Source: Zeus faber
Lineage: Eukaryota; Chordata; Actinopteri; Zeiformes; Zeidae
Length of the DNA stretch: 64,000 bases
Assembly (NCBI GenBank): GCA_960531495.1
Contig: CAUIJY010000071.1
Coordinates: forward strand, 1,178,001 to 1,242,000
Direction of reading: 5' to 3'
The notes below the pieces were generated by a model. It saw only the letters and a list, made by a program, of their open reading frames with translations, ran no database searches and was not told the DNA's origin. Within the stretch, counting starts at the first letter, position 1. Each line of letters begins with the position of its first letter. Positions 1-64,000 of this stretch are shown one piece after another. Position numbers and translations under genes: made by a program.

Positions 1-3000
1 TTTCCTTCAGTCTTTCAATCTTTCTTTCAATTTTTCTTTCAATCTTTCTTTCAAACTTTCAATCTTACTTTCAATCTTTCTTTCAATCGTTCTTATATTC
101 TTTCTTTCAATCTTTCATTCTTTCTTTCAATCTTTCTTTCTTTCAATCTTTCTTTCCATCTTTCTTTCAATCTTTCTTTCATTCTTTCTTTCAATCTTTC
201 AATCTTTCAATCTTTCAATCGTTCTTTCATTCTTTCTTTTAATCTTTCAATTTTTCTTTCATTCTTTCATTCTTTCTTTCAATTGTTCTTTCATTCTTTC
301 TTTCAATCTTTCTTTAAATATTTCAATCTTTCAATCTTTCTTTCAATCTTTCTTTCAATCTTTCAGTCTTTCTTTCATTCTTTCTTTCAATATTTCAATC
401 TTTCAATCTTTCTTTCATTCTTTCTTTCAATCTTTCAATCTTTCTTTCATTCTTTCTTTCAATCTTTCTTACTTTCAATTTTTCTATCTTTCAATATTTC
501 TTCCAATCGTTCAATCTTTCTCTCATTATTTCTTTCAATCTTTCTTTTGTTATTTCTTTCAATCTTTCTTTCTTTCAATCTTTCTATCCATCTTTCTTTC
601 AATCTTTCTTTCATTCTTTCTTTCAATCTTTCTTTCATTATTTCTTTCAGTCTTTCAATCTTTCTTTCAAACTTTCAATCTTTCTTTCAAGCTTTCTTTC
701 ATTCATTCTTTCAGTCTTTCAAACATTCAATTTTTCCTTCATTCCTTCTTTTAATCTTTATTACTTTCATTCTTTCTTTCAATCTTTCATTCTTTCTTTC
801 AATATTTCTTTCAATCTTTCTTTAATTCTTTCATTCTTTCTTTCGCACTTTCAATCTTTCTTTCATTCTTTCTTTCAGTCTTTCAATCTTTCTTTCATTC
901 TTTCTTTCAATCTTTCTTTCATTATTTCTTTCAGTCTTTCAATCTTTCTTTCAAACTTTCAATCTTTCTTTCAATCTTTCAGTCGTTCAATCTTTCTTTC
1001 AATCTTTCTTTCAATCTTTCAATCTTCAATCTTTCAATCTATCTTTCAGTCTTTCAATCTCTCTTTCAAACTTTCAATCTTTCTTTCAATCTTTCAGTCG
1101 TTCAATCTTTCTTTCAATCTTTCTTTCAATCTTTCAATCATTCAATCTTTCAATCATTCATTCTTTCAATCTTTCTTTCTTTCAATCTTTCTTTCAATCT
1201 TTCTTTCATTCTTTCCTTCAGTCTTTCAATCTTTCTTTCAATCTTTCTTTCATTCTTTCTTTCAATCTTTCTTTCAATCTTTCAATCTTTCTTTCAATAT
1301 TTCTTTCAATCTTTCTTACTTTCAATTTTTCTATCTTTCAATATTTCTTCCAATCTTTCAATCTTTCTTTTGTTATTCTTTCAATCTTTCTTTCTTTGAA
1401 TCTTTCTATCCATCTATCTTTCAATCTTTCTTTCATTCTTTCTTTCAATCTTTCTTTTTTCAAACTTTCTTGCAAACTTTCTTTCAATTGTTTAATCTTT
1501 CAATCTTTTTTTCATTCTTTCTTTCAATATTTCAATCTTTCAATCTTTCTTTCATTCTTTCTTTCAATCTTTCAATCTTTCTTTCATTCTATCTTTCAAT
1601 CTTTCCTACTTTCAATTTTTCTATCTTTCAAAATTTCTTCCAATCGTTCAATCTTTCTTTCATTATTTCTTTCAATCTTTCTTTCTTTCAATCTTTCTTT
1701 CCATCTTTCTTTCCATCTTTCTTTCATTCTTTCTTTCAATCTTTCAATCCTTCTTTCAATATTTCTTTCAATCTTTATTTCTTTCAATCTTTTTTAAAAT
1801 CTTTCTTTCATTCTTTCTTTCAATCTTTCAATCTTTCTTTCAATCTATCTTTCTTTTTTCAATCTTTCTTTCATTCTTTCTATAAATCTTTCTTTCTTTC
1901 AATCTTTCTTTCAGTCTTTCAATCTTTCTTTAAATCTATCTTTCAATCTTTCTTTCAATCTTTCAATCTTTCTTTAAATCTTTCTTTCAATCTTTCTTTC
2001 AAACATTCAATCTTTCTTTCAATCTTTCTTTCAATCTTTCAATCTTTCTTTCATTCTTTCTTACAATCTTTTTTTCATTCTTTCTTTCAATCTTTCATTC
2101 TTTCTTTCAATATTTCTTTCAATCTTTCTTTAATTCTTTCATTCTTTCTTTCGCACTTTCAATCTTTCTTTCATTCTTTCTTTCAGTCTTTCAATCTTTC
2201 TTTCATTCTTTCTTTCAATCTTTCAATCTTTCAATCTTTCTTTCATTCTATCTTTCAATCTTTCAATCTTTCTTTCAATATTTTTTTCAGTCTTTCAATC
2301 TTTCTTTCATTCTTTCTTTCAATCTTTCAATCTTTCAATCTTTCTTTCATTCTATCTTTCAATCTTTCAATCTTTCTTTCAATATTTTTTTCAGTCTTTA
2401 ATACTTTTAATCTTTTTTTCTTTTAATCTTTCTTTCAATCTTTCACTCATTCTTTCCTTCAGTCTTTCAATCTTACTTTCAATCTTTCTTTCAATCGTTC
2501 TTATATTCTTTCTTTCAATCTTTCATTCTTTCTTTCATTCTTTCAACCTTTCTTAAAATCTTTCTTTCAATCTTTCTTTCAAGCTTTCTTTCATTCATTC
2601 TTTCAGTCTTTCAAACATTCAATTTTTCCTTCATTCCTTCTTTTAATCTTTATTACTTTCATTCTTTCTTTCAATCTTTCATTCTTTCCTTCAATATTTC
2701 TTTCAATCTTTCTTTAATTCTTTCATTCTTTCTTTCGCACTTTCAATCTTTCTTTCATTCTTTCTTTCAGTCTTTCAATCTTTCTTTCATTCTTTCTTTC
2801 AATCTTTCAATCTTTCAATCTTTCTTTCATTCTATCTTTCAATCTTTCAATCTTTCTTTCAATATTTTTTTCAGTCTTTCAATCTTTCTTTAATTCTTTC
2901 TTTCAATCTTTCAATCATTCAATCTTTCTTTCATTCTATCTTTCAATCTTTCAATCTTTCTTTCAATATTTTTTTCAGTCTTTAATACTTTCAATCTTTT

Positions 3001-3069
3001 TTTCTTTTAATCTTTCTTTCAATCTTTCACTCATTCCTTCCTTCAGTCTTTCAATCTTTCTTTCAATTT

Positions 3070-4440
3070 TTCTTTCAATCTTTCAATCTTTCTTTCATTC
3101 TTTCATTCTTTCTTTCAACCTTTCAATCTTTCTTTCATTCTTTTTTTTAGTCTTTCAATCTTTCTTTAAATCTTTCTTTCAATCTTTCTTTACAACTTTC
3201 AATCTTTCAATCTTTCTTTCAATCTTTCTTTCAATCTTTCAATCTTTCTTTCATTCTTTCATTCTTTCTTTCAACCTTTCAATCTTTCTTTCATTCTTTT
3301 TTTTAGTCTTTCAATCTTTCTTTAAATCTTTCTTTCAATCTTTCTTTACAACTTTCAATCTTTCAACCTTTCTTTCAATCTTTCTTTCTTTAAATATTTT
3401 GATCTCTCAAACATTCTTTCTTTTTATCAGTCTTTTTTTGTTTCTTTCATTCATTCTTTCAATTTTTCTTACTTTCAATCTTTCTTTTTTTCAATATTTC
3501 TTTCAATCTTTTAATCTTTCATTCATTCTTTCATTCTTTCTTTCAATCTTTCATTCTATCTTTCAATCTTTCAATCTTTCAATCTCTCTTTTAATCTTTC
3601 TTTCATTTTTTCTTTCAGTCTTTCAATCTTTCTTTCAATCTTTCTTTCAATCTTTCTTTCAAACTTTCATTCTTTCTTTCAATCTTTCTTTCAATCTTTC
3701 TTTCAATCTTTCTTTCTTTTTTCAATCTTTCTTTCAATCTTTTTTTTCATTCTTACTTTTAGTCTTTCAATCTTTCTTTAAATCTTTTTTTCTTTAAATC
3801 TTTCTTTCTTCAATCTTTCTTTCAATTTTTCTTTCAATCTTTCAATCATTCAATCTTTCTTTAATTCTTTCTTTCAATCTTTCAATCTTTCAATTTTTCT
3901 TTCCATCTTTCTTACTTTCATTCTCTCTTTCTTTCAATATTTCTTTCAATCTTTCAATCTTTCTTTCATTCTTTCTTTCAATCGTTCTTTCATTCTTTCT
4001 TTCAATCTTTCATTCTTTCTTTCAATCTTTCAATCTTTCAATCTTTCTTTCATTCTTTTTTTTCATCCTTACTTTTAGTCTTTCAATCTTTCTTTAAATC
4101 TTTCATTCTTTAAATCTTTCTTTCTTTTAATCATTCTTTTTTCAATCTTTCTTTCAATCTTTCAATCTTTCGATCTTTCAATCTTTCTTTAATTCTTTAT
4201 TCATTCTTTCTTTCAGTCTTTCAATCTTTCTTTAAATCTTTCTTTAAATCTTTCTTTCAATCTTTCAATCTTTCAATTTTTCTTTCATTCTTTCTTTCAA
4301 TCTTTTTTACTTTCAATCTTTCTTTCAATCTTTCTTACTTTCATTCTCTCTTTCTTTCAATATTCTTTCAATCTTTCAATCTTTCTTTCATTCTTTCATT
4401 CTTTCTTTCAATCGTTCTTTCATTCTTTCTTTCAATCTTT
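3070..4440 (+). repeat. Direct block duplication inside tetranucleotide array, copy 1
   Basis: About 1.37 kb that recurs 3620 bases downstream at about 6690-8060. The two copies share rare words in the same order, for example CTTTTTATCAGTC near 3420 and 7040, and their translations over 3399-3797 and 7019-7417 are identical. That excludes chance similarity of simple sequence. The edges were estimated by eye and may be off by tens of bases. Confidence 0.8.
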
Positions 4441-6689
4441 CATTCTTTCTTTCAATCTTTCAATCTTTCAATCTTTCTTTCATTCTTTTTTTTCACTCTT
4501 ACTTTTAGTCTTTCAATCTTTCTTTAAATCTTTCATTCTTTAAATCTTTCTTTCAATCATTCTTTTTTCAATCTTTCTTTCAATCTTTCAATCTTTCAAT
4601 CTTTCTTTAATTCTTTTATTCATTGTTTCTTTCAGTCTTTCAATCTTTCTTTCAATCTTTCTTTCTTTCATTCTCTCTTTCTTTCAATATTCTTTCAATC
4701 TTTCAATCTTTCTTTCATTCTTTCATTCTTTCTTTAAATCGTTCTTTTATTCTTTCTTTCAATCTTTCAATCTTTCTTTAATTCTTTCTTTCAATCTTTC
4801 TTACTTTCAATTTTTCTATCTTTCAATATTTCTTCCAATCTTTCAATCTTTCTTTTGTTATTCTTTCAATCTTTCTTTCTTTCAATCTTTCTATCCATCT
4901 ATCTTTCAATCTTTCTTTCATTCTTTCTTTCAATCTTTCTTTTTTCAATCTTTCTTGCAAACTTTCTTTCAATTTTTAATGTTTCAATCTTTCTTTCATT
5001 CTTTCTTTCAATGTTTCTTACTTTCAATTTTTCTATCTTTCAAAATTTCTTCCAATCGTTCAATCTTTCTTTCATTATTTCTTTCAATCTTTCTTTCTTT
5101 CAATCTTTCTTTCCATCTTTCTTTCAATCTTTCTTTCATTCTTTCTTTCAATCTTTCAATCTTTCAATCTTTCAATCATTCTTTCATTCTTTTTTTCAAT
5201 CTTTCAATCTTTCTTTCAATATTTCTTTCAATCTTTCTTTCTTTCAAGCTTTCTTTCATTCATTCTTTCAGTCTTTCAAACATTCAATTTTTCCTTCATT
5301 CCTTCTTTCAATCTTTATTACTTTCAATCTTTCTTTCAATCTTTCAATCTTTCTTTCATTCTTTCATTCTTTCTTTCAATCGTTCTTTCAATCTTTCCTT
5401 CGATCTTTCAATCTTTCTTTCATACTTTCATTCTTTCTTCCAATCTTTCTTTCAATCTTTCAATCTTTCTTTCATTCTTTCATTCTTTCTTTCAACCTTT
5501 CAATCTTTCTTTCATTCTTTTTTTTAGTCTTTCAATCCTTCTTTCAATATTTCTTTCAATCTTTATTTCTTTCAATCTTTCTTTCCATCTTTCTTTCCAT
5601 CTTTCTTTCATTCTTTCCTTCAGTCTTTCAATCTGTCTTTCAATCTTTCTTTCAATCTTTCTTTTTTTCAATCTTTTTTAAAATCTTTCTTTCATTCTTT
5701 CTTTCAATCTTTCAATCTTTCTTTCAATCTATCTTTCTTTTTTCAATCTTTCTTTCATTCTTTCTATAAATCTTTCTTTCTTTCAATCTTTCTTTCAGTC
5801 TTTCAATCTTTCTTTAAATCTATCTTTCAATCTTTCTTTCAATCTTTCAATCTTTCTTTAAATCTTTCAATCTTTCTTTCATTCTTTCTTACAATCTTTT
5901 TTTCATTCTTTCTTTCAATCTTTCATTCTTTCTTTCAATATTTCTTTCAATCTTTCTTTAATTCTTTCATTCTTTCTTTCGCACTTTCAATCTTTCTTTC
6001 ATTCTTTCTTTCAGTCTTTCAATCTTTCTTTCATTCTTTCTTTCAATCTTTCAATCTTTCAATCTTTCTTTCATTCTATCTTTCAATCTTTCAATCTTTC
6101 TTTCAATATTTTTTTCAGTCTTTCAATCTTTCTTTCATTCTTTCTTTCAATCTTTCAATCTTTCAATCTTTCTTTCATTCTATCTTTCAATCTTTCAATC
6201 TTTCTTTCAATATTTTTTTCAGTCTTTAATACTTTTAATCTTTTTTTCTTTTAATCTTTCTTTCAATCTTTCACTCATTCTTTCCTTCAGTCTTTCAATC
6301 TTTCTTTCAATTTTTCTTTCAATCTTTCTTTCAAACTTTCAATCTTACTTTCAATCTTTCTTTCAATCGTTCTTATATTCTTTCTTTCAATCTTTCATTC
6401 TTTCTTTCAATCTTTCAATCATTCTTTCTTTCATTCTTTCTTTCATTCTTTCAACCTTTCTTAAAATCTTTCTTTCAATCTTTCTTTCAAGCTTTCTTTC
6501 ATTCATTCTTTCAGTCTTTCAAACATTCAATTTTTCCTTCATTCCTTCTTTCAATCTTTATTACTTTCAATCTTTCTTTCAATCTTTCAATCTTTCTTTC
6601 AATCTTTCATTCTTTCTTTCAATCGTTCTTTCAATCTTTCCTTCGATCTTTCAATCTTTCTTTCATACTTTCATTCTTTCTTCCAATCT

Positions 6690-8060
6690 TTCTTTCAATC
6701 TTTCAATCTTTCTTTCATTCTTTCATTCTTTCTTTCAACCTTTCAATCTTTCTTTCATTCTTTTTTTTAGTCTTTCAATCTTTCTTTAAATCTTTCTTTC
6801 AATCTTTCTTTACAACTTTCAATCTTTCAATCTTTCTTTCAATCTTTCTTTCAATCTTTCAATCTTTCTTTCATTCTTTCATTCTTTCTTTCAACCTTTC
6901 AATCTTTCTTTCATTCTTTTTTTTAGTCTTTCAATCTTTCTTTAAATCTTTCTTTCAATCTTTCTTTACAACTTTCAATCTTTCAACCTTTCTTTCAATC
7001 TTTCTTTCTTTAAATATTTTGATCTCTCAAACATTCTTTCTTTTTATCAGTCTTTTTTTGTTTCTTTCATTCATTCTTTCAATTTTTCTTACTTTCAATC
7101 TTTCTTTTTTTCAATATTTCTTTCAATCTTTTAATCTTTCATTCATTCTTTCATTCTTTCTTTCAATCTTTCATTCTATCTTTCAATCTTTCAATCTTTC
7201 AATCTCTCTTTTAATCTTTCTTTCATTTTTTCTTTCAGTCTTTCAATCTTTCTTTCAATCTTTCTTTCAATCTTTCTTTCAAACTTTCATTCTTTCTTTC
7301 AATCTTTCTTTCAATCTTTCTTTCAATCTTTCTTTCTTTTTTCAATCTTTCTTTCAATCTTTTTTTTCATTCTTACTTTTAGTCTTTCAATCTTTCTTTA
7401 AATCTTTTTTTCTTTAAATCTTTCTTTCTTCAATCTTTCTTTCAATTTTTCTTTCAATCTTTCAATCATTCAATCTTTCTTTAATTCTTTCTTTCAATCT
7501 TTCAATCTTTCAATTTTTCTTTCCATCTTTCTTACTTTCATTCTCTCTTTCTTTCAATATTTCTTTCAATCTTTCAATCTTTCTTTCATTCTTTCTTTCA
7601 ATCATTCTTTCATTCTTTCTTTCAATCTTTCATTCTTTCTTTCAATCTTTCAATCTTTCAATCTTTCTTTCATTCTTTTTTTTCATCCTTACTTTTAGTC
7701 TTTCAATCTTTCTTTAAATCTTTCATTCTTTAAATCTTTCTTTCTTTTAATCATTCTTTTTTCAATCTTTCTTTCAATCTTTCAATCTTTCGATCTTTCA
7801 ATCTTTCTTTAATTCTTTATTCATTCTTTCTTTCAGTCTTTCAATCTTTCTTTAAATCTTTCTTTAAATCTTTCTTTCAATCTTTCAATCTTTCAATTTT
7901 TCTTTCATTCTTTCTTTCAATCTTTTTTACTTTCAATCTTTCTTTCAATCTTTCTTACTTTCATTCTCTCTTTCTTTCAATATTCTTTCAATCTTTCAAT
8001 CTTTCTTTCATTCTTTCATTCTTTCTTTCAATCGTTCTTTTATTCTTTCTTTCAATCTTT
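6690..8060 (+). repeat. Direct block duplication inside tetranucleotide array, copy 2
   Basis: Second copy of the block at about 3070-4440, offset 3620. A version in reverse complement also occurs in the right-hand array around 63478-63888, with small length differences, so the block was present before or during formation of the large inverted repeat. Beyond about 8060 the two left copies part company. Confidence 0.8.
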
Positions 8061-11000
8061 CATTCTTTCTTTCAATCGTTCAATCTTTCAATTTTTCTTT
8101 CATTCTTTCTTTCAATCTTTCGTTTCAAGCTTTCTTTCAATCGTTCTTACTTTCAATCTTTCTTTCTTTCTTTCAGTATTTCTTTCAATCTTTCAATCTT
8201 TCTTTCATTCTTTCTTTCAATCTTTCAATCTTTCAATTTTTCATTCAATCTTTCTTACTTTCATTCTCTCCTTCTTTCAATATTTCTTTCAGTCTTTCAA
8301 TCTATCTTTCATTCTTTCATTCTTTCTTTCAATCTTTCATTCTTTCTTTCAATCTTTCAATCTTTCAATCTTGCTTTCATTCTTTTTTTTCATTCTTACT
8401 TTTAGTCTTTCAATCTTTCTTTAAATCTTTCATTCTTTAAATCTTTCTTTCTTTCAATCATTCTTTTTTCAATCTTTCTTTCAATCTTTCAATCTTTCAA
8501 TCTTTCAATCTTTCTTTAATTCTTTTATTCATTCTTTCTTCCAGTCTTTCAATCTTTCTTTAAATCTTTCTTTAAATCTTTCTTTCAATCTTTCAATCTT
8601 TCAATTTTTCTTTCATTCTTTCTTTCAATCTTTTTTACTTTCAATCTTTCTTTCAATCTTTCTTACTTTCATTCTCTCTTTCTTTCAATATTCTTTCAAT
8701 CTTTCAATCTTTCTTTCATTCTTTCATTCTTTCTTTCAATCATTCTTTTATTCTTTCTTTCAATATTTCATTCTTTATTTCAATCTTTCAATCATTCAAT
8801 CTTTCTTTCATTCCTTCTTTCAATCTTTCAATCTTTCAATCTCTCTTTTAATCTTTCTTTCATTTTTTCTTTCAGTCTTTCAATCTTTCTTTCAATCTTT
8901 CTTTCAATCTTTCTTTCAAACTTTCATTCTTTCTGTCAATCTTTCTTTCAAACTTTCTTTCAATCTTTCTTTCTTTTTTCAATCTTTCTTTCAATCTTTT
9001 TTTTCATTCTTACTTTTAGTCTTTCAATCTTTCTTTCAATCTTTTTTTCTTTAAATCTTTATTTCTTTCAATCTTTCTTTGTTTTTTTCAGTCTTTCTTT
9101 CATTTTTTCTTTCAATATTTCATTCTTTCTTACAATCTTTCTTTCAATCTTTCTTTCTTTCAATCTTTCAATCTGTCTTTCAATATTTCTTTCAATCTTT
9201 CTTTAAGTTTTTCATTTTTTCTTTCAATCTTTCAATCTTTCTTTCATTCATTCTTTCAGTCTTTCAATCTTTCAGTTTTTCCTTCATTCTTTCTTTCAAT
9301 CTTCATAACTTTCAATCTTTCTTTCAATCTTTTAATCTTTCAATCTCTCTTTCTTTCAATATTTCTTTCAATCTTTCAATTTTTCTTTCATTCTTTCATT
9401 CTTTCTTTCAATCGTTATTTCATTCTTTCTTTCAATCTTTCAATCTTTCTTTAAATATTTCTTTCGATCTTTAATACTTTCAATCTTTCTTTCAAACATT
9501 CAATCTTTCTTTCAATCTTTCAATCTTTCAATCTTTCTTTCATTCTTTCTTTCAATCTTTCTTACTTTAAATTTTTCTATCTTTCAAAATTTCTTCCAAT
9601 CGTTCAGTCTTTCTTTCATTCTTTCTTTCAATCTTTCTTTTGTTATTTCTTTCAATCTTTATTACTTTCAATCTTTCTTTCAATCTTTCTTATTTTCATT
9701 CTCTCTTTCTTTCAATATTTCTTTCAATCTTTCAATCTTTCTTTCATTCTTTCATTCTTTCTTTCAATCTTTCATTCTTTTTTTCAGTCTTTCAACCTTT
9801 CTTAAAATCTTTCTTTCAATCTTTCTTTCAAGCTTTCAATCTTTCTTTCAATCTTTCTTTCAATCGTTCTTAGTTTCAATCTTTCTTTCTTTCAATATTT
9901 CTTTCAATATTTCAATCTTTCTTTCTTACTTTCATTCTTTCTTACAATCTTTCTTTCATTCTTTCTTTCAATCTTTCTTTCTTTCAATCTTTCAATCTAT
10001 CTTTCAATATTTCTTTCAATCTTCTTTAAGTTTTTCATTTTTTCATTCAATCTTTCAATCAATCTTTCATTCATTCTTTCAGTATTTCAATCTTTCAGTT
10101 TTTCCTTCATTCTTTCTTTCAGACTTCATCACTTTCAATCTTTCTTTCAATCTTTTAATCTTTCAATCTCTTTTTCTTTCAATATTTCTTTCAATCTTTC
10201 AATATTTCTTTCATTCTTTAATTCTTTCTTTCAATCGTTATTTCATTCTTTCTTTCAATCTTTCAATCTTTCTTTAAATATTTCTTTCGATCTTTAATAC
10301 TTTCAATCTTTCTTTCAAACATTCAATCTTTCTTTCAATCTTTCAATCTTTCTATGATTCTTTCATTTTTTCTTTCAATCGTTCTTTCATCCTTTCTTTC
10401 AAACTTTCATTCTTTCTTTCAGTCTTTCAACCTTTCTTAAAATCTTTCTTTCATTCTTTCTTTCAAGCTTTCAGTCTTTCTTTCAATCTTTCTTTCAATC
10501 GTTCTTACTTTCAATCTTTCTTTCTTTCAATATTTCTTTCAATCTTTCAATATTTCTTTCTTACTTTCATTCTTTCTTACAATCTTTCTTTCATTCTTTC
10601 TTTCAATCTTTCTTTATTTCAATCTTTCAATCTTTCTTTCAATATTTCTTACAATCTTTCTTTAATTCTTTCATTTTTTCTTTCAATCTTTCAATTATTC
10701 CTCCATTCTTTCTTTCAATCTTTATTACTTTCAATCTTTCTTTCAATCTTTTAATCTTTCAATCTCTCTTTCTTTCAATATTTCTTTCAATCTTTCATTC
10801 TTTCTTTCAGTCTTTCAATCTTTCTATAAATCTTTCTTTCAATCGTTCTTACTTTCAATCTTTCTTTCTTTCAGTATTTCTTTCATTCTTTCATTCTTTC
10901 TTTCAATCTTTCATTCTTTCTTTCAATATTTCTTTCAATCTTTCTTTAATTCTTTCATTCTTTCTTTCAAACTTTCAATCTTTCTTTCATTCTTTCTTTC

Positions 11001-13739
11001 AATATTTCAATCTTTCAATCTTTCTTTCATTCTTTCTTTCAATCTTTCAATCTTTCAATCTTTCTTTCAGTATTTCTTTCATTCTTTCATTCTTTCTTTC
11101 AATCTTTCATTCTTTCTTTCAATATTTCTTTCAATCTTTCTTTAATTCTTTCATTCTTTCTTTCAAACTTTCAATCTTTCTTTCATTCTTTCTTTCAATA
11201 TTTCAATCTTTCAATCTTTCTTTCATTCTTTCTTTCAATCTTTCAATCTTTCAATCTTTCTTTCATTCTTTCTTTCAATCTTTCTTACTTTCAATTTTTC
11301 TGTCTTTCAATATTTCTTCCAATCGTTCAATCTTTCTTTCATTATTTCTTTCAATCTTTCTTTTGTTATTTCTTTCAATCTTTCTTTCTTTCAAACTTTC
11401 TTTCCATCTTTCTTTCAATCTTTCTTTCATTTTTTCTTTCAATCTTTCTTTCATTCTTTATTTCAATCTTTGTTTCATTCTCTCTTACAATCTTTCTTTC
11501 TTTCAATCTTTCTTTCAATCTTTCTTTCAATCTTTCTTTCAATCGTTCTTTCTTTCTTTTAGTCTTTCTTTCAATCTTTCAATTTTTCAATCTTTCTTTC
11601 ATTCTTTCTTTTAATCTTTCAATATTTCTTTCATTGTTTCTTTCAATCTTTCTGTCTTTCAATATTTCTTTCAATCTTTCTTTTATTCTATCTTTAAATC
11701 TTTCTTTATTTTCAATCTTTCTTGCAATCTTTCTTTCAGTCTTTCAATATTTCTTTCAAACTTTCAATTTTTCTTTCAATCTTTCAATCTTTCAATATTT
11801 CTTTCAATTTTTCTTTCAATCTTTCAGTCTTTCTTTCATTCTTTCTTTCAATCTTTCAATCTTTCAATCTTTCAATCTTTCTTTCAATCTTTCTTTCAAT
11901 ATTTCTTTCAATCTTTCTTACTTTCAATCTTTCTTTCTTTCAATCTTTCTTTCCATCTTTCTTTCATTCTTTCCTTCAGTCTTTCAATATTTCTTTCAAT
12001 CTTTCTTTCAATTTTTCTTTTTTTCAATCTTTTTTTCAATCTTTCTTTCAATCTTTCTTTCAATCTTTCAAACCTTCAATCTTTCTTTAATTATTTTATT
12101 CATTCTTTCTTTCAGTCTTTCAATCTTTCTTTAAATCTTTCTTTCAATCTTTCTTTCAATCTATCAATCTTTCAATTTTTCGTTCATTCTTTCTTTCAAT
12201 CTTTCTTATTTTCATTCTCTCTTTCTTTCAATATTTCTTTCAATCTTTCAATCTTTCTTTCATTCTTTCATTCTTTCTTTCAATCATTCTTTCATTCTTT
12301 CTTTCAATCTTTCATTCTTTCTTTCAGTCTTTCAACCTTTCTTAAAATCTTTCTTTCAATCTTTCTTTCAAGCTTTCAATCTTTCTTTCAATCTTTCTTT
12401 CAATCGTTCTTAGTTTCAATCTTTCTTTCTTTCAATATTTCTTTCAATCTTTCAATCTTTCTTTCTTACTTTCATTCTTTCTTTCATTCTTTCTTTCAAT
12501 CTTTCTTTCTTTCAATCTTTTAATCTATCTTTCAATATTTCTTTCAATCTTTCTTTAAGTTTTTCATTTTTTCATTCAATCTTTCAATCTTTCTTTCATT
12601 CATTCTTTCAGTCTTTCAATCTTTCAGTTTTTCCTTCATTCTTTCTTTCAAACTTCATCACTTTCAATCTTTCTTTCAATCTTTTAATCTTTCAATCACT
12701 CTTTCTTTCAATATTTCTTTCAATCTTTCAATTTTTCTTTCATACTTTCATTCTTTCTTTCAATCGTTATTTCATTCTTTCTTTCGATCTTTCAATCTTT
12801 CTTTAAATATTTCTTTCGATATTTAATACTTTCAATCTTTCTTTCAAACATTCAATCTTTCTTTCAATCTTTCAATCTTTCAATCTTTCTTTCATTCTTT
12901 CTTTCAATCTTTCTTACTTTAAATTTTTCTATCTTTCAATATTTCTTCCAATCGTTCAATCTTTCTTTCATTCTTTCATTCTTTCTTTCAATCGTTCTTT
13001 CATTCTTTCTTTCAATCTTTCATTCTTTCTTTCAGTCTTTCAACCTTTCTTAATATCTTTCTTTCAATCTTTCTTTCAAGCTTTCAATCTTTCTTTCAAT
13101 CTTTCTTTCAATCGTTCTTAGTTTCAATCTTTCTTTCTTTCAATATTTCTTTCAATCTTTCAATCTTTCTTTTGTTATTTCTTTCAATCTTTATTACTTT
13201 CAATCTTTCTTTCAATCTTTCTTATTTTCATTCTCTCTTTCTTTCAATATTTCTTTCAATCTTTCAATCTTTCTTTCATTCTTTCATTCTTTCTTTCAAT
13301 CGTTCTTTCATTCTTTCTTTCAATCTTTCATTCTTTCTTTCAGTCTTTCAACCTTTCTTAAAATCTTTCTTTCAATCTTTCTTTCAAGCTTTCAATCTTT
13401 CTTTCAATCTTTCTTTCAATCGTTCTTAGTTTCAATCTTTCTTTCTTTCAATATTTCTTTCAATCTTTCAATCTTTCTTTCTTACTTTCATTCTTTCTTA
13501 CAATCTTTCTTTCATTCTTTCTTTCAATCTTTCTTTCTTTCAATCTTTCAATCTATCTTTCAGTATTTCTTTCAATCTTTCTTTAAGTTTTTCATTTTTT
13601 CATTCAATCTTTCAATCTTTCTTTCATTCATTCTTTCAGTCTTTCAATCTTTCAGTTTTTCCTTCATTCTTTCTTTCAAACTTCATCACTTTCAATCTTT
13701 CTTTCAATCTTTTAATCTTTCAATCTCTCTTTCTTTCAA

Positions 13740-16700
13740 TATTTCTTTCAATCTTTCAATTTTTCTTTCATTCTTTCATTCTTTCTTGCAATCGTTATTT
13801 CATTCTTTCTTTCAATCTTTCAATCTTTCTTTAAATATTTCTTTCGATCTTTAATACTTTAAATCTTTCTTTCAAACATTCAATCTTTCTTTCAATCTTT
13901 CTATCATTCTTTCATTTTTTCTTTCAATCGTTCTTTCATTCTTTCTTTCAATCTTTCATTCTTTCTTTCAGTCTTTCAACCTTTCTTAAAATCTTTCTTT
14001 CATTCTTTCTTTCAAGCTTTCAGTCTTTCTTTCAATCTTTCTTTCAATCGTTCTTACTTTCAATCTTTCTTTCTTTCAATATTTCTTTCAATCTTTCAAT
14101 ATTTCTTTCTTACTTTCATTCTTTCTTACAATCTTTCTTTCATTCTTTCTTTCAATCTTTCTTTCAATATTTCTTACAATCTTTCTTTAATTCTTTCATT
14201 TTTTCTTTCAATCTTTCAATTATTCCTCCATTCTTTCTTTCAATCTTTATTACTTTCAATCTTTCTTTCAATCTTTTAATCTTTCAATCTCTCTTTCTTT
14301 CAATATTTCTTTCAATCTTTCATTCTTTCTTTCAGTCTTTCAATCTTTCTATAAATCTTTCTTTCAATCGTTCTTACTTTCAATCTTTCTTTCTTTCAGT
14401 ATTTCTTTCATTCTTTCATTCTTTCTTTCAATCTTTCATTCTTTCTTTCAATATTTCTTTCAATCTTTCTTTAATTCTTTCATTCTTTCTTTCAAACTTT
14501 CAATCTTTCTTTCATTCTTACTTTCAGTCTTTCAATTTTCGTTAAATCTTTCTTTCAATCTTTCTTTCAATCTTTCAATCTTTCAATCTTTCAATTTTTC
14601 TTTTATTCTTTCTTTCAATCTTTATTACTTTCAATCTTTCTTTCAATCTTTCTTACTTTCAAATTCTCTTTCTTTCAATATTTCTTTCAATCTTTCAATC
14701 TTTCTTTCAATCTTTCATTCTTTCTTTCAGTCTTTCAACCTTTCCTAAAATCTTTCTTTCAATATTTCATTCTTACTTCAAATCTTTCTTTCATTCTTTA
14801 TTTCAATCTACATTTCTTTCAATCATTCAATCTTTCTTTCAATACCGAACCATTGTCTCATCAAAGGTGAATGGTTCAGAATGCTGCAGTATATAATATG
14901 ATGATTAATATGATGAACTATTATGTGCTCCATAAGTGTTTCTCACAGAGTTTTAGGCCCATCTAACATGTATTTTTCGAGTTATGATCATTTTCAGACA
15001 GTCATTACTCTGTGTGACAGTGTCAGACAGTTTAAATACTATGATGAACAAGTATGTGCTGCTAAAGTGTTGCTTGTCAAACAGTTTTAGTCCCATACAG
15101 CATGTATTTGTCGAGTTATGATCATTTTCATCATAGTGTGCACATGTGGGAAAAAACAAATTTTCAACCGATTTAAACGTCGAAAAGGCGAATAGGTTAA
15201 ACGCTTCAGTCATTACTCTGTGTGACAGTGTCAGACAGTTTGAATACTATGACTAACTAGTCTGTGCTGCTAAAGTGTTGTTTGTCAAACAGTTTTAGTC
15301 CCATATAACATGTATTTGTGGAGTTACGATCATTTTCAGAACATTTGATCGTTTGCTGTCTAGCTGAATTAGAGAAACACCGAACCATTGTCTCTTCAGC
15401 GGTGAATGATTCAGAATGGTGCAGAACAGCATAGAAATTTGATTAATTTGATGAACTATTATGTGCTTCTTAAGTTTTTTCTCACAGAGTTCTAGAACCA
15501 TCTAACATGTATCTGTGGAGTTATGATCATTTTCAGAACTGTGGACGGTTTGCTGTCTAACTGAATTAGAGAAACACCGAACCATTGTCTCTTCAGAGGT
15601 GAATGATTCAGAATGCTGCAGTACAGCATAGAAATGTAATTAATATGATGAACTAGTCTGTGCTGCTAAAGTGTTGCTTGTCAAACAGTTTTAGTCCCAT
15701 ACAACATCTATTTGTCGAGTTATGAGCAGTTTCAGAACTTTGAACGGTTTGCTTTCTAGCTGAATTAGAGAAACACTGAACCATTGTCTCATCAATGGTG
15801 AATGGTTCAGAATGCTGCAGTACAGCATAGAAATTTGATTAATATGATGAACTATTATGTGGTCCATAAGTGTTTCTCACAGAGTTTTAAGCCCATCTAA
15901 CATGAATTTTTCGAGTTATGATAATTTTCAGAACTTTGGACGGTTTGCTGTCTAACTAAATTAGAGAAACACCGACCCATTGTCTCTTCAGAGGTGAATG
16001 ATTCAGAATGCTGCAGTACAGCATATGAATTTAATTAATGTGATGAACTTTTATGTGCTTCTTCAGTTTTTCTCACAGAGTTCTAGACCCATCTAACATG
16101 TATTTGTGGAGTTATGATCATTTTCAGAACTTTGGACGGTTTGCTGTCTAGCTGAATTGGAGAAACACCGAACCATTGTCTCTTCATAAGTGAATGATTC
16201 ACAATGCTACAGTACAGCATAGAAATTTGATTAATATGATGAACTATTATGAGCCCCATAAGTGTTTCTCACAGAGTTTTAGGCCCATCTAACATGTATT
16301 TTTCGAGTTATGATCATTTTCAGAACTTTGGACGGTTTGGTATCTAGCTGAATTAGAGAAACACCGAACCATTGTCTCTTCAGAGGTGAATGATTCAGAA
16401 TGCTGCAGTACAGCATAGAAATTTAATTAATATGATGAACTAGTCTGTGCTGCTAAAGTGTTGCTTGTCAAACAGTTTTAGTCCCATACAACATGTATTT
16501 GTCGAGTTATGAGCATTTTCAGAACTTTGAACGGTTTGCTGTCTAGCTGAATTAGAGAAACACCGAACCATTGTCTCTTCAGCGGTGAATGATTCAGAAT
16601 GCTGCAGTACAGCATAGAAATGTAATTAATATGATGAACTATTATGTCCTTCTTAAGTGTTTCTCACAGAGTTCTAGGCCCATCTAATATGTATTTGTTG

Positions 16701-17740
16701 AGTTATGATCATTTTCATCATAGTGTGCACATGTGGGAAAAAATGCGTTTTCAGCCGATTTAAATGTCGAAAAGGCGATTTGGTTTAAAGCTTCAGTCAT
16801 TACTCTGTGTGACAGTGTCAGACAGTTTAAATACAATGAATAACTAGTATGTGCTGCTAAAGTGTTGTATGTCAAACAGTTTTAGGCCCATTTAAAATGT
16901 ATTTGTCGAGGTTTGATCATTTTGATCATAGTGTGCACCTGTGGGAAAATACGCATTTTCAGCCGATTTAAACGTCGAAAAGGCGAATTGGTTAAACACT
17001 TCAGTCATTACTCTGTGTGACAGTGCCAGACAGTTTAAATACAATAGTGAACTAGTATATGCTGCTAAAGTGTTGTTTGTCAAACAGTTTTAGGCCCCAA
17101 TAAAATGTATTTGTCGAGTTATGATCATTTTCATCATAGTGTGCACATGTGGGAAAAAACGCATTTTCAGCCGATTTAAACGTCGAAAAGGCGAATTGGT
17201 TATAAGCTACAGTCATTACTCTGTGTGACAGTGACAGACAGTTTAAATACAATGATGAACTAGTATATGCTGCTAAAGTGTTGTTGGTCAAACAGTTTTA
17301 GGCCCATATAAAATGGATTTTTCGAGTTATGATCATTTTCAGAACTTTGGACGATTTGCGGTCTAGCTGGATTAGAGAAACACCGAACCTTTGTCTCTTT
17401 ATAGGTGAATGATTCAGAATGCTGCCGTACACCATTGAAATCTAATATGAGGAACTATTATGTGCTTCTTAAGTGTTTCTCACAGACCTCTAGGCCCATC
17501 TAACATGTATTTGTGGAGTTTTGATCACGTCAGAACTTTGGACGGTTTGCTGTCTAGCTGAATTAGAGAAACACTGAACCATTGTCTCATCAAAGGTGAA
17601 TGGTTCAGAATGCTGCAGTACAGCATAGAAATTTGATTAATATGATGAACTATTATGTGGTCCATAAGTGTTTCTCACAGAGTTTTAAGCCCATCTAACA
17701 TGAATTTTTCGAGTTATGATAATTTTCAGAACTTTGGACG
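13740..17740 (+). repeat. Left arm of giant inverted repeat (near-identical part)
   Basis: This interval pairs as reverse complement with about 51014-55860. Matched positions sum to 69571 around the satellite/tetranucleotide junction and to 68754 deeper in, because the right arm carries about 817 extra bases. Stretches compared by eye (14581-14900, 15690-15980, 16681-16920, 17350-17720) match base for base or with single differences, including rare words such as CCTAAAATC and TCAAATTCTC in the tetranucleotide part. Inward of about 17740 the arms belong to different satellite subfamilies. Outward of about 13740 block order differs. Confidence 0.92.
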
Positions 17741-18033
17741 GTTTGCTGTCTAACTGAATTAGAGAAACACCGACCCATTGTCTCTTCAGAGGTGAATGAT
17801 TCAGAATGCTGCAGTACAGCATAGAAATTAAATTAATATGATGAACTATTATGTGCTTCTTAAATGTTTCTCACAGATTTCTATGCCCATCTAACATGTA
17901 TTTGTGGAGTTATGATCATTTTCATCATAGTGTGCACATGTGGGAAAAAATGCATTTTCAGCCGATTTAAACGTCGAAAAAAGGCGAATTGGTTAAAAGC
18001 TACAGTCATTACTCTGTGTGACAGTGACAGATA
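14844..18033 (-). repeat. A/B dimeric satellite, minus orientation (left block)
   Basis: Tandem monomers of two related kinds. A (about 208 bases) carries the core TTCGACGTTTAAATCGGCTG followed by a T-run and a CACATGTG box. B (about 196 bases) carries GTTCGGTGTTTCTCTAATTC and CTGTACTGCAGCATTC. All copies here lie on the minus strand, opposite to every copy after 21681. Monomers differ more from one another than those at 22-36 kb, as expected for the edge of a satellite domain. A 280-base segment recurs within the block (about 15760-16035 and 17570-17850). Frames of 60-86 codons here mirror frames at 51.4-54.6 kb but are satellite by-products. The block ends inside an A monomer, where the 59/36-bp array begins. 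Confidence 0.93.
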
Positions 18034-21000
18034 GGAATTATGTAGGGTTTGGGATGTTTTTTGGTGTTGTATATTTTGACGTTCTTCGACCTAGTATTAT
18101 GTAGTTTTTGGGATATTTTTTGGCGTTGTATTTTTTGACGTTTTTCGACATAGTAATAAATTGTTTTTGGGATATTTCTGAGGGTTGTATATTTTGACGT
18201 TTTAGGGACATATTTTGGCGTTGTATATTTTGACGTTTTTCGACATAGTATTATGTAGTTTTTGGGATATTTTTTGGTGTTGTATATTTTGACTTTTTTC
18301 GACGTAACAAGTATGTCGTTCTTGGGATTTTTATCTGGGTTGTATATTTTGACGTCTTTGGACATATTTTGGCGTTGTATATTTTGACTTTTTTCGACGT
18401 AACAAGTATGTCGTTTTTGGAATATTTATCTGGGTTGTATACTTTGAAGTATTTGTGACATTTTTCGGCGTTGTATATTTTGACATTTTTCGACATAGTA
18501 TTCTCTAGTTTTTGGGATATTTTTCGGCGTTTTATATTTTGACGTTTTTCGACATGGTATTATGTCATTTTTGGGATATTTTTTGGCGTTGTATATATAG
18601 ACGTTTTTCGACATAGTGTAATAGGTCGTTTTTGGGATATTTTTTGGCCTTGTATATTTTGACTTTTTTTCGACTTTTTTTGGATGTCGTTTTTGGCTTA
18701 TTTATCTGAGTTGTATATTTTGAAGTATTTGTGATATTTTTCAGCGTTGTATATTTTTACGTTTTTTGACATAGTATTATGTAGTTTTTGGGATATTTAT
18801 CTGGGTTGTATATTTTGACGTTTTTCGATATAGTATTATGTCGATTTTGGGATATTTTTTGGCGTTGTATGTTTTGACTTTTTTCTACTTTTTCCGTATG
18901 TCGTTTTTGGGATATTTATCTGGGTTGTAAATTTTGAAGTATTTGTGATATTTTTCGGCATGGTATATTTTTTTACGTTTTTTGAAAATACCAAAAAATA
19001 TCCCAAAAACTACATAATACTATGGTATTATGTAGTTTTTGGGATATTTTTTGGTGTTGTGTATGTTGACTTTTTTCGACATAGTATATTATGTCCTTTT
19101 TTGGGATATTTATCTGGGTTGTATATTTTGACGTTTTTGGACATATTTTGGCGCTGTATATTTTGGCTTTTTTCGACATAGTTTAGTATGTCATTTTTGG
19201 AATATTTATCTGGGTTGTATATTTTTACGTTATTGTGATATTTTTCGACGTGGTATATTTTGACGTTTTTCGACATAGTATTATGCAGTTTTTGGGATAT
19301 TTTTTGGCGTTGTATATTTTGACGTTTTTCGACATGGTAATAAATCGTTTTTGGGATTTTTATCTGGGTTGTATATTTTGACGTTTTTGGGACATTTTTT
19401 GGCGCTGTATATTTTGACTTTTTTTGACAAATATAGTATGTCGTTTTTGGGATATTTTTCGGCGTTGTATATTTTGACGTTTTTCGGCATAGTATTATGT
19501 CATTTTTGGGATATTTATCTGGGTTGTAAAGTTTGACGTTTTTGGGACATATTTTGGCGTTGTATATTTTGACTTTTTTCGACATAGTATAATATGTAGT
19601 TTTTGGGATATTTTTCGGCATTTTATATTTTGATGTTTTTCGACATGGTATTATGTCATTTTTGGGATATTTTTTGGCGTTGTATATATAGAAGTTTTTT
19701 GACATAGTGTCGTACTTTGGGATACATATGACATACTGGTCGTTTTTGGGATATTTTTTGTTCTTGTATATTTGGACTTTTTTCGACATTTTTTGGATGT
19801 CGTTTTTGGATTATTTATCTGAGTTGTATATTTTGAAGTATTTGTGATATTTTTCAGCGTTGTATATTTTGACGTTTTTCGACATAGTATTATGTAGTTT
19901 TTGGGATATTTATCTGGGTTGTATATTTTGACGTTTTTCGATATAGTATTATGTCGTTTTTGGGATATTTTATGGCGTTGTATATTTTGACGTTTTTCGG
20001 CATAGTATTATGTCATTTTTGGGATATTTATCTGGGTTGTAAAGTTTGACGTTTTTGGGACATATTTTGGCGTTGTATATTTTGGCTTTTTTCGACATAG
20101 TTTAGTAAGTCATTTTTGGAATATTTATCTGGGTTGTATATTTTGAAGTTTTTGTGATATTTTTCGACGTGGTATATTTTGACGTTTTTCGACATAGTAT
20201 TATGTAGTTTTTGGGATAATTTTTGGCGTTGTATATTTTGACGTTTTTCGACATAGTAATATATCGTTTTTGGGATTTTTATCTGGGTTGTATATTTTGA
20301 CGTTTTTGGGACATTTTTTGGCGCTGTATATTTTGACTTTTTTCGACATAGTACATTATGTCGTTTTTTGGGATATTTATCTGGGTTGTATATTTTTACG
20401 TTATTGTGATATTTTTCGACGTGGTATATTTTGATGTTTTTCGACATAGTATTATGTAGTTTTTGGGATATTTTTTGGTGTTGTATATTTTGACTTTTTT
20501 TGACATAGTATAGTATGTCGTTTTTGGGATATTTTTCGGCGTTGTATATTTTGACGTTTTTCAGCATAGTATCATGTCATTTTTGGAATATTTATCTGGG
20601 TTGTAAATTTTGAAGTATTTGTGATATTTTTCGGCGTTGTATATTTTGACGTTTTTCGACAGAGTATTATGTAGTTTTTGGGATATTTTTTGGTGTTGTA
20701 TATTTTGACGTTCTTCGACATAGTATTATGTAGTTTTTGGGATATTTTTTGGCGTTGTATTTTTTGACGTTTTTCGACATAGTAATATATTGTTTTTGGG
20801 ATATTTATCTGGGTTGTATATTTTGACGTTTTTGGGACATATTTTGGCGTTGTATATTTTGACGTTTTTCGACATAGTATTATGTAGTTTTTGGGATATT
20901 TTTTGGTGTTGTATATTTTGCCTTTTTTCGACGTAACAAGTATGTCGTTCTTGGGATATTTATCTGGGTTGTATATTTTGACGTCTTTGGACATATTTTG

Positions 21001-21680
21001 GCATTGTATATTTTGACTTTTTTCGACGTAACAAGTATGTCGTTTTTGGAATATTTATCTGGGTTGTATATTTTTACGTTATTGTGATATTTTTCGACGT
21101 GGTATATTTTGACGTTTTTCAACATAGTATTATGTCGTTTTTGGGAAATTTTTTCGTGTTGTATATTTGGACGTTTTTTGACATAGTATTATGTCGTTTT
21201 TGGGATATTTCTCTGGGTTGTATATTTTGACGTTTTTGGGACATATTTGGCGTTGTATATTTTGACTTTTTCGACATAGTATAATGTAGTTTCTGGGATA
21301 TTTTTTGGCGTTGTATATGTTGACTTTTTTCGACATCGTATATTATGTCGTTTTTTGGGATATTTATCTGGGTTTTATATTTTTACGTTATTGTGATATT
21401 TTTCGATGTGGTATATTTTGATGTTGTTCGACATAGTATTATGTAGTGGTGGGATATTTTTTGGCGTTGTATATTTTGACGTTTTTCGACATAGTTTTAT
21501 ATCGTTTTTGGGATATTACCTGGGTTGTATATTTTGACGTTTTTGGGACATTTTTTGGCGTTGTGTATTTTGACGTTTTTCGACATTTTCCGTAAGTCGT
21601 TTTTGGGATATTTATCTGGGTTGTAAATTTTGAAGTATTTGTGATATTTTTCGGCGTTGTATATTTTGAAGTTTTTCGAC
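18034..21680 (+). repeat. 59-bp/36-bp AT-rich tandem array
   Basis: This array is unrelated to the flanking satellite. The long unit is 59 bases and reads through ATATTTTGACGTTTTTCGAC, then TATTATGTAG and TTTTTGGGATATTTTTTGGC. The short unit is 36 bases and equals the long unit without a 23-base internal segment (from CGACATAG to GTAGTTTTT). Long and short units mix irregularly, often with the variant GATATTTATCTGGGTTGTAT. All units run the same way except a short inverted patch at 18991-19020. Minus-strand frames up to 253 codons, rich in Lys, Tyr, Asn and Ile, cross it. They follow the repeat rather than any protein family and lack gene context. The array sits exactly where the A/B satellite changes orientation. 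No gene is visible. Confidence 0.92.
18991..19054. repeat. Perfect 30-bp inverted repeat (hairpin) in the 59/36-bp array
   Basis: Bases 18991-19020 are the exact reverse complement of 19025-19054, separated by the four bases TATG. The left arm is the only stretch of the array found in reverse orientation. A single strand could form a 30-bp stem with a 4-base loop. It looks like a local fold-back or small inversion within one long unit. Confidence 0.95.
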
Positions 21681-23318
21681 TCGACAAATACATGTTGTAT
21701 GGGACTAAAACTGTTTGACAAACAACGCTTTAGCAGCATATACTAGTTCACCATTGTATTTAAACTGTCTGACACTGTCACACAGAGTAATGACTGAAAC
21801 GTTTAACCAATTCCCCTTTTCGACGTTAAAATCGGCTGAAAATGCGTTTTTTCCCACATGTGCACACAATGATGAAAATGATCATAACTCCACAAATACA
21901 TGTTAGATGGGCCTAGAAATCTGTGAGAAACACTTAAGAAGCACATAATAGTTCATCATATTAATTAAATTTCTATGCTGTACTGCAGCATTCTGAATCA
22001 TTCACCTCTGAAGAGACAATGGTTCGGTGTTTCTCTAATTCAGCTAGACAGCAAACCGTCACAAGTTCTGAAAATGATCATAAATCCAGAAATACATGTT
22101 AGATGGGCATAGAAATCTGAGAGAAAAACTTAGGAAGCACATAATAGTTCATCATATTAATTAAATTTCTATGCTGTACTGCAGCATTCTGAATCATTCA
22201 CCTCTGAAGAGACAATTGTTCGGTGTTTCTCTAATTCAGCTAGACAGCAAACCGTCCAATGTTCTGAAAATGCTCATACCTCGTCAAATACATGTTGTAT
22301 GGGCCTAAAACTGTTTGACAAACAACGCTTTAGCAGCATATACTAGTTCACCATTGTATTTAAACTGTCTGACACTGTCACACAGAGTAATGACTGAAGC
22401 GTTTAACCAATTCCCCTTTTCGACGTTTAAATCGGCTGAAAATGCGTTTTTTCCCACATGTTCACACAATGATGAAAATAATCATACCTCGACAAATACA
22501 TGTTAGATGGGCCGAAAACTGTTTGACAAACAACACTTTAGCAGCATATACTAGTTCACCATTGTATTTAAACTGTCTGACACTGTCACACAGAGTAATG
22601 ACTGAAGCGTTTAACCAATTCCCCTTTTCGACGTTTAAATCGGCTGAAAATGCGTTTTTTCCCACATGTGCACACAATGATGAAAATGATCATAACTCCA
22701 CAAATACATGTTAGATGGGCCTAGAAATCTGTGAGAAACACTTAAGAAGCACATAATAGTTCATCATATTAATTAAATTTCTATGCTGTACTGCAGCATT
22801 CTGAATCATTCACCTCTGAAGAGACAATGGTTCGGTGTTTCTCTAATTCAGTTAGACAGCAAACCGTCACAAGTTCTGAAAATGATCATAACTCCAGAAA
22901 TACATGTAAGATGGGCATAGAAATCTGTGAGAAACACTTAAGAAGCACATAATAGTTCATCATATTAATTAAATTTCTATGCTGTACTGCAGCATTCTGA
23001 ATCATTCACCTCTGAAGAGACAATGGTTCGGTGTTTCTCTAATTCAGTTAGACAGCAAACCGTCACAAGTTCTGAAAATGATCATAACTCCAGAAATACA
23101 TGTTAGATGGGCATAGAAATCTGAGAGAAAAACTTAGGAAGCACATAATAGTTCATCATATTAATAAAATTTCTATGCTGTACTGCAGCATTCTGAATCA
23201 TTCACCTCTGAAGAGACAATGGTTCGGTGTTTCTCTAATTCAGCTAGACAGCAAACCGTCCAATGTTCTGAAAATGCTCATACCTCGACAAATACATGTT
23301 GTATGGGCCTAAAACTGT

Positions 23319-26300
23319 TTGACAAACAACGCTTTAGCAGCATATACTAGTTCACCATTGTATTTAAACTGTCTGACACTGTCACACAGAGTAATGACTG
23401 AAGCGTTTAACCAATTCCCCTTTTCGACGTTTAAATCGGCTGAAAATGCGTTTTTTCCCACATGTGCACACAATGATGAAAATAATCATAACTCGACAAA
23501 TACATGTTAGATGGGCCGAAAACTGTTTGACAAACAACACTTTAGCAGCATATACTAGTTCACCATTGTATTTAAACTGTCTGACACTGTCACACAGAGT
23601 AATGACTGAAGCGTTTAACCAATTCCCCTTTTCGACGTTTAAATCGGCTGAAAATGCGTTTTTTCCCACATGTGCACACAATGATGAAAATGATCATAAC
23701 TCCACAAATACATGTTAGATGGGCCTAGAAATCTGTGAGAAACACTTAAGAAGCACATAATAGTTCATCATATTAATTAAATTTCTATGCTGTACTGCAG
23801 CATTCTGAATCATTCACCTCTGAAGAGACAATGGTTCGGTGTTTCTCTAATTCAGTTAGACAGCAAACCGTCACAAGTTCTGAAAATGATCATAACTCCA
23901 GAAATACATGTTAGATGGGCATAGAAATCTGAGAGAAACACTTAAGAAGCACATAATAGTTCATCATATTAATTAAATTTCTATGCTGTACTGCAGCATT
24001 CTGAATCATTCACCTCTGAAGAGACAATGGTTCGGTGTTTCTCTAATTCAGTTAGACAGCAAACCGTCACAAGTTCTGAAAATGATCATAACTCCAGAAA
24101 TACATGTTAGATGGGCATAAAAATCTGAGAGAAAAACTTAGGAAGCACATAATAGTTCATCATATTAATAAAATTTCTATGCTGTACTGCAACATTCTGA
24201 ATCATTCACCTCTGAAGAGACAATGGTTCGGTGTTTCTCTAATTCAGCTAGACAGCAAACCGTCCAATGTTCTGAAAATGCTCATACCTCGACAAATACA
24301 TGTTGTATGGGCCTGAAACTGTTTGACAAAGAACGCTTTAGCAGCATATACTAGTTCACCATTGTAATTAAACTGTCTGACACTGTCACACAGAGTAATG
24401 ACTGAAGCGTTTAAGCAATTCCCCTTTTCGACGTTTAAATCGGCTGAAAATGCGTTTTTTCCCACATGTACACATAATGATGAAAATGATCATAACTCGA
24501 CAAATACATGTTAGATGGGCCTAAAACTGGTTGACAAACAACACTTTAGCAGCATATACTAGTTCACCATTGTATTTAAACTGTCTGACACTGTCACACA
24601 GAGTAATGACTGAAGCGTTTAACCAATTCCCCTTTTCGACGTTTAAATCGGCTGAAAATGCGTTTTTTCCCACATGTGCACACAATGATGAAAATGATCA
24701 TAACTCCACAAATACATGTTAGATGGGCCTAGAAATCTGTGAGAAACACTTAAGAAGCACATAATAGTTCATCATATTAATAAAATTTCTATGCTGTACT
24801 GCAGCATTCTGAATCATTCACCTCTGAAGAGACAATTGTTCGGTGTTTCTCTAATTCAGCTAGACAGCAAACCGTCCAATGTTCTGAAAATGCTCATACC
24901 TCGTCAAATACATGTTGTATGGGCCTAAAACTGTTTGACAAACAACGCTTTAGCAGCATATACTAGTTCACCATTGTATTTAAACTGTCTGACACTGTCA
25001 CACAGAGTAATGACTGAAGCGTTTAACCAATTCCCCTTTTCGACGTTTAAATCGGCTGAAAATGCGTTTTTTCCCACATGTGCACACAATGATGAAAATA
25101 ATCATAACTCGACAAATACATGTTAGATGGGCCTAAAACTGGTTGACAAACAACACTTTAGCAGCATATACTAGTTCACCATTGTATTTAAACTGTCTGA
25201 CACTGTCACACAGAGTAATGACTGAAGCGTTTAACCAATTCCCCTTTTCGACGTTTAAATCGGCTGAAAATGCGTTTTTTCCCACATGTGCACACAATGA
25301 TGAAAATGATCATAACTCCACAAATACATGTTAGATGGGCCTAGAAATCTGTGAGAAACACTTAAGAAGCACATAATAGTTCATCATATTAATTAAATTT
25401 CTATGCTGTACTGCAGCATTCTGAATCATTCACCTCTGAAGAGACAATGGTTCGGTGTTTCTCTAATTCAGTTAGACAGCAAACCGTCACAAGTTCTGAA
25501 AATGATCATAACTCCAGAAATACATGTTAGATGGGCATAGAAATCTGAGAGAAACACTTAAGAAGCACATAATAGTTCATCATATTAATTAAATTTCTAT
25601 GCTGTACTGCAGCATTCTGAATCATTCACCTCTGAAGAGACAATGGTTCGGTGTTTCTCTAATTCAGTTAGACAGCAAACCGTCACAAGTTCTGAAAATG
25701 ATCATAACTCCAGAAATACATGTTAGATGGGCATAAAAATCTGAGAGAAAAACTTAGGAAGCACATAATAGTTCATCATATTAATAAAATTTCTATGCTG
25801 TACTGCAACATTCTGAATCATTCACCTCTGAAGAGACAATGGTTCGGTGTTTCTCTAATTCAGCTAGACAGCAAACCGTCCAATGTTCTGAAAATGCTCA
25901 TACCTCGACAAATACATGTTGTATGGGCCTAAAACTGTTTGACAAACAACGCTTTAGCAGCATATACTAGTTCACCATTGTATTTAAACTGTCTGACACT
26001 GTCACACAGAGTAATGACTGAAGCGTTTAACCAATTCCCCTTTTCGACGTTTAAATCGGCTGAAAATGCGTTTTTTCCCACATGTGCACACAATGATGAA
26101 AATAATCATAACTCGACAAATACATGTTAGATGGGCCGAAAACTGTTTGACAAACAACACTTTAGCAGCATATACTAGTTCACCATTGTATTTAAACTGT
26201 CTGACACTGTCACACAGAGTAATGACTGAAGCGTTTAACCAATTCCCCTTTTCGACGTTTAAATCGGCTGAAAATGCGTTTTTTCCCACATGTGCACACA

Positions 26301-28558
26301 ATGATGAAAATGATCATAACTCCACAAATACATGTTAGATGGGCCTAGAAATCTGTGAGAAACACTTAAGAAGCACATAATAGTTCATCATATTAATTAA
26401 ATTTCTATGCTGTACTGCAGCATTCTGAATCATTCACCTCTGAAGAGACAATGGTTCGGTGTTTCTCTAATTCAGTTAGACAGCAAACCGTCACAAGTTC
26501 TGAAAATGATCATAACTCCAGAAATACATGTTAGATGGGCATAGAAATCTGAGAGAAACACTTAAGAAGCACATAATAGTTCATCATATTAATTAAATTT
26601 CTATGCTGTACTGCAGCATTCTGAATCATTCACCTCTGAAGAGACAATGGTTCGGTGTTTCTCTAATTCAGTTAGACAGCAAACCGTCACAAGTTCTGAA
26701 AATGATCATAACTCCAGAAATACATGTTAGATGGGCATAAAAATCTGAGAGAAAAACTTAGGAAGCACATAATAGTTCATCATATTAATAAAATTTCTAT
26801 GCTGTACTGCAACATTCTGAATCATTCACCTCTGAAGAGACAATGGTTCGGTGTTTCTCTAATTCAGCTAGACAGCACACCGTCCAATGTTCTGAAAATG
26901 CTCATACCTCGACAAATACATGTTGTATGGGCCTAAAACTGTTTGACAAACAACGCTTTAGCAGCATATACTAGTTCACCATTGTAATTAAACTGTCTGA
27001 CACTGTCACACAGAGTAATGACTGAAGCGTTTAAGCAATTCCCCTTTTCGACGTTTAAATCGGCTGAAAATGCGTTTTTTCCCACATGTACACATAATGA
27101 TGAAAATGATCATAACTCGACAAATACATGTTAGATGGGCCTAAAACTGGTTGACAAACAACACTTTAGCAGCATATACTAGTTCACCATTGTATTTAAA
27201 CTGTCTGACACTGTCACACAGAGTAATGACTGAAGCGTTTAACCAATTCCCCTTTTCGACGTTTAAATCGGCTGAAAATGCGTTTTTTCCCACATGTGCA
27301 CACAATGATGAAAATGATCATAACTCCACAAATACATGTTAGATGGGCCTAGAAATCTGTGAGAAACACTTAAGAAGCACATAATAGTTCATCATATTAA
27401 TAAAATTTCTATGCTGTACTGCAGCATTCTGAATCATTCACCTCTGAAGAGACAATTGTTCGGTGTTTCTCTAATTCAGCTAGACAGCAAACCGTCCAAT
27501 GTTCTGAAAATGCTCATACCTCGTCAAATACATGTTGTATGGGCCTAAAACTGTTTGACAAACAACGCTTTAGCAGCATATACTAGTTCACCATTGTATT
27601 TAAACTGTCTGACACTGTCACACAGAGTAATGACTGAAGCGTTTAACCAATTCCCCTTTTCGACGTTTAAATCGGCTGAAAATGCGTTTTTTCCCACATG
27701 TGCACACAATGATGAAAATAATCATAACTCGACAAATACATGTTAGATGGGCCGAAAACTGTTTGACAAACAACACTTTAGCAGCATATACTAGTTCACC
27801 ATTGTATTTAAACTGTCTGACACTGTCACACAGAGTAATGACTGAAGCGTTTAACCAATTCCCCTTTTCGACGTTTAAATCGGCTGAAAATGCGTTTTTT
27901 CCCACATGTGCACACAATGATGAAAATGATCATAACTCCACAAATACATGTTAGATGGGCCTAGAAATCTGTGAGAAACACTTAAGAAGCACATAATAGT
28001 TCATCATATTAATTAAATTTCTATGCTGTACTGCAGCATTCTGAATCATTCACCTCTGAAGAGACAATGGTTCGGTGTTTCTCTAATTCAGTTAGACAGC
28101 AAACCGTCACAAGTTCTGAAAATGATCATAACTCCAGAAATACATGTTAGATGGGCATAGAAATCTGAGAGAAACACTTAAGAAGCACATAATAGTTCAT
28201 CATATTAATTAAATTTCTATGCTGTACTGCAGCATTCTGAATCATTCACCTCTGAAGAGACAATGGTTCGGTGTTTCTCTAATTCAGTTAGACAGCAAAC
28301 CGTCACAAGTTCTGAAAATGATCATAACTCCAGAAATACATGTTAGATGGGCATAAAAATCTGAGAGAAAAACTTAGGAAGCACATAATAGTTCATCATA
28401 TTAATAAAATTTCTATGCTGTACTGCAACATTCTGAATCATTCACCTCTGAAGAGACAATGGTTCGGTGTTTCTCTAATTCAGCTAGACAGCAAACCGTC
28501 CAATGTTCTGAAAATGCTCATACCTCGACAAATACATGTTGTATGGGCCTAAAACTGT
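23319..28558 (+). repeat. Two tandem copies of a 13-monomer, 2620-bp higher-order repeat
   Basis: From 23319 the monomers run A A B B B A A B A A B B B, six A and seven B. With A at 208 and B at 196 bases this sums exactly to 2620, and the order repeats from 25939 to 28558. Within it lie sub-blocks AABBB (1004 bases) and AABAABBB (1616 bases), whose sizes match the spacing of identical frames at 23100, 24104, 25720, 26724 and 28340. The copies differ by only a few bases, for example near 24313-24330 against 26933-26950. The pattern decays after 28.6 kb into related but shuffled orders. Confidence 0.9.
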
Positions 28559-31500
28559 TTGACAAACAACGCTTTAGCAGCATATACTAGTTCACCATTG
28601 TAATTAAACTGTCTGACACTGTCACACAGTGTAATGACTGAAGCGTTTAAGCAATTCCCCTTTTCGACGTTTAAATCGGCTGAAAATGCGTTTTTTCCCA
28701 CATGTACACATAATGATGAAAATGATCATAACTCGACAAATACATGTTAGATGGGCCTAAAACTGGTTAACAAACAACACTTTAGCAGCATATACTAGTT
28801 CACCATTGTATTTAAACTGTCTGACACTGTCACACAGAGTAATGACTGAAGCGTTTAACCAATTCCCCTTTTCGACGTTTAAATCGGCTGAAAATGCGTT
28901 TTTTCCCACATGTGCACACAATGATGAAAATGATCATAACTCCACAAATACATGTTAGATGGGCCTAGAAATCTGTGAGAAACACTTAAGAAGCACATAA
29001 TAGTTCATCATATTAATAAAATTTCTATGCTGTACTGCAGCATTCTGAATCATTCACCTCTGAAGAGACAATGGTTCGGTGTTTCTCTAATTCAGCTAGA
29101 CAGCAAACCGTCCAATGTTCTGAAAATGCTCATACCTCGTCAAATACAATGTTGTATGGGCCTAAAACTGTTTGACAAACAACGCTTTAGCAGCATATAC
29201 TAGTTCACCATTGTATTTAAACTGTCTGACACTGTCACACAGAGAAATGACTGAAGCGTTTAAGCAATTCCCCTTTTCGACGTTTAAATCGGCTGAAAAT
29301 GCGTTTTTTCCCACATGTACACATAATGATGAAAATGATCATAACTCGACAAATACATGTTAGATGGGCCTAAAACTGGTTGACAAACAACACTTTAGCA
29401 GCATATACTAGTTCACCAATGTATTTAAACTGTCTGACACTGTCACACAGAGTAATGACTGAAGCGTTTAACCAATTCCCCTTTTCGACGTTTAAATCGG
29501 CTGAAAATGCGTTTTTTCCCACATGTGCACACAATGATGAAAATGATCATAACTCGACAAATACATGTTAGATGGGCCTATAGCTGGTTGACAAACAACA
29601 CTTTAGCAGCATATACTAGTTCACCATTGTATTTAAACTGTCTGACACTGTCACACAGAGTAATGACTGAAGCGTTTAACCAATTCCCCTTTTCGACGTT
29701 TAAATCGGCTGAAAATGCGTTTTTTCCCACATGTGCACACAATGATGAAAATGATCATAACTCCACAAATACATGTTAGATGGGCCTAGAAATCTGTGAG
29801 AAACACTTAAGAAGCACATAATAGTTCATCATATTAATAAAATTTCTATGCTGTACTGCAGCATTCTGAATCATTCACCTCTGAAGAGACAATGGTTCGG
29901 TGTTTCTCTAATTCAGCTAGACAGCAAACCGTCCAATGTTCTGAAAATGCTCATACCTCGTCAAATACAATGTTGTATGGGCCTAAAACTGTTTGACAAA
30001 CAACGCTTTAGCAGCATATACTAGTTCACCATTGTATTTAAACTGTCTGACACTGTCACACAGAGAAATGACTGAAGCGTTTAAGCAATTCTCCTTTTCG
30101 ACGTTTAAATCGGCTGAAAATGCGTTTTTTCCCACATGTGCACACAATGATGAAAATGATCATAACTCGACAAATACATTTTATATGGGCCTAAAACTGT
30201 TTGACAAACAACACTTTAGCAGCATATACTAGTTCACCATTGTATTTAAACTGTCTGACACTGTCACACAGAGTAATGACTGAAGCGTTTAACCAATTCC
30301 CCTTTTCGACGTTTAAATCGGCTGAAAATGCGTTTTTTCCCACATGTGCACACAATGATGAAAATGATCATAACTCCACAAATACATGTTAGATGGGCCT
30401 AGAAATCTGTGAGAAACACTTAAGAAGCACATAATAGTTCATCATATTAATTAAATTTCTATGCTGTACTGCAGCATTCTGAATCATTCACCTCTGAAGA
30501 GACAATGGTTCGGTGTTTCTCTAATTCAGCTAGACAGCAAACCGTCACAAGTTCTGAAAATGATCATAACTCCAGAAATACATGTTAGATGGGCATAGAA
30601 ATCTGAGAGAAAAACTTAGGAAGCACATAATAGTTCATCATATTAATAAAATTTCTATGCTGTACTGCAGCATTCTGAATCATTCACCTCTGAAGAGACA
30701 ATGGTTCGGTGTTTCTCTAATTCAGCTAGACAGCAAACCGTCCAATGTTCTGAAAATGCTCATACCTCGACAAATACATGTTGTATGGGCCTAAAACTGT
30801 TTGACAAACAACGCTTTAGCAGCATATACTAGTTCACCATTGTATTTAAACTGTCTGACACTGTCACACAGAGAAATGACTGAAGCGTTTAAGCAATTCC
30901 CCTTTTCGACGTTTAAATCGGCTGAAAATGCGTTTTTTCCCACATGTGCACATAATGATGAAAATGATCATAACTCGACAAATACATGTTAGATGGGCCT
31001 AAAACTGTTTGACAAACAACACTTTAGCAGCATATACCAGTTCACCATTGTATTTAAACTGTTTGACACTGTCACACAGAGTAATGACTGAAGCGTTTAA
31101 CCAATTCCCCTTTTCGACGTTTAAATCGGCTGGAAATGCGTTTTTTCCCACATGTGCACACAATGATGAAAATGATCATAACTCGACAAATACATTTTAC
31201 ATGGGCCTAAAACTGTTTGACAAACAACACTTTAGCAGCATATACTAGTTCACCATTGTATTTAAACTGTCTGACACTGTCACACAGAGTAATGACTGAA
31301 GCGTTTAACCAATTCCCCTTTTCGACGTTTAAATCGGCTGAAAATGCGTTTTTTCCCACATGTGCACACAATGATGAAAATGATCATAACTCCACAAATA
31401 CATGTTAGATGGGCCTAGAAATCTGTGAGAAACACTTAAGAAGCACATAATAGTTCATCATATTAATTAAATTTCTATGCTGTACTGCAGCATTCTGAAT

Positions 31501-34500
31501 CATTCACCTCTGAAGAGACAATGGTTCGGTGTTTCTCTAATTCAGTTAGACAGCAAACCGTCACAAGTTCTGAAAATGATCATAACTCCAGAAATACATG
31601 TTAGATGGGCATAGAAATCTGAGAGAAACACTTAAGAAGCACATAATAGTTCATCATATTAATTAAATTTCTATGCTGTACTGCAGCATTCTGAATCATT
31701 CACCTCTGAAGAGACAATGGTTCGGTGTTTCTCTAATTCAGTTAGACAGCAAACCGTCACAAGTTCTGAAAATGATCATAACTCCAGAAATACATGTTAG
31801 ATGGGCATAGAAATCTGAGAGAAAAACTTAGGAAGCACATAATAGTTCATCATATTAATAAAATTTCTATGCTGTACTGCAGCATTCTGAATCATTCACC
31901 TCTGAAGAGACAATGGTTCGGTGTTTCTCTAATTCAGCTAGACAGCAAACCGTCCAATGTTCTGAAAATGCTCATACCTCGACAAATACATGTTGTATGG
32001 GCCTAAAACTGTTTGACAAACAACGCTTTAGCAGCATATACTAGTTCACCATTGTAATTAAACTGTCTGACACTGTCACACAGAGTAATGACTGAAGCGT
32101 TTAAGCAATTCCCCTTTTCGACGTTTAAATCGGCTGAAAATGCGTTTTTTCCCACATGTACACATAATGATGAAAATGATCATAACTCGACAAATACATG
32201 TTAGATGGGCCTAAAACTGGTTGACAAACAACACTTTAGCAGCATATACTAGTTTACCATTGTATTTAAACTGTCTGACACTGTCACACAGAGTAATGAC
32301 TGAAGCGTTTAACCAATTCCCCTTTTCGACGTTTAAATCGGCTGAAAATGCGTTTTTTCCCACATGTGCACACAATGATGAAAATGATCATAACTCCACA
32401 AATACATGTTAGATGGGCCTAGAAATCTGTGAGAAACACTTAAGAAGCACATAATAGTTCATCATATTAATAAAATTTCTATGCTGTACTGCAGCATTCT
32501 GAATCATTCACCTCTGAAGAGACAATGGTTCGGTGTTTCTCTAATTCAGCTAGACAGCAAACCGTCCAATGTTCTGAAAATGCTCATACCTCGTCAAATA
32601 CAATGTTGTATGGGCCTAAAACTGTTTGACAAACAACGCTTTAGCAGCATATACTAGTTCACCATTGTATTTTAACTGTCTGACACTGTCACACAGAGAA
32701 ATGACTGAAGCGTTTAAGCAATTCCCCTTTTCGACGTTTAAATCGGCTGAAAATGCGTTTTTTCCCACATGTGCACACTATGATGAAAATGATCCTAACT
32801 CCACAAATACATGTTAGATGGGCATAGAAATCTGAGAGAAAAACTTAGGAAGCACATAATAGTTCATCATATTAATTAAATTTCTATGCTGTACTGCAGC
32901 ATTCTGAATCATTCACCTCTGAAGAGACAAGTGTTCGGTGTTTCTCTAATTCAGCTAGACAGCAAACCGTCACAAGTTCTGAAAATGATCATAACTCCAG
33001 AAATACATGTTAGATGGGCATAGAAATCTGAGAGAAAAACGTAGGAAGTACATAATAGTTCATCATATTAATAAAATTTCTATTTTCTACTACAGCATTC
33101 TGAATCATTCACCTCTGAAGAGACAATGGTTCGGTGTTTCTCTAATTCAGCTAGACAGCAAACCGTCCAATGTTCTGAAAATGCTCATACCTCGACAAAT
33201 ACATGTTGTATGGGCCTAAAACTGTTTGACAAACAACGCTTTAGCAGCATAAACTAGTTCACCATTGTATTTAGACTGTCTGACACTGTCACACAGAGTA
33301 ATGACTGAAGCGTTTAACCAATTCCCCTTTTCGATGTTTAAATCGGCTGAAAATGCGTTTTTTCCCACATGTGCACATAATGATGAAAATGATCATAACT
33401 CGACAAATACATGTTAGATGGGCCTAAAACTGTTTGACAAACAACACTTTAGCAGCATATACTAGTTCACCATTGTATTTAAACTGTCTGACACTGTCAC
33501 ACAGAGTAATGACTGAAGCGTTTAACCAATTCCCCTTTTCGACGTTTAAATCGGCTGAAAATGCGTTTTTTCCCACATGTGCACACAATGATGAAAATGA
33601 TCATAACTCCACAAATACATGTTAGATGGGCCTAGAAATCTGTGAGAAACACTTAAGAAGCACATAATAGTTCATCATATTAATTAAATTTCTATGCTGT
33701 ACTGCAGCATTCTGAATCATTCACCTCTGAAGAGACAATGGTTCGGTGTTTCTCTAATTCAGTTAGACAGCAAACCGTCACAAGTTCTGAAAATGATCAT
33801 AACTCCAGAAATACATGTTAGATGGGCATAGAAATCTGAGAGAAAAACTTAGGAAGCACATAATAGTTCATCACATTAATTAAATTTCAATGCTGTACTG
33901 CAGCATTCTGAATCATTCACCTCTGAAGAGACAATGGTTCGGTGTTTCTCTAATTCAGCTAGACAGCAAACCGTCCAATGTTCTGAAAATGCTCATACCT
34001 CGACAAATACATGTTGTATGGGCCTAAAACTGTTTGACAAACAACGCTTTAGCAGCATATACTAGTTCACCATTGTATTTAAACTGTCTGACACTGTCAC
34101 ACAGAGTAATGACTGAAGCGTTTAACCAATTCCCCTTTTCGACGTTTAAATCGGCTGAAAATGCGTTTTTTCCCACATGTGCACACTATGATGAAAATGA
34201 TCCTAACTCCACAAATACATGTTAGATGGGCATAGAAATCTGAGAGAAAAACGTAGGAAGTACATAATAGTTCATCATATTAATAAAATTTCTATTTTCT
34301 ACTACAGCATTCTGAATCATTCACCTCTGAAGAGACAATGGTTCGGTGTTTCTCTAATTCAGCTAGACCAATGTTCCAATGTTCTGAAAATGCTCATACC
34401 TCGACAAATACATGTTGTATGGGCCTAAAACTGTTTGACAAACAACGCTTTAGCAGCATAAACTAGTTCACCATTGTATTTAGACTGTCTGACACTGTCA

Positions 34501-35185
34501 CACAGAGTAATGACTGAAGCGTTTAACCAATTCCCCTTTTCGATGTTTAAATCGGCTGAAAATGCGTTTTTTCCCACATGTGCACATAATGATGAAAATG
34601 ATCATAACTCGACAAATACATGTTAGATGGGCCTAAAACTGTTTGACAAACAACACTTTAGCAGCATATACTAGTTCACCATTGTATTTAAACTGTCTGA
34701 CACTGTCAAACAGAGTAATGACTGAAGCGTTTAACCAATTCCCCTTTTCGACGTTTAAATCGGCTGAAAATGCGTTTTTTCCCACATGTGCACACAATGA
34801 TGAAAATGATCATAACTCCACAAATACATGTTAGATGGGCCTAGAAATCTGTGGGAAACACTTAAGAAGCACATAATAGTTCATCATATTAATTAAATTT
34901 CTATGCTGTACTGCAGCATTCTGAATCATTCACCTCTGAAGAGACAATGGTTCGGTGTTTCTCTAATTCAGTTAGACAGCAAACCGTCACAAGTTCTGAA
35001 AATGCTCATACCTCGACAAATACATGGTGTATGGGCCTAAAACTGTTTGACAAACAACGCTTTAGCAGCATATACTAGTTCACCATTGTATTTAAACTGT
35101 CTGACACTGTCACACAGAGTACTGACTGAAGCGTTCAAGCAATTCCCCTTTTCGACGTTTAAATCGGCTGAAAATGCGTTTTTTC

Positions 35186-38100
35186 CCACATGTACACATA
35201 ATGATGAAAATGATCATAACTCGACAAATACATGTTAGATGGGCCTAAAACTGGTTGACAAACAACACTTTAGCAGCATATACTAGTTCACCATTGTATT
35301 TAAACTGTCTGACACTGTCACACAGAGTAATGACTGAAGCGTTTAACCAATTCCCCTTTTCGACGTTTAAATCGGCTGAAAATGCGTTTTTTCCCACATG
35401 TGCACACAATGATGAAAATGATCATAACTCCACAAATACATGTTAGATGGGCCTAGAAATCTGTGAGAAACACTTAAGAAGCACATAATAGTTCATCATA
35501 TTAATTAAATTTCTATGCTGTACTGCAGCATTCTGAATCATTCACCTCTGAAGAGACAATGGTTCGGTGTTTCTCTAATTCTACTAGACAGCAAACCGTC
35601 CAATGTTCTGAAAATGCTCATACCTCGACAAATACATGTTAGATGGGCCTTAAACTGTTTGACAAACAACACTTTAGCAGCATATACAAGTTCACCATTG
35701 TATTAAAACTGTCTGACACTGTCAAACAGAGTAATGACTGAAGCGTTTAACCAATTCCCCTTTTCGACGTTTAAATCGGCTGAAAATGCGTTTTTTCCCA
35801 CATGTGCACACAATGATGAAAATGATCATAACTCCAGAAATACATGTTAGATGGGCATAGAAATCTGAGAGAAAAACTTAGGAAGCACATAATAGTTCAT
35901 CATATTAATAAAATTTCTATGCTGTACTGCAGCATTCTGAATCATTCACCTCTGAAGAGACAATGGTTCGGTGTTTCTCTAATTCAGCTAGACAGCAAAC
36001 CGTCCAATGTTCTGAAAATGCTCATACCTCGTCAAATACATGTTGTATGGGCCTAAAACTGTTTGACAAACAACGCTTTAGCAGCATATACTAGTTCACC
36101 ATTGTATTTAAACTGTCTGACACTGTCACACAGAGTAATGACTGAAGCGTTTAACCAATTCCCCTTTTCGACGTTTAAATCGGCTGAAAATGCGTTTTTT
36201 CCCACATGTGCACACAATGATGAAAATAATCATAACTCGACAAATACATTGTACATGGGCCTAAAACTGTTTGACAAACAACACTTTAGCAGCATATACT
36301 AGTTCACCATTGTATTTAAACTGTCTGACACTGTCACACAGAGTAATGACTGAAGCGTTTAACCAATTCCCCTTTTCGACGTTTAAATCGGCTGAAAATG
36401 CGTTTTTTCCCACATGTACACATAATGATGAAAATGATCATAACTCGACAAATACATGTTAGATGGGCCTAAAACTGGTTGACAAACAACACTTTAGCAG
36501 CATATACTAGTTCACCATTGTATTTAAACTGTCTGACACTGTCACACAGAGTAATGACTGAAGCGTTTAACCAATTCCCCTTTTCGACGTTTAAATCGGC
36601 TGAAAATGCGTTTTTTCCCACATGTGCACACAATGATGAAAATAATCATAACTCGACAAATACATTGTACATGGGCCTAAAACTGTTTGACAAACAACAC
36701 TTTAGCAGCATATACTAGTTCACCATTGTATTTAAACTGTCTTTGAGAAAGACTTAAGAAGCACATAATTGTTCCTCATATTAATTAAAGTTATATGGTG
36801 TACTGCAGCATTCAAAATCATGCACCTACAAAGAGACAATTGTTCGGTGTTTCTCTAATTCAGCTAGACAGCAAATCGTCCAAAGTTCTGAAAATGATCA
36901 TAACTCGAAAAATACATTTTATATGGGCATAAAACTGTTTGACAAACAACACTTTAGCAGCACATACTAGTTTATCATTGTATTTAAACTGTCTGACACT
37001 GTCACATAGAGTAATGACTGAAGCGTTTAACCGTTCCGCCAAATCGACGTTAAAATCGGCTGAAAATGCGTTTTTTCCCACATGTACACATAATGATGAA
37101 AATGATCATAACTCGACAAATACATGTTAGATGGGCCTAAAACTGGTTGACAAACAACACTTTAGCAGCATATACTAGTTCACCATTGTATTTAAACTGT
37201 CTGACACTGTCACACAGAGTAATGACTGAAGCGTTTAACCAATTCCCCTTTTCGACGTTTAAATCGGCTGAAAATGCGTTTTTTCCCACATGTGCACACA
37301 ATGATGAAAATGATCATAACTCCACAAATACATGTTAGATGGGCCTAGAAATCTGTGAGAAACACTTAAGAAGCACATAATAGTTCATCATATTAATTAA
37401 ATTTCTATGCTGTACTGCAGCATTCTGAATCATTCACCTCTGAAGAGACAATGGTTCGGTGTTTCTCTAATTCTACTAGACAGCAAACCGTCCAATGTTC
37501 TGAAAATGCTCATACCTCGACAAATACATGTTAGATGGGCCTTAAACTGTTTGACAAACAACACTTTAGCAGCATATACAAGTTCACCATTGTATTAAAA
37601 CTGTCTGACACTGTCAAACAGAGTAATGACTGAAGCGTTTAACCAATTCCCCTTTTCGACGTTTAAATCGGCTGAAAATGCGTTTTTTCCCACATGTGCA
37701 CACAATGATGAAAATGATCATAACTCCAGAAATACATGTTAGATGGGCATAGAAATCTGAGAGAAAAACTTAGGAAGCACATAATAGTTCATCATATTAA
37801 TAAAATTTCTATGCTGTACTGCAGCATTCTGAATCATTCACCTCTGAAGAGACAATGGTTCGGTGTTTCTCTAATTCAGCTAGACAGCAAACCGTCCAAT
37901 GTTCTGAAAATGCTCATACCTCGTCAAATACATGTTGTATGGGCCTAAAACTGTTTGACAAACAACGCTTTAGCAGCATATACTAGTTCACCATTGTATT
38001 TAAACTGTCTGACACTGTCACACAGAGTAATGACTGAAGCGTTTAACCAATTCCCCTTTTCGACGTTTAAATCGGCTGAAAATGCGTTTTTTCCCACATG

Positions 38101-38969
38101 TGCACACAATGATGAAAATAATCATAACTCGACAAATACATTGTACATGGGCCTAAAACTGTTTGACAAACAACACTTTAGCAGCATATACTAGTTCACC
38201 ATTGTATTTAAACTGTCTGACACTGTCACACAGAGTAATGACTGAAGCGTTTAACCAATTCCCCTTTTCGACGTTTAAATCGGCTGAAAATGCGTTTTTT
38301 CCCACATGTACACATAATGATGAAAATGATCATAACTCGACAAATACATGTTAGATGGGCCTAAAACTGGTTGACAAACAACACTTTAGCAGCATATACT
38401 AGTTCACCATTGTATTTAAACTGTCTGACACTGTCACACAGAGTAATGACTGAAGCGTTTAACCAATTCCCCTTTTCGACGTTTAAATCGGCTGAAAATG
38501 CGTTTTTTCCCACATGTGCACACAATGATGAAAATAATCATAACTCGACAAATACATTGTACATGGGCCTAAAACTGTTTGACAAACAACACTTTAGCAG
38601 CATATACTAGTTCACCATTGTATTTAAACTGTCTTTGAGAAAGACTTAAGAAGCACATAATTGTTCCTCATATTAATTAAAGTTATATGGTGTACTGCAG
38701 CATTCAAAATCATGCACCTACAAAGAGACAATTGTTCGGTGTTTCTCTAATTCAGCTAGACAGCAAATCGTCCAAAGTTCTGAAAATGATCATAACTCGA
38801 AAAATACATTTTATATGGGCATAAAACTGTTTGACAAACAACACTTTAGCAGCACATACTAGTTTATCATTGTATTTAAACTGTCTGACACTGTCACATA
38901 GAGTAATGACTGAAGCGTTTAACCGTTCCGCCAAATCGACGTTAAAATCGGCTGAAAATGCGTTTTTTC
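35186..38969 (+). repeat. Two adjacent copies of a 1892-bp satellite block
   Basis: 35186-37077 is followed directly by 37078-38969 at a constant offset of 1892. Every private variant checked in copy 1 is found in copy 2, including CTACTAGACAGC, GGGCCTTAAACTG and CTGTCAAACAGAG, and I saw no difference. The block contains the switch from the CCAATTCCCC subfamily to the CGTTCCGCC subfamily, plus a monomer fused after a shortened A. The breakpoint lies in the T-run/CACATGT part of monomer A. It is probably one of the youngest events in the array. Confidence 0.9.
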
Positions 38970-39680
38970 CCACGTGTAGACTTTGATGAAAATTATCAGA
39001 ACTCGAAAAATACATTTTATATGGGCCTAAAACTGTTTGACAAACAACACTTTAGCAGCACATACTAGTTGATCATTGTATTTAAACTGTCTGACACTGT
39101 CACATGGAGTAATGACTGAAGCGTTTAACCGTTCCACCAAATCGACGTTAAAATCGGCTGAAAATGCATTTTTTCCCACATGTGTAGACTTTGATGAAAA
39201 TTATCAGAACTCGAGAAATACATTTTATATGTGCCTAAAACTGGTTGACAAACAACACTTTAGCAGCAGATACTAGTTTATCATTGTATTTAAACTGTCT
39301 TTGAGAAAGACTTAAGAAGCAAAATAATTGTTCCTCATATTAATTAAAGTTATATGGTGTACTGCAGCATTCTGAATCATTCACCTACAAAGAGACAATG
39401 GTTCGGTGTTTCTCTAATTCAGGTAGACAGCAAATCGTCCAAAGTTCTGAAAATGATCATAACTCGAAAAATACATTTTATATGGGCCTAAAACTGTTTG
39501 ACAAACAACACTTTAGCAGCACATACTAGTTTATCATTGTATTTAAACTGTCTGACACTGTTACATAGAGTAATGACTGAAGCGTTTAACCGTTCCGCCA
39601 AATCGACGTTAAAATCGGCCGAAAATGCGTTTTTTCCCACGTGTAGACTTTGATGAAAATTATCAGAACTCGAAAAATAA

Positions 39681-39705
<25 letters not shown>
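39681..39705 (-). other. Poly(A) tail of the LINE (25 T on the + strand)
   Basis: An uninterrupted run of 25 T marks the 3' end of the minus-strand LINE and fixes its orientation. On the minus strand it follows ATATT, so an ATTAAA hexamer is formed partly by the tail. The tail abuts satellite sequence directly. Confidence 0.95.
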
Positions 39706-39711
<6 letters not shown>

Positions 39712-39809
39712 AAAATACAGAATCATCAACAGTAACAATTATGCCAAGAAAACATTTTTAAACACTTGGGAAATACATGTTTTCCCTTTTTTTCCCATTC
39801 TCTATCCTA
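39706..39809 (-). other. 3' UTR of the LINE
   Basis: About 104 AT-rich bases between the ORF2 stop and the A tail. I see no tandem repeat or tRNA-like structure. The short 3' UTR is where ORF2 would be expected to recognise its own RNA, but no specific stem-loop stands out by eye. Confidence 0.8.
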
Positions 39810-42800
39810 TCAGAATGCGAAGGAGAGAGAGTGGCATTCAGTTTCCTGGAGTAGGGTAGTTTGTTGCATGAATTGGCTTACAAAAAGGTCTTTGTTTCCT
39901 CCATATACCAACGATAGGTGGGCTTTTAGTGAGTTTCCAAAGAGGCTTTGTATGCTTACGTCTCTACCCTCATATAGTGCCAAGTTCCTTCTTGTCCATG
40001 TTGCGCGCCTGGCAAATGCCAGCACAGTGTTTATCAGTAAGTTTTCCGTTGGACTCTTTGTTTTGGGGGGGGGGCCAAACATGTAGGCCCAGTCCCATGT
40101 AAGCCCTGTTAGTCTCCTAAGGCCACAATGTTCCACCAGTAGGCTCTTGACCCTCTCCCTATAGTTTGTGAGGGCCGTGCACCTAAGGAACAGGTGCTCA
40201 ATGTCTTCTGCTTCTTCCATGCAGACCGCACACTCCCTCTTGTGCAAGTCTTTGTGTATTTGATGCAGGATGATGCCAGTAAAAATCCTCCTGTGCCTTA
40301 TCTTGAAATCCAGGTGGAAGATGGCTGATGTGGCAAAAGGGATTTCCATGTTGTTCCATATATTTCTAATTGAATAGCCAGGAAATATCCTTGACCAGGC
40401 CTTTTCTGAAGCTGGAATTGTCACAATCTTTGAAATGAGTAATCTATACCAGTCTCTGGTTTTCACTGATTGGATGGTGGGGAATTTTCCTCTAAGGCAC
40501 AGGAGGAAGTTCAGGGCATCATCCTGCACCTTGGGTCCTTTCTCTTTGAGCATGCCTCGCCACTCAGGTAGTAGGCTTTGATCAAATTTTTCCCCGAAAG
40601 AGACAATCAGTTTTTCCCTGTATTGCACCTTCCATCTGTCTAATTCCCAAAGTACATTCCCTATATCAAAGTTCCCTTTGTGGTCGGTCACCTGTCCCAC
40701 TCTTGTTAGGCCTGCTGCCGTCAAGTGACTGCTGACGAGGTTTCTCCCATTATAGGTGAAGCATGGATTCGAGAGGAAAGGTAATTGCAGCACATGCTCT
40801 TTTTTACTGCACTCGGGTCTGAGGTGGGGGAGTATCCTTCCCCATGCCTCCAGCACCTCCTGGTAGAAGCCCGGCAGGCCACTGTAGGTTTTTCTGGGGT
40901 AGTGGGTACAGAGATTGTATTTGCTCCTCTCCCCAAACTCCGCCAGGTAGCCTGCGAGTGCGTCCTCCCAGGGATACTGCCTGGTCGAATCCAAGAATTT
41001 CCCTATCAATTTAACCCTCAGTGCGTCTCTTTTGGCACCAATGTCAATCAGCCCTAATCCCCCCTCCCGTTTATTAGCAATTAACGTCCTGTGGGCGATC
41101 ATATTTCCCTTACCCTTCCAAAGAAAGGAGGATATCTCACCGTTCAATGAATTTAGTGCCCAATCGGGCAGCTCACAGGTTCCCAAAGCATGATTAATTT
41201 TTGACAGCACTAAGGCATTAGATACTATTACCTTTCCTTTTAGACTAAGCCCCCTCGCCCTCCACAGGTTCAAGGTACACTGTATTTTAATTATCACACT
41301 CTTCCATGTTTTATCTCTTGCTTCACTCTCGTCTTTCCCAATGTACACACCCAAGATTTCTCTGCACCCTGTGGTCTCTTTAAGGCCCCATTTGTTTATC
41401 GTATTTTGATTCTTACCGCAGAACATTATTGCAGATTTTTCTTTATTGATTCTTGCGCCAGAGGGTTTCTCATAGGCCCCTAGGTGTTTGAAGACATGGT
41501 CTATGCTGTCACCATCCGAGACCATGATATTAATGTCGTCTGCATATTGGACTATTTTGGTTTTGTTGCCATTTGGCGTTAAGATACCTTTTATATTTTT
41601 GTCTTTCAGTATTAGGAGTGCGAGGGGTTCTGCGACCAGGGTGTATAGCAGAGCTGAGAGGGGGCATCCCTGTCTCACAGACCTCTCGATCCGAATGTCC
41701 CTGGTGAGAAGTCCGTTGCATTTCACCCTGCTACTCGCACTTCGATATAACACCTTGATCCAATCGATGAACTTTGCTCCGAAGCCGAACTTTTCCATTA
41801 CGGACCAGAGGAACGGATGCTCAACCCTGTCAAAAGCTTTTTCTAGGTCTACTCCAAGCAGCAGGCCCCTCTGCATAGTCATTGTTTTTACTGTATCCCT
41901 AATTGTATTGATGGAGTCTGTAATATCTCTGCCTGGGATACTGTAAGTTTGCGTATTGCTGATGATTGAGCCTATTACTGCTTTAAGTCTATTAGCCAGA
42001 ATTTTTGCCAGAATCTTATAATCTGAATTGAGTAGGCTAATTGGCCTATAGTTTTTCAGTTGGTTCCGGCATCCTTTATTCTTAAATACAATTGTGATGA
42101 TACCTTTTGTGAGGGAGTCCGGAGTTGTCTGGTTTACTCTAATACTAGTGTAAAGTTTTAGCAGCAAGGGGGCCAGCTGGGCTTTGAAGCACTGGTAGAA
42201 CTCTGTCGAGATTCCGTCTGGGCCTGGGCTTTTGTTCTTATTTAGTCCATCTATTGCCAGTTCTACTTCCGCTAATGTGATTACCGTGTCGCACTCTTCT
42301 TTGTCGATGTGATTTATTTCCCTATCAATACATTCCAGTATTTCTTTAGTTTGTTTTGGATTGGAGCTGTTACTAGTAAAGAGGTTCTCGTAATACCTAT
42401 GTATTTCGTCCAGTATGTCTTCCTGCTCAACTATTATTTCCCCCTTACTATTTTCAATCGGACCCATTCTGGCTTTGTTTTGGTTTTTTTTTTCTAGGCC
42501 AAGGAAAAAAGCTGTACATTTCTCCCCATCTGTGATATTTTTAAATCTACTTCTAACAGCTGCTCCTATGCATCTTTTCTTTTCAAAAGAGTGAAGTTTA
42601 GCTTCATATTCTTCAAATTTTGCACAACTTCTGTCAGGGTCATGGTCAAGTAATGTAATTTCTTTTGCGAGGAGGTCCCTTAATGTTCTCTCCTCCATTC
42701 CTTCCCGCCATCCTTTCTCTTTACTATAATTTATACAGGCTCTCTTAATTCGTCTTTTTACATCGTCCCATGATTTAATGTAGTTTCCTTCTACAGCTAA

Positions 42801-43604
42801 TTCATCTGTTATATTGCTCAGTAGATTCCTTATCTTTTTTTTGAAGGTTTGGTCCTCAAGGAGACTGGCATTGAAGCACCAGATGCCCCCACCTCTGGGC
42901 CTTCCATCGTCCCCTAATTGCCAATATAAAGATGCGTGATCGCTCCAGCTATTGAACTCATATTTAATTTTGTTAATGTCTCTGATAATGCTGGAGGAAG
43001 CCAGACAGAGATCGATTCTGGACTGTTTGAGGACCCCCTTTACAATCTGCCTTCTCGAGAAGTCCCGCTTCAAAGGGTTTGAGATTCTCCACATTTCTAC
43101 TAGGTTATGGTGATTTATCAAATTCATTAGGGTTGTTCGACTGGCGTCACTCTTGAAGGTATTGTTTACTGACACGTCCATTTTTGTTAGAGCCACATTA
43201 AAGTCTCCAGTTATTATTACATTGTTTCCGTACCATTTCTTTAATTTAATAAAAAACTGCTTTCTATGATTTTCATTGTTTGGTGCATATATGTTAATTA
43301 TTCTATATCGTTGTTTATTAAGGGAAAAATCTACAATTAATACTCTGCCTTGATCGTCTTTGTATATCTCTTCAGCACTCATGCCTGAAGCAATCTTAGA
43401 TATGATTGCCACCCCGCATGATCTTGCTGACCCGTGGTTTGAAAATACCTGCTTGTTTCTCTGGTTCGCCACATAGTCGTGATGCTCCTGGTCCCACCAA
43501 GTTTCTTGCTGGCAGACTACATCCGAGTTCAAAGTTTGCAGTACAGAATCTATTTTCGATTTTGTGCGCAGGCCGTTAGCATTTAGAGAAGTGAAGCTAA
43601 TCAT
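39810..43604 (-). CDS. LINE ORF2 protein: AP endonuclease and reverse transcriptase
   Basis: 1264 residues from the first ATG at 43604. The frame is open three codons farther up, but only to a GTG, and the endonuclease fold starts right after this ATG (MISFTSLNANGLR). The APE-like endonuclease spans about residues 1-232: N10, E34, Y106 in NIYAPN, D134 and N136 in GDFNV, D198, and the SDH motif at 221-223. After a linker, the reverse transcriptase spans about 450-760: SPGPDGIS, NYRPISLLN, D586 in GVDLEKAFD, RQGCPLSALLY, and catalytic YADD at 687-690. A CX2CX8HX4C knuckle lies at C1125, C1128, H1137 and C1142. No RNase H domain is seen, as is normal for this group. By family knowledge the protein nicks target DNA and primes reverse transcription there. 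All key residues are present and there is no stop or frameshift, so the copy looks intact. Confidence 0.95.
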   Translation of the reverse strand: MISFTSLNANGLRTKSKIDSVLQTLNSDVVCQQETWWDQEHHDYVANQRNKQVFSNHGSARSCGVAIISKIASGMSAEEIYKDDQGRVLIVDFSLNKQRYRIINIYAPNNENHRKQFFIKLKKWYGNNVIITGDFNVALTKMDVSVNNTFKSDASRTTLMNLINHHNLVEMWRISNPLKRDFSRRQIVKGVLKQSRIDLCLASSSIIRDINKIKYEFNSWSDHASLYWQLGDDGRPRGGGIWCFNASLLEDQTFKKKIRNLLSNITDELAVEGNYIKSWDDVKRRIKRACINYSKEKGWREGMEERTLRDLLAKEITLLDHDPDRSCAKFEEYEAKLHSFEKKRCIGAAVRSRFKNITDGEKCTAFFLGLEKKNQNKARMGPIENSKGEIIVEQEDILDEIHRYYENLFTSNSSNPKQTKEILECIDREINHIDKEECDTVITLAEVELAIDGLNKNKSPGPDGISTEFYQCFKAQLAPLLLKLYTSIRVNQTTPDSLTKGIITIVFKNKGCRNQLKNYRPISLLNSDYKILAKILANRLKAVIGSIISNTQTYSIPGRDITDSINTIRDTVKTMTMQRGLLLGVDLEKAFDRVEHPFLWSVMEKFGFGAKFIDWIKVLYRSASSRVKCNGLLTRDIRIERSVRQGCPLSALLYTLVAEPLALLILKDKNIKGILTPNGNKTKIVQYADDINIMVSDGDSIDHVFKHLGAYEKPSGARINKEKSAIMFCGKNQNTINKWGLKETTGCREILGVYIGKDESEARDKTWKSVIIKIQCTLNLWRARGLSLKGKVIVSNALVLSKINHALGTCELPDWALNSLNGEISSFLWKGKGNMIAHRTLIANKREGGLGLIDIGAKRDALRVKLIGKFLDSTRQYPWEDALAGYLAEFGERSKYNLCTHYPRKTYSGLPGFYQEVLEAWGRILPHLRPECSKKEHVLQLPFLSNPCFTYNGRNLVSSHLTAAGLTRVGQVTDHKGNFDIGNVLWELDRWKVQYREKLIVSFGEKFDQSLLPEWRGMLKEKGPKVQDDALNFLLCLRGKFPTIQSVKTRDWYRLLISKIVTIPASEKAWSRIFPGYSIRNIWNNMEIPFATSAIFHLDFKIRHRRIFTGIILHQIHKDLHKRECAVCMEEAEDIEHLFLRCTALTNYRERVKSLLVEHCGLRRLTGLTWDWAYMFGPPPKTKSPTENLLINTVLAFARRATWTRRNLALYEGRDVSIQSLFGNSLKAHLSLVYGGNKDLFVSQFMQQTTLLQETECHSLSFAF

Positions 43605-43641
43605 AAGAGTCACACTGAGAAGAGAGTATGATTTTCGACAT

Positions 43642-44910
43642 TTAGTTATTAACTCTGTCTTTGTTTCTCTTGCTTCTCCTTCTCATCTGCTTTTCACTTA
43701 GCCTTTTCCCAATTCTGTTCATATGAGACAAGTCTATCTCGGATTCGGCCTCACTTGCACTTGAGATCAGGTTATCAAGAGGCAGTCGCTGGAGGGGCTG
43801 GGACTGAGATGATGACCTATTCATCATTCCCATCTCAGATGCAGGATCTCTGATTTGCTTCAGCAGCAGCGGGGTAGGAGCGGGGGTGGGGCCCACTCCC
43901 AAGGCTAGCACCTCCCCTCCCACCTCCGCCTTCAGCCTCGCTCCTCGTCTCGCTCCGCTCTCCTCGTCAGAGCCGGAGCTCAGATCTAGCCTCACCTCGC
44001 TTGCTTGGTTCATACTACCCGCCACTGCAGGTTGAGTTTCATCCCTCACATCCCCCTGCCCCGTCTCAGTCTCCATTTTATTTTCATCCTCGCTATGCCG
44101 TTCGCCTTGCCTATCGGTTGAAGCGGCCGTCGTCACCAGCGGAGCGCCGCCGTCCTCCTCGCTCTTATTGCAGTCACATTCATTCCAAGTGTTATGACAC
44201 AGGTCACATTTCTTGGCACTTTGGCACTCTCTCGCAAAGTGTCCTTTCAATCCACATTTGCGACAGAAGAACTCCGGACATTCCCGTAGGATATGTCCAG
44301 GCTGTATACAGAGGCGGCAGACCTTTGATTGTCTATCGTGAATGACGCGGAAGTACTCTGGCCCTATGGCAGTGTGAAACTTTGCAGAGTATGGAAGACT
44401 CTGAACTAATTTATTGAATTTTACTCTCATAAACCGTGTACCGTCCGCAATACGGGTTCCTGGCCACATTCTGCGCTTAATCGGCGAGGTGGCCGACACG
44501 CCCCAACCATGTAGCTTCCCCAGTATTTCGTCGTCAGTAATATAAGCCGGGAGGTTGAGGAAGGAAACGACCATCTCGTCATTCCTCAATTCTCTGGCTA
44601 TTATTCTTACCTCTCCAATCTTGAATCCCTCCAGCAGGCGATCTTTCCCTCTTTGGTCACTCATTGTAAGTTCGTATCGTCGATCTCCGGTGGTGCGGCA
44701 AGCTAGTAAACCGCCGCAGAGCTCTCGCACGTTCTTCATCAATTGAGTCGTCGTAATACTTTCCTCCCCTTGCAGTTCCACACAGACTGTAAGCTCTTTT
44801 CCATAGCTTCTGTCTGCTTCGCCGCCACCTTTTGGTGCGTTTGCTTCTTCATTCAGCCGTACGTGATCCATTTTCCCGGTCGCAGAGTTTGTTTCAATGT
44901 GATCGGTCAT
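43642..44910 (-). CDS. LINE ORF1 protein: RNA-binding, three Cys/His knuckles
   Basis: 422 residues from ATG at 44910. The frame extends 18 codons upstream to a GTG through a poly-proline stretch that is leader-like, so the ATG is preferred. Residues 114-121 (VVSFLNLP) and 158-165 (TRFMRVKF) resemble the RNP2 and RNP1 strands of an RRM-type fold. Two CX2CX4HX4C knuckles follow (C198, C201, H206, C211; C216, C219, H224, C229), then a third Cys-rich motif (C235, C238, C245, C247). The C-terminal part is acidic and serine-rich and ends in a strongly basic tail (KQMRRRSKRNKDR). RRM plus CCHC is the arrangement known for ORF1 of Tx1-type LINEs, where it packages element RNA into the RNP. The stop lies 37 bases before ORF2 in a different frame, so ORF2 would be reached by reinitiation or a similar route. 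No defect is visible. Confidence 0.92.
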   Translation of the reverse strand: MTDHIETNSATGKMDHVRLNEEANAPKGGGEADRSYGKELTVCVELQGEESITTTQLMKNVRELCGGLLACRTTGDRRYELTMSDQRGKDRLLEGFKIGEVRIIARELRNDEMVVSFLNLPAYITDDEILGKLHGWGVSATSPIKRRMWPGTRIADGTRFMRVKFNKLVQSLPYSAKFHTAIGPEYFRVIHDRQSKVCRLCIQPGHILRECPEFFCRKCGLKGHFARECQSAKKCDLCHNTWNECDCNKSEEDGGAPLVTTAASTDRQGERHSEDENKMETETGQGDVRDETQPAVAGSMNQASEVRLDLSSGSDEESGARRGARLKAEVGGEVLALGVGPTPAPTPLLLKQIRDPASEMGMMNRSSSQSQPLQRLPLDNLISSASEAESEIDLSHMNRIGKRLSEKQMRRRSKRNKDRVNN

Positions 44911-45115
44911 CGCACACCCGAAGAAAAAGGGTGGTTGGGGTGTGTGGGGGGGGGGACCCCCCACGCACTGAAAACAACCACTGCTGGAGGATCAGTCACA
45001 TAAAAATGAAAAAGATTCCGTAAAGACGTTCTGGAGTCCGGAAAAAACTCCCTTCCGTGTTCCACCCGCGGTGTTCCACTTCCTGGTGCTGTCGGATGCC
45101 AGTCGCGCATGCGCA
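44911..45115 (-). promoter_or_regulatory. LINE 5' leader with NRF1-like and ETS-like sites
   Basis: About 200 bases of GC-rich leader. At its very 5' end, 45104-45115 reads CGCGCATGCGCA, a full match to the NRF1 consensus YGCGCAYGCGCR; its last base may belong to the flanking satellite. Just inside are two GGAA cores on the minus strand, CCAGGAAGTGG (about 45079-45089) and CACGGAAGGGAG (about 45049-45060), which fit ETS-type sites. No TATA box is seen. NRF1 plus ETS sites near the start are typical of TATA-less animal promoters, so this is probably the internal promoter. That role is inferred from motifs only. Confidence 0.6.
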
Positions 45116-45116
45116 C

Positions 45117-46690
45117 TGGTTGACAAACAACACTTTAGCAGCACATACTAGTTTATCATTGTATTTAAACTGTCTGACACTGTCACATAGAGTAATGACT
45201 GAAGCGTTTAACCGTTCCACCAAATCGACGTTAAAATCGGCTGAAAATGCATTTTTTCCCACATGTGTAGACTTTGATGAAAATTATCAGAACTCGAAAA
45301 ATACATTTTATATGGGCCTAAAACTGGTTGACAGACAAGACATAAGCAGCACATACTAGTTCATCATTGTATTTAAATTGTCTTTGAGAAAGACTTAAGA
45401 AGCAAAATAATTGTTCCTCATATTAATTAAAGTTATATGGTGTACTGCAGCATTCTGAATCATTCACCTACAAAGAGACAATGGTTCGGTGTTTCTCTAA
45501 TTCAGCTCGACAGCAAATCGTCCAAAGTTCTGAAAATGATCATAACTCCACAAATACAAGTTAGATGGGCCTAGAACTCTGTGAGAAACACTTAAGAAGC
45601 ACATAATAGTTCATCATATTAATTAAATTTCTATGCTGTACTGCAGTATTCTGAATCATGCGCCTACAAAGAGACAATGGTTCGGTGTTTCTCTAATTCA
45701 GCTAGACAGCAAACGGTCCAAAGTTCGGAAAATGATCATAACTCGAAAAATACATTTTATATGGGCCTAAAACTGGTTGACAAACAAGACATTAGCAGCA
45801 CATACTAGTTCATCATTGTATTTAAACTGTCTTTGAGAAAGACTTAAGAAGCAAAATAATTTTTCCTCATATTAATTAAAGTTATATGGTGTACGGCAGC
45901 ATCCTGAATCATTCACCTACAAAGAGACAATGGTTCGGTGTCTCTCTAATTCAGCTCGACAGCAAATCGTCCAAAGTTCTGAAAATGATCATAACTCGAA
46001 AAATACATTTTATAAGTGCCTAAAACTGGCTGACAAACAACACTTTAGCAGCACATACTAGTTTATCATTGTATTTAAACTGTCTGACACTGTCACATAG
46101 AGTAATGACTGAAGCGTTTAACCGTTCCACCAAATCGACGTTAAAATCGGCTGAAAATGCATTTTTTCCCACATGTGTAGACTTTGATGAAAATTATCAG
46201 AACTCGAAAAATACATTTTATATGGGCCTAAAACTGGTTGACAGACAAGACATAAGCAGCACATACTAGTTCATCATTGTATTTAAACTGTCTTTGAGAA
46301 AGACTTAAGAAGCAAAATAATTGTTCCTCATATTAATTAAAGTTATATGGTGTACTGCAGCATTCTGAATCATTCACCTAAAAAGAGACAATGGTTCGGT
46401 GTTTCTCTAATTCAGCTCGACAGCAAATCGTCCAAAGTTCTGAAAATGATCATAACTCCACAAATACAAGTTAGATGGGCCTAGAACTCTGTGAGAAACA
46501 CTTAAGAAGCACATAATAGTTCATCATATTAATTAAATTTCTATGCTGTACTGCAGTATTCTGAATCATGCGCCTACAAAGAGACAATGGTTCGGTGTTT
46601 CTCTAATTCAGCTAGACAGCAAACGGTCCAAAGTTCGGAAAATGATCATAACTCGAAAAATACATTTTATATGGGCCTAAAACTGGTTGG
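45117..46690 (+). repeat. Duplicated satellite block, offset 910 bp
   Basis: About 45117-45780 recurs at about 46027-46690 with a constant offset of 910. Shared private variants include GACAGACAAGACATAAGCAG (near 45330 and 46240) and the B form with CATGCGCCTACAAAG. The first copy begins right at the LINE's 5' edge, so its original left end may have been removed or displaced by the insertion. Confidence 0.8.
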
Positions 46691-46864
46691 CAAACAACAC
46701 TTTAGCAGCACATACTAGTTTATCATTGTATTTAAACTGTCTGACACTGTCACATAGAGTAATGACTGAAGCGTTTAACCGTTCCACCAAATCGACGTTA
46801 AAATCGGCTTAAAATGCATTTTTTCCCACATGTGTAGACTTTGATGAAAATTATCAGAACTCGA

Positions 46865-49800
46865 AAAATACATTTTATATGGGCCTAAAACTGGTTGACA
46901 AACAAGACTTTAGCAGCACATACTAGTTTATCATTGTATTTAAACTGTCTTTGAGAAAGACTTAAGAAGCACATAATAGTTCCTCATATTCATTAAAGTT
47001 ATATGGTGTACTGCAGCATTCTAAATCATGCGCCTACAAAGAGACAATGGTTCGGTGTTTCTCTAATTCAGCTAGACAGCAAACGGTCCAAAGTTCGGAA
47101 AATGATCATAACTCGAAAAATACATTTTATATGGGCCTAAAACTGGTTGGCAAACAACACTTTAGCAGCACATACTAGTTTATCATTGTATTTACACTTT
47201 CTGACACTGTCACATAGAGTAATGACTGAAGCGTTCAACCGATTCGCCTTTTCGACGTTTAAATCGGCTGAAAATGCGTTTTTTCTCACGTGTAGACTTT
47301 GATGAAAATTATCAGAACTCGAAAAATACATTTTATTTGGGCCTAAAACTGGTTGACAAACAAGACTTTAGCAGCACATACTAGTTTATCATTGTATTTA
47401 AACTGTCTGACACTGTCACATAGAGTAATGACTGAAGTGTTTAACCGTTCCGCCAAATCGACGTTTAAATCGACTGAAAATGCGTTTTTTCCCACGTGTA
47501 GACTTTGATGAAAATTATCTGAACTCGAAAAATACATTTTATATGGGCCTAAAACTGGTTGACAAACAAGACTTTAGCAGCACATACTAGTTCATCATTG
47601 TATTTAAACTGACTGACACTGTCACATAGAGTAATGACTGAAGCGTTTAACCGTTCCGCCAAATCGACGTTTAAATCGACTGAAAATGCGTTTTTTCCCA
47701 CGTGTAGACTTTGATGAAAATTATTTGAACTCAAAAAATACATTTTATATGGGCCTAAAACTGGTTGACAAACAAGACTTTAGCAGCACATACTAGTTCA
47801 TCATTGTATTTAAACTGACTGACACTGTCACATAGAGTAATGACTGAAGCGTTTAACCGTTCCGCCAAATCGACGTTTAAATCGACTGAAAATGCGTTTT
47901 TTCCCACGTGTAGACATTGATGAAAATTATCATAACTCGAAAAATACATTTTATATGGGCCTAAAACTGGTTGACAAACAAGACTTTAGCTGCACATACT
48001 AGTTTATCATTGTATTTAAACTGTCTTTGAGAAAGACTTAAGAGGCACATAATTGTTCCTCATATTAATTAAAGTTATATGGTGTACTGCAGCATTCAAA
48101 ATCATGCACCTACAAAGAGACAATTGTTCGGTGTTTCTCTAATTCAGCTAGACAGTAAATCGTCCAAAGTTCTGAAAATGATCATAACTCGAAAAATACA
48201 TTTTATATGGACCTAAAACTGTTTGACAAACAACACTTTAGCAGCACATACTAGTTTATCATTGTATTTAAACTGTCTGACACTGTCACATAGAGTAATG
48301 ACTGAAGCGTTTAACCGTTCTACCAAATCGACGTTAAAATCAGCTGAAAATGCATTTTTTCCCACATGTGTAGACTTTGATGAAAATTATCAGAACTCGA
48401 AAAATACATTTTATATGGGCCTAAAACTGGTTGACAAACAAGACATAAGCAGCACATACTAGTTCATCATTGTATTTAAACTGTCTTCGAGAAAGACTTA
48501 AGAAGCAAAATAATTGTTCCTCATATTAATTAAAGTTATATGGTGTACTGCAGCATTCTGAATCATTCACCTACAAAGAGACAATGGTTCGGTGTTTCTC
48601 TAATTCAGCTCGACAGCAAATCGTCCAAAGTTCTGAAAATGATCATAACTCCACAAATACATGTTAGATAGGCCTAGAACTCTGTGAGAAACACTTAAGA
48701 AGCACATAATAGTTCATCATATTAATTAAATTTCTATGCTGTACTGCAGTATTCTGAATCATGCGCCTACAAAGAGACAATGGTTCGGTGTTTCTCTAAT
48801 TCAGCTAGACAGCAAACGGTCCAAAGTTCGGAAAATGATCATAACTCGAAAAATACATTTTATATGGGCCTAAAACTGGTTGGCAAACAACACATTAGCA
48901 GCACATACTAGTTTATCATTGTATTTACACTTTCTGACACTGTCACATAGAGTAATGACTGAAGCGTTCAACCGATTCGCCTTTTCGACGTTTAAATCAG
49001 CTGAAAATTGTTTTTCTCACGTGTAGACTTTGATGAAAATTATCAGAACTCGAAAAATACATTTTATTTGGGCCTAAAACTGGTTGACAAACAAGACTTA
49101 GCAGCACATACTAGTTTATCATTGTATTTAAACTGTCTGACACTGTCACATAGAGTAATGGCTGAAGCGTTCAACCGATTCGCCTTTTCGACGTTTAAAT
49201 CGACTGAAAATGCGTTTTTTCCCACATGTGTAGACTTTGATGAAAATTATCAGAACTCGAAAAATACATTTTATATGGGCCTAAAACTGGTTGACAAACA
49301 AGACTTTAGCAGCATATACTAGTTTATCATTGTATTTAAACTGTCTTTGAGAAAGACTTAAGAAGCACAAAATAGTTCCTCATATTCATTAAAGTTATAT
49401 GGTGTACTGCAGCATTCTAAATCATGCGCCTACAAAGAGACAATGGTTCGGTGTTTCTCTAATTCAGCTAGACAGCAAACGGTCCAAACTTCGGAAAATG
49501 ATCATAACTCGAAAAATACATTTTATATGGGCCTAAAACTGGTTGGCAAACAACACTTTAGCAGCACATACTAGTTTATCATTGTATTTACACTTTCTGA
49601 CACTGTCACATAGAGTAATGACTGAAGCGTTTAACCGTTCCGCCAAATCGACGTTTAAATCGACTGAAAATGCGTTTTTTCCCACGTGTAGACATTGATG
49701 AAAATTATCATAACTCGAAAAATACATTTTATATGGGCCTAAAACTGGTTGACAAACAAGACTTTAGCAGCACATACTAGTTTATCATTGTATTTAAACT

Positions 49801-51014
49801 GTCTTTGAGAAAGACTTAAGAAGCACATAATAGTTCCTCATATTCATTAAAGTTTTATGGTGTACTGCAGCATTCTAAATCATGCGCCTACAAAGAGACA
49901 ATGGTTCGGTGTTTCTCTAATTCAGCTAGACAGCAAACGGTCCAAAGTTCGGAAAATGATCATAACTCGAAAAATACATTTTATATGGGCCTAAAACTGG
50001 TTGGCAAACAACACTTTAGCAGCACATACTAGTTTATCATTGTATTTACACTTTCTGACACTGTCACATAGAGTAATGACTGAAGCGTTCAACCGATTCG
50101 CCTTTTCGACGTTTAAATCGGCTGAAAATACGTTTTTTCTCACGTGTAGACTTTGATGAAAATTATCAGAACTCGAAAAATACATTTTATTTGGGCCTAA
50201 AACTGGTTGACAAACAAGACTTTAGCAGCACATACTAGTTTATCATTGTATTTAAACTGTCTGACACTGTCACATAGAGTAATGACTGAAGTGTTTAACC
50301 GTTCCGCCAAATCGACGTTTAAATCGACTGAAAATGCGTTTTTTCCCACGTGTAGACTTTGATGAAAATTATCTGAACTCGAAAAATACATTTTATATGG
50401 GCCTAAAACTGGTTGACAAACAAGACTTTAGCAGCACATACTAGTTCATCATTGTATTTAAACTGACTGACACTGTCACATAGAGTAATGACTGAAGCGT
50501 TTAACCGTTCCGCCAAATCGACGTTTAAATCGACTGAAAATGCGTTTTTTCCCACGTGTAGACTTTGATGAAAATTATTTGAACTCAAAAAATACATTTT
50601 ATATGGGCCTAAAACTGGTTGACAAACAAGACTTTAGCAGCACATACTAGTTCATCATTGTATTTAAACTGACTGACACTGTCACATAGAGTAATGACTG
50701 AAGCGTTTAACCGTTCCGCCAAATCGACGTTTAAATCGACTGAAAATGCGTTTTTTCCCACGTGTAGACATTGATGAAAATTATCATAACTCGAAAAATA
50801 CATTTTATATGGGCCTAAAACTGGTTGACAAACAAGACTTTAGCTGCACATACTAGTTTATCATTGTATTTAAACTGTCTTTGAGAAAGACTTAAGAAGC
50901 ACATAATTGTTCCTCATATTAATTAAAGTTATATGGTGTACTGCAGCATTCAAAATCATGCACCTACAAAGAGACAATTGTTCGGTGTTTCTCTAATTCA
51001 GCTAGACAGCAAAT
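46865..51014 (+). repeat. Duplicated satellite blocks, offset 2854 bp, with four 206-bp A monomers in each
   Basis: About 46865-48160 recurs at about 49719-51014 with a constant offset of 2854. Each copy contains four A-type monomers spaced exactly 206 bases apart (47137, 47343, 47549, 47755 and 49991, 50197, 50403, 50609) with no B between them, an A-only run not seen on the left of the LINE. Copies differ by rare single bases. The second copy stops where the right arm of the giant inverted repeat begins. Confidence 0.85.
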
Positions 51015-54000
51015 CGTCCAAAGTTCTGAAAATTATCATAACTCGAAAAATTCATGTTAGATGGGCTTAAAACTCTGTGAGAAACACTTATGGACCACAT
51101 AATAGTTCATCATATTAATCAAATTTCTATGCTGTACTGCAGCATTCTGAACCATTCACCTTTGATGAGACAATGGTTCAGTGTTTCTCTAATTCAGCTA
51201 GACAGCAAACCGTCCAAAGTTCTGACGTGATCAAAACTCCACAAATACATGTTAGATGGCCTAGAGGTCTGTGAGAAACACTTAAGAAGCACATAATATT
51301 TCCCCATATTAGATTTCAATGGTGTACGGCAGCATTCTGAATCATTCACCTATAAAGAGACAAAGGTTCGGTGTTTCTCTAATCCAGCTAGACCGCAAAT
51401 CGTCCAAAGTTCTGAAAATGATCATAACTCGAAAAATCCATTTTATATGGGCCTAAAACTGTTTGACCAACAACACTTTAGCAGCATATACTAGTTCATC
51501 ATTGTATTTAAACTGTCTGTCACTGTCACACAGAGTAATGACTGTAGCTTATAACCAATTCGCCTTTTCGACGTTTAAATCGGCTGAAAATGCGTTTTTT
51601 CCCACATGTGCACACTATGATGAAAATGATCATAACTCGACAAATACATTTTATTGGGGCCTAAAACTGTTTGACAAACAACACTTTAGCAGCATATACT
51701 AGTTCACTATTGTATTTAAACTGTCTGGCACTGTCACACAGAGTAATGACTGAAGTGTTTAACCAATTCGCCTTTTCGACGTTTAAATCGGCTGAAAATG
51801 CGTATTTTCCCACAGGTGCACACTATGATCAAAATGATCAAACCTCGACAAATACATTTTAAATGGGCCTAAAACTGTTTGACATACAACACTTTAGCAG
51901 CACATACTAGTTATTCATTGTATTTAAACTGTCTGACACTGTCACACAGAGTAATGACTGAAGCTTTAAACCAAATCGCCTTTTCGACATTTAAATCGGC
52001 TGAAAACGCATTTTTTCCCACATGTGCACACTATGATGAAAATGATCATAACTCAACAAATACATATTAGATGGGCCTAGAACTCTGTGAGAAACACTTA
52101 AGAAGGACATAATAGTTCATCATATTAATTACATTTCTATGCTGTACTGCAGCATTCTGAATCATTCACCGCTGAAGAGACAATGGTTCGGTGTTTCTCT
52201 AATTCAGCTAGACAGCAAACCGTTCAAAGTTCTGAAAATGCTCATAACTCGACAAATACATGTTGTATGGGACTAAAACTGTTTGACAAGCAACACTTTA
52301 GCAGCACAGACTAGTTCATCATATTAATTAAATTTCTATGCTGTACTGCAGCATTCTGAATCATTCACCTCTGATGAGACAATGGTTCGGTGTTTCTCTA
52401 ATTCAGCTAGATACCAAACCGTCCAAAGTTCTGAAAATGATCATAACTCGAAAAATACATGTTAGATGGGCCTAAAACTCTGTGAGAAACACTTATGGGG
52501 CTCATAATAGTTCATCATATTAATCAAATTTCTATGCTGTACTGTAGCATTGTGAATCATTCACTTATGAAGAGACAATGGTTCGGTGTTTCTCCAATTC
52601 AGCTAGACAGCAAACCGTCCAAAGTTCTGAAAATGATCATAACTCCACAAATACATGTTAGATGGGTCTAGAACTCTGTGAGAAAAACTGAAGAAGCACA
52701 TAAAAGTTCATCACATTAATTAAATTCATATGCTGTACTGCAGCATTCTGAATCATTCACCTCTGAAGAGACAATGGTTCGGTGTTTCTCTAATTCAGCT
52801 AGACAGCAAACCGTCCCAAGTTCTGAAAATGCTCATAGCTCGACAAATACATGTTAGATGGGCCTAAAACTCTGTGAGAAACACTTATGGAGCACATAAT
52901 AGTTCATCATATTGATCAAATTGATCAAATTTCTATGCTGTACTGCACCATTCTGAACCATTCACCTCTGAAGAGACAATGGTTCGGTGTTTCTCTAATT
53001 CAGCTAGACAGCAAACCGTCCAAAGTTCTGAAAATGCTCATAACTCTACAAATACATGTTGTATGGGACTAAAACTGTTTGACAAACAACACTTTAGCAG
53101 CACATACTTGTTCATCATAGTATTTAAACTGTCTGACACTGTCACACAGAGTAATGACTGAAGCGTTTAACCAATTCGCCTTTTCGACGTTTAAATCGGC
53201 TGAAAATGCGTTTTTTCCCACATGTGCACACTATGATGAAAATGATCATAACTCGACAAATACATTTTATATGGGCCTAAAACTGTTTGACATACAACAC
53301 TTTAGCAGCTTATACTAGTTCATCATTGTATTTAAACTGTCTGACACTGCCACCGAGAGTAATGACTGAAGCTTTTAACCAATTCGCCTTTTCGACGTTT
53401 AAATCGGCTGAAAATGCATTTTTCCCCACATGTGCACACTATGATGAAAATTATCATAACTCCACAAAAAAATGTTAGATGGGTCTAGAAGTCTGTGAGA
53501 AACACTTAAGAAGCACATAATAGTTCATCATATTAATTAAATTTCTATGCTGTACTGCAGCATTCTGAATCATTCACCTCTGAAGAGACAATGGGTCGGT
53601 GTTTCTCTAATTTAGTTAGACAGCAAACCGTCCAAAGTTCTGAAAATTATCATAACTCGAAAAATTCATGTTAGATGGGCTTAAAACTCTGTGAGAAACA
53701 CTTATGGACCACATAATAGTTCATCATATTAATCAAATTTCTATGCTGTACTGCAGCATTCTGAACCATTCACCATTGATGAGACAATGGTTCAGTGTTT
53801 CTCTAATTCAGCTAGAAAGCAAACCGTTCAAAGTTCTGAAACTGCTCATAACTCGACAAATAGATGTTGTATGGGACTAAAACTGTTTGACAAGCAACAC
53901 TTTAGCAGCACAGACTAGTTCATCATATTAATTACATTTCTATGCTGTACTGCAGCATTCTGAATCATTCACCTCTGAAGAGACAATGGTTCGGTGTTTC

Positions 54001-55860
54001 TCTAATTCAGTTAGACAGCAAACCGTCCACAGTTCTGAAAATGATCATAACTCCACAGATACATGTTAGATGGTTCTAGAACTCTGTGAGAAAAAACTTA
54101 AGAAGCACATAATAGTTCATCAAATTAATCAAATTTCTATGCTGTTCTGCACCATTCTGAATCATTCACCGCTGAAGAGACAATGGTTCGGTGTTTCTCT
54201 AATTCAGCTAGACAGCAAACGATCAAATGTTCTGAAAATGATCGTAACTCCACAAATACATGTTATATGGGACTAAAACTGTTTGACAAACAACACTTTA
54301 GCAGCACAGACTAGTTAGTCAAAGTATTCAAACTGTCTGACACTGTCACACAGAGTAATGACTGAAGCGTTTAACCTATTCGCCTTTTCGACGTTTAAAT
54401 CGGTTGAAAATTTGTTTTTTCCCACATGTGCACACTATGATGAAAATGATCATAACTCGACAAATACATGTTGTATGGGACTAAAACTGTTTGACAAGCA
54501 ACACTTTAGCAGCACATACTTGTTCATCATAGTATTTAAACTGTCTGACACTGTCACACAGAGTAATGACTGTCTGAAAATGATCATAACTCGAAAAATA
54601 CATGTTAGATGGGCCTAAAACTCTGTGAGAAACACTTATGGAGCACATAATAGTTCATCATATTAATCATCATATTATGTACTGCAGCATTCTGAACCAT
54701 TCACCTTTGATGAGACAATGGTTCGGTATTGAAAGAAAGATTGAATGATTGAAAGAAATGTAGATTGAAATAAAGAATGAAAGAAAGATTTGAAGTAAGA
54801 ATGAAATATTGAAAGAAAGATTTTAGGAAAGGTTGAAAGACTGAAAGAAAGAATGAAAGATTGAAAGAAAGATTGAAAGATTGAAAGAAATATTGAAAGA
54901 AAGAGAATTTGAAAGTAAGAAAGATTGAAAGAAAGATTGAAAGTAATAAAGATTGAAAGAAAGAATAAAAGAAAAATTGAAAGATTGAAAGATTGAAAGA
55001 TTGAAAGAAAGATTGAAAGAAAGATTTAACGAAAATTGAAAGACTGAAAGTAAGAATGAAAGAAAGATTGAAAGTTTGAAAGAAAGAATGAAAGAATTAA
55101 AGAAAGATTGAAAGAAATATTGAAAGAAAGAATGAAAGATTGAAAGAAAGAATGAAAGAATGAAAGAAATACTGAAAGAAAGAAAGATTGAAAGTAAGAA
55201 CGATTGAAAGAAAGATTTATAGAAAGATTGAAAGACTGAAAGAAAGAATGAAAGATTGAAAGAAATATTGAAAGAAAGAGAGATTGAAAGATTAAAAGAT
55301 TGAAAGAAAGATTGAAAGTAATAAAGATTGAAAGAAAGAATGGAGGAATAATTGAAAGATTGAAAGAAAAAATGAAAGAATTAAAGAAAGATTGTAAGAA
55401 ATATTGAAAGAAAGATTGAAAGAAAGAATGAAAGAAAGATTGTAAGAAAGAATGAAAGTAAGAAAGAAATATTGAAAGATTGAAAGAAATATTGAAAGAA
55501 AGAAAGATTGAAAGTAAGAACGATTGAAAGAAAGATTGAAAGAAAGACTGAAAGCTTGAAAGAAAGAATGAAAGAAAGATTTTAAGAAAGGTTGAAAGAC
55601 TGAAAGAAAGAATGAAAGATTGAAAGAAAGAATGAAAGAACGATTGAAAGAAAAAATGAAAGAATGATAGAAAGATTGAAAGATTGAAAGAAAGATTGAA
55701 TGTTTGAAAGAAAGATTTAAAGTATTAAAGATCGAAAGAAATATTTAAAGAAAGATTGAAAGATTGAAAGAAAGAATGAAATAACGATTGCAAGAAAGAA
55801 TGAAAGAAAAATTGAAAGATTGAAAGAAATATTGAAAGAAAGAGAGATTGAAAGATTGAA
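51014..55860 (-). repeat. Right arm of giant inverted repeat (near-identical part)
   Basis: Reverse-complement partner of about 13740-17740. It crosses the satellite/tetranucleotide junction at 54727/54728 exactly as the left arm does at 14843/14844. Relative to the left arm it holds about 817 additional bases, roughly 52770-53590, made of whole satellite monomers. A few substitutions (for example ACATAATATG against ATATAATATG near the junction) and an 8-base difference in the simple part near 55690 show the arms are not copies of one read. Confidence 0.92.
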
Positions 55861-58800
55861 AGATTGAAAGAAAGATTGAAAGAAAGATTTGAAGAAAGAT
55901 TGACAGACTGAAAGAAAGAAAGAATAAAAGATTTAAAGAAAGATTGAAAGATTGAAAGATTGAAAGAAAAATTGAAAGAAAGAAAGATTGAAAGAAAGAA
56001 AGGTTGAAAGAAATATTGAAAGAAAGATTGAAAGATTGAAAGAAAGAATGAAAGAAAGATTGAAAGATTGAAATAAAAATTGAAAGAAAGATTGAAAGAT
56101 TGAAAGATGGAAAGAAAGATTGAAAGTTTGAAAGAAATATTGAAAGACAGAAAGATTGAAAGAAAGAATGAAAGAAAGATTGAAAATTTGATATATTGAA
56201 AGAAATAATGAAAGAAAGATTGAAAGATTGAAAGAAAGCTTGAAAGAAAGGTTGAAAGATTGAAATATTTAAAGAAAGATTGAAAGAAAGAATGAAAGAA
56301 CGATTGAAAGAAAAAATGAAAGAATGAAAGAAAAATTTACAGATTGAAAGATATATTGAAAGAAAGAGAGATTGAAAAAATAAAAGATTGAAAGAAAGAT
56401 TGAAAGTTATGAAGATTGAAAGAAAGAATGAAGGAAAAACTGAAAGATTGAAAGACTGAAAGAATGAATGAAAGAAAGATTGAAAGATTGAAAGAAAAAA
56501 TGAAAGAAAGATTGAAAATTTGATATATTGAAAGAAATAATGAAAGAAAGATTGAAAGATTGAAAGAAAGCTTGAAAGAAAGGTTGAAAGATTGAAATAT
56601 TTAAAGAAAGATTGAAAGAAAGAATGAAAGAACGATTGAAAGAAAAAATGAAAGAATGAAAGAAAAATTGACAGATTGAAAGATATATTGAAAGAAAGAG
56701 AGATTGAAAAAATAAAAGATTGAAAGAAAGATTGAAAGTTATGAAGATTGAAAGAAAGAATGAAGGAAAAACTGAAAGATTGAAAGACTGAAAGAATGAA
56801 TGAAAGAAAGATTGAAAGATTGAAAGAAAAAATGAAAAACTTAAAGAAAGATTGAAAGAAATATTGAAAGATAGATAGAAAGATTGAATGAAAGAAAGAT
56901 TGAAAAAAAGAAAGATTGAAAGAAAGATTTATAGAAAGAATGAAAGAACGATTGAAAAAAGAATGAAAGATTGAAAGAAAGATTGAAAGAAAGATTGAAA
57001 GAAAGAAAGATTGAAAGAAATATTGAAAGAAAGATCGAAAGATTGAAAGAAAGAATGAAAGAAAGTTTGAAAAAAAGAAAGATTGAAAGAAAGATTGAAA
57101 AAAAAGAAAGATTTAAAGATAGAATAAAAGAAAGATTGAATGAAAGATTGAAAAAAAAAGAAAGATTGAAAGATTGAAAGAAATATTGAAAGACAGAAAG
57201 ATTGAAAGAAACAATGAAAGAAAGATTGAAAGATTAAAAGAAAGAATGAAAGAACGATTGAAAGAAAGATTGAAAGAAAGATTGAAAGAAAGATTGAAAG
57301 AAAGATTGAATGAAAGATTGAAAGAAAGAATGAAAGAAAGATTGAAATAAAGAATGAAAGAAAGATTGAAAGAAAGATAGAAGGAAAGATTGAAAGATTG
57401 AATGATTGAAAGAAAGACTGAAAGAATGAATGACGGACAGAAAGATTGAAAGAAAGAATGAAAGAAAGATTGAAACAAAGATTGAAAGACTGAAAGAAAG
57501 AATGAAAGAAAGATTGAAAGATTAAACAATTGAAAGAACGATTGCAAGAAAGATTGAAAAAAGAAAGATTGAAAGAAAGAATGAAAGACTGAAGGAAAGA
57601 ATGAAAGAAAGATGGAAAGAAAGATTGAAAGAAACAATGAAAGAAAGATTGAAAGATTAAAAGAAAGAATGAAAGAAAGATTGAAAAATTGAAAGATTGA
57701 AAGAAAGACTAAAAGAAAGAAAGAACGATTGAAAGAAAGATTGAAAGAAAGAATGAAATAAAGAATGAAAGAAAGATTGAAAGAAACAATGAAAGAAAGA
57801 TTGAAAGATTAAAAGAGAGAATGAAAGAAAGATTGAAAAATTGAAAGATTGAAAGAAAGACTAAAAGAAAGAAAGAACGATTGAAAGAAAGAATGAAAGA
57901 AAGATTGAAAAAAAGATTGAAAGACTGAAGGAAAGAAAGATTGAAAGAAAGAAAGATTGAAATAAATAACAAAAGAAAGATTGAAAGAAATAATGAAAGA
58001 AAGATTGAACGATTGGAAGAAATATTGAAAGATAGAAAAATTGAAAGTAAGAAAGATTGAAAGAAAGAATGAAAGAAAGATTGAAAGATTGAAATATTGA
58101 AAGAAAGAATGAAAGACAGATTGAAAGATTGAAAGAAAGATTGAAAGAAAGATTGAAAGATTGAAATATTTAAAGAAAGATTGAAAGAAAGAATGAAAGA
58201 AAGATTGAAAAAAAGATTGAAAAAAAGAAAAATTGAAAGATTGAAAGATTGAAAGAAAGATTGAAAGAAAGATTTAAAGAAAGATTGACGGACTGAAAGA
58301 AAGAAAGAATAAAAGATTTAAAGAAAGATTGAAAGATTGAAAGATTGAAAGAAAAATTGAAAGAAAGAAAGATTGAAAGAAAGAAAGGTTGAAAGAAATA
58401 TTGAAAGAAAGATTGAAAGATTGAAAGAAAGAATGAAAGAAAGATTGAAAGATTGAAATAAAAATTGAAAGAAAGATTGAAAGATTGAAAGATGGAAAGA
58501 AAGATTGAAAGTTTGAAAGAAATATTGAAAGACAGAAAGATTGAAAGAAAGAATGAAAGAAAGATTGAAAATTTGATATATTGAAAGAAATAATGAAAGA
58601 AAGTTTGAAAGATTGAAAGAAAGCTTGAAAGAAAGGTTGAAAGATTGAAATATTTAAAGAAAGATTGAAAGAAAGAATGAAAGAACGATTGAAAGAAAAA
58701 ATGAAAGAATGAAAGAAAAATTGACAGATTGAAAGATATATTGAAAGAAAGAGAGATTGAAAAAATAAAAGATTGAAAGAAAGATTGAAAGTTATGAAGA

Positions 58801-61800
58801 TTGAAAGAAAGAATGAAGGAAAAACTGAAAGATTGAAAGACTGAAAGAATGAATGAAAGAAAGATTGAAAGATTGAAAGAAAAAATGAAAAACTTAAAGA
58901 AAGATTGAAAGAAATATTGAAAGATAGATAGAAAGATTGAATGAAAGAAAGATTGAAAAAAAGAAAGATTGAAAGAAAGATTTATAGAAAGAATGAAAGA
59001 ACGATTGAAAAAAGAATGAAAGATTGAAAGAATGATTGAAAGAAAGATTGAAAGAAAGAAAGATTGAAAGAAATATTGAAAGAAAGATCGAAAGATTGAA
59101 AGAAAGAATGAAAGAAAGATTGAAAAAAAGTTTGAAAAAAAGAAAGATTGAAAGAAAGATTGAAAAAAAAGAAAGATTTAAAGATAGAATAAAAGAAAGA
59201 TTGAATGAAAGATTGAAAAAAAAAGAAAGATTGAAAGATTGAAAGAAATATTGAAAGACAGAAAGATTGAAAGAAACAATGAAAGAAAGATTGAAAGATT
59301 AAAAGAAAGAATGAAAGAACGATTGAAAGAAAGATTGAAAGAAAGATTGAAAGAAAGGTTGAAAGAAAGATTGAATGAAAGATTGAAAGAAAGAATGAAA
59401 CAAAGATTGAAATAAAGAATGAAAGAAAGATTGAAAGAAAGATAGAAGGAAAGATTGAAAGATTGAATGATTGAAAGAAAGACTGAAAGAAAGAATGACG
59501 GACAGAAAGATTGAAAGAAAGAATGAAAGAAAGATTGAAAAAAAGATTGAAAGACTGAAAGAAAGAATGAAAGAAAGATTGAAAGTTTAAACAATTGAAA
59601 GAACGATTGCAAGAAAGATTGAAAAAAGAAAGATTGAAAGAAAGAATGAAAGACTGAAGGAAAGAATGAAAGAAAGATGGAAAGAAAGATTGAAAGAAAC
59701 AATGAAAGAAAGATTGAAAGATTAAAAGAAAGAATGAAAGAAAGATTTAAAAATTGAAAGATTGAAAGAAAAACTAAAAGAAAGAAAGAACGATTGAAAG
59801 AAAGATTGAAAGAAAGAATGAAAGAAAGATTGAAAGATTAAAAGAGAGAATGAAAGAAAGATTGAAAAATTGAAAGATTGAAAGAAAGACTAAAAGAAAG
59901 AAAGAACGATTGAAAGAAAGAATGAAAGAAAGATTGAAAAAAAGATTGAAAGACTGAAGGAAAGAATGAAAGAAAGATTGAAAGATTAAACAATTGAAAG
60001 AAAGATTGCAAGAAAGATTGAAAAAAGAAAGATTGAAAGAAAGAATGAAAGAAAGATTGAAAGAAAGATGGAAAGAAAGATTGAAAGAAAGAAAGATTGA
60101 AAGAAATAAAAGAAAGATTGAAAGAAATAATGAAAGAAAGATTGAACGATTGGAAGAAATATTGAAAGAGAAAAATTGAAAGTAAGAAAGATTGAAAGAA
60201 AGAATGAAAGAAAGATTGAAAGATTGAAGGAAAGAATGAAAGAAAGATTGAAAGAAAAATTGAAAGAAAGATTGAAAGAAAGATTGAAAGACTGAAGGAA
60301 AGAATGAAAGAAAGATGGAAAGAAAGATGGAAAGAAAGATTGACAGAAAGATAGATTGAAAGAAATATTAAAAGAAAGATTGAAAGATTGAAAGAAAGAA
60401 TGTAAGAATGATTGAAAGATTGAAAGATTGAAAGATTGAAAGAAAGAATGAAAGAAAGACTGAAAGATTGAAAGAAAAATTGAAAGAAAGATTGAAAGAT
60501 TGAAAGATTGAAAGAAAGATTGAAAGTTTGAAAGACAGATTGAAAGACTGAAAGAAAGATTGCAAGAAAGATTGAAAAAAAAGAAAGATTTAAAGATAGA
60601 ATAAAAGAAAGATTGAAAGAAAGATTGAAAAAAAAAGAAAGATTGAAAGATTGAAAGAAATATTGAAAGACAGAAAGATTGAAAGAAACAATGAAAGAAA
60701 GATTGAAAGATTAAAAGAAAGAATGAAAGAACGATTGAAAGAAAGATTGAAAGAAAGATTGAAAGAAAGATTGAAAGAAAGATTGAATGAAAGATTGAAA
60801 GAAAGAATGAAAGAAAGATTGAAATAAAGAATGAAAGAAAGATTGAAAGAAAGATAGAAGTAAAGATTGAAAGATTGAATGATTGAAAGAAAGACTGAAA
60901 GAATGAATGACGGACAGAAAGATTGAAAGAAAGAATGAAAGAAAGATTGAAACAAAGATTGAAAGACTGAAAGAAAGAATGAAAGAAAGATTGAAAGATT
61001 AAACAATTGAAAGAACGATTGCAAGAAAGATTGAAAAAAGAAAGATTGAAAGAAAGAATGAAAGACTGAAGGAAAGAATGAAAGAAAGATGGAAAGAAAG
61101 ATTGAAAGAAACAATGAAAGAAAGATTGAAAGATTAAAAGAAAGAATGAAAGAAAGATTGAAAAATTGAAAGATTGAAAGAAAGACTAAAAGAAAGAAAG
61201 AACGATTGAAAGAAAGATTGAAAGAAAGAATGAAAGAAAGAATGAAAGAAAGAATGAAAGAAAGATTGAAAGAAACAATGAAAGAAAGATTGAAAGATTA
61301 AAAGAGAGAATGAAAGAAAGATTGAAAAATTGAAAGATTGAAAGAAAGACTAAAAGAAAGAAAGAACGATTGAAAGAAAGAATGAAAGAAAGATTGAAAA
61401 AAAGATTGAAAGACTGAAGGAAAGAATGAAAGAAAGATTGAAAGATTAAACAATTGAAAGAAAGATTGCAAGAAAGATTGAAAAAAGAAAGATTGAAAGA
61501 AAGAATGAAAGAAAGATTGAAAGAAAGATGGAAAGAAAGATTGAAAGGAAGAAAGATTGAAAGAAATAAAAGAAAGATTGAAAGAAATAATGAAAGAAAG
61601 ATTGAACGATTGGAAGAAATATTGAAAGAGAAAAATTGAAAGTAAGAAAGATTGAAAGAAAGAATGAAAGAAAGATTGAAAGATTGAAAGAAAGAATGAA
61701 AGAAAGATTGAAAGATTGAAATATTTAAAGAAAGAATGAAAGAAAGATTGAAAGATTGAAAGAAAGATTGAAAGAAAGAATGAAAGTATGAAAGAAAGAT

Positions 61801-64000
61801 TGAAAGATTGAAGGAAAGATTGAAAGAACGATTGAAAGAAAGAATGAAAGAACAAAAGAAAGATTGAAAGAAAGATTGAAAGTAATAAAGATTGAAAGAA
61901 GGAATGAAGGAAAAATTGAAAGTTTGAAAGACTGAAAGAATGAATGAAAGAAAGATTAAAAGATTGAAAGAAAGAAAGATTGAGAGAAAGAATGAAAGAA
62001 TGAAAGAAAGATTGAAAGATTGAAAGAAATACTGAAAGAAAGAAAGAAACATTGAAAGTAAGAACGATTGAAAGAAAGCTTGAAAGAAAGATTGAAAGAA
62101 GGAATGAAAGAAAGATTGAAAGATTGAAAGATTGAAATAAAGAATGAAAGATTGAAAGAAAGAATAAAAGAACGATTGAAAGAAAGAATGAAAGAATGAA
62201 AGAAAGATTGAAAGATTGAAAGAATATTGAAAGAAAGAGAGAATGAAAGTAAGAAAGATTGAAAGAAAGATTGAAAGTAAAAAAGATTGAAAGAAAGAAT
62301 GAAAGAAAAATTGAAAGATTGAAAGATTGAAAGAAAGATTTAAAGAAAGATTGAAAGAAAGATTGAAAGACAGGAAGAAAGAATGAATAAAATAATTAAA
62401 GAAAGATTGAAAGATTGAAAGATTGAAAGATTGAAAGAAAGATTGAAAAAAGAATGATTGAAAGAAAGAAAGATTTAAAGAATGAAAGATTTAAAGAAAG
62501 ATTGAAAGACTAAAAGTAAGAATGAAAAAAAAGAATGAAAGCAAGATTGAAAGATTGAAAGATTGAAAGAAAGAATGAAAGATTGAAAGAAAGAATGAAA
62601 GAATGAAAGAAAGATTGAAAGACTGAAAGAAATATTGAAAGAAAGAGAGAATGAAAGTAAGAAAGATTGAAAGAAAAATTGAAAGATTGAAAGATTGAAA
62701 GAAAGAATGAAAGAAAGATTGAAAGATTGAAAGAAATACTGAAAGAAAGAAAGAAAGATTTAAAGTAAGAACGATTGAAAGACAGCTTGAAAGAAAGATT
62801 GAAAGAAAGAATGAAAGAAAGATTGAAAGATTGAAAGATTGAAAGAAAGAATGAAAGATTGAAAGATGGAATAAAAGAACGATTGAAAGAAAGAATGAAA
62901 GAATGAAAGAAAGATTGAAAGATTGAAAGAATATTGAAAGAAAGAGAGAATGAAAGTAAGAAAGATTGAAAGAAAGATTGAAAGTAAAAAAGATTGAAAG
63001 AAAGAATGAAAGAAAAATTGAAAGATTGAAAGATTGAAAGAAAGATTTAAAGAAAGATTGAAAGACTGAAAGAAAGAATGAATAAAAGAATTAAAGAAAG
63101 ATTGAAAGATCGAAAGATTGAAAGATTGAAAGAAAGATTGAAAAAAGAATGATTGAAAGAAAGAAAGATTTAAAGAATGAAAGATTTAAAGAAAGATTGA
63201 AAGACTAAAAGTAAGAATGAAAAAAAAGAATGAAAGAAAGATTGAAAGATTGAAAGATTGAAAGAAAGAATGAAAGATTGAAAGAAAGAATGAAAGAACG
63301 ATTGAAAGAAAGAATGAAAGAATGAAAGAAAGATTGAAAGAAATATTGAAAGAAAGAGAGAATGAAAGTAAGAAAGATGGAAAGAAAAATTGAAAGATTG
63401 AAAGATTGAAAGAAAGAATTAAAGAAAGATTGAATGATTGAAAGAAAGATTGAAAGAAAGATTGAAGAAAGAAAGATTTAAAGAAAAAAAGATTTAAAGA
63501 AAGATTGAAAGACTAAAAGTAAGAATGAAAAAAAAGATTGAAAGAAAGATTGAAAAAAGAAAGAAAGATTGAAAGAAAGATTGAAAGAAAGATTGAAAGA
63601 AAGAATGAAAGTTTGACAGAAAGATTGAAAGAAAGATTGAAAGAAAGATTGAAAGAAAGATTGAAAGACTGAAAGAAAAAATGAAAGAAAGATTAAAAGA
63701 GAGATTGAAAGATTGAAAGATTGAAAGAAAGAATGAAAGATTGAAAGAAAGAATGAAAGAATGAATGAAAGATTAAAAGATTGAAAGAAATATTGAAAAA
63801 AAGAAAGATTGAAAGTAAGAAAAATTGAAAGAATGAATGAAAGAAACAAAAAAAGACTGATAAAAGGAAAGAATGTTTGAGAGATCAAAATATTTAAAGA
63901 AAGAAAGATTGAAAGAAAGATTTTAAGCCTGAATTAAAGAATTAAAGAAAGATTGAAAGAAAGGTTGAAAGATAGAATGAAAGAAAGATTGAAAGATTGA
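54728..64000 (-). repeat. Degenerate tetranucleotide array, purine-rich strand
   Basis: Reverse complement in kind of 1-14843: words AAAG, ATTG, AATG and ACTG in four-base phase on the + strand. The first ~1.1 kb mirrors the left array in order. Farther out, blocks such as 61.9-64.0 kb still match left-hand blocks (around 6.9-8.3 kb), but the order and internal duplications differ, and some words (TTTGATATATTG, ATGACGGACAG) have no left-hand match that I found. Lys/Arg/Glu-rich frames on + and Phe/Ser-rich frames on - are simple-sequence by-products. No gene is seen, and the array runs off the end of the window. Confidence 0.92.
55860..61200 (-). repeat. Multiple direct block duplications in the right tetranucleotide array
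   Basis: About 55860-57660 recurs at about 58245-59720, and part of it again near 60590-61200. Frames at 57113-57637, 59178-59702 and 60590-61114 translate almost identically, with offsets of 2065 and 1412. Within the first copy a segment of about 333 bases is itself doubled (marker TTTGATATATTG near 56188 and 56520). Markers such as GACGGACAGAAAG recur at matching places. Confidence 0.8.

What the first reader, a model, noticed from the sequence alone, without database searches (positions are those of the whole stretch)
13740..55860. Giant inverted repeat spanning tetranucleotide arrays and satellite
The window reads array, satellite, centre, satellite, array, with the outer parts in opposite orientation. 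About 4 kb on each side of the two junctions matches nearly base for base as reverse complement, around a ~33-kb unpaired centre. Near-identity in fast-evolving satellite DNA implies a recent inverted duplication or ongoing gene conversion between the arms. Large palindromes of this kind are known from sex chromosomes and amplified regions, but this one is made entirely of repeats.
Basis: partly seen in the sequence, partly recalled or inferred. Interest (0 to 1): 0.75.

Follow-up and report, generated by a model that had tools for sequence, protein, structure and literature searches.

The report
Orientation flip in shared mega-repeat
The mirror-image DNA is real, but it looks like one place where a huge repeat shared by many chromosomes turns round, rather than a palindrome kept identical by its own two arms.

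Summary
The inverted repeat is real and sharply bounded: 13714-17741 matches the reverse complement of 51014-55857 with 7 substitutions in 4019 aligned bases and one 817-base gap. It extends beyond the window: a 24.5-kb block (X) 37-43 kb outside on each side is also inverted, at 99.75%. The window lies in an unplaced 2.4-Mb contig (C78) of an unnamed 803-Mb genome. Its parts recur at 95-100% identity on 22 other contigs, mostly near one end of long contigs. Arm identity is therefore largely a family-wide property: the left arm's 817-base deletion is shared only with a same-direction copy 322 kb away (2 of 38 scored), so the arms are not sister copies. What is special is the satellite-satellite join at 51015-51033: in register, inside 19 identical bases, and found once in the assembly (40 of 1182 candidates scored). 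There unit polarity flips; on other long contigs polarity is as expected in 112 of 121 markers, with flips on a few. Most likely an ectopic exchange between opposite satellite arms; an assembly chimera is the main rival. Reads are needed.

The parts
1..14843 (-). M array: degenerate tetranucleotide/12-bp array, CTTT-rich on the + strand
   Evidence: continues outside the window to about C78:1135501
13714..17741 (.). Left near-exact arm (end of the microsatellite plus most of the short satellite arm)
   Evidence: 7 substitutions in 4019 aligned bases against the right arm
14844..18036 (-). S satellite, short arm, 16 monomers, mostly of types A (about 196 bp) and B (about 208 bp)
18037..21675 (+). 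satB (Q): second satellite, 59/95-bp units, between the two S orientations; 34 listed matches at 95-100% to 801 bases of it, the window included
21676..38527 (+). S satellite, long arm, A and B monomers in higher-order units such as AAABB (1004 bp) and ABB
38528..51014 (+). S satellite subfamily 2 (mostly 206-208-bp B and 252-254-bp B/A chimeric monomers), interrupted by the LINE
39681..45116 (-). L1-like LINE (Tx1 clade recalled, not tested) inserted in subfamily 2; about 21 bp of target missing by eye; a C4 copy lies in the same satellite context
39810..43613 (-). LINE ORF2, 1267 aa as listed, endonuclease and reverse transcriptase
43642..44964 (-). LINE ORF1, 440 aa as listed, CCHC zinc knuckle
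51015..51033 (.). Switch interval: 19 bases identical to both parent satellite types; left of it subfamily 2, right of it short-arm type; one 100% match to the junction in the assembly
51014..55857 (.). Right near-exact arm, reverse complement of the left arm
52778..53594 (+). 817 bp (four monomers) present in the right arm; the left arm and C78:1516092 share the deletion joint
54728..64000 (+). M array: GAAA-rich on the + strand, reverse orientation of the left array
   Evidence: continues to about C78:1278500
6988..8741 (.). Outer microsatellite block, inverted partner 62174-63919, 20 substitutions in 1733 aligned bases

Best explanation
The window holds a polarity switch inside a mega-repeat that is shared, almost unchanged, by many chromosomes of this genome and that probably lies at their centromeric or short-arm ends. 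A unit reads: M array, short S arm, satB, long S arm in the opposite direction (with a LINE), block X. Because the unit carries S in both directions around satB, the long S arm of one unit can pair with the short S arm of a unit lying the other way. An in-register exchange between such arms, within 19 identical bases at 51015-51033, joined a forward unit to a reversed unit. The flanks are mirror images because both are ordinary members of one homogenised family. SHOWN: the arms, their boundaries, the copies elsewhere, the polarity bias, the register of the join and its single match in the assembly. INFERRED: that the join was made by homologous recombination or template switching, that different chromosomes exchange DNA here, and that the domain is pericentromeric.
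For: Arm junction: 40 of 40 scored copies at 99-100%, window arms included. satB: 34 listed matches at 95-100%, window included. satB/S-plus boundary: 40 of 40 scored at 96-100%, full length; the S-minus/satB side was checked on C4 (99%). Block X: 40 of 40 scored at 100% after rounding. Polarity: 112 of 121 markers on 15 long contigs point the way expected from the contig end on which they lie, and 27 of 28 rows on long contigs. In the 15 long contigs whose ends were sampled, telomeric repeats were seen at the end opposite the domain in seven, and in C1 near its start, and no telomeric array in the last 300 bases at the domain end. Breakpoint query 50780-51260: 100% only at the window, next best 92%. 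Join in register with a 19-base identical interval. On C4 two sampled copies run from the long S arm or its LINE to block X without a flip. The left arm's 817-base deletion is shared only with C78:1516092, in direct orientation, 2 of 38 scored.
Against: The join has one match and lies in an unplaced contig, so no second assembled locus supports it. C78 has 4 polarity flips in 11 adjacent marker pairs against 5 in 122 elsewhere (Fisher p = 0.003), which is also what a badly joined contig would show. The one other flip resolved to the base (C4:370496) lies in X, not in S, and joins unlike positions, so the S-arm mechanism is not general. In the inner arm, the right arm's best match is the left arm by a small margin. 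Only the best 33-40 of hundreds to thousands of candidates were scored in each genome search.
Confidence: 0.62

Rival explanations
1. Assembly chimera: two pieces of the mega-repeat from different places were joined tail to tail at about 51015-51033.
For: The junction has a single match. C78 is unusually rich in flips. C66, C78 and C140 have lengths that are exact multiples of 1000, which suggests cutting during scaffolding. 11 of 15 sampled long contigs end inside the domain, so assembly often stops here.
Against: Overlap assemblers (general knowledge) join at long near-identical overlaps, whereas this join uses 19 bases between monomers about 85% alike. Flips also occur on C4, C10, C13, C22 and, in the list, on C20 and C149. 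A second island in C78 also passes from S plus at 1.530 Mb to M plus at 1.539 Mb.
Confidence: 0.25
2. A true palindrome of recent origin kept identical by gene conversion between its own arms.
For: 99.8% identity over 4 kb and 99.75% over a 24.4-kb alignment around block X. The right arm's inner part has the left arm as best match.
Against: Other copies are as close or closer for the arm junction and for the sampled part of X. The 817-base deletion groups the left arm with a direct copy 322 kb away. Of 7 substitutions between the arms, 2 look derived on the left, 4 on the right, 1 is unresolved, so nothing marks ongoing conversion.
Confidence: 0.07
3. A two-sided pericentromere: C78 spans the middle of a fused or metacentric chromosome, with mirror-image flanks meeting near the window.
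For: Left of the window the polarity is that of domains at right-hand contig ends, right of it that of left-hand ends.
Against: C78 flips three more times, one of them after the sister island near 1.52 Mb. No centromere marker was tested.
Confidence: 0.06

Closest known systems
Satellite macro-dyad symmetries of Tribolium beetles (PMC13081366, abstract and passages seen)
   Same: Satellite arrays change direction within multi-kilobase blocks and form mirror structures of up to tens of kilobases in putative pericentromeric regions, with conserved inversion sites (here the satB boundary).
   Different: Here the mirror also includes microsatellite arrays and a 24.5-kb complex block, and the window's own switch has a single match rather than being conserved. 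The authors state that such symmetries had been documented only in Tribolium; this genome carries TTAGGG telomeric repeats.
Human acrocentric short-arm pseudo-homologous regions around SST1 (PMC10172130, passages seen)
   Same: Domains shared at over 99% by heterologous chromosomes, in one orientation on some and inverted on another; proposed to recombine and, when inverted, to yield Robertsonian fusions.
   Different: Here at least 15 long contigs share the domain, and polarity also changes within single contigs. No population data exist here.
Ape sex-chromosome palindromes (PMC11168930, passages seen)
   Same: Long inverted arms of 98% identity or more with a spacer.
   Different: Those are screened for under 80% repetitive content and explained by conversion between arms; here the arms are repeats found on many contigs.
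Mouse telocentric/TLC satellites with a 5'-truncated L1 (PMC10880262, passages seen; shared polarity recalled from Kalitsis 2006, not read)
   Same: Satellites plus a LINE at the centromeric ends of one-armed chromosomes.
   Different: Different sequences and scale; here the window's LINE copy has two open frames and polarity flips occur.

Membership tests
Ape-type ampliconic palindrome (criteria in PMC11168930) | Arms at least 8 kb and 98% identical, spacer at most 500 kb | tested here: met
   24,396-column alignment at 99.75%, about 143 kb between the two X blocks
Ape-type ampliconic palindrome (criteria in PMC11168930) | Less than 80% repetitive content | tested here: not met
   About 79% of the 117.7-kb left side is M or S tandem array, and X itself has 40 of 40 scored near-identical copies
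Ape-type ampliconic palindrome (criteria in PMC11168930) | Arms homogenised with each other by gene conversion | tested here: not met
   Other copies as close or closer; the inner right arm is an exception by 4 bits
Tribolium-type satellite macro-dyad | Satellite subarrays of several kb in opposite orientation | tested here: met
   S minus 3.2 kb, S plus about 27.6 kb without the LINE, around satB
Tribolium-type satellite macro-dyad | Conserved inversion site | tested here: inconclusive
   satB/S-plus boundary full length in 40 of 40 scored copies, the other side of satB checked only on C4; the window's switch at 51015-51033 is not conserved
Tribolium-type satellite macro-dyad | Location in megabase pericentromeric regions | tested here: inconclusive
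   Domain near one end of long contigs, with telomeric repeats seen at the other end in 8; no centromere marker tested
Heterologous acrocentric exchange region (human PHR type) | Shared at over 99% between heterologous chromosomes | tested here: met
   taking long contigs as chromosomes
Heterologous acrocentric exchange region (human PHR type) | Recombination shown in populations or pedigrees | not testable with these tools
   one assembly only

The most novel reading that the evidence does not exclude
The S/satB/S module carried by the unit is a built-in inverted repeat that lets the centromeric ends of different chromosomes recombine in both polarities, so that it both spreads the mega-repeat among chromosomes and produces head-to-head joins of the kind that could seed Robertsonian or isochromosome formation. 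The window would be one such join caught at base resolution, with perhaps another in the same contig.
Probability: 0.2. Interest if true: 0.75.

Novelty: new member of a known kind. Interest (0 to 1): 0.5.

Why it matters
A near-identical repeat with a strong polarity on at least 15 long contigs, and rare flips whose breakpoints can be read to the base, would allow a concrete test of how different chromosomes exchange their centromeric ends and how inverted joins arise. It also warns that arm identity in a satellite palindrome says little about arm-to-arm conversion until copies elsewhere in the genome are compared.

Tried and rejected
Chance similarity of simple repeats: rejected, 0 windows at 97% or more in each of 18 simulated array pairs against 13 of 53 observed outside the core. 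One locus assembled twice: not favoured, because of the 817-base difference and different nearest relatives. Older arms with a recent conversion tract: I first read the outer block that way (20 of 1733 substitutions against 7 of 4019 in the core, Fisher p = 3e-6; 7 of 1031 for its second left copy, p = 0.013) and dropped it once other copies were seen. Perfect hairpin at C4 near 374.5 kb: guessed from samples, refuted; the switch is at C4:370496. First monomer tiling failed for a too strict anchor and was replaced. Satellite patterns in viral and prokaryote collections gave no match; the LINE query in the viral collection gave one pattern hit that was not confirmed. Rfam: no match at gathering scores. 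Papers: 10 of 10 searches used; beyond the four papers of Closest known systems, and PMC13427858 of which one reference-list passage was seen, only search listings with opening lines of abstracts were seen.
Full report
OBSERVATION. The window reads M array (minus), S satellite (minus), satB, S satellite (plus) with a LINE, S satellite (plus), M array (plus). Left 13714-17741 and right 51014-55857 are reverse complements with 7 substitutions in 4019 aligned bases, two 8-base, one 1-base and one 817-base indel. Identity drops abruptly at both ends. Simulated arrays did not give the further matches seen between the two microsatellite arrays (13 of 53 windows at 97% or more, against 0 in each of 18 simulated pairs).

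THE WIDER LOCUS. The window is C78:1178001-1242000 of an unnamed 803.5-Mb genome in 153 contigs. In 100 kb on each side the mirror goes on: left, M minus for 57.5 kb in all, block X 24.5 kb, M minus; right, M plus for 46 kb, X, M plus 27 kb, part of a second X (500-base bins). The two inner X blocks with 2 kb of outer flank match inverted over 24,396 columns at 99.75% (24 mismatches, 37 gap columns). Of the left 117,741 bases, 113,588 lie in inverted blocks seeded by exact 60-mers, with gaps of up to 250 bases bridged, that have partners on the right; this is not counted one to one.

NOT ARM-SPECIFIC. The microsatellite/satellite junction of the left arm has 40 of 40 scored copies at 99-100% (2194 candidates); six on C17 and C11 score 1472 bits, the right arm 1468, like seven others. 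A 901-base part of the left block X is identical to C78:1428027 in direct orientation (1626 bits); the right-hand block scores 1621, as do 19 other copies (40 of 306 candidates scored). The left arm's 817-base deletion joint is matched at 100% in 2 of 38 scored copies, the window and C78:1516092, both in the same direction; the rest reach at most 96% (2201 candidates). That island also shares the sampled satB and satB/S sequence almost exactly (1441 against 1445 bits). Result the other way: for 51040-52440 the right arm's best match is the left arm (2507 bits), then C78:1516706 (2503), C13 (2494), C4 (2489) (33 of 2989 candidates scored). On balance the arms are members of one family, with a close C78/C13 subgroup, not a private pair.

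POLARITY AND PLACE. Copies at 95% or more were seen on 22 contigs besides C78. Taking junction, X, satB and LINE matches listed (154 markers), 112 of 121 on 15 long contigs have the direction expected from the contig end on which they lie; exceptions are on C4 (4), C13 (3), C10 (1) and C22 (1). C10's length was not fetched; its end was inferred from position. The later satB/S list adds 27 of 28 as expected on long contigs, the exception on C20, and one reversed copy on the short contig C149. Both ends of 15 long contigs (25-66 Mb) were sampled, mostly 300 bases each. Telomeric repeats were seen at the end opposite the domain in seven (C3, C4, C7, C15, C17, C20, C22), and in C1 some 2.5 kb inside its start; seven showed none at either sampled end. 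No domain end showed a telomeric array (C17's first 300 bases hold four CCCTAA). 11 of the 15 end inside the domain. This fits pericentromeric or short-arm heterochromatin of one-armed chromosomes; no centromere marker was tested. C78 itself has 4 flips in 11 adjacent pairs against 5 in 122 elsewhere in the markers.

THE SWITCH. The change of S direction at satB is part of the unit: the satB/S-plus boundary is full length in 40 of 40 scored copies (1096 candidates), and the S-minus/satB side was matched at 99% on C4. The second change, from long S arm to reversed short S arm, lies at 51015-51033: sites from 50952 to 51014 follow subfamily 2 (one, 51010, the other way), sites from 51034 follow the short arm, and the 19 bases between fit both; monomer register is kept. 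A query across it matches at 100% only here; next best 92% (40 of 1182 candidates scored). On C4 one copy runs from the S arm and a broken LINE into an X stub, and another, sampled every 8 kb, passes from S plus to X plus, both without a flip. In C78 the sister island of the left arm passes from S plus (1.530 Mb) to M plus (1.539 Mb), with no junction copy listed there; its outer left side was not sampled. The C4 flip at 370496 joins X to reversed X at unlike positions. So flips recur, by more than one kind of join.

MECHANISM. I favour an ectopic exchange or template switch between the long S arm of one unit and the short S arm of a unit lying the other way, in register and within 19 identical bases. 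Shown: the sequence on both sides, the register, the single match. Inferred: the event itself, and exchange between chromosomes. The main rival is an assembly chimera, which only reads can exclude.

LINE. ORF1 (440 aa) and ORF2 (1267 aa) are open, with zinc knuckle, endonuclease and reverse transcriptase; the best solved relatives of ORF2 are L1 ORF2 proteins. Tx1-clade membership is recalled, not tested. A 917-base 5' part has 40 of 40 scored copies at 100% after rounding (239 candidates), and a C4 copy sits in the same satellite context, so it probably spread as a passenger of the unit.

On holding the report against the calls I corrected the distance of block X from the window, the scope of the satB boundary claim, the telomere counts, and added the flips on C20 and C149.

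Noticed in passing
39681-45116: L1-like LINE with both frames open, inserted in satellite with about 21 bp of target missing by eye; 40 of 40 scored copies of its 5' 917 bases are identical after rounding.
   Followed up: partly
18990-19055: A 66-bp inverted repeat (97%) inside satB, as if a short piece had been copied backwards.
   Followed up: no
3069-4420 and 6689-8040: Very recent tandem duplication in the left microsatellite array (1 substitution in 1352 bases, spacing 3620).
   Followed up: partly
C78:1111001-1135500 (L016-L018): Block X, 24.5 kb; 40 of 40 scored copies of a 901-base part are identical after rounding. By eye it holds retrovirus-like coding pieces, not analysed.
   Followed up: no
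L062 (C4:39001-39400): A block X stub joined directly to the inside of the LINE at about C4:39229.
   Followed up: partly
C66, C78, C140: Contig lengths 925000, 2401000 and 2017000 are exact thousands, suggesting cuts made during scaffolding.
   Followed up: no
C19:27.62-28.61 Mb: 22 full-length matches at 91-92% to window 50780-51260, 21 of them in one orientation: a large relative of the satellite.
   Followed up: no
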